Shown here piece by piece: positions 1 to 64,000 of a stretch of DNA of 64,000 nucleotides; positions within the stretch are counted from its first letter, which is position 1, and each line of letters begins with the position of its first letter. Under the pieces are notes generated by a model. The model saw only the letters and a list, made by a program, of their open reading frames with translations. It had not been told where the DNA came from and searched no databases. The DNA is from Sipunculus nudus (taxonomy: Eukaryota; Annelida; Sipuncula; Golfingiida; Sipunculidae): assembly GCA_026874595.1 (NCBI GenBank), contig CM049311.1:69419453-69483452 (forward strand), read 5' to 3'. The position numbers were made by a program, and so were the translations under genes.

Positions 1-357
1 AGAAGGCATTGTATCATTTATTGTGTAGCTATTACACATTATATTCTGAGAGTGTTGGATCATTGCCAGTGATGTATTCTCCATCTTGATATGACTAAAA
101 CTTTGCTGCATGTGTAAAAATATCTCCTAACACAGTTTGTATATTCACCTACTACAGAACAAGTAGTAAATTTATCTCAAATATCTTCTGCCTGAACCGG
201 AAAGATGCTTGATATAATGTTATTACTAAATGATATATAGGCCACTTTTTACCTGGCAGCACCCTTTAATATACATTTAAATAAACGTGGAACATATCAT
301 TATGGTTTCAGTAGGCACAAAATGCATACACCATCAATTTCTCATCACTCTACAATC

Positions 358-628
358 AAGGCTCTAGCTGGGCCCTGAACAGGCGAGGGGTAAAACGCCC
401 GGCTTTCTCTGCTGGCAACCCAGGTTTGATCCCCAGCATGGCTGTTAGAGTTGGTTGTAGTTGCTGGTCCAAAGTCGGTGGTTTTCTCTGGGTTCTCTGG
501 TTTCCCCCACCTCCAGAGACTACTGAACACCACTATCGGAGCAATGGAGAGTGCCTCAGTTATTATAACTGGTTGAATAATCCATGTAAAATGTACAAAG
601 TTTATATATTTTTTTAAGGCTCTAGCTG
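358..628 (+). mobile_element. tRNA-derived SINE with perfect 13-bp target-site duplication
   Basis: AAGGCTCTAGCTG occurs at 358-370 and again at 616-628, flanking a 245-bp body at 371-615. The body begins with a tRNA-like head (GGCCCTGAACAGGCGAG) and has a polymerase III B box, GGTTTGATCCC, at 423-433. A central domain with TCTCTGGGTTCTCTGGTTTC follows, then an AT-rich tail ending in T-runs. The intact duplication means a fairly recent LINE-mobilised insertion. I cannot name the SINE family from memory. Confidence 0.85.
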
Positions 629-1004
629 TGCTGTACAGAGACCTTGATCCACATGGCTGCCCTGCCTGCTATATCATGTATTACGCACAAGCTCACACAT
701 GATAGGGAATTGTACCAGATAATCAAATCTAACCTAAATAGCAAGTAAACAAGAATCTCATGATATCAATCCATCAGTGAAAGCAGAATTTTAAAAATAA
801 GATGTTCAAAAGTTGTATGACATGAAATTATCCTTTAAAATTTGGACTATCATCATAACAGAAAGTTCACTAATATCAGGTAAATGTAACCAGTGCGACA
901 GCCTATGACCAGTTGTTAATTATATTAATTCAATAATGAATATTCATGAATTAAGTTTGGTAACTCTATCTAGAGTAACACCCAAAGATAGGTCTTATAT
1001 TCCA

Positions 1005-1490
1005 TGCCAAGACCCCTGACCAAGGTCTGTACCACATTGTTGCTCTTTCACCCAGGAGTGGATGGGTATTGATCATGATCAGCAGCCAAATGGAGAACTT
1101 ACTAGAAATCTGCATTCTAAGGAATGTGGATGTTCCCCATTCCTTATTTGAATCAACTAATTGTCCCATATTCCTAAGTGACAGCATATTTGTGAATATT
1201 CCTTTATGATGTTCCTGGGTGCAGATCATTTGCCGTATCCACAACAAAATCTAATTGATGAGATCAATGGATGAGATCGTGAGATTCCATTCATGATTGT
1301 GTGAGTTATGTTGTGAAGAAACATGCAATCAAACACACAAAATGGAATGAACACATACCCTCCTTACAGAGGCGATAACTGGGTAATTCGCTTCCTAGGA
1401 GGCAGGGAAATGCAACAAGAATGACCGGGCCTAAAATTCAGGAGAGAAAAGTCTGAAGAGGCTGAGAGAATTCGTGATGTATACCACACA
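1005..1490 (+). mobile_element. Old degenerate copy of the SINE family also seen at 25362
   Basis: Two blocks align by eye with the SINE at 25362-25690. About 1008-1075 (gacccctgaccaag..., aggagtggatgggtat) matches the segment after its tRNA head, and about 1395-1490 (aagaatgaccgggcctaaaa, gaggctgagag) matches its 3' half. The tRNA-like head is missing or unrecognisable, and about 250 bp of extra sequence separates the blocks. Confidence 0.5.
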
Positions 1491-2159
1491 CATACTACTT
1501 TTCACTTTGATTGTACTTCAGGAACTGCTTGTTACTGGAACGTGCCTATGAATAGGTGTTTATCCATGCAGGTCATTAAACCCTGAGTCATCTAGCTTGT
1601 TTAAAGTGAATTACTATTTTTGATAAAAATAATATAACTACAGGTTCATGTTGACATATCAAGGTTCCAGCATGCTAATGCTAGCTATCCTGATCCTGCC
1701 AGTAACGTTATCTCAGCAGAACATTTTTTCTAAATTTTATGTAAAAAAATAAAAACAGTGCACAATTTACAGTCATTGTTATCATCGGAATTACATTCAG
1801 TACTTTTGAAAAAAAAATATTTTCCAAATGTAGCAATTCTACTTTTCAGTAAATATAGGTTAATTTCTGTTCATCAATATTGATCATTTATAATTTAAAA
1901 AAAAAAAAGAATTTTCAGAAAATGATATTTGGAAAATTTGTGTTCTACTGTAACATTATATCTTTTTCTAACAAATAAATGGCACCCTTGGCACATTTTC
2001 ATCCCTTTGGTTGTCAAAAAGAATAACTTATATAGGATACTCTTATTGTCTCAGGAAAAACTGCATAGCAACATCTTATTCCGCCATATTGACTTATAAA
2101 CTGTACTGATTTTGGATTTTTACTTTTTATATTGAATTATCATTTTGTTGCTTAATGAG

Positions 2160-2530
2160 TAAACACTTAATAACTGAACCAGCTTCTTATCGCATCTTGC
2201 TAGGTGAAATTAATTTGCTGCAGAATAGACTGAGCCTATAATTATGTCAGTAGCGGCTCTTTTGTTGCACTCGTTGTTACGATAAAGCCTTTGATCAAGA
2301 CAAAGATAGGTATGATTCATATCAACCAGAGAGCATTCCCAGGCGACAAGCGTTTGACTCCCTATTGCCCGAGGTGTACTTCCGCCCGAGTCGATGTAAA
2401 CAAGCACCTTTTTTTCCCCGACAGTTTAATTGTTGGAGCAGGAGGCTGTTGTTTGTTTCCTAGAAGGCATTCAATTCATCGTTTGGCGAATGAGTCAAAT
2501 GGTAGCCATAGTAAAGCAGGTGTTGTTTAG
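2160..2530. promoter_or_regulatory. GC-richer island with TCF-like and forkhead-like motifs
   Basis: CTTTGATCAAGACAAAG near 2289 has two opposed TCF/LEF-like words, TGTAAACA near 2395 fits a forkhead site, and GTAGCCATAGTAAA at 2502-2515 resembles an X-box. Such short matches are expected by chance; the cluster and composition are the only support. Confidence 0.2.
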
Positions 2531-3699
2531 CGCCATAACATGAAAGTGGGAAAAAAATCCATGCCTGCTGGGTGTTGACATAGATTGATTTCTTGAGATG
2601 CATCACAAGGTGAAGAAGCATGTGTCTCTTTTATGCTGGGTTGTTAGTGCGGTGGCCTATCAAAATATCAATTTCCTGATTGACTGATAGCTTCATTATT
2701 TATGTGTATTTACATGGGTTTCCTTACAAGTAGTTATGAATACAGCCCCATCTGGGCAGCCACAGAACTGGTCCATCTCAAGACAGCCAAAGAAAAGGAT
2801 ATTCTTTACATAAATCAAACATTTTATTTCATTTATTCTTCATTTGCATTTGTTTGTCATACTTATTTTTTATTCTTTTTATTCAAACATAGAATATTGA
2901 ATGTGGAAAATGTTTAAGTAAAAAGACTCATCGTGCATCCATCTGAAGGAATTTAAAAATATATGTATATATATTATGATATATTTATTAAAAGTTATCA
3001 TGTAGCCGATCAATTAAGCAGCCCAAAAATTATAGTTTTGGGTTTAATTGATTGGTTTACATCTGTGATCATGGAAGGTTCTGGATTTAAATGCTGTTGC
3101 TGCGTGGTACATATTGAAATTTCATCTTGGGTGCAGATGTCCCCGGTGATACCATTATTTATAAGCGAAAACTGGATTTTCCTAGCTATCCAGGATAAAA
3201 TAATTATTATTAAGCCAGAAACGATTCTGTGCTTGGTAATCTATTTATTGAATAAAAGTAAGGATTGTGATATTTATATATTTCTAGACTAGTCTCTGTA
3301 TATTTTGAGCTTTGGTTGCTTATTACTAGTCTTTGTATTTTCCAAGTTCAGTTATACAGATTCTATCATTTATAAATATCTGTAGTGCATTATGTATACA
3401 GATGTCCAAGTGTTTCACAGGAGCCCATATAGTTCATATGTACTCTCAGTATAATATAATGTATAACTTCATAATATTCCAGATAATTAAAATGCTATCC
3501 AGACACATGAAAGCTATGCATGGTATATTAGAATATTATTTAAATTTTTGTGTTAACTGCAGTGATGTCTGTTTATGATGAGCATATTTTTTTTTATCAT
3601 TTATTTCTACTTCTATTTTATTCTCAGCCTCACAAATATCCAGATTTGTTACTTATTACCAAAATTTTCTGGCATGCCTTAGTTTTAGGTACCTTGTAG

Positions 3700-3960
3700 C
3701 TCCCCCTACATAAGCCACTTGCAATTACCATGCGTAACATAGCAAGGCAGTTGCTAGAGCCTTATTGATTGGTCGGCACAGAGCTGTTCAATACAGAGAA
3801 GGTGGGTGGGCCGTCATCACTAACACCACCACAAAAACTGCTTCGTCGGTTGCCAGGGGCGACCAGGTGTTCACGTGTGCCACCATGTATTGTGGGGGAT
3901 GAGGGGAGGGGGAATATTCTCTCTTGTGTCAAACACCGACACCAGAGCTGTTGAGATGAT
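3700..3960. promoter_or_regulatory. GC-richer island, candidate conserved non-coding element
   Basis: Contains the imperfect palindrome GTTGCCAGGGGCGAC at 3849-3863 (similar to an RFX X-box), CACGTG-containing TTCACGTGTG, and a G-rich stretch. One frame is open for 61 codons but matches nothing I know. Confidence 0.25.
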
Positions 3961-5745
3961 CATTATGGCACAGTGTTTAGCCAGGAAACAGTGTGAACCC
4001 TGTGATGTATTGTCAGTGTTCTCCATATTTCATCTGCAAGTCTCCAGCTGAGCTAGACGCTCTCAGCCAACTTTTTTAGCACTGTTGATGACACATTTAA
4101 GTACTAAAAGGGGAAGCTTACCACCAAGAGCCTCCTGCGGTTGCTATGTTTTGTCATTCATTGGGGTTATAATAAAGAGAATGTTTAGGTTAAACATTTA
4201 TTTTATGAAACGCTGACTTCATAATGATTGTGATCATTTATGGCTTTTTAATTTTAAAGATATAATCTTGCCTAGATGCTGATAAACTTGATTGAAAGCT
4301 TTATAATTTTGACCATTGTTAATTACTTTTATGCCAATGCCATTATCTCAGCATTTTGTTCAAGCAACCCCCCCCCCCCCTCACATGCATGTTCAACATG
4401 TGGGGGGTGCTTAGTATTTCATTGCCTCCTAATAAATAATTTTTTTTAATAAAAAAAAAGGTGTCCTCTTGTATGTTGAACTTATTTAATTTTTCAATAA
4501 AATTCTTATGTAATGAAGGTACTTTGGCATTGATTTGACATAATTATTAATAAGTTTGCAGGTTAAAGATGTATTTTATAAAATGCTGACACGGCTTTTG
4601 TGATGTTCTCTTTGATAATACAGTTAGTCAGCATTACTGACATGGTACATACCACATAGCAACAGAGACGTTTTGTCCTGGTCAGTTAAGAAAAACTGTA
4701 ACTATTGTAATGGTAGAACTTAGTGGCATAGTGGTCTCCCTAATGTAAAATAAGGACCATATAAATTTAGATGGTCACATCACACAGAAATCATCACTAC
4801 TATTACCACCAGTCTGTCATTAATGAAATATTTTTATTTTTCATTCAAATAATTTATTTAAAAATGCTGCGGAAATTTATAATCTTGGCACCTTTATAGC
4901 ATGAACACCTTTATTATTTTGTACATATAAACTACCGGTAGTCAGACCACCTTGATGATCAGATTTACACTTTTTCCAACACTTTTTGCCTTTCAGCCTG
5001 AATGACACAATTTCTTCACATTACAAGAGTACAGAAATTTAAATTATTTTAGCACAAAAATCTATTTTGTGAGTTTAATTGTGGATTTTTATCAGTCAGT
5101 CATTGTGTACATGATATGTGGATTATAAACAGGACAAGGACATCCTGTTTGTGGATGTCGGAATTGGAGCACAGAATCTACAAGGATTACGAGTGAACAG
5201 GATTTATACGATTACTGTTATATCCAGTTTCTGCAGTGCCCTACCCAGCATGCAAGGAACTTCTGTTTCCAAAAAGCGTTGGGTTTGAGTTGTGTTCAGG
5301 AGCCGTCATAATCTGGGTTATCATATTAGGATCTCAAATTGAGTGGTTATGGGCTCGGAATTTTTTTAAACCAGAATCTTATTAGATAATGGATGTAGCT
5401 TCCTTTTTACATTTTCCTTATCTATGTTTCTCCTGTTTTGTATAATGTATATTACCATACAAGCATGTACTTATATAATTATATTTTTTAAAAATGTAAT
5501 ATAATAATGTATTTGCTTGGTCACTGAGGAGCATACTCATGGATGGCCTGTTGGTGCGACTGTGGATAGAACACAGTGTTCTCATAGGACATGATTTTAA
5601 CAAGAGGAACAAAAGCAAAAATCTCTGCCAAGGGTGAACTTGCATCACCTTTATCATGACAGAAAACAAAACGTCATTATTAAAATAATTGGTAACTGTA
5701 TAAATCCTTGAAAAAAATATTTGGTAAAATTATACAATCCCCCTT

Positions 5746-5765
5746 CCCCCCCCCCCCCCCCCCCC
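5746..5765. repeat. Poly-C tract (C20)
   Basis: Twenty consecutive C. Comparable tracts: C13 4368-4380, G21 19144-19164, C20 28579-28598 (after G6), C13 29015-29027, C24 53883-53906, G11 53987-53997, G18 54444-54461, G15 62462-62476. Confidence 0.95.
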
Positions 5766-8700
5766 TTAGTAAAATACTATGATTGGCACAGATCAAATGC
5801 ACTATACCATATAAATTTTTAATGAAGTCCAACGTTAGGGTGACATGATCAGGCAAATCTCTCCTTAGTATTACATAGTCTTATTTTTAGCCTTGGTGTG
5901 CCAGGATAGCAGACAGTTTGTGCGAAACTGAGTGTTGACTGAAGTCTTCTCCATTTTGAGGCATGATGTCATACCAGTGGCCTTTGGGTAAGACAATATT
6001 GACTAAGATTCAGTGGTGCAAGTCTGTAGAACAGGTGTCACAATAAGATAGGTCCAGGAAGATTTGGTATATAATCTTGCATTTTTGCCTGATCAATAAA
6101 AGATGATCAATCACTTCAGTAATTCCAGTTTTAGTCTTGCGTTTTTATCTAATTGCCCTGTTATATTTTTTAAACCATTACAGAAATATGTAATCCTACT
6201 GTAATTTTAGGATTTGGGCATGGTCTTATAAAGCATCATTCAGCTCTAAATATTCCCTTTCCAATCTAACTCTATCCGCAGATAGATTCCCGTCTGGACT
6301 CTTCCCTCAGATAACTTTTTGTGTCGTAACCAGCCACCTTTATGAAACTCTGACTATATTTCTCTAACTTTCTCAAAACAGCTTATATGGGCTGTCACTT
6401 TGCATACACGCTAAAATGCCCGTCAAAATCATGGGTATAATACTAGCCATCTTAATTCATGATTTGGATTCCTGGAATAATGAAATATACCTGAATATCC
6501 CTCATTACAAACAAAACAATAAGAAGAAATCTTTTTCTATTATGGATTATTGATCCCTAAATGTTCCCTTTACCCATGTTAATATGTTAATAGAGGAATA
6601 TTTATGCGATGTCACTGTAGTGGTCTTTCAAGGTTTCCTTAAATAATATGTGAAATTTTAAAATAATATTATCCTGCTTTATTAAGCTTAGAGAGCACAG
6701 AAGAAAGGGACAATGGCTTGAAAAAAATTTCTGGTGTCACATGAACTGTGGAAAAAATCTGATTGTCTTTTACAGATTCAGAGGATCTGGTGTTTTTTCT
6801 TATGTCTGGATCTATTTTCATTTAAATGAAAAATTGAAACTTTCCATTTACAAGGAAATTTATCCGTATTAGATTAATTTTGTTAAATGTATATAACTTA
6901 TAAGGAAAACTTGATGTGTTAGAAATTTTCAACACAAATATCCAACTTACTGTTGGTCCATTCAGACATGGTGCAGTGAGGATAGCCTGCTTACTAGTAC
7001 TATCAGGTAGGCTTATCATCAGTATATCAATGTGATTAAGCCAGGCAGCAGAACATAAAGATCTGTATCAATGTAATTCAGGCAGGGACCCTCTCACAGA
7101 TTTATAAGCAGAGTACAAGTTTCTGATTCCTAAACAGTCTCTCTGAAATTGTTCCAGGTGGGCATTGTGTGGGGACAGGAGGTGGGGGGGGGGATTGTTT
7201 CTATTAGAAATTGGTTCACAGAATGAGTCATACACTGTTGTGTGCGTGTTGGAAGGGGGGGGGGAGCTACAGTAGAGGACACTTCACCTTCCATTGATCA
7301 GCAAGAATCACACGGGGCTAAACCAGAAAACACAGTTACTACCTGACCAGTTATAACACTTGGCTGATTGATTAGCGAATTGTATTGTTCGCTTGAGTTC
7401 ACAGCCTTACCTGGGCTGCACCCGCCAAGTCAGTACATCAGGAACAGAGGCTGAGCTGCCTTTGAGAGACATGATGGACATTACAGGCCCAGAGGAAATG
7501 AAACACAAATTAAATAGCACAGGTCCTCTTGGGTCAGGTGACGGTGCTTGTTCCTCTCTTGATGACTATGGTTGTTCCTGGAGGTGTCGTTGCGAGGCTG
7601 ACGTTGCTAGGAATTAAATACCATGATTGAATATCAAGCGTGACTTACCCTCACGACCTGATTCAGCACTTTCCATTAACAATACTGCTACTTTGTATAG
7701 CTCTGATGGAAATTGCTGCCACAGCATTCTGCTGACAGTACAAAGCCCTGTCATGTTAACAAATGAAACCACCGTTTCTGTTAGTTTTATCTGTCAGGCT
7801 ACCCTATTTACTTTCAGTAAAGTAATTTGTATTTCTTTCACTGTTTAATTTGTGACACACTATATACAACCACACAGAAACATTAAATTTAATGATTATA
7901 CTCAATATTTATATTAATAATATTAATAAATAGTAACATAGTCAGTGTTAACATCAGTATTGTAAAATGATCATTATCAAGAAATTTCATCACTCATCTT
8001 GTATTAACTTTTTTACTTTCTTGCATGGTTTAATATTTTATTTTATTGCCCAGTTTATGGCCACATCACACTTAATGACTACATTTTATCTCCTTATTAC
8101 CAGTGTTAAACACACATTGAACTTTTGGGACTGCTGTAAAATCTTTAATGCAGGACTTCTGCCTCACCTACCAGGAAACCACTCATAGGAAAATCAGTCA
8201 ATAGCTACACCGACCCACACTTGTAAGCTACAGCTTGTATGGATCACTGCATTCACAGTGAGTGCAGGGAAGTCTTGGCAGATGTTTCAAAATGTTTTGT
8301 TTTGTTTTCTTTTTGCCAAAGGAGGTTATGTCATCACCTGTTTTTTTCTAAGTTTGTGTATGGATTGGTTGGTCTATTATTCAAAGTTATTTCATTGGAT
8401 ATTCAATAAAATGACTTTTAGCATTTGTAATGATGTCAGCAAGATGCATCTTAGAGCTTGGCATTATATTTGATCCTGATGCTATTTTTTTCTGTGCAGA
8501 TTCCCTCTCCCTATCCCTCATTGTTGCTTCATAAACCTCTCTTTTTCTAAGCTCTACATTTATCCACCAGTAGCCAAGTCCCTTCAGTTTCCATTCTTGT
8601 ACATAGACTGAAATAATAGGCCATATTGGAGATGTGTTTTCTCCAAGTTACTAATTGCAAATTTATTCATTAATGGCGTGTTTATGTGTTGCTTGCACTG

Positions 8701-9158
8701 TTTATCAAACTCATGGTACATAGCTTTATATTCCTTTATTTATGTTCTTTAGTTCTTTATGTTCTATTGATTTTATAGAAATATTGATCAGAGTATCTAA
8801 TATGACAATAGGTTCTTGAGAATATAGTATGCTAATCCTATTTGTTATCAACAAAAATAACATACTCTTCTCTTTTCTAACCGATATTTCTTAGATTTCC
8901 ATTTGCTAGACTAAAGTTCTTTACAGTAATCGTGCTTATTGTAGCAGAGCTCCTTAGCATGTAATGTTACAGCTGGTATGCAAGAATGTGTTACACACGC
9001 TGGGTTTTCAGTAAATATTCCTTCACTGAATGTTCTCAGACCAATGCTCCTCCACGGAGTATTCTCTGACCAAAGCTCCTCAGAGCAGTGATGTTGATTA
9101 TTGTTTCTCTGTGTTTCCTTATAGTTTGGGTTAAATGGGTATTACAGGTACATAACTC

Positions 9159-9479
9159 TCATTTGCTGGTAGAATATTTGTTAAACTTGACCCCCTGACC
9201 TTTGGGGGGAGGTCTAGGCCACAGGTGCCCTCCTGTAGCTGCTGCCTCATGTGAAGAACCTACATGGACCAAGCACAGTGTCATGTGTTTGAGACAGCGC
9301 TCTGTATAACCTCCACTTTGGTTGTCAGTCACATCCACATACAGATCAACCATCAGGCAGTCACATTCATAAGTAGCACTACCCAAAGGAACATGATTCT
9401 CATCAGTACGCTCCTGGGGCAGCGGAAATCTTGGGCTTCTAAAGAAGCAACTGATTTTCACGCTGCCAGCTTTGACCAT
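9159..9479 (-). other. Unidentified open frame, possible coding relic
   Basis: A 106-codon frame on the minus strand with balanced composition (GSATYECDCLMVDLYVDVT, ERCLKHMTLCLVHVGSSHE). A splice-like acceptor (cttctttag) and donor (CAT|GTAGGT) could bound an exon inside it. I recognise no family. It includes a single unit resembling the 53-bp minisatellite that starts 460 bp downstream, which argues that part of it is repeat-derived. Confidence 0.2.
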
Positions 9480-9941
9480 TTATGATATATTTAGACACCA
9501 GATGGCAGTTTGTTGTCCGCTGAAATAAACGTGTGTATGATGTGACAAGCAGCCAATCAGATGCCAATAAACAAACACTCGACAGGCATCCTGGCTCCCC
9601 CATTGCTGTGCTTCAAGCGCCGCTTGATGAATTTCAGGTCGAATTTAATTGCTTCCTCTGCATTCTCGCATCATCGACCGATTCGATTATGACATTATAA
9701 CTGTGTTAGCATAGTCATGTATCTGTTGTCTGCAGAACTGAAACCAGCCAGCGAGGTGTGCACGCAACCTTTGTTGTTATGTTTCGTTGGCTTTGTCTTC
9801 CAGCACAAGTTCTCATCTGATTGGTCAAAAATACAGTGCTCCCCTCTGGTGTAGCAATTCAGGATACGAGGTCATAACAAACAGCGCCTTACGATATAGG
9901 TATTAGCCCTATTGGTAAAGCGCTGTGTTAAGAGTGTATCT

Positions 9942-10340
9942 CATCAGTAGCACTACCTAAGGGAACATGATTTTGTACCTTAAGGAGTCATGTTCATCAG
10001 TAACACTACCTAAAGGAACATGATTTTGTACTTTAAGGAGTCATGTTCATCAGTAGCACTACCTAAAGGAACATGATTTTGGACCTTAAAGAAGTCATGT
10101 TCATCAGTAACACTACCTAAAGGAACATGATTTTGTACCTTAAGGAGTCATGTCATCAGTAGCGCTACCCAAAGGAACATGATTTTGTACATTAAGGAGT
10201 CATGTTCATCAGTAACACTACCTAAAGGAACATGATTTTGTACCTTAAGGAGTCATGTCATCAGTAACACTACCTAAGGGAACATGATTTTGTACCTTAA
10301 GGAGTCATCTCATCTGTAGCACTACCTAAAGGAACATGAT
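9942..10340 (+). repeat. 53-bp minisatellite, left part (about 7.5 copies)
   Basis: The unit is about 53 bp, starting CATCAGTAACACTACCTAAA and continuing with GGAACATGATTTTGTACC and TTAAGGAGTCATGTT. Each unit holds an inverted repeat AACATGA/TCATGTT around a CCTTAAGG palindrome. The array is cut at 10340-10343 by a large element and resumes at 12748. Confidence 0.92.
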
Positions 10341-10343
10341 TTT

Positions 10344-12747
10344 TAGCGAACCAGTGAGCTTATCAATCGTGTGGCGTCGTCCGGCGTCTGTACGTTAACC
10401 CATACTATCTTGAAAACGGCAAGCATTAGCATAACGAAATTTTATGCAAAATATTAGTCATCTGAAAAACTCTATCGGATTTTGCTTATTTTTTGGCTAA
10501 CTGCATTTTCTTAGATTTTATAAGGAAAAAAGCTAAAAAACCTTTAAAAATCTTCTTCTCCAAAACTGTTCAGCCAAATTGTCCAATATTTCACAGAAAT
10601 GATCCCTGGAACAATCTCTCTCAAGTTTGTTCAAATGGTTTAAGTTTGGTGATTTTTGGCCGAGTTACAGGAAGTTGAACTTAGTCATCTGTCCAAAAAA
10701 GCATACTAAAATTACAATCTCAGAAATGGCTTGAGCTATCATCACCAAATTTTATGCCAATGTTGGTCACATGAGTCATATCTGAAATTGAGGTATTGGT
10801 GGCGCCATCTGCATCAGCCTTTTTTGTACGGGGGTCATCAGTGCCCGTATCATACTGACAGCTACAAAAATCTTCTTCTCAAAAACCACTGGGCCAAATT
10901 CTTAAATCTCACACATTAATTATCCTTAGATGTTGATAATTCAAGTTTGTTCAAATGGTCTCAGTTCAGTGACTTTTGGCTGAGTTATGGGAAGCTGAAT
11001 TTAGTCATGTGCCATAACAGCCCGTGTAAGCTAAGTGGCTACAAAAATCTTCTTCTAAAAAACCACTGGGCCAAATTCTTAAATCTCACACATTAATTAT
11101 CCTTAGATGTTGATAATTCAAGTTTGTTCAAATGGTCCAGTTCAGTGACTTTTGGCTGAGTTATGGGAAGCTTAATTTAGTCATATGCCATGACAGCCCA
11201 TGTTAGCTAAGTAGCTACAAAAATCTTCTTCTCAAAAACCACTGGGCCAAATTCTTAAATCTCACACATTAATTATCCTTAGAAGTTGATAATTCAAGTT
11301 TGTTCAAATGGTTTTGGTTCAACGATTTTTGGCTGAGTTATTGGAAGCTGAACTTTGCCATTTTGCTGTATTTTCCCATATGAGTTATAAACCTACAAAA
11401 CGTTTTTCGACTGATGATACTGAGGCCAATTTGTTTAATATTTTGCAAGAATAATTCCCTGAATCATTCTAATTATAATTGTCTTTTATGGTTCCAAAAA
11501 ATGAATTTTGGCTGAATTATAAAGATTGAATTGAGTCATTTTACCATATATGTTAGCTGTGTGAAGCAGATACATCTAGCCTAGCACCAGTTTATCAGCA
11601 TCCATTACATCATGCCTCTAGACATTTAGATTTTAGAATATCTATGGAAAATATTGACAAGAATGTTTTTTAAAAGCTTTTAAAAAATGTAGATTTATGA
11701 TATTACATATCATCTGTACATTATTCATAATTTCTCAGGAATAGCAGGAGCTACCATCCCCAAATTTTATGCAATTATCAGTCACATATCAAATGTTGAT
11801 GGATTCAGCTTATTTTTGCTATCTGCATTTACTTAGATTTTACAGGGAAAAAGCTGATAAAAACTTCTTCTTCTTGTAAAGAGTCCAGCCAAATTGTTCA
11901 ATATTTTACAGAAATGATCCCAGAGGCGAGCCTTCTCAAGTTTGTTCAAATGGTTTGTGTTGGATAAATTTTAGCAGAGTTACATAACAGGCCAAGATTG
12001 TGTATGTTTCTTGAATAGGTTGAGAAACTGCCAACTGTTTCAGATTTGGCAACAGATCAAGAGTTCATTCAGTGCAGCCTGATTTAGGCCAAGAGTTCAA
12101 TCAGTGCAGCCAAGCACAAGGCATGTGATCACCTCATGGGCAGCATGTGATCATTTCATGGGTAGCATGTGATCACCTCATGAGTATCATGTGATCACCT
12201 CATGTTCATTCAGTGCAGCCAAGTACAGGTCAAAAGTTCACTCAGTCTAGCCAGGTGCAGGTCAAGAGTTCACTCAGTGCAGTAGCCTACGCCAGTAATT
12301 TGTCACAGTACACTCGGGGCAACAGCCTTTCTCACCAAAGCCTGGTCAGCCCGGTGCATCAGACTCAGACCTGATATTCTGACCTGTATGTGTCTTTAAT
12401 GGCTTTCTCGTTCACAAGAAAGGTGTCGCCATCTGCAATGACTTTTGCAAAGTGTATGTGCCTGCTTAATTCTATGGAGGAATTTGATATATCAGCCTGT
12501 AATTGGGCATATTTATACATGTCAAATAGCTTTGTCGTATACAAGACTGGTGGTGCCACCTACAATAATTTTTGTGTTGTGCGCACCCATGCCAGAATTT
12601 CAGCAGTGATGTTTGTGTATTGTTTCTTGTTCAAAATGTTTAGTACTTGCATTGTTCTTATATATGAAAAGTAGTGGTTCAGCATTGAAGCGTTATACCA
12701 GGTGTATATCCATTTGCACAGGTCCTCATTAGGCCTGTAGGCCTTGT
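10344..12747 (+). mobile_element. Tandem-cored repeat element, copy A (rolling-circle-like)
   Basis: Begins TTTTTAGCGAACC (some T's may belong to the target), followed by GTGAGCTTATC and a GGCGTCGTCCGGCGTC tract. It ends with a small hairpin AGGCC-TGTA-GGCCT followed by TTGT. The interior holds 177/176-bp tandem units starting at 10861, 11038 and 11214 (gctacaaaaatcttcttct), 22-bp units with TGATCA at about 12124-12205, and GGTGGCGCCATC-type motifs. No coding frame was recognised. It is inserted inside the 53-bp minisatellite with no visible target duplication. Copies B and C lie at 50566 and 60647. Confidence 0.8.
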
Positions 12748-13075
12748 GTTCCTTAAAGAAGTCATGTATATCAGTAAAACTACCTAAAGGAACATGATTT
12801 TGTTCCTTAAGGAGTCATGTTCATCAGTAACACTACCTAAAGGAACATGATTTTGTACCTTAAAGAAGTCATGTTCATCAGTAGCACTGCCTAAAGGAAC
12901 ATGATTTTGTACCTTAAGGAGTCATGTTCATCAGTAACACTACTTAAAGGAACATGATTTTGTACCTCATGGAGTCATGTCATCAGTAGCGCTACCCAAA
13001 GGAACATGATTTTGTACATTAAGGAGTCATGTTCATCAGTAGCACTACCCAAAGAAACATAATTTTGTACTTTAA
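12748..13075 (+). repeat. 53-bp minisatellite, right part (about 6 copies)
   Basis: Same unit and orientation as 9942-10340. It starts with GTTCCTTAAAG, which continues the interrupted unit of the left array (one intact unit here reads GATTTTGTTCCTTAAGG). The last copy ends near 13075. Confidence 0.92.
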
Positions 13076-14309
13076 GGAACAGTAAGATAACAAACACCAG
13101 CAGATACCATTGAGACTTTTAAGAGATATTCTGGGATGGTTACAGATGATATATTCATGGAACCATTAACTTTCATTGTTTTTAAATCTTGAATGGTTTA
13201 TTGCAAATTTCATAAGATGAACAAATATTATGTATTTTATAATGCTTCAACATTTATGAATAATTTAAACTGTAAATCAACTGTTACTTGAAAATCTTGC
13301 TGTATCAATTACAAATTTTTGTAAAGCTTAGAGCAACAAATAATAAAAAAATAAATCTGTGTATTGGTCATTGGGAAAAAATTTAGAGAATTATTGCCCG
13401 GAGTAATGTTGTTTTGTTGCATATCCTGAAAAAAAAATTATACAATTTTTTGCCAGATGATGTTCACCAACTGCAGGTTTCTCTGATTCCTAAACCATCA
13501 CCTTCACTAAAATAATTAAATTAAACAATGATGCTGCTACTGGCCACGAGTTCACCTGAATTTTGCTATGTTATGACCTTCAGGGTACAGATCAAAGGAA
13601 GACTTATGACCCATAGATTATTTATAGTTGTGTATCATACTGTATGTATTTATTTAAACACCTCATGTCCAAGAAGTTGGGTTGCAACTAATTTTAGTTC
13701 AAATGCTGCCTTAACATGGATATTATAAATTTAATCAGAACTTTTTATTTTCTCATTAATTTTAATTCTAGATTCAGGTGATTACAAACTTTATCAAAGG
13801 TATGTTAATAAAATAATTGAAATATTAATATGGCCAAAGGCTGAAATAGAAATGTCAGTGTACTGTATTTATTTTTTCTGAAGAAAACAAATCTCTGTAT
13901 TGTCATAGGTGTGACATCCATCTGTTTTCTCATTGATGTACTTGCATATCCAGGTTTTTAATTAATTTGCATCTTCAAGTGAGCATGTGTTATATATAGA
14001 TGACTTACAAGTCCAGGTATAGAAACATTGATATATTTTATTGTAATAATACAGCATGGATTTTATCAATTAAAAGTTAAAATACTTGCATCACAAGACG
14101 TGTTACTACCAGTATTAATTAATGGTAAATATAAGGTTATTTTCTGTTTATATATAGAGAGAAACTTCAGGGGAATGGTTAAAAATAAATATATAAAAAT
14201 ATAATTATCCAAGGACCTGTTTGTTCTGTTATATTTTAACCAATCAAATGATTTAATTTTCATGTATTATCAATTATTTTGTGTCCAATCAGAAAACTGA
14301 ATTAGCAGT

Positions 14310-14364
<55 letters not shown>

Positions 14365-15463
14365 CACAAATTATTTTTAATACAAATTATTAAAATGAAA
14401 GGAACTATACCAGATAATATGTTCTGTAGCATTACACTTAAATGTCATATGTAATGATGCAACAGTATAATATATGAGTAATATTGAATTATTTTCGCCC
14501 CTATTTCATTAATGTTTCATAGATCAATATCAGCTTAATATTTTATTACTTTATCTTTTGAATGAGGTTTGATACATGGTTGTTCAGCAGGTACAGGTTG
14601 GGTTATCCTTTTCAAGGCTCTGGATATTGGAGGCATGATTTCTGTATAGGTCAGATAATCTGGGTGTACCATAAATAATCCATAGAATAGCCGTTCCTCT
14701 ATATATGGGTCCAACAATCAACACAACCTTGCCCTTTGGAGCCACAGCAAGTTGGTCCTGTGTACACATATGGCCAGGATGAGTCATCCCCAGGCTGATC
14801 TAGTATTGGACACCCAACCAGCTGGAGCTAGCTGAACTATGGGGACAGATGTAGCACCCACTTGCATGGACAAAACTGACATCTCTGTACCCCCATAGCT
14901 GCTCCAAGCACCGTTATGTCACAGTAATTGATATCTGAGCAATTAATTGGCTTGATCACTGATTACTGCTCTTGCAATAAAAATGCAGCCAAGTGATACA
15001 GTAATCAGAGACGTGACTCACTGGGGGCCCCAGATTTAACGTTCATAGATAGATAGGTTTTCTCCATCTTCAGTGATAGAGTGTTAAATATAATACAAAA
15101 GGCACCTGTTTCATCTTAGAATCCAAGGTTCATACCTGATGTTTTCTAGTTCCCTTCTCCATTTATGCTTACATATGCATTTGCATATTATACTTTGTAA
15201 GCCTTCAAAGTTAGGACTTTATGTCAAGTAGCATTTTTGCAGTCAACTTTCAGCTAGTCATATTTTTAAGGTTGAAGTGTTTAACTTTAAATATTTGGAA
15301 GTTTTGTAAAAGCAAAATAAACTTTGTCCATGCATGTTTTTCAATTGTTTATTGTTTGTTTTAGATATATTTATCATTATTATAGTAATGACGGGGACCT
15401 ATAACAACTGATTATATCAATGTATCTTTTAATTTGTCACACAAATTAGTGTTTATTATATGC
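13076..15463. other. AT-rich non-coding sequence
   Basis: Only the (AT)n tract at 14316 stands out, plus an imperfect inverted repeat at about 14818-14905 (GGAGCTAGCTGAACTATGGGG with CCCCCATAGCTGCTCC). Confidence 0.6.
14316..14360. repeat. (AT)n microsatellite
   Basis: Uninterrupted AT dinucleotides over about 45 bp. Confidence 0.95.
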
Positions 15464-16507
15464 TTTTTAGCCCTCAGCCCTTAGGCTGATAGGCTATTGT
15501 CGTCACCCAAGCTGTCCGTCCGTCCGTCCGTCCGTCCGGCGTCCGATAACTTTTACCTTGTGAGCGGGATATCTTGAAAAGGATTCACCGTCAGAATTTT
15601 ATTTCCTCGGTAAAGATGTATATCGACAAAATCTCAATCAAGTTCGAAGATGGGTGACCTTGACCTATTTTTCTACATTTTAGAGCTGATTATAGAAAAA
15701 CACTTAGATGCTTATTACTCAGGAACCATTTGGTGGATTTTCACAAAACTTACCATGATTATTGGGACTGATAATCTGTACCTGCTATACAAATTTGGTG
15801 GCGCCACCTACAATTTCTGATTTTTAATGAATTTTTATAGGATTTTTCAACTTTGGGCTTGTGAGCGGGATATCTCAAAAAGGATTCACCGTAAGAATTT
15901 TATTTTTTCGGTGAAGATGTATATTGACAAAATCTCGGTCAAGTTCGAAGATGGGTGACCTTGACCTATTTTTCTACGTTTTAGAGCTGATTATAGAAAA
16001 AACATTTAGAAGCTTATTTCTCAGAAACCATTGGATGGATTTTCACAATACTAACTATGATCATAGGGACTGATGGTCTGTAACTGCTGCACAAGTTTGG
16101 CGGCACCACCTGCAATTTCTGATTTTTTATAGAATTTTTCTTGGATTTTTCAACTTTTGCCTTGTGAGCGGGATATCTCTAAAAGGATCCACAATAGGAA
16201 TTTTATTTCTTTGGTGAAGATGTATATCGACAAAAATCTCGTTCATGTTCAAAGATGGGTGACCTTGACCTACTTTTCAAGGTCACAGAGCTTATAATAG
16301 AATAAAACTTAGAAGCTTATTTTTCAGGAAGCATTTGGTGGATTGTTATGAATCATGGTACATACCTCTCCATTTTAAATTTATAACTGAGACATGTACA
16401 GATATACATCCATGTGAGAACAGATATTTAGTACTTGTTACTGTTACCACCTCTAAACACGGTTCTTTGGGCTGAGGGCTTTTGTCAGCTTTTGCTGATA
16501 TTCTAGT
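15464..16507 (+). mobile_element. Tandem-cored repeat element D with Helitron-like 3' end
   Basis: Begins TTTTTAGCCC. A hairpin follows at once: TCAGCC (15474-15479), loop CTTA, GGCTGA (15484-15489). A (GTCC)n run lies at about 15511-15540. Three core units start GTGAGCGGGATATCT at about 15560, 15860 and 16163 (spacing near 300). The 3' end has the hairpin TCAGC-TTTT-GCTGA at 16485-16498, then TATT and CTAG at 16503-16506 followed by T. Each core unit contains TGACCTTGACCT. No coding frame was recognised. Confidence 0.78.
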
Positions 16508-16734
16508 TACATGGAGAAGTCACATGCTGCAGTCACCTGGTATGATAGTTTTAGAGAGTTTACAAGGTATCCAATATTACTCTTCACAGAAATAGATCTG
16601 AGTCGTTAAGAATTCTAAAGTGTAAGTGCACTTAAAAAATAAATGTACGACATGCTAAATGGAGGTTCATTTTCTCTGAGTCATTAAAGAATATTCAGTT
16701 ATTATTTACTTGTCATATTTAAGTTATTAAGCTG

Positions 16735-17003
16735 TGTTTCCATGCGCACTCATATGTGTAAAAAATTGTTAATTGATTTTGTGACTTTTGTGTTTCCAAT
16801 GTGTCTGTTAGCATATATGCGTGAAATCACCACAGGAGCAATTTTCACACATAGAGTCTGCGTGAACTCAGGGATTTTGGGGTAAAATGACATCACTCCA
16901 TATATTTTTTTTTAGGAAGACCTGCTAGATCCTCTGTATACAACTATATTAGTCTGCCAGTTGTGCAGTTACATTAGTTATGCATATGCTCACATGGAAA
17001 CCC
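16735..17003. mobile_element. Probable MITE with imperfect terminal inverted repeats
   Basis: GTGTTTCCATGCGCACTCAT at the left end pairs with ATGCTCACATGGAAACCC at the right end (inverted, about 75% identity). The length of about 270 bp and AT-rich interior fit a MITE. Termini of this form (tgtttccatg) recur in many animal genomes; the family is not assigned. Confidence 0.45.
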
Positions 17004-19539
17004 AACTATTTTTTTCACACATATACACACATATGCATATACACTCACATGGATACAGCTTTACATGAAGTTAACATCATTTCAAAGTATAATAGTCAAA
17101 TTTTACAAATAAATATTACATCCCATGTAAGTTTAATGTTCATACCAATAGTTAATTACAGACTACCTGATGGAAACAAGAATACTTTTGGATAATTTCT
17201 TAAAGCATTAGAAGGAATTGGACATAAACCTTTGTACCCCAACATCTGGTGTAATGAACAAAAGCTCAGTTGTCCATGGCTAGAAATCCTGGTCCAAACA
17301 TCTGTGGCTATGATGTCCAGGTAACATTATAACTGAGGTATCCAGTCTCTTGGTGTGAGCCTTTTGTGTTCAAGTTAAGTGAAATGAGGGAGACATTTTA
17401 TGACAGGGCAGACTCCTCCTGATGTGCTGATTACATTGGCAACCTTTCATGTTGTGGTCACTTCTGTTCAGAAGTGATTACTTGAGAAGCCCCCATTAGT
17501 AAGTTACAAACTGATGATTGGGAAATGTGATTGGGTACTTGCCAGTGCCTGACTCATTTTCATGCTTCAATAAACAATATATCTTTTTTTTTTTACCAAC
17601 CAAATCAGCAAACCTTTTTAATTTTCAAGTGCAGTTTTGGGTTGTTTGGGTTGTTGTGTGTGTATGTAGGAGGTTTACATTGTAGCACTTGATCAGTTCA
17701 ACTAATCTCTTTATTTCTGTCTGCAGACAGTTCTTGTGCAACTATAGTCCACATCTAATTAATAACCTCATTAAGTTCAGATGCATCCTCAGTGTACTTC
17801 GAAATTTTCATATGAATATTACATGATGTATTTTTTATATGCCATGATAAGCCAAAGTACACATTTTTCATTCCACCTTGATGTGGGCTTTTTCCTTGGA
17901 CAACATTTTCTGGTTGTTTCAACCACACAGATTGGTTTGAAATAGCAGGATAAACTATCAAATGACCATTGACCATTGTAAAAAAGTTATTTAAGCAGGG
18001 TACTAGTACTAGCTACACAAGGGAGATTTTTTTTATTATTATTATTATTCATTAACACTGGTTTAAGCCCTGAACCCGTGACATCATACTATGGTCATCT
18101 CTGAGGGGTGATATCATCAGTGAGTCTGTTCCAAATTTATCAGTCCCTACCTATTATTACTGTCCCTGTGTAGTATTAATGGCAGATATTCTGAGCTCTG
18201 GTCAACATGGTGTGTTGTCTAACTGACACATGCTGTCATATTTAGTAGGTTCTGACCAGCAGTGTTTAGAGAAGCTGACAAAAGCGGAGACAAGGGCTAA
18301 AGCTGGTCTGGGTGGACTTATGAATCATATCTATAAATGAACATCAAAGCCAGCGTGTGTTTTTTAATTACATCTCTGTTACAGCAATCGCTGGCCTTTC
18401 TGTACCTCTGGCTGCAGATTCTTAACTAGAAGGCTCTCAGTAGAGCCCATATCTCTGCCAAGCAAACAAAATAAAAATAAATCCTGGATCTGCTTCGTTA
18501 TCCAATCTACACCAAAACTTTTTGGGGCCTTCCCTGGTCCATCTCTATATCCATGCACCATAACGTTCCATTTAGATCCATTCAGTGGTTTTGTTTTTTT
18601 TTGTAATCCTGCAAACAAATAAACAGGGTTGAAAACATGGCCTCCTTGGTGTAGGTAATTGGAGCATAAATGGGTAGAAAACAGGGTAAATTTACAAAGA
18701 CTGTCCATTAACAGTCTTTTAAGAATCAGTAATAAAAAAAATTATACGAATACTGATCTTGCCGAGGTATTAAAAAATTTATAAGTGTATACTGATCTTG
18801 CCACATGCGTAAGGATTCAAATGTTGCTCACTCATTTTTGGTCAAGCATTATGACTACTAGCTATACCAGCTAGCTGAAGAATCCATTTAATTTGTAAAT
18901 TTTTAATGGCAGTGAAGAAGTTTATTATATAATTGGTTGTATAACCATAATTTTGTAGTATAAAAGCTGGATATGTACTTATAGATGTACTTGATTCTGA
19001 GTGTAGCTTTTTAAAAGATTAGTAAAATATTTATAAGAGAGCAAAAAGTCAATTACATGTTATTTGTACAGCGAGAAAATGAGGTAAGCACTTACTTTCA
19101 CTTTAAAAACAGCCATACTTGATACAATTTGATATGGGACGATGGGGGGGGGGGGGGGGGGGGGAACGAAAGTTATTTTATCAATGGTACCTGTATTAAA
19201 TTTTTTTCTGCAAATAAATCATATATATGAGGGACCCTAAGTGAACTCAAGGAAAAAGTAGTGTTCAATGAAATCTCACATTTTCTTAATTAGAAATTTC
19301 TCATGTGACATTTCATTTGAAGACCACTTTATTTTAAGGCCTTTAATGTAAAAAGTCATTATTTTTTTTAATGTCATTTTTTTTTTTTTTTTGTCACTGC
19401 AATGAAAATGCTATGACTTCTGAGTGTCATGCAGGATATAACAATTGCCAGCATGCACATACGGATCATAAGATTAAGAATTAAGCAAGGTGTGTTAATT
19501 ATGTTAAAAGCCCACTCCTCAAATGCAGCAGATTGGTTG
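17004..19539. other. AT-rich non-coding sequence
   Basis: A 109-codon open frame on the minus strand at 18379-18708 has no recognisable motif. G21 lies at 19144-19164. Nothing else is supported. Confidence 0.6.
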
Positions 19540-20503
19540 ATACCCTGTACATGGCCAGGAGTGAAGTCCAGCTGATTACTGGGGTTTCCCTGAAGTCCTA
19601 GTTGATCCAGGAGAGGGCATACAAAGGCCAGTTGAGATCAGGTGATCAAATGAAGGCCAGGGGTTCTGGTCATTACAAGAAACCGCAAGAATCATCACAT
19701 TCAGTGCGGATGCTATTCATTTACCAGGGCTTACACACCACCAGGCCGGCCCTCCAGTGTATCTGGCCAGTGGTGTTGCTGGCATGGTCCATTCCTTGAT
19801 ACCAGTGCCCATATCCAGCTGGAACAGGAAGCCACTAGAATGTATGACTCATACCTGACTGCATCAGCTGGGAGGCACTATCCCTGGGAATCACCGTCAT
19901 AGCAGTCAATCGTATGCGGGGATCCCCACCATCACACACGCTCATTGGCTCTCGGGCAGCAGCAACGTTTTACAAGCCCCACACACTTACCAGGCCTCAG
20001 GTGTTTTGACAGCAGTTGGAGACAAACCCTTGCTCTGGAGTTTTGATGTGGTGCTAGTGATATTGGCACTTTGTTATATAAACACACCGTTACGGACCAA
20101 TAGTTGTGAGTGAGTCATTGACGACCCTCAGTCGTGGACTCCTTGGGCCACACATAACAGTCATTTGAATCATACGGACAGATGGAAGTAAGTTTGAGCC
20201 ACAGTGACATGGCAGTCTGACCACTGGAGTTACCAGGAACACCATGAACTAGGAGTTACTGTTGTTGGATCCCACCTTTGCAGATCACCGGTAGTGCCTT
20301 ATCACATTGGTGAATCCTGCAGGGCCTGGGTAATCACCTTATTGTCAGTATTATTGATAGTATGGCCAAAAGGCAGTTTGAGTCTTTATACGAGAGACCT
20401 CCGGTGCCAGTGACCAGTTGTCGTGTCGAGATGGTTTTGGGTAATTTGCACCACCAAAAGAGGAAGTTTTCCCGACCGTGTTCATTCCAGAAGGCCAAAA
20501 AAT
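19540..20503 (+). promoter_or_regulatory. GC-richer island with a TATA-like motif; possible alternative first exon
   Basis: This block is clearly less AT-rich than its surroundings. TATATAAA occurs at about 20075, and possible splice donors lie at 20188 (GGAA|GTAAGT) and 20504 (AAAT|GTAAGT). It is 4.6 kb upstream of the first visible DUSP exon and could host an internal promoter. No in-frame coding join to 25080 was found, so this is only a candidate. Confidence 0.22.
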
Positions 20504-20893
20504 GTAAGTGGTTAAGTTAAACTATCCTTTATTGATTGTGTTGTTCACTAAGCAGGGCTGAGCTCTAGATCTCAAGCTCAGTGCTCTAAGGGTAGGCGTT
20601 TTAAGTAGGAGGAGCAGCTAGTTCTGTTATTTAATGATTTTTAGCTAGGTTAGGTTAATCCTTGACTGAGTACAGCGCCCATGTACTCAGAAGCTGTCCT
20701 CAAATGGTAGATAGCTATATAAAACCTGTTGAAACACTGTAATACAAAGGAGTTACTTGTTATTGAAAGGTACATATTTTTATATGTAAACCATACAGTG
20801 AATTAATGCTTAATAGTTTAGAAATCTTAGACACTGCATCATTATGTCCAGTATTGCACAGATGCATTTGATGACATTTATTGCACAGATTAG

Positions 20894-20895
<2 letters not shown>

Positions 20896-20948
<53 letters not shown>
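20896..20948. repeat. (AT)n microsatellite
   Basis: Uninterrupted TA/AT dinucleotides over about 53 bp. Confidence 0.95.
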
Positions 20949-20951
<3 letters not shown>

Positions 20952-21825
20952 CTTGATTCTCAAGGAACAGGATTTTACCAGGCATACTCTTCATTTTTAA
21001 TACTGAACAGAGATAAGATAAGAACATTATATGTCAATAACAATAAAACAAACTATGCCCAGAAAATAGTAACAGGATTTTTAGTATTGACTATTGTGGT
21101 TTTCTATTATAGCAACAAGAAATCCTTCAGAAAAGCTTTAAGGATTTAAAAAAAAAGTCCCAATTCTCTTATAACCCTTACTTAATTGTTTTTTTTTTTT
21201 ATCAGTTTTAAGGTTTTTTTGTAAACATTGTTTAAATAGCATTACATTTAGGCTTTGTAATAAATATATAAATATTATTAATATGAACCCTTACAGGGAC
21301 AATAGTATGGGGATTGTAATTGATGCCTGGACATAGAGTGTGCAGGGTTACATGTGCACATTTTGTTCATACATGAAAGCACAACCACACAAGGAAATCA
21401 GTGATATAATAATGAAACGGAGTAATTAACTAGTGGGTAATTAGTGATCCCGGTGCTATTGAGTCACAGGCTCCATGATTAGCAGGTCACCTGTCCTAGG
21501 GGAGGCAAATACTAAGAAAGGACTCTCTCAGTCATGGATTGATTAATCATCTGTCACCTGCATTGTGTTCTATATGAGTCACCAACAAGGGTAGCTTGTG
21601 TAAGGGAGGGTTAACACTATTACCTGTACCTGTGTGAGGACTCAAGCTCAGCATAGTAAAATGTGGTATGTGAATAAGTAACTTTTGTTCCTGTGCTTGA
21701 GGTTCTACACTTGGAAGATCCCCTCTATAGCCTGTGGTTAATAGATCTTGCTCTTCCGGGTTTGAGTGTTCACACTTTAACTTTGTGTTGATAACATTGT
21801 ATGCAAGCAGTACACATTGACACAC

Positions 21826-22032
21826 CAGGGGCGGATCCAGGATTAAGGAAAAGGAGGGGTCCAACCCAGGAGGACTAATGAAAAAACCTGAAAAAAAGGT
21901 CGCCAGGTCTGGAAAAAGGGGGGGGGGGGGGGTCCAGGCCGGAAATATTAGTCTGAAACCCTTAAAAAGTTTGCAGCGGCTGAAAAAGGGGGGATCCGGA
22001 CCCCCTGGACCCCTTCCCTGGATCCGCTTCTA
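21826..22032. mobile_element. Short inverted-repeat element (MITE) with G15 tract
   Basis: The left end CAGGGGCGGATCCAGG and right end CCTGGATCCGCTTCTA are inverted copies of one another (GCGGATCCAGG shared exactly). The interior holds G15 at 21918-21932 and repeated ggggtccg-type words. Termini of this type are common in invertebrate genomes; I do not assign a superfamily. Flanks ACACAC/ACACAG may be a degraded target duplication. Confidence 0.6.
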
Positions 22033-23070
22033 CACAGGTAGTACACTAAAACACTGTTACTGATCAGGTATAATACACAGTTGTGCAGGAAAAAGTAGAG
22101 GTCCCTGAAAACTCTTCAAGTATTTTGGCTTTAATGTTTTATCATAAATAGAAAGATTACAGAGATAAGTGCACCATATCTGTGTCCTAACATGTAGGCA
22201 ATCATACTGATTGGCTGGGTTTAAGAGTAAAAATTGAGAATCTACAGAAATGCACCTTTTCATTTTAAACTTGTTCACATTTCATCTTTGCTCAGTTTAT
22301 GTGAATGGAAAGAATTTTGAAATGTAATGCTCATTCTGAGACCTGCACACAAGTCACCATATTTAAATGGTGAAAAAAAAAGACTGAAAATATCTGAAAT
22401 ATAACAACCTTCTTGTTTTAATATATCAATGTGCAAAGTAAAGCAGAAATAATGTTGTAAGTAAATGATCCTTCTGGTTTTTGTGCAAGGACATAATAAC
22501 ATTGAATTCATGTAAATCTAATAACTTCACAGATAAGGAAGGTATCATTTTCATTTAGACTATTTTAAAAGCTGGTGCTATAGATTTGGACCAGGTTATA
22601 ATTTTACAAACTGTTGTTCAAGTGCTCCTTATAGGTATATGCAGTGACACTACCAAATACATAATAGATAATATATTCAGTTTTCCACAAGGGAATCCAT
22701 GTTTTGAAATTCTAAAGTCAAAACCGCAATTGAGGATCCGAGAATCTCATTGGAATTATGCAGAAAATGTGATATATGCTTAAACCTGTGTGTTTTTAGC
22801 GAATAAAATTATTTTAAAAATGATATAAGTCTGTTTGTACAGATATGGGACATGCTTGAGTAAATATACTCGTTCTTTTATTGGTCGAAAGATGCTGCTT
22901 TATATTTAACATTTCTTCCAGGGAATTTTAAATTATTAAAATTTGAATGTTGTATGAGATCTTGGGAAGTAAAGATGTCTTATTGTTGGAACCATTAATC
23001 CATTTGTGAGCAACTCTTTGTTTAACAGCTGGACACTTTACCTAACTGTAAAATGAGTAAACTTGAAATC

Positions 23071-23542
23071 CTATGGCCCTATAGCTATGGGCCTGTGTGT
23101 CTTGGTCTAGAGCAAATCCTACGGCCCTATAGCTATGGGCCTGTGTGTCTTGGTCTAGAGCAAATCCTACGGCCCTATAGCTATGGGCCTGTGCGTCTTG
23201 GTCTAGAGCAAATCCTACGGCCCTATAGCTATGGGCCTGTGCGTCTTGGTCCAGAGCAAATCCTACGGCCCTATAGCTATGGGCCTGTGTGTCTTGGTCT
23301 AGAGCAAATCCTACGGCCCTATAGCTATGGGCCGGTGTGTCTTGGTCTAGAGCAAATTCTACGGCCCTATAGCTATGGGCCTGTGTGTCTTGGTCTAGAG
23401 CAAATCCTACGGCCCTATAGCTATGGGCCTGTGTGTCTTGGTCTAGAGCAAATCCTACGGCCCTATAGCTATGGGCCTGTGTCTTGGTCTAGAGCAAATC
23501 CTACGGCCCTATAGCTATGGGCCTGTGTGTCTTGGTCTAGAG
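23071..23542 (+). repeat. 48-bp minisatellite, 10 copies
   Basis: Units start at 23071, 23119, 23167, 23215, 23263, 23311, 23359, 23407, 23455 and 23501. The ninth lacks one GT, so it is 46 bp. Each unit carries the near-palindrome GGCCCTATAGCTATGGGCC and ends in CTTGGTCTAGAGC. Because 48 is a multiple of 3 the array is open in one frame (repeating YSYGPVCLGLEQIL), but no flanking coding context supports a protein. Confidence 0.95.
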
Positions 23543-25079
23543 CTGTGTTCAATTTGTAAGGTGGAACTTCATAAATTCTGTCCTTGATACAGGATCCAAT
23601 TCAATACATAGTTAATAATGTTATTCATGTTTTCAGTTTTTTGCTATTTTAAGTCATGTAGTGCCATTCGTACATTAAATAATCATGACGTATAAAAAGA
23701 GGATACCCAGTTTCCGTGGTGACAATGTGATAACATCAAAATCCAGGTTATTTTTAGCAACATGAAATATTTAAGGATGCTCAGTGGCAAATTAATACTT
23801 GTAAACCAGCAAGCAAAAGTTGTTCAGAAAACAGTCACAAAGCACAGCAGAAGGTACGTCTTGCCAGTGGTTGATCAGTGTTTGTTTTCTCATAACACAA
23901 TTAGGTAAATTACTGGTGTATTCTGAAAGTGCTCAAATCATACTGGAACATGATTTTTTAAGTGAAAGTTTTTTTTTCTCTTTGAGCATAACCCAATCAA
24001 TGCAACACAAAAAGGATAGGTTTTGTGTTTTCTAGAGTATATTCTGTGTCACATAACATGACTACAAATCATTCCAGTTATACTCATGGACACAACTGTC
24101 ATTGTATTTAATTGAGGTTCCTATACCTCATGACACGAGGGATCACCTTATGTTGTGGTTAGGAGCTGTGGTAACTTTATAAGCTATGTAACTGTATATA
24201 CCTGTAGTGCCTTAGTTTAGTACTTGATGAGTTCATATCCTAAATCTAAGGTGAGCAAGTGCATCCTATTGGTAGATGCCTTTGACAAATTCTGAAGTCA
24301 TTTCTTAAGTAATGCCACAAGTAGTCAGCTCAATGTGTATGTTAAAAGAATGTGCATGCCACAAATGGCATGATCCAACCTTTTCATGAAAGGGTTCATA
24401 ATTAGCTGTATAGGATTTTATGAAACCACAGAAATGCATCGCATTTCTGAAATTAACAGCAGTAGATATGTGAAAATAGTATTGTAGTAAAACTGGTATT
24501 GCAAAACAACAGCACCCAACAGCGCAACCATGATAAAGAAGTTTTAGATATTCCTTGTGTTATCTGATAATTATTATTCTGATCGTGATACACTGAGGAA
24601 CCGGTTTACTATTAAGGCAATGTTCAGCTGATTTGAATTATGGTATTGTTAAACTTGGTCATTCACATTTATATAGGTTTTGTATACATGGGAGAAATTC
24701 TTGTGAAAGGCAAAATTGCTGTTAAATCCACAATATATTGGTGGCGGTTATTATATCTTTGTAAAGGCTGATTCATATAGTTACATGATTGAGCAATACT
24801 TGTCAGGATGGGACAGTTGTATATCTTTGTTTACAGGTTGTATTTATTTCCTGTTTTCTAGGTATTTTGGCTGTATCTTAAGCCCATTGGTACCAGTTTT
24901 TACCTAAGAACTTCAAGGATGTTTATAAATTATATTGCATTTTACTTTCCACTTCAGGGTCAACATTTACCATAAAGTGTGGAGAAATCGGAGACAAGAT
25001 TATTCTGCTTTTTTTAACCTGCCCATATGATGTCATCAGACATGTTAAGTAATTGTATCATTCTGGCTTTTTTTTGCAG

Positions 25080-25276
25080 GTGGATTTTTAGAGTTCCAAG
25101 CAACTCACGCATCACTGTGCGAAAGCAAACAGACCCCAAACGGGAACAGCAAGTGCCCCCCTCTCACCTCCATGTCACAGCCATGCATGCCCGTCTCAAA
25201 CGTGGGCCCCACCAAAGTTCTACAGTTCCTGTATCTCGGATCTCAGAAGGATGCTCTGTCTCAGGAAACAATGCAG
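25080..25276 (+). CDS. DUSP8/16: DUSP exon: linker and start of catalytic domain
   Basis: The acceptor is a T-rich tract ending gcag at 25079; the donor is CAG|GTAGGT at 25277. The first two bases (GT) complete a codon begun in an exon I cannot see, most likely Gly, as expected in the Gly-Gly-Phe that ends the rhodanese domain in this family. Then follow 65 codons: GFLEFQATHASLCESK, a linker, SQPCMPVSNVGPTKVLQFLYLG, and a helix ending in ETMQ. The segment PVSNVGPTKVLQFLYLGSQ is the usual opening of a DUSP8/16 catalytic domain. The exon ends in phase 0. Another frame here is also open but gives no family match. Confidence 0.92.
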
Positions 25277-28200
25277 GTAGGTCTACCTGGTTAATTATGC
25301 TGATGCTGATACAGTAAAATCCCTATTTTTAGCTTATAGATATAACTGTATGAATTATCATGGAGCGTGGTGGCGAACTGGTTAGTGCGCTGTACTTGTG
25401 ACCGCAAGGTTGTGGGTTCGCGTCCCAATCTAACTGCCGTCTGCGCTAAGACTCCTAACCAAAGTTTTTACCACAAGGAAGCGCTCTCTCCCGAGGAGTG
25501 AATGGGTACTGGTCACGGGAGGAAGGCAAATGTAGAATGAATAACCTTCTAGCGCCTGTTATGGCTGCTTGGGTTGTATGCTCCCCGGGGAGCCGAGAAA
25601 AGCTAAAAGAATGAACAGGCCTGAAAGACCAGGAAGGCAAAGTGTAAAGTTGGATGAGACTGACATGTTCAGTGATATCAGACTATAAACCCTAACCTTT
25701 ACCTTTTATAAACCCCTAACATTTATCTTGCTTTCTATGAACTGAAGTTCAATCACCTTGAATTCTGTTACCTTAAAACAAAGTCAAATGTCCAATAAGT
25801 TCCTTAATTACTGCATTGACATCCGGGGGATCTCCATGAGCGTAGAACTTACACAAATATTTTCAGTCTCCAGTATTGCGTATTCTGTATGATTGAGCCA
25901 TGTTTGTATCATATATAATTATTAATTAATATGTGCTGGATCTCAGCCAGATAAGTTGGCAGATACCATTACTGGGTTGTGTCCCCAGGGGCTGAATAGG
26001 ACCAAGTTTTATTAGTGTGTATCAGTCTCAGCTGGGTCATCTCACCAGATATCAGTAACACTATAGCTATCAGCACTCAGAAAACAACAGTGACGTTCTC
26101 TGTACTGTCTTCTGGACTCAGTGCAGCCGGGGTAAGGTATACCACATGCCACCTAAGATGCTGTATAAGCCAGTTTGCATTTTGTGTATTACATACCAAA
26201 TATATACTAATATAAATCCTTTTACTTGTTATAAAACAAAATTAAATATGAAATCAATTAATATTAAAAAGTATTGTTCAATTAAGATATATGAAATTAA
26301 TATTTATCAAATGTCTTGTTCATTTTAAAACTATTTAAGTGAAGATATAAGAATGTTTGAATTTTTTTAATAAAAGTTAGCTTTATGACCAATATTTGAC
26401 ATAGTCAATAAGTATTTTATGATTTGAATAGTTTAAAAAAATGGGTCATTTCTAACATTATAGCCTTATGTTTGCAGCAGACCATTTCTTGAATATAAAG
26501 AATGATCACACAAGCAAAAATAGATATGTATATATAATATGAAAAGTAAAAGTTATCAAAGTTGACATGAGACAGGCTTATGTATTAAATTTCCCTTCCA
26601 CACACAAAATGGTGTTATTTCTAAAACACTTTTGCAATGCATATCAATCAAATTGGTTTCACACCGTATTGGGCGTTCACACAGGAATCTAGCGCAAATG
26701 CATGAGGGGTACATGTGGAACAATGTAACAACATGCTGACACAAGTATTTGCACATGTACTGTGACTCTGTTGCTGCTTCAAAACTAGATCTAAACTGTT
26801 TTGAATGCGAATTGAGCCCTTACCCAGTGCAGCAGATGACTCGATTCACATTGGACATGATTTAAAACCACCTCTTCAGTTGGATTTAAAACCCTTTTGG
26901 CCAAAATGGTTTCAAAATGCTCTGCTCAATTTACACTTCAAAATGGTTTGAATTTGTTTTGCATTTGCTGTGTGAAAGTGGTAAATAAGCATTATGGTAG
27001 GAGCAAGACAGTGAGGAGCAGGTGTTGAATTGTCCCGAGAAATTGATTGTGTGATTGTAATTATAAACAGGTGTAGCATTACACGGTGTATTCTCTTATT
27101 TTACTATGATCATTGTAACTACACACTGAGTCATATGCTGGCACATGGTGCATAACAAAACAAGTGCACAGAAGTACATCCCAGGATGCTTTATGAATGA
27201 ATTGGCCTGATGACATTCACACACACAGGGTAGCTTGATTACCTAAATAAACTGTTAGTATACAGAACATGTACCTCCGTAATCCCATTTGGCTTGCCTT
27301 CATTAAATTATGCACATCTGTTGACAAAGGTTATAGATATTAATCAAGATTCTGATTTTGTTAATAATATATAATCATTATAGATATAGATTAAACATAT
27401 AAAATACTACAAAATGCAACAGCCTATGAGAGAGAGGAAGAACCACACTTCTGAAAAAAAAACATAAAAGGATTCATAATCTTGTGGAGATTTAGTGGTA
27501 GAAAAGTAGTTCAAAACATACATTTAAAATTATCTGTATTAAGGAAAACATTTTCATAAGGTACCAGTGTTTTAAGCTGATTATGATTACCAAGCAAAAC
27601 TGTTCAGTTAATATTGCCAATACCTGATAAATAATTTTGAGACAGTGAGAGTGACAATTTCTCTAATTACAGGTTGGTTGACACAGATCATAAGATAAAA
27701 TGCAATTCTTCATTGCAACTAGGCCCTCCATGCACTAATTGACCGAATAGTCCAATCCTAGAATGATTTAATTATAAAGCTTAATGTCATAATATAACTG
27801 CATGATTTAGTTACATTAATAATGACTCCCTGTACTCTGGGAACAAGCCTGGCCAACTCCCACTGCTATCAGACTTCAAAATTACATTTGCCTTTACTGT
27901 CCCACTAGAGTAATATTGTACTCATTCATGGAATTAAATCCAGAAACTCATGCATAAATTAAGCATTAATATGTGATGCATTTTAACTTCTATTTTGTAT
28001 TATGTTAACTTTTATTATAAACAATATGTTTTCTCATGTTAAATATTTTCACCATATATGACCTTCTTAGGCACATAAATTGTAGGTTATGCATTATATA
28101 TTATGTTTAAGAACTTTTGGTGAATAAATTTACATATATTATTTTTCGAGCAGACCAGTCAGACATTCACTTTGCCAACTGTTTTGTTTTTGAGGATTAA

Positions 28201-31200
28201 TTAGACTAATGAAAGATTCATGCATGTCCTTTTTGGAGTTACCAATTAATATTATTTCAGTTCATGCCTATCACCCACATACTAATATTAACCCAAACAG
28301 CATAATAACTATAAATAGAAAGAAAATGCTAGGCATGCTGAACTGTGGGTGGTTTGATATGAGTAATATCATGTTTTGCTGGTCAGTCCATGGCTCAGCA
28401 TAGCAACCAATGAAATGAAACCCCTGATAGACGGAACCGTCCATGACGTCATTGCACTCATTTCTTTGAGCCATCATGCCTGCAGTGATTACAGTGTGTA
28501 GCCTGGTTCGGCCTTGCGTCAAAAGAAACCACAAAGCATTCATCAACACTTGTTGAGTACAGCATCAGACATGGGGGGCCCCCCCCCCCCCCCCCCCCGA
28601 GTCATCACGTTCACTATGGGGCCTGCTGTTAGGGGTTTACTGCTTAAATGTCTCAGTATATACACACCATTAACCAGGTCTTCAAGTGCAATTTAGAGTT
28701 ATCACTGCAAAATGTCTACCCCTACTGGTGTAGGAAGGGCACTGTAATTGGTCAAACTGGTTTACACACGGAGGTTCATTCATGTGGTCTAGAGCTTCAT
28801 TTAGCTCATCGCCAGTCATACTCTCGAATGTCTTCCCATTGACCCTGTCTCACAACTATGACGATAGTTGTGGGGGTGAACTGAATTCTTATATTATGTC
28901 TACAGGAAATGTGTCTGTGGTTACTTGATGTTGTTTGAGGAAATGTGTCATCTTTTTGTCTGACCTTTTGTAATTAGTATCATGTTCATATTATTTAAAA
29001 AATAGCATCCATTACCCCCCCCCCCCCATATCAACCTTGCTTTTGTCAGTAAGTCTCAGATGTGTCTTCAGTGATGGCAGTCATTTAATTACACCACTGC
29101 TACAGTTTACAAACTTAGTTGCAAATCTGTGTTTTGGTAAATCTGGAAATGTCTGACCCTTTTCTAAATATGTATTAAGCAATCATTCTGCAGTCACTCA
29201 CATTTTGTAAGATATACCAAAGAATATATATTTTATTGATATATCAAATATCTAGTATTGTAGTATTTGTATAGTTGAGCACTGCCTTTATCATAATGTT
29301 GAAACATTAAGTATGTAATATGCTGATTCCACAGAACATCTAAATATATCAAATTTAATCATAATGACACTGCTTTTAATAAAAAAAAATTTAATATGGG
29401 GTGGGGAATAAGATGGTCATAATTGATAATCAGTGATATGTTGAAATGTGATTTGAAATATGTTTTGCTTTGTTCATACATTATTGTGGCCCATGTGTAA
29501 CCTTTATTATGATGTGGATTTTTTGACTGCAGACAGACATCCTTTTTGTGGTTATTATTTAATCCCATATTGTAAAATGGTGAAAACAGGAAATTGCACC
29601 ATTGTTTGTGGAATAAAAGTTTGGTTAAGCCTCCTCATGGCTTCTACAGTTCCCCGGAATCAGAGATGGAATGTCAGATGAATCACTTTAGAATCCTGTT
29701 TCCATGGTAATCTGTCTGGGTTCCATGGTACGGACAGTAACCAGACCTCTTGGTAAATTTCCCTTTTCACCAGTGTGGTTGTATAGGAAGAAAAAAATAT
29801 ACTTGTATCCTTTGAAACTGCTCCAAAAAATCAGTTTTAGATCTTGGTACTCCACTATATATATTGGACATGCATTACTGAAATTATAATTTTATTCAAT
29901 AATATTCTGAAAAAAATAGGACAAATTTTGAAATTCATGAATACCTAGTTGAAAAAAAAAAATATGGTATTGATAGATTAAAAACTTGATGTGGTGGTTC
30001 CATTTGTAATTGTAAGCATCTTAATCCCACCCCCACCCCCTCATATATATTTATTTGTTATGATTAACTTTACAAATGCATTTATTGAACTCCCAAAAGT
30101 CAGTGTAATAAGACAAAGTTTTCTAACTAGTCAAAATCATTAGCTAGTACACCAGGCTTGCAATGAACCATAAATGTTTTACAAGTTTATCTGTTATTCT
30201 CCTAGATGAACATCAAAACAAACTTTTGTTTGTTTAAGACGAGTGTACATTTCAGCATAATGATAAGTGACAAATCGTGTTTTTATGCCCCCGCCACAAA
30301 GTGGCCGGGGCATATAGTTTTACCCATGTCCATCCTTCCGTCCTTCCGAAATCAAACAGTTGTACGGACTTTTTTTCGCAATACCTGCAGATATTGGCCT
30401 GATTTTTGGTGTGTGGGCAGATATAGACCAGTTACAGATCGAGTTCGCGTTTCGTCCCGGTTGACCTACTTTTGACCGTTTTACGGCTCCTGAACATAGA
30501 AAATTTCATGAAAAATATGAAATTTCATGACAAATACACATGTACAGACTTTTTTTCGCAATGCCTGCAGATATTGGCCTGATTTTTGGTGTGTGGGCAG
30601 ATATTGACCAGTTACAGATCGAGTTTGCGTTTCGTCCCAGTTGACCTACTTTTGATTGTTTTACGGCTCCTGAACATAGAAAATTTCATGTTAAATATAA
30701 ATTTTCATGACAAATACACTTGTACAGACTTTTCTTCGCAATACCTGCAGATATTGGCCTGATTTTTGGTGTGTCGGCAGATAATGACCAGTTACAGATC
30801 GAGTTCACGTTTTGTCCCAGTTGACCTACTTTTGACCATTTGATGGTGCTCTAACATAGAAAATTTCATAAAAAAGTGCACATATATGGACTTTTTTTCG
30901 CAGTGCCTGCAGATACGGGCCTGATTTTTGGTGTGTAGGCAGATAATGACCAGTTACAGATCAAGTTCTTGTTTTGTCCCAGTTGACCTACTTTTGACCA
31001 TTTGACTGCTCCTGAACATAGAAAGTTTCATGAAAAATAGAAATTTTCATAACAAATGCATATGTACTGACTTTTTTTCCTCAATGCCTGCAGATACCAC
31101 CCTAAATTTTTATATGTGGGCAGATAATGACAGTTACAGATCGAGTTCGCATTTCGTCCTGGTTGACCTACTTTTGATTGTTTTACGGCTCCTAAATATA

Positions 31201-34200
31201 AAAAATTTCATGAAAGACAGAAATTTTTATGGAAAATGCACATGTATGGACTTTTTTTCACAATGCCTGCATATACTGGCATGATTTTTGGTGTGTTGCT
31301 TGATAATGACCCGTTACAGATCGAGTTTGCATTTTGCCCTTGTTGACCTACTTTTGACCATACGACACCTCCTGAACTTAAAAAAATTTTTCAAAATTTT
31401 ACAAATGTTTCTAATTTGCCCCAGGCGGGGGCATTCGTGTCGTTCCGACACATCTAGTCTTTATCATCTTTCAGGGAAACAACATTATTGTGTTGAATTT
31501 AGTATAAGCTGCTTGACATGATTTTGCTGTTGTTAAGTGTACATTCCAGCAGATGAAGAATTTCTCTTAATTTTCACAATGTTTTGTGATTTTCTTGCAG
31601 GTGAACGGCATTGGTTATGTCCTGAATGTAAGCAACACCTGTCCTAAACCCCCTCATATCCAGGACAGTCACTTCCTACGCATTCCAGTCAATGACAACT
31701 ACTGTGACAAGCTTTTACCTTATTTCCAAGATGCATTCCAGTTTCTAGGTAAGTACAGTCATTTGCTGAAGTATAAACATTTATGTATGGTTTGATTACG
31801 TGAATGCAATTAATATAGGTCTAGTGAGATAATTAAGATTATCTGAAATTACATGAAACCCAAGTTGTCAAAATACAGTGGAACCCCGCCTTGCGACCAC
31901 CCCACAATTGCGACCACCCCACAATTACGACCATTTTGCTTGGTCCCAAATTTTTTTTAGTTTATTTATGTTTAAAAATGACTCAAAATTACGACAACCC
32001 CTGAATTCAGAATTACGACCAGATTTCCTGGCCCCAGCGCTAATGTGACCCCGCTAATGTGACCACCGCCGAGAAGTACTGAAACAACATTTGTCACGAG
32101 TCAATAGCTGTGTCTTGTCACAGGCGCCTTATACGAAAGATCAAAGCGGGTAACAAGGTTTCTTAACCCGTGTGTTAATCTGGTCCCGCATATCTTCCCG
32201 ACTAGGTGTCTTCCCTGAGACTTGTTGAGGTGTAGGTTATAGATCAAAGAGGGTAACCATCGGCCTGATTACTGAATGAGCCGGTCTGACCTGGGGTCAG
32301 ATGCTAATTGCCCCTCAGTGATCACCATTATTACAGCTACCCTAAGTGTGGGGTTGCGGGCATAATATTTCAACTCATCACATATTGTTCGATCCTCATT
32401 GGTAAAATTAACGACCTAGTTAATCCTAAATGTTTTCCTACCTTACTGACACTGAGTAATGAGCAGTCAGTGAAATGTATAAATAAAGCTTGCATAGGGG
32501 GAAAATCCTTCACATTAACTTGCCTTTTCTGATAGATCGTTGTCAGTTTATTTCTCTACTGGTTCATTTAAATTGCTTGCTGTTAGGCAACCATGCCTCT
32601 AAAAGAGCTCTCCTTGAAGGATAAAGTGGTGTTATAATCAAGGCGGCAACACCACGCGCAGTCAGCACCAAATGGCTCAGCAGTTTAGCGTCGGGAAAAC
32701 TCAAGTGCATGCAATATATACTCAAGCAGAAGGCTGAATATATGACAGCCACGTATTATGTTCAATATGCATTCAGTAGGTTGTAATCATATTGCCTTAG
32801 TGTTATTATTTGTTAATCATCAGTCACTACGTATGTGTACATGTATATTAATTTTTATCATGAATAAATATGTATAGCTACACACAAAAAAACATTCATA
32901 ATAAGGATCCTCCGCTAAGTAAAATATTTTGTTATAATTCACATTAAAGATATGCAATAGATAAGCTCTGATACACATTAAATATCTGAGTGCTATATGC
33001 GACCACGGTAAGAGTTTCACAAATATGACCACCCCCAAATTAAGACCACTTTGCTCAGTCCCCAGGGTGGTCTAAATTGTGGGGTTCCACTGTAGTGTGT
33101 TCAAGGAGAAAGTTGCTGTGGACCACTATAAATTTAGTTCAACAGACAAATTCTCACAGGAGCTTAAAAAGTGCCCTGAAAAGCACTTTTATTTTTGGAA
33201 TTCTGATAGTAAAAATTTGTGGTGTACTCTGTCCATCTTGATGACCTGCATTGGCAACATTACCTGGATTATTTATTCAAACATTTTATTTTGTAAGGGG
33301 AGAAATAATCAAGTTTGTGCTCTATGAGAACCATAGAAAGTGCTTGAAATTTGCTTAAAGTGAATTCTGCATAAAGTATATTTTTACCCTGGCCAGGCCA
33401 TAAATAAGATAATATTTAGTCACATGATGAAGCCAAAAATTTTTAATCATTTATAAGTCTCAGTGTTTAAACATATTAAGCTTACATACCAGTATATGCT
33501 TTTCATTATTGCACAGCAGTAACCCTCTGTATTTCCACCAGAAAAAAAGAACAAAAAACATGAAATAAGATGCCTATTTTAACCTAGTATTTTCCCTACG
33601 TAATGCATACTTCAGACAGGGGAGTGCATATTATCACAGTGTGGACAGGGGCTTTCAAAAGAATCACTGTAGCTATAATCGGACCACTGTCAGTATGGCC
33701 ACATGGGCATCTCTTATATAACACACCCAGGCTTGGACTGACATCTCAGAGCAGAGAACTTGTAAGGAAAAAGTAACATGATGGTGGTGTTTGTTGGCTG
33801 TTTGGAAACAGATTTTCTCAAACCAGTATTACTGTATCAAGTATATAAACTTTTATATATTTTAGCAGAATTGAAAAAAAAAATCATTCCTTGTATCAAA
33901 ATAAAATTCTTCATGAATTATTCTAAAATTTTCTGACATAATTTATTATGCTTCTATTCTCTGGCATATCCAGTGTATACCAACATAAACAAAAAAACTG
34001 TAATTTTTAACTAGTTGTATTTCCATTGATAGTATTAGTTCTAATAAATTATAACATGCAGTTGATTTTGATGAAATTCTGTCAGATTTTACAAATTTCA
34101 AGAGTTACAAGGAGTAATTATGGAAATATCTGAAAAATATTGCATTGTAGTCCAGCAAACAATACAGTACAATATCTAGGCTTTACACACTGCCTGGGGA

Positions 34201-37200
34201 GACCCTCAGAACCATTACTCTGGCATCATCAGCTGGCCACCCAGTGGGCAGGTGGATGCTCCATTTGTCCCAGAGGCTGGTGACTCATTGTCTAATTATT
34301 TGCCAGGCTGTCACTGGACAACCATAAACTGTAGCTACATGGTTTTGTAAAGAGCTTTCAAGGTACTGCCTAATATTAACAATTAAGTAAGCATCGGGCT
34401 TCCAGTAGTTAAGCTCATATGAAATAACAAATTACTTGTCCCGCTTGTCATATAACTTGCCAAAGCCAGTCCGATTTTGTCTCCTTTTGGGACCAATAAA
34501 CCCAGATTGCATTGTAGCAGCCACTATGGCTCTGTGAATAATTTATACCAGTACAAAAGGCCTTTTCGCCTAATCCTCTGGAGTGGAAACTGACCAGCGG
34601 CCAAGCTCGTGATGGTTTCTGGGAAACGCGATATATAGGAAGGTAGTCCAATTAGTGGACGCATATAACATAATGCATTTGCTACGTTCAGTCTGAATCA
34701 ATGAACGGATGTAAGGCTAGAAGCAGCAGAATAATAACAAGACTGAGGTCCTATTGGAAATCAATGTTATATATAACACAGCATGTTCGTATTACACAAT
34801 CAGCATCATTTTAGCAGTGTTTGTGGTTAGGGTGCTATACCTTAAACACTATGATTAGAGTGCAGAACTTGTCGGCTTGATCAAAGGCTTTGTCAAACTC
34901 TTAAATAAGCATCACTCTGCATTAAAACATTCATGTTCATTGGCAGTTAAAAAAAATTTCAGTTCTTTCCTGCTCTTTAAGGTTTGCCACTGTTTAAACA
35001 CTATACATGCAGATGGTTTAGTTTGCCATATTTATTTATCAGGCATGCATTGCTTTGGTCCAGACAAATCATGGCCATGAGTCCCAAGTTTGAATCAACA
35101 AATGGAACACAAGTTTTTACACCAGTTCCAGTTCTGAACCAACAGAGGTAGTTTGTCATTACCTACAGACGAAGGTGAAACACATTGATTTTGTACATTG
35201 TGTATAGTGCCGCAGTGTTATTGACTGTTTGCCTTCGCTGTGTCAGAGTTTGATTTTGAGACTAACGCCTCGGTGGGTGATTATCCATCGCACGTGCAGG
35301 CAGACATCACATGGGGGTAATATTTAAACAAATTAGCTTCCTGTGACACCTCATTTGAGCTCTAAAGACAAAAGGAATGACAGGAACAATGCGTAATTGA
35401 GTTGTACTGTGACTCACCAATCACACAAACAATCTTGTGACCAATGCCTTGCTGGACTGCAATCAAATAGTGGCATGGTCAAATAAACCTAATGGTCCCA
35501 AATATAGGTTCCTTTTGTGATTTACAAGTCTGTTTTTGCATGTTTCATCACTTCAGCTGTTGGCGACAACAGATTAAGAGATCTTGATACCATGAATCAA
35601 GAACTTAACAGCGCAGTCAAAAGCCCTACTGAAATCAATGGACTTAACATGGTGTGTGTGTAAAATACTTGACGGATCAATTACCAATGCTTGGTTTTTC
35701 CATAAAACCTACAAATAACTGTTTAACAGCAGGGGAAAATCCTGGCTAGTGGGGTTGCAGGACACTGGAAGAAGAATAAGGGGGTATGATTCATGTGTGT
35801 AATGTTGTGTCATTGACTTAATATGAGCCCCCGGCCCCCTTGAGAACCATTCAGGTTTCTTTATGGGAGTTTAGTCGATCTATGAATGCACTTCAAAGGT
35901 GCCAAGTAAAGGACAACAGAATGACTTTAACTGTTCCAGTAATTGGACCACACATGCCACTGGATTAATAATGGCATTGTTTGACAAGTAAATGTTAAAC
36001 ATTGATGCTTTAGAACAAGGATTACACATCTTTTATGAAAAGAAAAAGCAGTGATTGAAGTTGCCAGTTTATAATCTGTAGCCATTACTTTTTAGCTCAG
36101 TTGACTATAAGTCATCTAAGCTATAGTCGTGGTCCATTGTCCGTCGTCCGTCCATCTGTCCGTCCGTCTGTCTGTCCGTCCGTCTGTAGATGTGGCACGT
36201 TTTGAAACCGTAAGACCTAGGAATCCAAAATTCGGCATAATGTTAGATGTCCCCAAGATCTCCTACCAAGCCGAAAACTGGGTCTTTGCAACTTTGTTCC
36301 TTTGAGAAATTAAGGAAAAACCTCGATTTTTGATTAAAAACCTATTTTCACACTTCAGGACTGCCTAATATCAAAACCACTCATCTGTTTTTCCTCATAT
36401 TTACCATAAATATTCCTCTATATAGTTCCTATGTACATGCCAGAAATTATGTCTGTATTATTTAATTTAAAAAAAGTTATGGGCCCAAACATAATGCATT
36501 TTGTAAAAAATCAGGAAAGATATTTGATCACTTAACACAAAACATGTTAAAGCTATGGACCTTTTTTCCAGTAATATAACTTTAATTAATCAAAATTGAA
36601 TTGTATACCCAAAATTAGATGAAAATCTTTTGAATTTTTTAAAATATTAATAAAAATAAAAAATTGGTTCCTTAAATTTTGCCCAACTTTGACCATGGCA
36701 AGTTTTTTTCCTGTAAGTGCTGTGGATTTAATTTTCACAGCATGTTTTTGTTAGCATTTCAACTGTTAACACCAAAAATTTGAAACCAGTTGATAAAAAA
36801 CTGTAGATTTTATTCAAGTTTTCAAGCACCATGTAACATATTGTTTACATCAAGCTAGTGTTATGCAGTTTGCAAGAGCTCAGATCCCCAGCTCCAGCTC
36901 TAAGTTCCTTAAATTCGGCATACAGTTAGATTTCTTCAAAATCCCCTACCATGCCAAGAATTTGGTCACTAGGACTTAATACCTTCGAGATAATAATGAA
37001 AAACTTCATTTTTCCATTAAAAACCCATTGTTACACTTCAAGACTGCCTAATATCAAAACCACTGATCTGACTTTAATCATAAATAATATACATATTTTT
37101 CATTCTCTATGCACATGCCAGAATGATGTCAGTATTGTGTAATTGTTTTAAGTTATGGGCCCAAACATAATGCACTTTGTAAAAAATCAAGAAATATATT

Positions 37201-40200
37201 TACTCCCTTAACAAGGGGATTGCTGAAGCTAGAGATTTTTTGTCAGGGATGTAACATTATTTAATCAAGATTCAATTGAATACCCAAAATTAGCTCTGAA
37301 TTTTTCAAATTTTATAAGTTATTAGTATAAATGTAAAATTAGTAACTTAAATTTTGCCCAACTGACCATGGCACGTTTGTTTCCCGTGAGCACTGTTGAT
37401 ATAATTTTCATATCATGCACACATAAGGATTTCAGCTTTTTAGTTTAGAAAGCTGAAAGAAATTGGCCAAAAATTGAAGCTTTTATTAATGTTTTTTATG
37501 AGACCCTGTCAGACTTTGGCTCTCTCCAGCCCCTTTTGAGTCACCTGTATTATGCATGCTTGAGGCGAGGCATACACGGAATCCAGGCAGCTTATGGCCA
37601 GCCACAGTTGATCCTGGTGTCCAACCCAACTCATCTAGTAGTTTTAACCAACAACATAACAATAAACAATAAATTAATAAATTTTTATTGGTTTTTAATA
37701 ACAAATTAAAGAAAAATAGAAAAGGAATTTGTTATTTTATAATAACAGGAAATTAACTTGCAGTTACTGATGATATAAGAATCTCGTATCGATGGGTAGA
37801 ATGTCACGTATTCCACATAACACCATGCAGTCACCTATGGCATTTTTCAGTTCAATTTTAATGATAAAGAAGTAAATCATATTATTCATTACTAATCATT
37901 AGGGATCATATGAAGGAAATTAATGATAGACAAAGATGCAGTTGATAATATTAATCTAGATTCCTACTGTGTCTAGTGTGTACATTGATGTGAAATTAGT
38001 CCAAAATGAATTTTTTACAGTTATTTTTTAATATAAATAAAAGCCATAAAACCAGGTACTTATGATCATTATTTAAATGTGTGAATTTTGTATATTCTGG
38101 ATTCTCAACATCATTGTTTGGTGAAAACTGAATAAATACCAGACATGGTGCGAATACTTTGTAATTGTATTTAAATACGAATATGATTATGTACTCCATT
38201 ATAAAATTTCTTGCATAAAGAATGGGAATTAGGTAAAAATGAAAGTATATGAATACTTGTGCAAATACTTTCAAAATGTATTCATGAATGTATTCATGAA
38301 TATATTCTTTAATATTATTTTAATAATCATTTCAGTTATATTTCTTTTTAAAAAATCATATGATTCTCTTATTATTTTTAATAAAAATTATATTTGGGAC
38401 AATATTTGTAATTTTTTTAATAAATAGTTAAAATCTTATATGTTCTGCTTATAAGTTATATGGCCAAGTCAAAATCTGTGTGACAATAGTACTCCATTTG
38501 TTAATAAAATAAATGAAATCTATCCTCTTCCCTGTCTCCAAAGGTACTATCAAATTCATACATAAGCTAAACAACAACAACTCATAATACAGCTTATATT
38601 TATTACCACACAAAACCAGCATGTGCCTCATTTCTAAATAATATTTTTTTATCATATATAACAGCTGAGCGTCATGACCCATAGGTCCCTTGTTTGTTTT
38701 GCAGTGGTAAATTTAAAACAATAAATGACCAAAATATTAAAAGAAACACATTACACCCTTAACCACCTGACCTTAACTATGGATAGACTCTTGCACTTGA
38801 TGTATGTCCAGTGCAGTGTCCAGAACATGTGGCAGTGAGCAGTAGATGCTGTTGTTTATTTTAAGCCCTTCTTGTGTCTTTTTCATATGTAACAAGTTGG
38901 TCTGAGAACATATTTACCCTTGGCTGGTGGATGAATGGAAAGGGACTATGGTTATGAGGACTGTAGATGTGAGATTACTCAGGCTTCCCTGTCTTTTATT
39001 CTGAGCCTAGCACTTTCTTTTTTGTATATTTTGGCAGTAGATATTCAAGACTTTCCAGCAGTTCATGCTTTCACAAGAAAAGTTTAAACAGAAAATAAAT
39101 GTTTATCAAGCCTAAGGCAAAGTCTAGTACAGGATATGGTTTAATGAATTTACAGCAGGCAGTCAAGCACTTTATGGGTAGCTCTGTTTGGTAATGATGT
39201 TGGGTGCATGGGCGGGTTTGGGGTAAGGTGTTAGAATGAGAGTTTCCATGAAACAGGGGGCTCTATCAGAACCCACAACTAATGGGTGGAGTGATTCAGC
39301 GGTGACCCAGGATTAGCTGAGAGTTCAGTGCAATTAATTGAAGTTCCTAAGAGTGTTTGTTAATTAGCAGTGCATCTGTTTCGTAAGTGACTCAGCCTCC
39401 CTATTATAGAGCTCTAGGTTCCTGCTAGTTCAGCCTTAATTAATTCTGAGCTGACGTTCTTATCCTGGCCATGATGGCCCCCAGTGTTAATCAATTGTCA
39501 ACTAACCTAGGCTCCTCACAGGAGATAGTTCATGCCTTACTACTACAGTCTTAGATCAGCCCTGGGGCAGGTACCAATAGCTCCCTAGGGGGTCCAGGAG
39601 AAAACCAAATGAGCACTGGATGTAACTGATTCCACGGACAGGTTAAAGTGAGCTGTCTTACACTAGTGACACCTGGTGGCATCAGCAGTAATCTTCTTTT
39701 GCATCTGCTCCAGGATATGCTGAGACCAATGTTTATGACTAATTACTTGCACATATGGTTTTCTCTGCATTGCAACTCTATAAAGAACACCCAGCATTTA
39801 ATACTGTTGAGTGAGCCATAAACACTTAGTCTTGGTTCAGATGGAATTTTTCATTGATTTTGATTGGTTAATAAATGGAATAGCTTTAAATTTAACAATA
39901 TTACATGTGTAACTCTAATAAGGGTAGATAATGGTATCGAGGCCATATAACCTGAGTTGTTACAGATAATTTTATGGTTTATATGTTAGTTATTGGTATT
40001 AACACAAAATAAAGGCCCTGCAGAGGAGTAGCAAAGAAGTGTAAGCTTATTTTCACCATTTGACCTCCCAGCTAAACATAGTAAAGGTCCTCAGCTCATG
40101 TCTCCTCAAGAAAGTTGAAGAAAAACCTTTCTAGTTGAAGAGAATTCTGATGCAGAAAGTAAAGAGGTTAAGCAAATTAGGCTCCACTGTCTGTTTTATC

Positions 40201-42996
40201 AGAGGAAGAAGATTCTTAAATATGCATGCATAATTAATGAGGATTAATCATGTGAAGAGGTAACCAGATGGGAGGCTCTAATTTACAGCTTCTTGCCTCT
40301 TTGTTCGTTCACTTCACGCCATTCTGGTTTCTTTTGGGGGAAGTCCTAGTGATGCGAAGAGTTCATGAGAAGGCCCGCCTATCAGCGGCTGAGTCAGTAG
40401 ATGCTCATTATTCGCTGACAGGCGGGTAGTCTGTCCACAGATTTATTGATAAAATGGGTGGTAGAGGTCCAGATTTGTGTAATTAATCCTCATTATGGGA
40501 TGCTGGTCGTGTCATTGAGGTTATGAGCATCTCTATTCAACTGAGCAAGGAGAAAATGATAAGTGGGTAAATTTTTTTCTTAACACCCTTCAGACTGGTT
40601 ATGCTGGCTATGAGACTATGCTTGATTTAGTCTGTCTTGGATCTGGTTATCAATGTGTCATCCAGCACCCTCAGTTCCTCTGATACTATCTTGGGTCAGA
40701 CCTTACGTCTTGTCTTGTCACTCTGGTGTTGTGTTTGATCATAAATGAACCTGTCATACAACCTCCAAGCAGTATCAATATGGACCCTGCCAGCATTTAC
40801 ACATCTATTTTTTTTAAGAAAGATAAAGTCAAACAACCAGTCTGCCTTTGATCTCACAGTGTGAATTCATGTTATTTTCCCGTGAAAGTTGGTCTGTTAA
40901 AATTGTGGAAAATTACTGATCTGGTCTTGTTTTCCTATGATTTGTGCATTCTCAGCAATATTTTGCAGGAATATGTAATAGGAAATACTGAAATACAAAA
41001 CTCCATGATTAAAAATATTTCATTTGTAAAATGTCACTGAGTGCATTTTACAAAAACTACACATACATTCTCACAAAAGTAACACACAAAGCATACCTTA
41101 AAATTGAATGACAAAGTATTTTCCCAGTTAACAATATTTATGATGTCAGGGTCATAAATTTTCACTCCAGGGCTTCAAAATGTTAGACATCACTCCCAAT
41201 TAAAGGGCACATATGATTTTAAATATTTCAGGTTTTCATTGTCCCTTGACTAAGGGCTGATGTTATGTATTTTCTTTTGACAGACAAGGTACGGGAAGCC
41301 AATGGCTGTGTGCTGGTGCATTGTTTAGCTGGCATATCACGGTCTCCCACCCTGGCTATAGCCTACATCATGAAGTACTTAAATATGTCATCAGATGATG
41401 CGTACAGGTGTGTATTCATACCTTACTTATCAATTAATCTTACAGATTAAGTATATTTATGATGCATCATTGTATAAGAGAGAGGTTATTGCAAATGTTC
41501 AGATGATATTGCAGTATAATGCTTAATAACTTTATATTTGTTTCATACCACTACTAAATAGTTACTGTTTGTATATTTATTTTAAATTTTTACCTATGTG
41601 CTGTATATTAATAATTTTCACAGAGGATGTTAAACAGGTATGCTCAATTTGAAAGCCAGACTGAAGAAATAATGAATTTTTTAGGCTTGCAGCTTGAAAT
41701 ATAGATGTTTAGGAAATTGGGAGAAAATAGGTCTCCAAATTGAAAATTCCATGTTTAGAATCCACTGTAACAGACAATTTTTTACATTAACAAACATTCC
41801 TAGGGTCACTTGATGTTCCTTTAATGCTGAAGCTTCTGTAATTAAGATTTAAGTGAAAGTGTGAAAATTTAGTTTTGCTTTTTCTGATTTTATATTGAAA
41901 GGACACCTTTTCTTTTTATAGATATGTGAAGGACAAGAGACCAACAATATCTCCAAACTTCAACTTCTTGGGGCAGCTACTTGACTACGAAAAACAGCTG
42001 AAGAATGAAAAGCAAAACACACCTGAAGCTAACGCAGCTCTAAAACGGCAGTGTATCGCAGAACTACGAAGCCCTACCTCCCCGACCGTGGCCACACCAA
42101 AACTAACGTTTGGCCACCTGGTGAGGGAAAACACACTCACAGCACAGTCTCCAACGTCAGCACTGGCGAAACTTACCTTCGCATCAGCAATCAGTCCTGC
42201 TCAGACTCCCACTGGGGATAATACAGATTCAGGGATGCCACATTTCCCCCAGTTCCCCACAACAAGTTTGGACAAACTGAACTTTACGCCGTGCTTTGCA
42301 AAGGATGATTTTATTCGCAGTCCAGATTCAAAGCCAAGCAGTGGCACAAAACGACCCTTGAGCACAAGTTCAATAGAACAGCAATCTTGGAATGCTGGCT
42401 TTGCAAACAAAGTTGTCAGTAGGACTAATTGCAATGGCGGAGAAGATGGGTTTGTTTCTCTGAGATCTCCAGAAACCAAGGCAAAGCGCCCTCTGGTGAG
42501 ACCAAACAGCATTGCATTTTCATCATACCCAAAGTTTGACCCAGTCAGAGAGGAAGCTTTAAGTCCAAAAAGTCCTGTTACTCAAACAGACATGAACAAT
42601 CGCAGGGATGTTAATAATTCTGAAGATAAATTGGAAGCGTCTCGGAGTGAAGTCAGCCATTTGCCAAAGCAAGGCACTGTCGCAGAAGAAGTGACGAAAA
42701 AGAGGGAGTGTTGCATCTCAGGAAATTTAGAGCAAAACCGCAAGTCTCGCAGCTACGAAGATATCCTGAGCTCCCCTTACGAGGAAAACCAGTGTGAAAA
42801 TTGTGTCAATCTCTCACGCAAAGGGAGGCAGCATATACTGCATGTAGTGGATACGTTCTCACCCCCAGCGGCTCTTGAGAGAGCGCAGTGTCACTGTCGG
42901 GGATTGTCAGACTCTCACCAGTCAAACAGTAGCATCTCTTCAAGTGGCAGCCACAACTCTCTACATGGGAGCCTTGAGCTTATTCCAGTATCCTGA
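25080..42996 (+). CDS. DUSP8/16: Dual-specificity MAP kinase phosphatase, DUSP8/DUSP16 type (spliced, 5' end missing)
   Basis: The gene comprises four exons: 25080-25276, 31601-31748, 41284-41407 and 41922-42996. The joined frame is 1542 nt after two bases that complete an upstream codon, and gives 513 residues plus TGA. All internal junctions are GT-AG with phases 0, 1 and 2, and no stop interrupts the frame. Family knowledge: DUSP8/16 proteins dephosphorylate Thr and Tyr in the activation loop of JNK and p38 and shut off stress signalling. Seen here: linker (about residues 1-40), catalytic domain (about 41-185) with general acid Asp97, nucleophile Cys128 and Arg134 in HCLAGISRS, the block PNFNFLGQLLDYEK right after it, then a roughly 320-residue Ser/Thr-Pro-rich tail. 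The long tail and this block place it in the DUSP8/16 branch rather than with DUSP1/6/10. The N-terminal rhodanese/kinase-binding domain and start codon are not visible. Introns of 6.3, 9.5 and 0.5 kb are loaded with repeats. Confidence 0.93.
25362..25690 (+). mobile_element. tRNA-derived SINE
   Basis: The head is clearly tRNA-like: GGAGCGTGG, an A box TGGCGAACTGG at 25371-25381, and a B box GGTTCGCGTCCC at 25415-25426. The 250-bp body that follows shares blocks with 1005-1490. The tail ends in AT-rich sequence near 25690 with repeated accttta/taaaccc strings. No clean target duplication was seen. It lies only 85 bp downstream of a DUSP exon, in the sense direction. Confidence 0.75.
26676..26976. 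mobile_element. Probable MITE (TTCACACAG termini)
   Basis: TTCACACAG at 26676-26684 followed by GCAAATGCA is mirrored at the right end by TGCATTTGCTGTGTGAA. The left copy has nine extra bases between the two words. The interior repeats tttgaa/ttcaaaatgg strings, consistent with internal palindromic decay. No clean target duplication was seen. Confidence 0.4.
29698..29731. promoter_or_regulatory. Pair of CCATGG palindromes, first resembling an RFX X-box
   Basis: GTTTCCATGGTAAT at 29698-29711 matches the X-box consensus GTNNCCATGGNAAC at all but the last base. GTTCCATGGTAC follows at 29720-29731. It is in the DUSP intron. Confidence 0.3.
30280..31458 (+). mobile_element. Tandem-cored repeat element E with Helitron-like 3' end
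   Basis: Begins TTTTTATGCCCC with a strong hairpin GCCCC-C-GCCAC-AAA-GTGGC-C-GGGGC (about 30287-30311) and a short CCTTCCGTCCTTCCG tract. Six core units of about 180 bp start near 30361, 30541, 30721, 30884, 31063 and 31243, each with cgcaatgcctgcagata and gttgacctacttttga. The 3' end has GCCCC-AGGC-GGGGGC, then GTGTCG-TTC-CGACAC (31437-31451), AT, and CTAG at 31454-31457 followed by T. It lies in a DUSP intron, 143 bp before an exon. Confidence 0.82.
31601..31748 (+). CDS. DUSP8/16: DUSP exon: catalytic domain with general-acid loop
   Basis: The acceptor tttcttgcag ends at 31600 and the donor is CTAG|GTAAGT at 31749. The 49 codons plus one base encode VNGIGYVLNVSNTCPKP, SHFLRIPVNDNYCDKLLPYF and QDAFQFL. 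NGIGYVLN and SNTCPKP are hallmark DUSP8/16 catalytic-core strings. Asp97 in PVNDNY is the predicted general acid. It ends in phase 1; the last base G joins AC of the next exon to give Asp. It lies just 143 bp downstream of a tandem-cored repeat that ends near 31458. Confidence 0.94.
31876..33092. mobile_element. Non-autonomous pogo/Tigger-like DNA transposon (1217 bp)
   Basis: The terminal inverted repeat is CAGTGGAACCCC at 31876 and GGGGTTCCACTG ending at 33092, flanked by TA on both sides (31874-31875 and 33093-33094). CAGTGGAACC with a TA duplication is typical of pogo/Tigger-group (Tc1/mariner superfamily) elements. Subterminal sequence repeats gcgaccacccc / tgaccacccc. The interior has no transposase-like frame, so it is a MITE or an internally deleted copy. 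It lies in the DUSP intron, 127 bp after an exon. Confidence 0.85.
33093..36088. other. DUSP intron, no recognised feature
   Basis: Moderately AT-rich sequence. A less AT-rich stretch at about 34170-34330 carries no identifiable motif set. Confidence 0.65.
36089..38692 (+). mobile_element. Tandem-cored repeat element F
   Basis: Begins TTTTTAGCTCAGTTGAC and carries a CCGTCCGT/CTGTCTGT tract at 36138-36188. Two core units of about 690 bp start near 36210 and 36905, sharing aaattcggcat, cccctaccat-gcc and gttatgggcccaaacataat. It is bounded on the right by CATGACCCATAGGTCCCTTG, a small hairpin followed by CTTG, ending at 38692. The stretch 37480-38640 does not resemble the core and may be a further insertion, so the two ends might belong to different copies. 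Confidence 0.65.
39150..40500. promoter_or_regulatory. Intronic island with AP-1-like sites and nested inverted repeats
   Basis: TGACTCA lies at 39388-39394 and TGAGTCA at 40390-40396. Two inverted repeats are nested around the second: TAATGAGGATTAAT (40235-40248) with ATTAATCCTCATTA (40482-40495), and CCCGCCTATCAGCG (40374-40387) with CGCTGACAGGCGGG (40413-40426, one mismatch). The stretch is rich in TAAT words and looks less repeat-like than the rest of the intron. Confidence 0.35.
41284..41407 (+). CDS. DUSP8/16: DUSP exon: phosphatase active-site signature
   Basis: The acceptor is ttttgacag ending at 41283 and the donor is AG|GTGTGT at 41408. It encodes DKVREANGCVLVHCLAGISR followed by SPTLAIAYIMKYLNMSSDDAYR. 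HCLAGISRS is the HCx5R phosphatase loop: Cys128 is the nucleophile and Arg134 binds phosphate. The string NGCVLVHCLAGISRS is nearly invariant in DUSP8/16, with Pro replacing the usual Ala after RS. The exon ends in phase 2; AG plus A of the next exon makes Arg. The upstream intron of 9.5 kb carries two large repeat elements. Confidence 0.95.
41408..41921 (+). other. Short DUSP intron (514 bp)
   Basis: AT-rich intron between donor GTGTGT at 41408 and acceptor ag at 41920-41921. No repeat, hairpin or open frame stands out. Confidence 0.85.
41922..42996 (+). CDS. DUSP8/16: DUSP terminal exon: end of catalytic domain and long Ser/Thr-Pro tail
   Basis: The acceptor is ctttttatag ending at 41921. 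The exon completes the Arg codon and continues YVKDKRPTISPNFNFLGQ with LLDYEKQLKNEK, the conserved final helix of the DUSP8/16 catalytic domain. The next roughly 320 residues are low-complexity and polar. They carry many proline-directed sites (SPTSPT, SPTSA, SPAQTPT, RSPDSK, RSPETK, SPKSPV, SSPYE, FSPPAA), a basic stretch KAKRPLVRPNSIAFSSY, a Cys-containing segment CENCVNL, a SRSYEDIL motif, and a Ser-rich end (SSISSSGSHNSLHGSLEL). The stop TGA is at 42994-42996. Long Ser/Pro tails that MAP kinases phosphorylate and that affect stability are known for DUSP16; the same role here is inferred. Confidence 0.94.
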
Positions 42997-45490
42997 CCAG
43001 AGGACCCAGCGACAAACGTAACATTGTAACATCGCTAAATCAGACAAGAATTCAGGCCTCAGGAGGCTAATGTTCATATTTGTTTGGTCCTGGAGACAAG
43101 GTCAGAAACACGCATTACAGAGAACCACTGCAGATGGACAGATCAGACGACTGATTCCATCGTCTGTACCCCAATACAGGCAGAACCTCCAGAGGCATCG
43201 GTTCCTGTAAGCGTTGTTGGAGTTGTGTTTTTTATACTTTTCAATTAAGCAGTTATTACATGCATATATATCTTGCACAGTGCAGCAGGGAGTCAGAGAA
43301 TATGTTTACACATGGGAACATTGGGGTGTCTTTTATATCATTTTTAATTCCATGGACCTTATGTACCAAACAATAGCGGCTTGCAAAGTGTGTCTTGTTT
43401 TGTTAGAGACAGGGGTTTCTGTTTCATTCCCAAGGGACCAACCAAAGAGAGTCAGAAATCCTTCAAAATGGTTAAATCTGTTCATTCATCTACAACATGG
43501 ACAATTGCATTAGGGCTTGATCACATCTTAAAGTTGAAAATCGTAATGCAGTGATGTTAAAATGTTCAAGCACTTAATCTTCACTTTAAATCATTGCACA
43601 TTTGACAGAAAACTGCGTGTATTTATGTTCATTAAATGGCTAGTAATACATTTTTTTATGCATGGGTATATCCTATAAAATGCAAACAGTGATCTCATTT
43701 CAAAACATAAGCTGAAGATTGGTTGGGTGTATACTTTATCATACAGCAGGTTTAAATAAAAAACTGCACATTTTGTCAGTAAACCATTCAGCTTAGTGTG
43801 AACATTATTTTAGCAAAATGTCATCAATGAGTTCTATTTGTTTTGATAAGCATTTTTCTATTTTTGCTTAAGGCGCCATGTGTTATTTTTGCAGCCAGTA
43901 TTTCATAGGGAGAGAAAACATGCATTTGTCAAGGTTGAATATAAGATGTCAGTGAAACATGGGTTAACTTTAACAAATAAGATGATTGTCCTGCTTGATA
44001 AGTTAAAATGTATTCTGTAAAAGCTAGCCACAGGCTGTTGGGATTTATTGATGATTTGCAAACATCTTCATCTAATTATTGTGGGTTAAAGGGGAATACT
44101 ATTACTTCAAAGTCACAAAATTTGGGAGTTTTATCAAACTTTAATGTGGTTTATCAAACTTTAATATGGTACTATCAGCAGAAAGGAGCTTTCTTTTTTT
44201 TCAACCTTTAAGGTGCATTAGCTTGTCTTAATTTATGGTATTAGAGTTTGAATTAGGGTTTAGTTTATTAGATTATATGTTGCTGTGTAGATGATTAGCA
44301 GGTCCAGTATCTGCTTGTACCTGTTGTGGGTTGTGTGCATTTTGTGTTTTGATTACAGATAGAGAAGCAGTTCGTAATGTTATTTTTCTCATCTAGTGAT
44401 TTTCTCATGTTTACAATCATGTACATATGCAGCACATCTGTTTATCTGTTTTCTAAACCGGACCTGTGGGTTGACAGTTACATACAGTGTATATATACAG
44501 TATATATTAATTATTATCTGCATGGCTCCAGCACCATATCACCATCACTGTGTTCAACAAGGATGCATACACAGAACAGTAGGATCAAGAAATGAAAAGT
44601 GAAGCTTTAAATGAAAAGTGAAGCTTGAAACCCATATGTGTGTATATGCATGAAATAAAAAAAAAATTGTGAATAAAATAATGGCTTTCATTTAATATTC
44701 ATGTGCCAGATTTGACAGATCATTAAACTAAGGTGAATCAAAATGTAGCGTCTTCCATGGAGATGTTAGACTTTTCATATTTACAGAAGAATGATTATTC
44801 TGCCCTGGATTGATGTGTTTTCTTTTTGTATACACATTTACATGCATATGGGTTTTTAGCTTTCAGCTGACATGAGGGAACTTATATCAGTCCCACCAAC
44901 ATTCCACTCATTTCTTGTTCAAAGAGCCAAAGCGGGCAGATACAAAATCTATTTTAATATAAGACAAAGTTGCTTGGCGGTAATGTTTAAAGCATTTCAA
45001 GATTAACATTGAAGAAGTGCTGGCTGACTTATAACGATTTCTGTGCAGTAATGCCATCATTGTCTCGTGCATTGTATTATTGTGAAATTACTCTATGAAA
45101 CTGGCAAGAGGTCAAGATATATAGAATTTAAAATTTTCTTATGATTTTGGTACAAAGTGGTTGCATCAGGAATATTTTAGTTTGATAAATGATCAGTTAA
45201 TTATAAATGTGATTTTCTCAGATTGTTCCATTTCATGGCATACAGCTATACTAGTTACTTGGTACTTTATAAAGCACACAGTTTTTGCCAAATGATAGTT
45301 TCACCATGTATGTTTAGGACTTTGGGATTTTATTGTAAATCTGTACAAAATCACTCTTGATTGCAGTTAAAACTTGACAGACAGTCAGCCCATTCCAACA
45401 TCATGTTCACACCAGTAGAATAGATAAAAAGCACTGGAACCAAATGGACTGGGTATGGGCTGTAAATAAAAACTTCATTTCTTTATCAAT
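42997..45490 (+). other. Probable 3' UTR of the DUSP gene
   Basis: Non-coding AT-rich sequence after the stop codon. AATAAA hexamers lie at 43755-43760, 44654-44659, 44672-44677 and 45465-45470. The last is followed within about 40 bases by TTTTATGGTTTGTGTTG, a plausible GT-rich downstream element, so it is my preferred cleavage site. Several ATTTA motifs, typical of unstable signalling mRNAs, are present. No coding exon or mobile element is recognised inside. The true end cannot be fixed without transcripts. Confidence 0.5.
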
Positions 45491-45899
45491 CTTAAATGTT
45501 TTATGGTTTGTGTTGCACTTTCTAATCTTGACTTGTTACCTTTTCAGTGTTAACATTGATATTAGATCTTAGTTTTATATTACACTCAGCACAATCAAAT
45601 CCTGATGATTATCCAGTTAATTCTTCTTGTTAACTTGGTATGCAGTTGTCATTCAGCATTTTGGCAAAATGCAATGTCAAAAGTACGACATCTATTTTAG
45701 CAGCACATAATAGACAGTCTATTGTCATATAGAGGTCATATATTCAACAATTGCAGCCTTGGTTAAATCATTCCATTTCTGTTGACTAAAACAGAGGAGG
45801 ACAGCAGGTTATGACAGACCAAAAGTTCAAAATCTTAATGTCCAGGGGACCTTATAAGCTTATGCTCATCCATTACCATCTATAAAAAAACTACACTAG

Positions 45900-46062
45900 A
45901 TACTGGGCATCCTCATAAAGTGGGCACCTCATATCTAGTGGGCAGTTGTGACAGTCCCAATGGTTTTTTTTTTATTATTATTATTCATGTTATAGTAATG
46001 ACCTCCATGTTCTGGGCACCGCTATAAAGTGGGCAGTTGCCCCAGCCCCAAGGGAGACATCG
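45900..46062. mobile_element. Relic with two direct copies of a GGGCA-rich DNA-transposon end
   Basis: CTGGGCATCCTCATAAAGTGG near 45903 and CTGGGCACCGCTATAAAGTGG near 46012 are direct repeats about 110 bp apart, each followed by GGGCAGTTG and a run of C's. Similar strings form the ends of several invertebrate DNA transposons. No inverted partner was located. Confidence 0.35.
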
Positions 46063-46674
46063 CCACTTCTGTGTACATAAATGGTCAATTTTTTTGTCAT
46101 CACTTACCATTATATTTTTTATTTTCTCACCTTTGCCCTCTTAGGTCAGAGAGCATCATTTAACATTTTCTTTATTCAACCTTTAACCATTAAAGTCAGA
46201 GGTCATCACATTTTTTTCTCTTCTCTACTGCAGTGCTCATATATATTGGGCATTGCTAGACAATTATTTTTAGATTCATAGCTTTAAAAACAATATGTTG
46301 TTGTCCATAACTTCACCTTGTACTCACAAATGGAAAAGTTTACGCAAAGAATGATTTGTGATGGTGCAAAGAGAGGTTGCATAAACTTGTTGATTCACCT
46401 GGAGAACTGGATCAGATTGTTACAATACAACATTGAGTGTCATTCTATTTTCAAGAGCTCAGGAAACCTTGTTATTTTGTCATATATATCCATAAATATA
46501 TATATATATATATATTTGTGTGCCTTATGTCATCAGAAAGTGATGTGATGTCATCAGAATCTGTGTGGGTGTCAGTATAGTATTAATAAGCTGGATCAGG
46601 TTTATCAGGTGAAATACTGTTTGGGTCTGTGGCATAGAGAGGGGGTTTATTTATAGTAGGCATAGTAAAATGTA

Positions 46675-46677
<3 letters not shown>

Positions 46678-46761
<84 letters not shown>

Positions 46762-46768
46762 GTATATA
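46678..46768. repeat. (AT)n microsatellite with GTAT interruptions
   Basis: About 70 bp of AT repeats followed by four GTAT units and more AT. Confidence 0.95.
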
Positions 46769-47692
46769 TATTTTAAAGGGAGAGACCATTAATTTTTTGG
46801 CATGTACATAGTGTAACTTCACCCCTTTGTTGGTTCTAGTCAGTTTGTATCATGCCTGTATTTAATTATTGGTAATTCTTTGTGTTCCGCCATTACATTG
46901 ACCTGTTTGGCACTTTTAATCACATATACAGCCATATATAGCAGGCAGGAATATGGTCAGTACAAAAAGAATAAAAAGACACAATGGTATGGCAAGAGTA
47001 TTGAGGATTATCATTCTTTTATAAAGGATGGTGGTTTGATTGATATTTAAGTTGTAAAATAAAATCATCTGTCAGTTTATATATAAATGTTGACACAAAA
47101 CCTGCAAGTTTGCATACTATCTGAAATTATTATGGACCTGTAGAAGTCAGCAGCAGACCACAGCAATAACTATTACTGTTACACGTTTCTGGGTAAATTA
47201 TTCTGAATGTGGTATATTATTTTATTCTAATTAGTGCACAAATTTGCTCTGTATATTTACAAGAAATAATAGTTCTGCCTGACTACTGTAAATTAAAAGC
47301 AGTTATCCGATGTCATTGAGGCACACCAAGTATAGTCGGGGTAAAGCTAGATTTATTGTTCTAAGGGACACACATACTGTGTAGTATGGATGGTATACAG
47401 TACTCTCTATGTATGATTTTATCGAGTACAATACTGTTCAGTTGATACAGCACAAATTTGGGAGACCTTACCATTCTAATGACCAAATAAATGCATTCAT
47501 GCATCATTTATGTGTTTATATATAAATTGAAACTTTACTGAGGTGGCCACCCTGCTTGAGAGTGGTCCTATGAGGGGGTTTCTCTGGCAGTACATCTGGT
47601 TATATATGTATGAAAAATTATACACCAGGACCAAACAAGTGTCCATCTCAGTGGGGTGGTCATGTTACCCGGTTGGCCATTGTGTCAGGTTT

Positions 47693-47697
<5 letters not shown>

Positions 47698-47735
<38 letters not shown>

Positions 47736-47749
47736 ATATATATATATAT

Positions 47750-47791
<42 letters not shown>
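47698..47791. repeat. (AT)n microsatellite, compound
   Basis: AT runs broken by AATATAATAT, forming a self-complementary stretch of more than 90 bp. Flanking sequence (gaggtggccaccctg, agtggggtggtcatgtt) looks like paired ends of a small DNA transposon. Confidence 0.9.
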
Positions 47792-47794
<3 letters not shown>

Positions 47795-48451
47795 CAGGAA
47801 GTTACACATGAATGGGTATATCATGTATGTATGGCGTAGATTACATATATACCACATTTGGAAGAATGTTATGTATTGAAACATCACTATTGTGTGAAGA
47901 CATAGGCAGATCATGTACTGAGTCTGTAGAGTGTTGTCAAGTGCGTCTGTCTCAGTTTATCATATGTATAATAAAATACAGTTACATTTATATTAGCTTT
48001 TTGTTATCACTTCCTTGTATGAGCAGTATGAATATTTGGAAATCTGTTATAATGTTTGTGTGAGAAATGTTGGGATGTGGATGATGTGTTTGTGTTCTTA
48101 ACTTACCAAATTTTCCAAAAGAAAATTGGAGCACTTCATATTCTTCCGAGTCGATCTTTTGCAAGTCCTCGAGTAGACAGAAGTGGCTCCTTCAGTAAAA
48201 TTTACACTATAGGTCTAAGTGACCTTGCTTGACTTCAAAACATGGTAAATTACAGTTAAGATAAAACATTTATGACTGAAGTTTAAATTTAATGAGTATT
48301 TTTAATTAAATTTGTGGTCTATTGCTTTATTCTAATGTGAATATATACCCCTTGACTATAGGAGACTGTGACTTTTTTTTCCAATCCAAGTTTGTGGCTA
48401 TTTTCTTTGGCTTCATTTCCATCCCAAAATGTGTCTTTTATTTCCTGAGTG

Positions 48452-49420
48452 TTATTAGGTCCCTGCTAAAGTAAGCGGATCCGATTTTGTAATCACCGTG
48501 TCTGTCTGTCTAATACTCTTTCTATATGTCTGTCAAATTTGTTTCCTGATGATAACTCCAGTTTGAATTGACATATGGATTTCAAACTTGACTTAAATAT
48601 GACCCACCTCTAACGCAAGAACTCTATTTATTTTTGGGTCATGAGGTCAAGGTCACCCAACCCACTTATTAAGAAAGAATTATGATGGATTTAAAGCCAA
48701 GCTTTTCATCCCTAACCTTCCATCTTCCACAAATAGCTGACTTGCCAATAGGGGAATAACCTGATTGATATTGCGGTCACAATGTCAAAGGCCGTGGTCA
48801 CAGGAGCCATCTGTCCGCATATTTGTTTTTTACGGATGATAACTCTAGCTTGGATTTACATATGGGTTTCAAACTTAACTTATATAAGACCCACGAATAA
48901 TGTAAGAACCCTTTTGATTTTGGGATCATAAGGTTTAAGCCTAAGGTCACAGGATCCATTTATTTAGAAAGACTGTGGATGCATTTTAAGCCAAACATTT
49001 CATCCCAAAACCTTCCATCTAACACACATAGGTGTCCTGCAAACAGGAGATGAACCTGGTTAATTTTGGAGTCACAAGGGTAAAGGTCAATCTCACTGTG
49101 GCCACTTGCCACAAATTTGTTTCTGAAAGATAACTCCAGTTTTTGGATTAACATATTGGTTTCAAACTTGGATTTATATATGGCCCTGCCACCTATAGAG
49201 AATGAACCATTTTTAATATGAGGTCAAAGGTCAAGGTCACAGGGTTATAGGCGTTTTCCAGTATTATCTCAAATTACAGTCTGAATCAGGATTTTGACTG
49301 AAACACATCCCGATCAGGGTTTGGACTGGTCAGATTCTCGATTCGGATTTAGTCTTGAGGTTATAAAAATATTCTCAAAATCAATTTCAGCTCAGCGCCG
49401 TGTCCCATGGGTCCCTTGTT
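48452..49420 (+). mobile_element. Tandem-cored repeat element G
   Basis: Begins TTATTAGGTCCCTGC with a short GTCTGTCTGTC run. Three core units of about 290 bp start near 48541, 48828 and 49118, each with gataactccagttt and tggtttcaaacttg. It ends with CCATGGGTCCCTTG at 49418, the same kind of end as element F. AGGTCAAGGTCA lies at 48644-48655 and AGGTCAAAGGTCAAGGTCA at 49221-49239. No coding frame was recognised. Confidence 0.7.
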
Positions 49421-49834
49421 TAGGTTTTGTCATTTGTCCTGATGGGTTTGACCCCTTCTCTTCCTATATCCTGGATCCGACCCTGCTTTGGTATGTCTTA
49501 ATAACCCTTTGTTCACAAGGTAAATTAAAAAAAATAATTACGTGTTAATTTTACTGAACCTCCGGCAATGATCGGAATATTTTCATTAACTCTCTAGTGT
49601 ACTCGGACCCACCGGATATATGCAAATTAATTACCCTTTCCCTGAAATTACTTGGGTGTTATATTAACATACCTGTGTGCCCCATACGTTCTTCCTGAGT
49701 GTATAGTTAATTAAGATCCTGATATGCCAGATTACCTGGTGGACATTCCTGTATCCGGGGTAATCTGGTATTTTGTCCAGTATTTCTCTATTAAGAATAA
49801 TAATTAAATCCAAGCACCTCATTTTAATAGGGGC

Positions 49835-50120
49835 GGTGTTGTAATGATTAAGGTTCCGAGCTCATGATTGAGAGATGATGAGTTCGATTCCCAGGCAGAC
49901 CCCGATCGTGCCAAGGGACCTTGGGCAAGGTACTAACCGCAAGTATGCCACTCTCCACCCAGCAGTAAATACTGGGAAGGAAACCTGCGATGGACCAGCG
50001 TCCCATCCAGAAGAAATTTCACTCCTAAGAATTTCACGCTACAGAAACCGGGATAAGCTCCGGCCTGATGAGCAATGATAGGCTCGGGCGTAAAAGCCCA
50101 ATGTCACCTTCTGTTCACTC
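49835..50120 (+). mobile_element. tRNA-derived SINE with L2-like 3' part
   Basis: The B box AGTTCGATTCC is at 49881-49891, preceded by a degraded A-box region (GGTGTTGTAATGATTAAGG). Next come ccttgggcaaggtactaacc and caccc-agcagtaaatactgg, strings typical of CR1/L2-related SINE tails. Then comes gcgatggaccagcgtcccat, common in L2-type 3' ends. The end near 50120 is imprecise. Confidence 0.65.
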
Positions 50121-50565
50121 CCGAGGTCTTATAGTCTAGACCTAAGTTTGTTACCTGTTACTGTCATATGTTATAGTGTCCTTAGAGTTTTCCTCTTTAC
50201 CGACTTTCCTCTTTAGCCTACGGACTTTCTCCGCTCTGGCCCTCGCTATTTTCCCACACACGAACACAATATGCTGACTACCGGATTTTTTTATCATTCA
50301 AATAAACACAAAGATGGTTGCATGGTAACTAAATGAGTTGTTTAAAATACCAATCCTATGTACACTAATGAACAATAGTCAATTATGTTTAATGTATTTG
50401 ATAGATATTATAAATGTAAGCAGCATAATGACCCATCTCACTTCATCACTAATTCTTCATTTAAAACCATGAGCGAATTAGAGAAGACTTAGCAGATAAT
50501 ATTCTGTATATAATATATTGACCGATAAACACCGTACAAGAGATTTTCTAAATAGCCTTGATTAT

Positions 50566-52816
50566 TAGCGACCCTGTGAGCTTATGCGATTGTGTGGCGT
50601 CCGTATACCATAACCCATACTATCTCAGAAACGGCAGGAGCTAGCATCGCTAAATTTTATGCCAAAAAAAAAAGTCATAAAAAACTGGCTACAGGAAGAT
50701 GAACTTAGTTATTGGCCAAATAAGAATACTAAAATTACAATCTCAGAAATTGCAGGAGCTATCATTACCAAATGTTGCAAATGTTGGTCACATGAGTCAT
50801 ATTTGAATATGAGGTATTGGTGGCGCCACCTGCATCGACCTTTTTTTACGGATGTCATTGGTCATCAGTACATCAATCCATATTTTCTCAGGAAGGGCAG
50901 GAGCTATAGCATCCCCAAATTTTAAGCAAAAATTACTCGAGTTACAGGAATTTGAAAATAGTCAATTGGCCAATAAGCACTATAGCATAACAATCTCAGA
51001 AACGACAGAAAGGAGCTAGCATCACCAAGTTTTATGCAAATATTGGTATCATGAATCATATTTGAAATTGAGGTTTTCTGGCGCCACCTGCATCGACTTC
51101 CAATTTACAGGGAAAATGCTAGTAACCTTCAAAAAACCTTCTTCTACGTAACTGTCCAGCCAAATTGTTGAATATTTCACAGAAATAATCCCAGAAACAA
51201 TCTCTTTTAAGTTTGTTCGAATGGTTTCAGTTCAGAAATTTTTGACCGAGCTACAGGAAGATGAACTTAGTTATTGGCCAAATAAGCATAATTACAATCT
51301 CAGAAATGATAAGAGCTATCATCACCAAATGTTATGCAAATGTTGGTCACATGAGTCATATTTGAAAATGAGGCATTAGTGGCGCCACCTGCATCGACCT
51401 TTTTTGTACGGATGCCATCGTTCATCAGTACATTAATCCATATTTTCTTAGGAACAGCAGGTGCTCTAGCATCCCCAAATTTTAAGCAAAAATAAGTCAC
51501 ACGTCAAATGGGATTGAGCAATTTTGTTCATATGATAAGAGTTTGGATGAATGTTGGCCGAGTTACAGGAATTTGAAAATAGTCAATTGGCCAAGTAAGC
51601 ACTATAGCATAACAATCTCAGCAACGACAGAAAGGAGCTAGCATCACCAAGTTTTATGCAAATGTTGGTTTCATGAATCATATTTGAAATTGAGGTTTTC
51701 TGGCGCCGCCTGCACTGACTTCCATTTTACAGGGGAAAAGCTAGAAACCCTTCAAAAATCATCTTCTCCGAAATCACTCAGCCAAATTGTTCAATGTTTC
51801 AGAGAAATGATCCCAGAGACGAACTCTCTCAAACTTGTTCAAATGATTCGGGTTGGCCAAGTAACAGGAATTTGAGCATATAGTCCATTGGGCATGTAAG
51901 CATACTAACATAACAATATCAGAAACGGCAGGAGCTAGCATCACCAGGTTTTATATTAATGCTGGTTAAAGGAATCATATTGGAAACTGATTTTTTTTCT
52001 GGCGCCAGTTGCATCGATATGTTTTTAAAGGGCAAAACATTTGTAATTTCATATGCATGCTAAATCCATGAATAAAATATATCTTTATTCTGATTTTGCT
52101 TTCAATGGGCATGATTATTCTAGACATTTTGATAAATAATAATCTTCTGAATATGCTTAAAAAAAGCACTAATGCCAAAGTCTCTCAGTATATGTATAAA
52201 CAGATTTTGCAACATGCGAAGACTTTGTCTATATCAATGAACAGCTTGGCAGACTGCCAACTATATCACATTATGCAACAGATCAAGAGTTCACACACTG
52301 AAGTAGCTGCACCTGCATGGTACTTTAGTTTCGGTTCAGTGAGGTGGGCAACAGCCTTCCTCAGCTGAACTTGGTCATCCCAGTGCACCTGACTCAAGAG
52401 AAGTTTGATGTATCTGCCTGAAATTTGGGCCTGTCCATGTATCTTTGATGGCTTTCTCGTACACAAAACTGGTGTCGCCAGATACAATGCTTTGCAAAGT
52501 GTATGTCCCTGCTTATTTCTCAAAAGGGATTTGATATATGAGCCTGAAATTGGGCATATATATACATCTCGGATTGCTTCTTCATATACAAGACTCATGT
52601 CGCCACCTACAATGAATTTTGCTAATTGTGTATCCCGGCTTGTTTCTCAGGAGGGATTTGATGTATCAGCCAGAAATTGGTTATATCTATACATCTCGGA
52701 GAGTTTTGTTGTATAGAAGACTTGTGACGCCACCTACAATTTTTTTTTCTACTTACGTAGCATTATACCTAATGTATATCCCATTGCACAGGTTCGGAAA
52801 AAGGTCTGCAGGCCTT
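50566..52816 (+). mobile_element. Tandem-cored repeat element, copy B
   Basis: Begins TTAGCGACCCTGTGAGC and ends near GGTCTGCAGGCCTTGTT, the same termini as copy A with substitutions. Its core repeats the block ctcagaaa-ggcaggagctatcatcaccaa several times (about 50730, 51000, 51300, 51610, 51920). GGTGGCGCCACC lies at 50819-50830 and GTGGCGCCACC again near 51380. The last 500 bp repeats a unit ending in cgccacctacaat about three times. It is more diverged than A and C are from each other. Confidence 0.75.
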
Positions 52817-53066
52817 GTTATTATTTAATTTTGTTCAGTATAATGTTTTGAGAATAAATTCACACCAGGAATGTTTGGCAGCACAACCATGGTCAAAATA
52901 TCTCCATGGCTGTGAACTTGTGCGATGTCAGATACATATCCATCATATAAAGAAGACCATAAAATCATCAAGGAATATGCAACGTAATGATGTTACCACT
53001 TTGTATGCATCACACCAGTCATTCGCTAAAATATACACTGGTGTAAAACATGTTGCTAACCACGTA

Positions 53067-53440
53067 GGAATTTATTAGACAATCACAATGTTCTTTAATT
53101 AAATTTAGTGAATATCCGTCAAATATTTGCTAATGTATACATGTATTTGAAATTAAACTTTCACGTAAATGCTCGCATGTTACTATAAAAATAAACACAA
53201 AATGTCAAGGTTACGCCACACAAAGGGGGGTTGTCGGTGGGTTTGAACTAAGAGGAATTTATTAGACAATCACAATGTTCTTTAATTAAATTTAGTGAAT
53301 ATCCGTCAAATATTTGCTAATGTATACATGTATTTGAAATTAAACTTTCACGTAAATGCTCGCATGTTACTATAAAAATAAACACAAAATGTCAAGGTTA
53401 CGCCACACAAAGGGGGGTTGTCGGTGGGTTTGAACTAAGA
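53067..53440 (+). repeat. Perfect 187-bp tandem duplication
   Basis: Bases 53067-53253 and 53254-53440 read identically from GGAATTTATTAGACAATCAC to GGTGGGTTTGAACTAAGA. The junction has no gap. The sequence is unlike its flanks and has no coding frame. Confidence 0.95.
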
Positions 53441-53635
53441 TCACGGCTTGTGTGAATTGTTTTCAAATATAATTCTTGCCAGGGTCCCCGCATTATCTCA
53501 AGAACCGTTCTTGATACAGCCCTGAAAGTATTGCCGGAGATTGTCACCCAATGTAGGGATGTGCGCTATTGAATTTCAGACTGTTCAGAAATACAATATG
53601 GCCACCAGGCAGCCATCTTGGAATTCCTTTTTCCC

Positions 53636-53731
53636 TAGTCTGGAACGTCCAAGTCCGGAATGTCTTATAGTCCTAAACGTCCTAGTCCGGAACGTCCAAG
53701 TCCGGAATATCCTATATAGTCCGAAACGTCC
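53636..53731 (+). repeat. Short tandem array of about 15-bp AGTCCGGAACGTCC units
   Basis: About six degenerate copies of TAGTCCGGAACGTCC, some with extra TAT. It directly follows the imperfect palindrome CAATATGGCCACC / GGCAGCCATCTTGG at about 53594-53620, which may be a hairpin MITE remnant. Confidence 0.75.
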
Positions 53732-56703
53732 TATATACATTCATGATTGACTTAAAGGACACATGTTGGAAATATATAAAAAAAATCTGATTATATTTAT
53801 ATATATATTGTATTTACAAACAAAATTATAACAAATTAGATTAAATCATACCCATCAGCCAACAACCCAATATAAGCGCCCTCCCCCCCCCCCCCCCCCC
53901 CCCCCCATGTTCTCGGATTTCTGGATCTGCCACTGAAACTGATTATTTGTATTTTCATTATAACTTCACTAGTGAAGAGTAGTGTAGGGGGGGGGGGCGG
54001 CTTTTTTCCTACACCCGACTGTGTGCGTACAGGTTCGTGCGTGCGTGCGTCTGTGTGTGTATGTATTTGTACTGTTCATGAAACATCACCCTCTTTCCAT
54101 TGACATATAAGATAATAAAGTTTGAATTACACATCACTGTATTAATAAAAGAAATGACCCGTATATCAAGCCAGCATGAATGTTGCAACTTAAATCTTTA
54201 TCGTTTATAACCATGGGTCATCTCTGGCTCGCACCGCAATCATTTCCTGGATGTATCCTGTATTTTTGGCAGTGAAATAACCATCATTTTACGGTGCTGG
54301 TAAGCTATATCTATATACAAACTAACTAACCCGCTCTGTTAGCGTTAGTAATTAATTTTGTGTTACTTCCGCCAACGAAGACGGATAAGGTTACATTTTC
54401 ACTTATGCCTGTTCTTTTATTCGCGTAATTCAGTTGGGGATCCGGGGGGGGGGGGGGGGGGATTCTCATTTTATCTATGTCCTTTTCCATTTATTCGTAA
54501 TTAATTTCCATTTCATATTTCTGTTCTATTCCCCAAGCAATTAGATTATTAAATTTTCCACATTTTATTACTTTCAATTTGTAATTTGAGGATATTAACT
54601 TTGTGATTTATTCCATATACAGATAGCATCCAAATATTTCTGTAACGAGGAAAGGATAACCGTCATTACACTGTGCTGCATTACACGGCCTTCCCGTTAG
54701 CTTAAATAGCTCAGCCTCGGTTTGGGTCGACCGTGAACAATTTAACATCTCTTCGGCTGGTACTTGAACTCATGATCTGTGCTCTGTTGAGTCCAGTGCC
54801 CTGTCTAGACCACAGAAGCCGGTTACAAAGTTTGACATACGACCTGAACATTTTAACAATTATTTTACCACGAGAATTACTTTTAAAATATATTTTGCAA
54901 GTGATAAACAAAGATGCGCATTTCACCATTGACATGTTACTAAGTTTGAAGAAATATAAATATTAAAGCCGAACACACGTTAATATACACCCACCCCGTA
55001 ATTTACGACGATACGTTATGCAAAATTATTTAAGAGAATATTAGTGATGAAACAGAAAATCCTCATATTTTATGTGACAGGTGCATTCCTCAAATCCTCA
55101 TATTGTCCTCTTTACACTGCATATTTAAAAAAAATCCAAATATACACCCCCTCACATACATATATATATATATATATAAAACTTTGTATAATTTGTAAAA
55201 AAAAAAAAAAATTACATGAACATGATTTATTAATTCCCATCAGCCACCAACCTAGTATCCCCCCCCCCGTTCTCGAATATCCGCCATAGTTATTTGTGTA
55301 AAATAATCGCCATAGCTTTAGATGGTTAACATATCGTAATTTGTTAAGGGGTTGTTCTTAGGAGAATGCCATTTTTGTTGCTTATAAGTCTCGCAGGGCT
55401 TTAACATATTCTAGACACTCCACACAGTAATTTGAACACAGATGGCACCCAGGTGGAATTTATATGTACATATATAAGTTTTTTTTATGTGTACCAAATA
55501 AATGCCCCAGACCCATTACACTCTGCTAGAAGAGTCCGTTAGCAACATGTTAAAAGTTTTATCACACATTTTGAGTGGATCCGGGCTTTGTCCACAGGTC
55601 TGGTAGAAGATGCAGAGCTACCGTTTGTCTGTTTGAACGTTTGTCTTTTTGTCTTCCTCGGCTACTATACATGCTGCTCTGGTACTGAAATCTTGGTACA
55701 AAATGACCGTTGGTCATGTATGCGATCTCCGTTTGCTTTAGGTCGCAATAAAGGCAACCATGCATTGTAATGATACTGCAACAATAATGTCTTGCCGCCG
55801 ACTTCCCTGTGGAAGCATTGGCAATTACTAGTGAGAAACTGAAGTCATCAACCGACCAACACACACACTTATTATATTTAACTATACCTGCGCGGTGTCA
55901 AATTCGCTTTTAAATATACATGTTTTCTCACATGCATTAATAAACACAATACTCCATAGGTGGCACCACTGCCCTGTATAAGTGGTCTCGGTCATGCGAC
56001 GTCCCTGCACAGAGTCAAGCCTTATAAAAAGTGGAAACGTAATACGTATATCGGTATTTTAGCGAATGTTTACTGAAAGTAAAAAGAAAAAAGTAAAAAG
56101 AATGAAAGTAATAAAAAATATACTTCTGAGGTATTTTAATCGTTGACCATGATTACACATACACATATATACACATATAAACAAGATTACCAATATAGAA
56201 GAGCTTTATCCTTTATCTACCTGTTCTTGCAAGACGTACGGGCTTTAAAAAATTCTAAAAAGCATCACATTCTTGTTACAGGCCTATGTTTAGAATGATA
56301 TACGAACTTAGATTAATTGACACGGGATGCCTGGGGTGTTCGCCCTTTCTCGGAGTGTATATATTTTGTTTCAAAATCACACAGACTTAATTGTTTTTGT
56401 GTGTTCTCATATTTTTATAAAAGATATATCACTTAAGTTTATAATTCTCATGCTCAATATTTATAACCATACTCTATGCCTTAACCATAGGTTTATATAT
56501 TGTTATAGATGCCTCTTTTATTGTATGCAACAGTGTGTTTGTTTAGCGCTAGCGTTGTCTGTTGCTATGACGGCATAGCCCGGCCCACGCGTGGGGTCTG
56601 ACGTGTACACAGCGGTCATGCTAATCTGGGGCTTTCTCGCCTGGCCGAGCCGGTCCGGCCCACGTGTGAACCCTTATATGTAGAAACACATGTAGCGATG
56701 TTG
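53732..56703. other. Intergenic sequence with poly-C-bearing repeat pair
   Basis: Segments at about 53850-53930 and 55230-55295 share catcagcca-caacc, a C-run, and ttctcg-at-tc, so they are two copies of one short repeat. A 100-codon minus-strand frame at 55562-55864 is unidentified. The SINE head at 54751 is listed separately. Confidence 0.5.
54751..54822 (-). mobile_element. tRNA-like SINE head, minus strand
   Basis: Read on the minus strand, the segment starts GGCTTCTGTGGTCTAGACAG, giving an A box around TGGTCTAGACAGGGCAC, and contains a B box GAGTTCAAGTACC. Length (about 72 nt) and box spacing fit a tRNA. The acceptor stem does not pair well and the sequence continues into AT-rich DNA, so a SINE head or tRNA relic is likelier than a functional tRNA. 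Confidence 0.5.
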
Positions 56704-56827
56704 TTCTAGATGTTTCCTGTAACGCGTGTGTAGTGTGTATCATGTTAGGTTTGGATTGTTCGAGAAATGGAAAGTTCTCGGCTTGAGGTGAAAGTTATAA
56801 ATAAGGGTCTGTGTTTTAGAGCCAAAG
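56704..56827 (+). promoter_or_regulatory. Candidate promoter: TATA box with heat-shock-element-like motifs
   Basis: TATAAATA lies at 56796-56803. Upstream, TTCTAGATGTTTC at 56704-56716 has three 5-bp heat-shock units with one mismatch. TTCGAGAA (56759-56766) and GAAAGTTC (56770-56777) are two further paired units. A GAGAGAGGAGAGA tract follows the expected start site (about 56827), and a possible 5' splice donor CCAG|GTACTG lies at 57110-57111. No coding exon is recognised downstream to 64000. The alternative is the LTR of a retroelement: 57300 ends in GATTACA, but no target duplication was seen. Confidence 0.4.
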
Positions 56828-57839
56828 AGAGAGGAGAGAAAAATTCCAGCGGACACAGAAGAGTGTATGTCAGTCTGTAGACCTTTTCCGATAATTGCGT
56901 CAGTTATAGACTTTCTTCTAAATTTGTGACGGGTGTTATATGGTCTTCAGTATGCTTTCGGGATTATAACAATAACTTCACTTTGGGATTACAACGGATT
57001 GATTTTGTGAATGAACTTGACTGGTATTCTCTGAGAAGATTTATGTTAACTGTTCATCTGGTTTGTACGTTATAAAGGACTTGTTGCCGCTGTGACAGTG
57101 GTTGTATCCAGGTACTGTGCGCTTTATTTATACACTTGTATTGATTTACTGGTGTACTGTAGTTATACTGTATAATTGTATTGATTTAGTGTATTGTAAT
57201 GTGAGGGTTGTTTTAAGAATTAATTATTTTTATTTGTTAACAAAAAAACACTGACTTCTTTATTCATTCCCCTAGACATTTCACGCTGCCTAGGATTACA
57301 GAATCTGATTTTTTTTATCTCCATTACAAAATTTATGTTCGTCACGACCACGTGATCTGTTGATATTAGGTTCCGTATATAACCATATAAACTGTTCGCC
57401 GAGACAAAATGAAGACTGACAAAAGCCGCAAGACATTTATTAAAACGCTAATGGACAGAATGCCACAAACATAGCTCAAAGACAGTCTAAAGACTGTCGC
57501 TTAAAATTTTACGCAGCTTCACTTAACAATATTGTTTAAATAAAGATGTGTATTTTTGTTGTTGTCATTATGTCGTCTTCTTTGAGCCTTCTGTTCCATC
57601 CTGCCAAAAATGGCTTGTTGTTTCAACAGCATATTTTTGTTATGAGATGTATACTTCTTAACCATGAGAGGACAGAAGGAGGTCTGGGCGACTGGTTACA
57701 CTTTGGTATATTTGCATCCATGCGTGATGATTTATACATTATGTACACGTCACAATACTAGGAAAAAAAATTATTTCATTTATTTCTTAAACTGCTTGAA
57801 ATGATAAAACGTCGTCGAGATCAAAACGGTTACTGACTC

Positions 57840-58330
57840 AGAGGTTTAAAGGGAGGAGCGGCCGCGAAGCATTCTCTTGTGACCAGCCACCATTTTCCAG
57901 GGGGGAGGGCCCCCTCAACGTTGATTGATGACAGAGGGGGCTGTTAAATGATGTACGAGGCGAGAAGACCAAGCTGACACCACGTGATAAATGACAGCAG
58001 ACTCTTTTGGCCAAGCACTGCGACAGCACCAGTGGTGACTGATGCGCTGGCAGCGATTGATTTCGGGGAGATCTAAGACCTGGCCCTCCAGTCCTGTGTC
58101 CATGATTCGTCCGTGTATTGCAGGCGTGGTTGCCCTTGTGTGCCAGCTTCGTCTCTGTTCCTGTGATTTTTTATCATGAAAACCGCAGATTCAATTGATC
58201 ATAGATAAGATAAAAGCCGGAGCCTGTCTAACTGCTCATGACGTCATTATCTCTCCTGCTTTCCGCCACTTGTCAGCCCTTTGAAGTGGTTCATCTTTTG
58301 ATAACCTTGTAAATCCGTGTAATTAAATCA
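57840..58330. promoter_or_regulatory. GC-richer island with CRE and GATA-like motifs
   Basis: The cAMP-response palindrome TGACGTCA is at 58239-58246, with AGATAAGATAAAA about 35 bp upstream, and a CACGTG word near 57982. Overlapping frames on the minus strand are open for about 60 codons without a recognisable product. Confidence 0.25.
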
Positions 58331-58949
58331 CAGATGGAAATTTGATGTTCCGAGTAAGTTTAACAATGTCAATTAATCATGGGAAGTCGGTGTGATTTTT
58401 ACACTGGTATTAATCATACCTACTGTCAACCAAATGAAATGAATGAATAGCCATTAATTTCTTACCAAAGCATAGAATTTTGCTGGTTGAATGACTGACA
58501 TGATACGGGTATGCGTATCACTACCGAGATGAAAGGAACATTATGTAATTAACACTGACAGCATTTCCTGTTTGCTCTTACTGTTATTAGAGTTGATTAA
58601 CGTTTTAATACAAACGTCTTGGTGCGTATGTATGTGCGACAACATACACAACACAATTTAAGCATATGAGTATCTATACCATGGGCAATCGGGCTTGGGT
58701 TCAAAAGCAAAAAAATTGCATTGAAACTTTTTATTTGCATTTGCATTTTCATAACTGCAGGGATGCTTTAGTAACTGTGCATTTGTAGTTGCATTTAAGT
58801 GTGAAAATTGATTATCTAATACATGTGAAGTTCTAACTCATTGTTCCAAAACGATAGTCATTAAATATAATTAAGAATCATGACATATATTTATCTTGCA
58901 ATATTGTATCGTGCCATAGTTCGAAAAACTCCAAACATACCAAAGTATT

Positions 58950-58950
<1 letters not shown>

Positions 58951-59000
<50 letters not shown>
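58951..59000. repeat. (AT)n microsatellite
   Basis: AT dinucleotides over about 50 bp. Confidence 0.95.
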
Positions 59001-59002
<2 letters not shown>

Positions 59003-59609
59003 TCAAATTCACTGACTTAATATACACACAGTAAATGCAAAATCTAGTTCAAATATACAGGGCAAAAATACTTTTTTGTTTAAATGAAATTGCATTTAGT
59101 AATATTTAACCTAAATTATACTTGTGTTTGCATTTAATTCAGTTATCTAAAACATTTGCATTTAAACGTGCAGAATTGTATATGAACCCAACCCTTGCTC
59201 AAATTCACTATTTTTAGGGCCATGTTTAGAGAGTAATTGTTTTGTGCCTAGATGGCTTTAATTAATAAAAAGTCTTTGTAAATGCAAATTCTGCAAGTTT
59301 GCAAGGAACTACACGCCATTTAGAAAATCCAAAATGAAATAGGTGCCGTTATTGCCACAGGCAGCAATTTGTTTTGTTTTATGTTAATGAATATATTGTA
59401 GATATTCCATTAACATGAAAAAGGTGCAGCCTGTCACTGCGGTTTTTAAAGTGTTGTTAAGTAGGCTTACTTCCTGTTCATTCGGTAAGCGAAAATTGAA
59501 CATCTCCATGGATACGTTAAAAATATAGTGATTCATGAATGTAATGCAATTAATTAATTAATGAAAGAGGTGCATGGGCTATGAAAAAAGTTATAAAAAT
59601 AAAAGTAAT

Positions 59610-59768
59610 GATAATTATTATTATAACAATAGCAAAAATAACAACTATAACAACAACTGCACAAAAACAACAACAACAACACGCTAATAATAATAAAAAT
59701 AATAATAAAAATAATAATAATAAATATGATGATATTAATAATAATAATAATAATAAAATAATAATATT
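59610..59768. repeat. (AAT)n/(ACA)n-rich low-complexity tract
   Basis: Purine-rich trinucleotide sequence, with CAA units then AAT units. It borders the 43-bp minisatellite. Confidence 0.9.
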
Positions 59769-59784
59769 TTTGAATATCCCACTT

Positions 59785-60560
59785 ATTCTGTGCTAAGTTT
59801 GTCTGTGCCGTTTCTGTATGTTCCATTAATTCTGTGCTAGTTTTGTCTGTGCTATTTTTGTATGAGCCTTACATTTGTGCTATAGATTTGTCTGTGACTT
59901 TTTGTATGTGCCATTTATTCTGTGCTAGTTTTGTCTGTGACATTACTGAATATGCCATTAATTCTTCGCTCTTTTTTTCTGTGCCGTTTTTGTATGTGCC
60001 ATGCATTCTGTGCTAGTTTTGTCTGTGACATTTTGTATGTGCCATATATTCTGTGCTAGTTTTGTCTGTGACATTTTGTATGTGCCATTTATTCTGTGCT
60101 CGTTTTGTCTGTGACATTACTGAATATGCCATTAATTCTTCGCTCTTTTTTTCTGTGCCATTTTTGTATGTGCCATTAATTCTGTGCTAGTTTTGTCTGT
60201 GCTATTTTTGTATGAGCCTTTCATTCTGTGCCAGTTTTGTCTGTGACATTTTGTATGTGCCATTTATTCTGTGCTAGTTTTGTCTGTGACATTTTGTATG
60301 TGCCATTTATTCTGTGCTAGTTTTGTCGGTGGCATTACTGAATATGCCATTAATTCTTCGCCCTTTTTTCTGTGCCATTTTTGTATGTGCCATTTATTCT
60401 GTGCTAGTTTTGTCTGTGACATTTTGTATGTGCCATTTATTCTGTGCTAGTTTTGTCTGTGACATTTTGTATGTGCCATTTATTCTGTGCTAGTTTTGTC
60501 TGTGTCATTTTGATTGTGCCATTTATTCTGTGATATAGTTTTGTCTGTGATATTTTTGTA
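59785..60560 (+). repeat. 43-bp minisatellite, about 17 copies
   Basis: The unit is about 43 bp: GTGCCATTTATTCTGTGC, TAGTTTTGTCTGTGACATT, TTGTAT. Variants with TACTGAATATGCCATTAATT and TTCGCTC occur three times at a regular higher-order spacing, suggesting block duplication. It ends about 85 bp before inverted element C. Confidence 0.92.
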
Positions 60561-60646
60561 GTGCCACTTTGCCACGCCCCATTATTTAAACATTTACGAT
60601 CATGTAATCCTAATGTTTCAACTTATGTTGTGACAAAATATTTGAA

Positions 60647-62291
60647 CAAGGCCTACAGGCCTAATGCGAACCTGTGCATATGGATATACACCAGGTATAA
60701 CGCTTCAATGCTGAACCACTACTTTTCATATATATGAACAATGCAAGTACTAAACATTTTGAACAAGAAACAATACACAAACATCACTGCTGTAATTCTG
60801 GCATGGGTGCACACAACACAAATATTATTGTAGGTGGCACCACCAGTCTTGTATACGACAAAGCTATTTGACATGTATAAATATGCCAAATTTCAGGCTG
60901 ATATATCAAATTCTTCCGTAGAATTAAGCAGGCACATACACTTTGCAAAAGTCATTGTAGATGGCAACACCTGTCTTGTGAACGAGAAAGCCATTAAAGA
61001 AACATAGACAGGTCAGAATATCAGGCCAATACATCAAACTTACCTTGAGTCTGATGCACGGGGCTGACCAGGCTTAGGTGAGAACGGCTGTTGCCCCGAG
61101 TGTACTGTGACAAATTACTGGCTCAGGCTACTATACTAAGAGAACTCTTGACCTGCGACTGGCTAGACTGAGTGAACTTTTGACCTGTACCTGGCTGCAC
61201 TGAATGAACATGAGGTGATCACATGATACTCATGAGGTGATCACATGCTACCCATGAAATGATCACATGCTGCCTATGAGGTGATCACATACCTTGTGCT
61301 TGGCTGCACTGATTGAACTCTTGACCTAAATCTGGCTGCACTGAATGAACTCTTGATCTGTTGCCAAATCTGAAACAGTTGGCAGTTTCTCTACCTATTC
61401 AAGAAACATACACAATCATGGCCTGTTATGTAACTCTGCTAAAATTTATCCAACACAAACCATTTGAACAAACTTGAGAAGGCTCGCCTCTGGGATCATT
61501 TCTTAAAAATATTGAACAATTTGGTTGGACTCTTTACAAGAAGAAGAAGAAGTTTTTTTCAGCTTTTCCCCTGTAAAATCTAAGTAAATGCAGATAGCAA
61601 AAATAAGCTGAATCCATCAACATTTGATATGTGACTGATAAATGCATAAAATTTGGGGATGGTAGCTCCTGCTATTCCTGAGTAATTATGAATAGTGTAC
61701 AGATGATATGTAATATCATAAATCTACATTTTTTAAAAGCTTTTAAAAAACATTCTTGTCAATATTTTCCATAGATATTCTGAAATCTAAATGTCTACGG
61801 GCACTGATGACCCCCGTACAAAAAAGGCCGATGCAGGTGGCGCCACCAATACCTCAATATCAGATATGACTCATGTGACCAACATTGGCATAAAATTTGG
61901 TGATGATAGCTCAAGCCATTTCTGAGATTGTAATTTTAATATGCTTTTTTGGACAGATGACTAAGTTCAACTTCCTGTAACTCGGCCAAAAATCACCGAA
62001 CTTAAACCATACGAAGAAACTTGAGAGAGATTGTTCCAGGAATCATTTCTGTAAAATATTGGACAATTTGGCTGAACAGATTCGGAGATGAAGATTTTTT
62101 AAGCTTTTTTAGCTTTTTCCTTATAAAATCTAAGAAAATGCAGTTAGCCAAAAAATAAGCAAAATCCGATAGAGTTTTTTTAGATGACTAATTTTATGCA
62201 TAAGATTTCGTGATGCTAATTCTTGCCGTTTTCAAGATAGTATGGGTTAACGTACGACCACACACCATCGCATAAGCTCACAGGTTCGCTA
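60647..62291 (-). mobile_element. Tandem-cored repeat element, copy C (inverted)
   Basis: On the minus strand it begins TTTTTAGCGAACCTGTGAGC at about 62295 and ends CCTGTAGGCCTTG at 60647. It is closely similar to copy A over its whole length, but lacks the block corresponding to A 10850-11617 (about 770 bp). The 22-bp TGATCA units are at about 61215-61290. GGTGGCGCCACC is at 61836-61847. Confidence 0.8.
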
Positions 62292-62295
62292 AAAA

Positions 62296-63174
62296 TCGAA
62301 ATGCTCCCGCCACAACACAGAAAACGCAATTTCATCATAAACCGTTTATGGACTCAACTTCAAATGTGTCAAACTCCAAACACTGCCGAACTGTCGATGG
62401 AGCTGCCATCTGGTAACTTAATGTAAACTATTGTAAATAACGGCGCCTATCATGGTCATATGGGGGGGGGGGGGGGTTCAAGAGAATATACTGAATGAGT
62501 TTATTAATTCAATCTTAACATGCATTAGTGCGAAATACGGTTTCCAGCATTGACTCTTTATAAACTTTTCCTTGGTATTTCCTTAAAGGTGCATAATCAA
62601 TTACCTTTTAAAAAAAAATTATGTGATTTCTGGTTTCCCCTGTGTATATATTAATGATCTAAGGGTAATTTTGGTTGTAAACAGTTCTAATAAGGCCTTC
62701 ATGAAGGATGTATGAACTTGTTTATCAACAACATGTTTGTAAACACAGCAATGTTGACAAACGGGAAAAACATGTAACCTTTGGTGGTAGGTTGCATAAA
62801 TGCGGAGGTAGAAAGGTCCCTGGTTGCAAAAAATCATTTGCAAAGCTCTGGCTATTCTGACTTGCTCCCAGATGCCTTTGTTGAATTTGTTTTGATTATT
62901 TGGGCGGGCCCCCATATATTATAAACACCTTGAAATAAACAAAACAAGCATCCAGTGTGCAGTGATATCCACATTTTCTGGCCTATTTTATGAAAGCTCC
63001 AAGGGTCTACCATTAGTTAATAAAGGTCAGATAGGTGATTGGGCCCTTTTAATTGTTTATGAACAATTAAACTCTGATGAAGGTCGGTTAAAAAACAAGT
63101 TACCTGAATAAATTATTATTAGAAGTCGTTTAACCATTGCAATGAAGTGGAGTATACCGGTATGCAGAGAACGT
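62296..63174. other. Intergenic sequence
   Basis: Only G15 at 62462-62476 stands out. A 98-codon minus frame at 62619-62915 is unidentified. Confidence 0.55.
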
Positions 63175-64000
63175 CCCAGCTATGTCTGTGCGTGACCGGC
63201 ACGCCTCTTCCAGAGTCATAACTGGGGTTGATCATCGACTATGTCTGTGCATGACCGGCACGCCTCTTCCAGAGTCATAACAGGGGTTGATCATCAGCTA
63301 TGTCCGTGCGTGACCGGCACGCCTCTTCCAGAGTCATAACAGGGGTTGATCATCAGCTATGTCTGTGCGTGACCGGCACGCCTCTTCCAGAGTCATAACA
63401 GGGGTTGATCATCAGCTATCTCTGTGCGTGACCGGCCCGCCTCTAACAAAGTCATAACAGGGGTTCATCATCAGCTATGTCTGTGTGTGACCGGCAAGCC
63501 TCTACCAGAGTCATAGCAGGGGTTCATCATCAGATATGTCTGTGCGTGACAGGCACGCCTCTGACAGAGTCATAACAGGGGTTTATCATCAGATGTGTCT
63601 GTGCGTGACCAGCACTCCTCTAACAGAGTCATAACAGGGGTTGATCATCAGCTATGTCTGTGCGTGACCTGGAAAACCTCTAACAAAGTCATAACAGGGG
63701 TTTATCATCAGATATGTCTGTGCGTGACCTGGAAAACCTCTAACTAAGTCATAACAGGGGTTTATCATCAGATATGTCGGTGCGTGACCGGCACGCTTCT
63801 AACAGAGTCATAACAGGGGTTGATCATCAGATATGTCTGTGCCCGACCTGCACGCTTCTAACAGAAGTCATAACAGGGATTAATCATCAGCTATATCTGT
63901 GCGTGACCTGGAAAACCTCTGACAAGGTCATAATAGGGGTTAATCATCAGATATGTATGTGTGTGACCGGCACGCCTCTACCAGAGTCATAACTGGGACT
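63175..64000 (+). repeat. 59-60-bp minisatellite, about 14 copies, running off the window
   Basis: The unit starts CTATGTCTGTGCGTGACCGG, continues CACGCCTCTNNCAGAGTCAT and AACAGGGGTTGATCATCAG. Early copies have TTCCAGAG; later ones TAACAGAG or TAACAAAG with a tggaaaacc variant. Both 59- and 60-bp units occur, so no reading frame is kept. The array is incomplete at the window end. Confidence 0.95.

Follow-up and report, generated by a model that had tools for sequence, protein, structure and literature searches.

The window, i.e., the whole 64,000-nucleotide stretch of Sipunculus nudus DNA analysed here, contains seven repeat elements, most of them with tandem cores (Table 1). The original observation was borne out in part. 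The tandem cores of the original prediction were confirmed, as TRF gives units of 176 bp (A1), 301 bp (B), 180 bp (C), and 287 bp (F), and self-BLAST recovers the ~680-bp repeat of D (74% identity across 595 bp). The five core lengths agree with five families, but the elements starting at 10340, 50564, and 62295, originally listed as separate, represent one family (A1, A3, and A2, respectively). Identity between A1 and A2 is 92–94%, with ~760 bp of A1, the 176-bp core included, missing from A2.

Table 1 Positions of the elements and their parts in the window. HINE (non-autonomous Helentron) labels follow the reading favored in the text; subTIR, subterminal inverted repeat.
Feature	Position	Strand	Remarks
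53-bp tandem array, left part	9941–10342		split by A1
HINE family A, copy A1	10343–12746	+	5' end TTAGCGAACC...; 3' palindrome AGGCCTgtAGGCCT; CTTG-T
A1 tandem core, 176-bp unit	10860–11352	+	TRF
53-bp tandem array, right part	12747–13079		supplies the native empty site
HINE family B	15467–16506	+	perfect 12-bp subTIR AGCCCTCAGCCC / GGGCTGAGGGCT; 5' hairpin; 3' hairpin; CTAG-T
B GTCC tract	15514–15537	+	
B core unit aligning with A core units	15709–15815	+	module CTCAGGAACC...; box TGGCGCCACCTACAAT at +81
B core unit, second copy	about 16011–16118	+	
HINE family C	30283–31457	+	perfect 11-bp subTIR ATGCCCCCGCC / GGCGGGGGCAT; 5' hairpin; CTAG-T
Family D	36092–37495	+	5' end TTAGCTCAGTTGACT plus hairpin; pair of ~680-bp units; 3' boundary unsupported
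D GTCY tract	about 36132–36187	+	
F 3' end, second copy	38662–38692	+	stops at the same CTTG-TTT; 29/34 positions alike
Family F	48455–49418	+	5' end TTAGGTCCCTGC; 287-bp tandem core (TRF); 3' end ...CCCATGGGTCCCTTG, then T; subTIR unrecognisable
F GTCT tract	48500–48511	+	
HINE family A, copy A3	50565–52817	+	degenerate subTIR (9/10); CTTG-T
A3 tandem units, 127 bp	52473–52740	+	
HINE family A, copy A2	60647–62292	−	perfect 11-bp subTIR GCGAACCTGTG / CACAGGTTCGC; 3' palindrome; CTTG-T

All seven elements begin with TTAG or TTATG, and the 3' ends of all but D read CT(A/T)G, then T. The motif TTTTTAGC is present at all four positions for which it was described (10340, 15464, 36089, and 62295 on the minus strand); its leading T's are mostly target sequence. 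The window has 13 occurrences of the motif vs. 4.5 expected, and 4 of these 13 are element ends. TTTTTAGC and TTATTAG, listed separately in the original prediction, correspond to the same TTAG 5' end behind differing target bases. The CTAG-T and CTTG-T types of 3' end were recovered in B and C and in A1, A2, A3, and F, respectively, a choice of ends that rested partly on the CTWG-T pattern itself. Subterminal inverted repeats are perfect in B (12/12), C (11/11), and A2 (11/11), where the inner 3' copy ends 19–26 bp from the 3' end, and none was found in A1 at two or fewer mismatches. A search at the same stringency, with CTWG-T within 55 bp, yielded none in F and a sole match in D that belongs to the F-type end at 38662; D and F were therefore filed as HINE-like only. 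No matching subterminal repeat was found for the 3' end of D claimed near 37641, where the fold is equalled by 63 of 200 shuffles, and this end is thus unsupported.

The remaining parts of the proposed common layout are unevenly distributed. A 3' hairpin had been ascribed to all elements; it is clear in B and C (GTGTCGttcCGACAC in the latter) and present as a palindrome in A1 and A2, but weak in A3 and F and not found in D. The number of shuffles (of 200 each) folding as well was 2 (B), 3 (C), 8 (A1), 18 (A2), 104 and 119 (A3, two frames of the stretch), and 148 (F). The best 3' fold of A1 pairs bases other than those of the palindrome. Hairpins at the 5' end occur in B, C, and D and not in A1, A2, A3, or F. 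The GTCC/CTGT tract expected in every element is no general feature: a regular expression for GTCY finds it in B, D, and F only, C carries a degenerate version recognised by eye (TCCATCCTTCCGTCC), and family A has none. A generic scan for ends (perfect 10-mer subterminal repeat, hairpin, and CTWG-T) returned 16 rows at 5 distinct loci, three of which are B, C, and A2, compared with a mean of 1.7 and a maximum of 6 rows in 40 shuffles. By itself the number of loci is within chance; support comes from their coincidence with elements that have tandem cores.

The insertion of A1 splits a 53-bp tandem array, and the empty site is consequently known. Besides the split unit, the array has GATTTTG in 12 units and AATTTTG in one, with four T's in 13/13, and A1 lies within this run of T. 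Joined together, its flanks agree gap-free with two array units of the matching variant at 51/55 positions. The target duplication predicted to be missing is indeed absent at this one site as far as duplications of at least 2 bp are concerned, whereas duplication of a single T is possible. Mean identity over the 12 array units compared is higher with the boundary shifted by one base (40.4/55) than unshifted (38.5/55), which we attribute to an array variant differing in length by one base.

We interpret the repeats, with a probability of roughly 0.9, as non-autonomous Helentrons (HINEs), that is, short, apparently non-coding rolling-circle transposons whose Rep/helicase would be supplied in trans by autonomous Helentrons elsewhere in the genome. 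What is seen in these elements is an end layout in common, perfect subterminal inverted repeats in three of them, and hairpins beside CT(A/T)G. Points against this reading are the lack of part of the defining anatomy in D and F, the degenerate subTIRs of A1 and A3, and the missing 5' hairpin of family A. HINEs are already on record from oysters and other animals (PMC7492417, PMC4067079), and the families described here are fresh representatives of that type. A single described transposon type thereby covers five repeat families, although D and F are included as HINE-like only, and exact ends and one clean empty site are supplied.

The original interpretation was supported in part. Its inference of a rolling-circle enzyme of Helentron type was essentially right: since the anatomy is that of HINEs as PMC4067079 and PMC7492417 describe them and A1 shows no duplication of at least 2 bp, a single machinery of this kind mobilising different cargo fits the data. 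By analogy with the published family, nicking would occur at the T-rich end, one strand would then be displaced, copying would stop at the 3' hairpin, and insertion would target T-rich DNA, with the tandem cores riding along as passengers. No Rep/helicase was seen among the window's open reading frames scanned. Pfam found no Helitron-type domain in 22 different open reading frames or exon pieces (part of the full set), and its cut-off was reached by 0 of 10 scanned frames, out of 16 of at least 75 aa that overlap elements. Rfam and tRNA scans of the window found nothing. Five of six loosened element patterns, compared with prokaryote, virus, and plasmid collections, had no match among viral or genome contigs. 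The sixth matched one viral contig, which was taken as a chance match (coding-like by eye; A-unit score 3.7 bits, E 0.46).

The closest counterpart is Cg_HINE of Crassostrea gigas, for which Vojvoda Zeljko et al. 2020 (PMC7492417) describe an 11–12 bp subTIR, a 5' inverted repeat, a GTCY microsatellite, a tandem core, a 3' subTIR with palindrome, a T-rich target, and no target site duplication. There too, families are unrelated in ends and cores and no autonomous partner was pinned down. The elements here differ from Cg_HINE in having core units of 127, 287, 301, and ~680 bp besides 176–180 bp, and in that family A lacks both the GTCY tract and the 5' inverted repeat. For DINE-1/HINE-Mo and Helentrons, Thomas et al. 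2014 (PMC4067079) likewise mention subTIRs near the 5' end, a 3' palindrome, a preference for TT with a variable number of T's, and no target modification; the sequences differ from ours, and the 3' subTIR of HINE-Mo lies 38–60 bp from the 3' end, perhaps measured otherwise, vs. 19–26 bp here.

Two other transposon types would account for part of this anatomy. Canonical Helitrons (5' TC, 3' CTRR, inserted between A and T) share the 3' hairpin and the lack of a target site duplication, B and C indeed combine a hairpin with CTAG, and oyster elements that mix the two types are reported in PMC7992393. However, none of the 5' ends is TC, the CTTG ends of A1, A2, A3, and F are not CTRR, and A1 is located in a run of T, which leaves this identity very improbable. 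Even less credit is due to a MITE-like, cut-and-paste origin with a transposase acting via the inverted repeats. The elements are short, apparently non-coding, and equipped with such repeats, and bivalve pearl elements were, according to PMC5139131, formerly named MITEs; but the 3' repeat of B, C, and A2 stops well inside the element, and A1 has no target site duplication of fixed length, at most one T.

The notion that the interiors differ completely is doubtful, as the A and B cores seem remotely homologous in the same orientation. Sequence comparison suggests that the cores of A and B, and perhaps C, derive partly from a single old unit of ~130–150 bp, though the family ends are unrelated. 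The window contains 15 matches to TGGCGCCACCTNCAAT (1.06 expected), all in A (13) or B (2) and in element sense. An alignment of A with B in like orientation spans ~107 bp, and the box follows the module by 79–81 bp in 12 of the 15 box matches; this near-constant spacing at low identity suggests old divergence. In clean tests, with HMM profiles built blind to the other family and compared with 100 shuffled windows, an HMM of five A units ranked B first and second (13.6 and 13.3 bits; 1/100 shuffled windows as good), one of nine units recruited within A from the 127-bp array ranked B first (9.5 bits, E 0.04; 1/100), and one of B monomers in TRF phase had its top four matches in A in element sense (10.6 bits; 0/100). 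Overall, the top match of the clean searches lay in the other element, in that element's sense, in 4/4. These tests are weaker than an HMM of nine A units that reached 21.8 bits, four of which had been recruited with a PSSM containing sites from B and C. A PSSM of B and C had its top seven matches in A and the eighth outside, with 28.7 reached in 0/150 shuffled windows, and is not independent because its sites were chosen with the A PSSM. The 21.8-bit and 28.7 scores thus overstate the case, since A units or B/C sites were picked with the other family's help.

Other searches delimit this likeness. The link from C to B is one of rank only (7.0 bits, not significant, at least 5/100 shuffles as good). 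Outside A, the A-only PSSM matched best in B (16.2), C (10.3), and B (10.2); shuffles of single elements reached the best score in 0/300 for B, 3/300 for C, 32/300 for D, and 42/300 for F, and shuffled windows reached 16.2 in 13/150 and 10.3 in 119/150. PSSMs from A+B and from A+B+C ranked non-element sites first in the window, and the B-only PSSM had matches 3 and 4 outside elements. HMMs of D and of the 176-bp A unit gave nothing better than E 2.2; the F HMM had its best match outside elements and matches 2–4 in B on the opposite strand. An unsupervised EM motif search of nine cores was not significant at width 50 (126.2 with 60 starts, 134.4 with 150 starts; null with 60 starts: mean 116.9, sd 4.6, maximum 127.4), nor at width 30; width 40 exceeded its null, but two sites there belong to family A.

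How this likeness arose is a separate question. Exchange of filler DNA among the elements at a later stage, instead of common descent, is a serious contender at somewhat less than even odds: the TGGCGCCACC box was seen in A and B only, B and F have an exact 16-mer in common in opposite orientation, and related flanks with unrelated monomers have been published for oysters. The same-orientation A–B alignment with its old-looking, regularly spaced divergence speaks against it. We consider chance or common base composition unlikely as the source, given the agreement of the four clean searches and the confinement of 15/15 box matches to A or B, although each clean test stands at only ~1/100 shuffles and the A-only score of 16.2 is common in shuffled windows. 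A functional reading, in which Helentron families with unrelated ends would share an old core unit (module plus box) retained, e.g., for protein binding or replication help, appears quite improbable. The module would be a degenerate 40-bp stretch, about TCTCAGAAA...GGA...AAATTTGG, with a box some 79–88 bp later, TGGCGCCACCTACAAT in A and B and GGTGACCTTGACCT in B's other half and, inverted, in F; a looser form of the latter was noted by eye in C. The first box we take to resemble a CTCF core and the second, presumably, paired nuclear-receptor half-sites. Repeats in other animal phyla may show this layout as well; two fish/invertebrate-type repeat patterns had no match among viral contigs, and four repeat strings none in the literature searched.

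If the core likeness held over more families, the satellite-like repeats of bivalve genomes, now seen as independent captures, would all trace back to a single old unit that Helentrons carried, and this would bear on the origin of dispersed satellite DNA. Bivalve pearl elements, DTC84, and MgE are likewise modular and contain core repeats of ~160 bp in short arrays, some of them related to BIV160/Cg170 satellites, according to PMC7492417 and PMC5139131. In a comparison limited to two published BIV160 primers, bivR had no match, and bivF matched best antisense in D (27), followed by A1 on both strands (25 each).

Genuine repeat elements with tandem cores occupy the positions named in the original prediction, and its reading of them as rolling-circle (Helitron/Helentron) elements is sound: these are real elements of an already described kind. 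Its five core lengths agree with five families, of which B, C, D and F are single elements and A has three copies. A1 and A2 are 92–94% identical over two long pieces, and some 760 bp holding the 176-bp array of A1 are absent from A2. A1 and A3 have common pieces of at least 150 bp at 69–87% identity; on this sequence comparison, A1, A2 and A3 are a single family.

Positions of the elements and other features, with junctions in element sense (the slash marks the element boundary)
Feature	Position	5' junction	3' junction
A1	10343-12746	GATTT/TTAGC	CTTG/TGTTC
A2 (minus strand)	62292-60647	GATTT/TTAGC	CTTG/TTCAA
A3	50565-52817	GATTA/TTAGC	CTTG/TTATT
B	15467-16506	GCTTT/TTAGC	CTAG/TTACA
C	30283-31457	TGTTT/TTATG	CTAG/TCTTT
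D (3' end without support)	from 36092	ACTTT/TTAGC	
F	48455-49418	TGTTA/TTAGG	CTTG/TTTAG
Second copy of F 3' end	38662-38692		
53-bp minisatellite array (parts 9941-10343 and 12747-13079)	9941-13079		
43-bp minisatellite array	59766-60566		
48-bp repeats	23066-23543		
Phosphatase-like gene, two pieces	31601-31747; within 41899-42996		
TIR element	31874-33094		
SINE-like sequence	49830-50170		
187-bp tandem duplicate	53066-53440		
59-bp tandem array	63177-63997		

The 5' ends given originally as TTTTTAGC and as TTATTAG proved to be the same end following different target bases, and only C has a distinct one (TTATGC). TTTTTAGC is frequent in any case, with 13 occurrences in the window against 4.5 expected, and element ends account for four of the 13. 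A T directly follows all six supported 3' ends, which is non-independent evidence because these ends were picked partly via CTWG/T. The 3' boundary of F is supported because its second copy stops at the identical base; the two are alike at 29 of 34 positions, and the pattern used to search for F 3' ends was built from those same two copies.

Perfect subterminal inverted repeats (subTIRs) are present in B (12 bp), C (11 bp) and A2 (11 bp), and A3 has one matching at nine of 10 positions; with up to two mismatches allowed, no credible subTIR was found in A1, F or D. Strong 5' hairpins, equalled by 0, 0 and 2 of 200 shuffles respectively, occur in B, C and D; they are absent from A1, A2, A3 and F (181, 133, 179 and 54 of 200). 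At the 3' end, the hairpin of B is equalled in 2 of 200 shuffles, that of C in 3, that of A1 in 8 and that of A2 in 18; the figures for A3 are 104 or 119, and for F 148. GTCY microsatellite tracts near the 5' end are present in B, D and F. A window-wide scan requiring a perfect 10-mer subTIR, a hairpin and CTWG/T returned 16 rows at five distinct loci, among which are the three elements B, C and A2, against a mean of 1.7 rows and a maximum of 6 in 40 shuffles.

These traits are those described in passages on the oyster Cg_HINEs, which have a subTIR with an inverted copy, a microsatellite, a palindrome and T-rich TT targets without target site duplication (PMC7492417), and on Helentrons, with subTIRs, a 3' palindrome and a variable number of T's (PMC4067079). 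D and F are called HINE-like (resembling non-autonomous Helentrons) only, because tested features are missing. The elements do not fit a canonical Helitron at the 5' end, nor a MITE in the target duplication, as judged at A1. From HINE membership it follows that a Helentron Rep/helicase would mobilise the elements; no Helentron-type Rep/helicase domain was seen in the scanned ORFs, a subset of those listed in the window.

The chief interest lies in the native empty site of A1 and in a likely old kinship of cores among families with unrelated ends. A1 interrupts the 53-bp array, and the 13 other units listed all have four T's (12 GATTTTG, one AATTTTG). On the left of A1, five T's stand ahead of AGC; on the right, CTTG is followed by T and then GTTCC. 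If the element is taken to run from TTAGC to CTTG, two of 12 units (10066 and 12840) agree ungapped with the joined flanks at 51 of 55 positions, and the remaining ten at 34–37. Shifting the right flank by one base raises the mean over the 12 units from 38.5 to 40.4, with a best match of only 46; the array has two length variants one base apart (CCTTAAAGAAGTC and CCTTAAGGAGTC), and the higher mean is put down to the A1 right flank and units 10066 and 12840 all being of the longer one. A one-T duplication with an element starting TAGC fits the site equally well. The original prediction asked that empty sites be checked for a lack of target duplication; at A1, the one site concerned, a duplication longer than one T does not fit. 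Of the three A copies, two sit inside a minisatellite array or some 80 bp away from one.

Core kinship is suggested by TGGCGCCACCTNCAAT, with 15 matches at up to three mismatches (1.06 expected), all in element sense, two in B and 13 in A, many of the latter copies of each other. An HMM from nine A units had two matches in B, one over 107 bp at 21.8 bits (E 5.4e-6) and another at 11.6 bits (E 0.0074), with no others under the inclusion threshold; these scores were reached in 0 and 2 of 100 shuffled windows, respectively; four of these nine units came from a PSSM including B and C sites, and the search was therefore repeated cleanly. Nine units recruited within A from the 127-bp array had their best match in B (9.5 bits, E 0.04), a score equalled by 1 of 100 shuffles, and five units found via a simple within-A pattern had their best two there (13.6 and 13.3 bits, E 0.002; again 1 of 100). 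Conversely, an HMM of B monomers (TRF phase) had its top four matches in A (10.6 bits, E 0.0063; 0 of 100 shuffles) and the next one in C, each of them in element sense. For C monomers the best match was in B, at 7.0 bits (E 0.13), which was equalled in at least 5 of 100 shuffles. From these clean repeats, the A and B cores are therefore likely akin, and kinship of C to B is suggested by rank only. B second halves found their six best matches in A in element sense and the seventh in A2 on the opposite strand; B first halves matched C best (E 0.087), then F, inverted (E 0.15). No relation of the A 176-bp unit or of D was shown in the HMM searches.

Two short core segments, a module and downstream of it the box TGGCGCCACCTNCAAT, recur in A and B 79–81 bp apart in 12 of 15 cases, the nearest called module lying 192, 402 and 551 bp away in the others; the PSSM used to call modules had A, B and C as its training set. 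GGTGACCTTGACCT follows a module by 80 bp in two of three cases in B and is inverted in F, at 88, 105 and 528 bp. An exact 16-mer holding AGGTCAAGGTCACC lies in F (48644-48659), and each of the three B monomers (15653-16271) carries it in reverse complement. The core likeness extends a known pattern, because conserved shared monomer segments are already published, in passages on otherwise different oyster core monomers (PMC7492417) and on the BIV160/Cg170 satellites (PMC5139131). Within the searchable open-access full text, the sole match to the box and module strings was a 12-mer in a bacterial chitinase study.

Among other features, the SINE-like sequence resembles a tRNA-derived SINE by eye, with a B-box-like GAGTTCGATTCCC; ARAGORN found no tRNA there. 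The TIR element carries TACAGTGGAACCCC inverted at both ends with TA outermost, and its interior holds what we take, by eye, to be remains of a pogo/Tigger-like reading frame. By its repeats alone the window would be taken for animal DNA, probably molluscan. The two pieces of the dual-specificity phosphatase-like gene are exon-like and match Pfam DSPc at E 2.9e-7 and 2.9e-5, both under the curated whole-domain score. The 187-bp copies are 100% identical, either a very recent duplicate or an assembly artefact. The 48-bp unit recurs in ten copies (96% matches) with a reading frame open on either strand, one of 162 and the other of 148 aa, and the 59-bp array reaches the window end.
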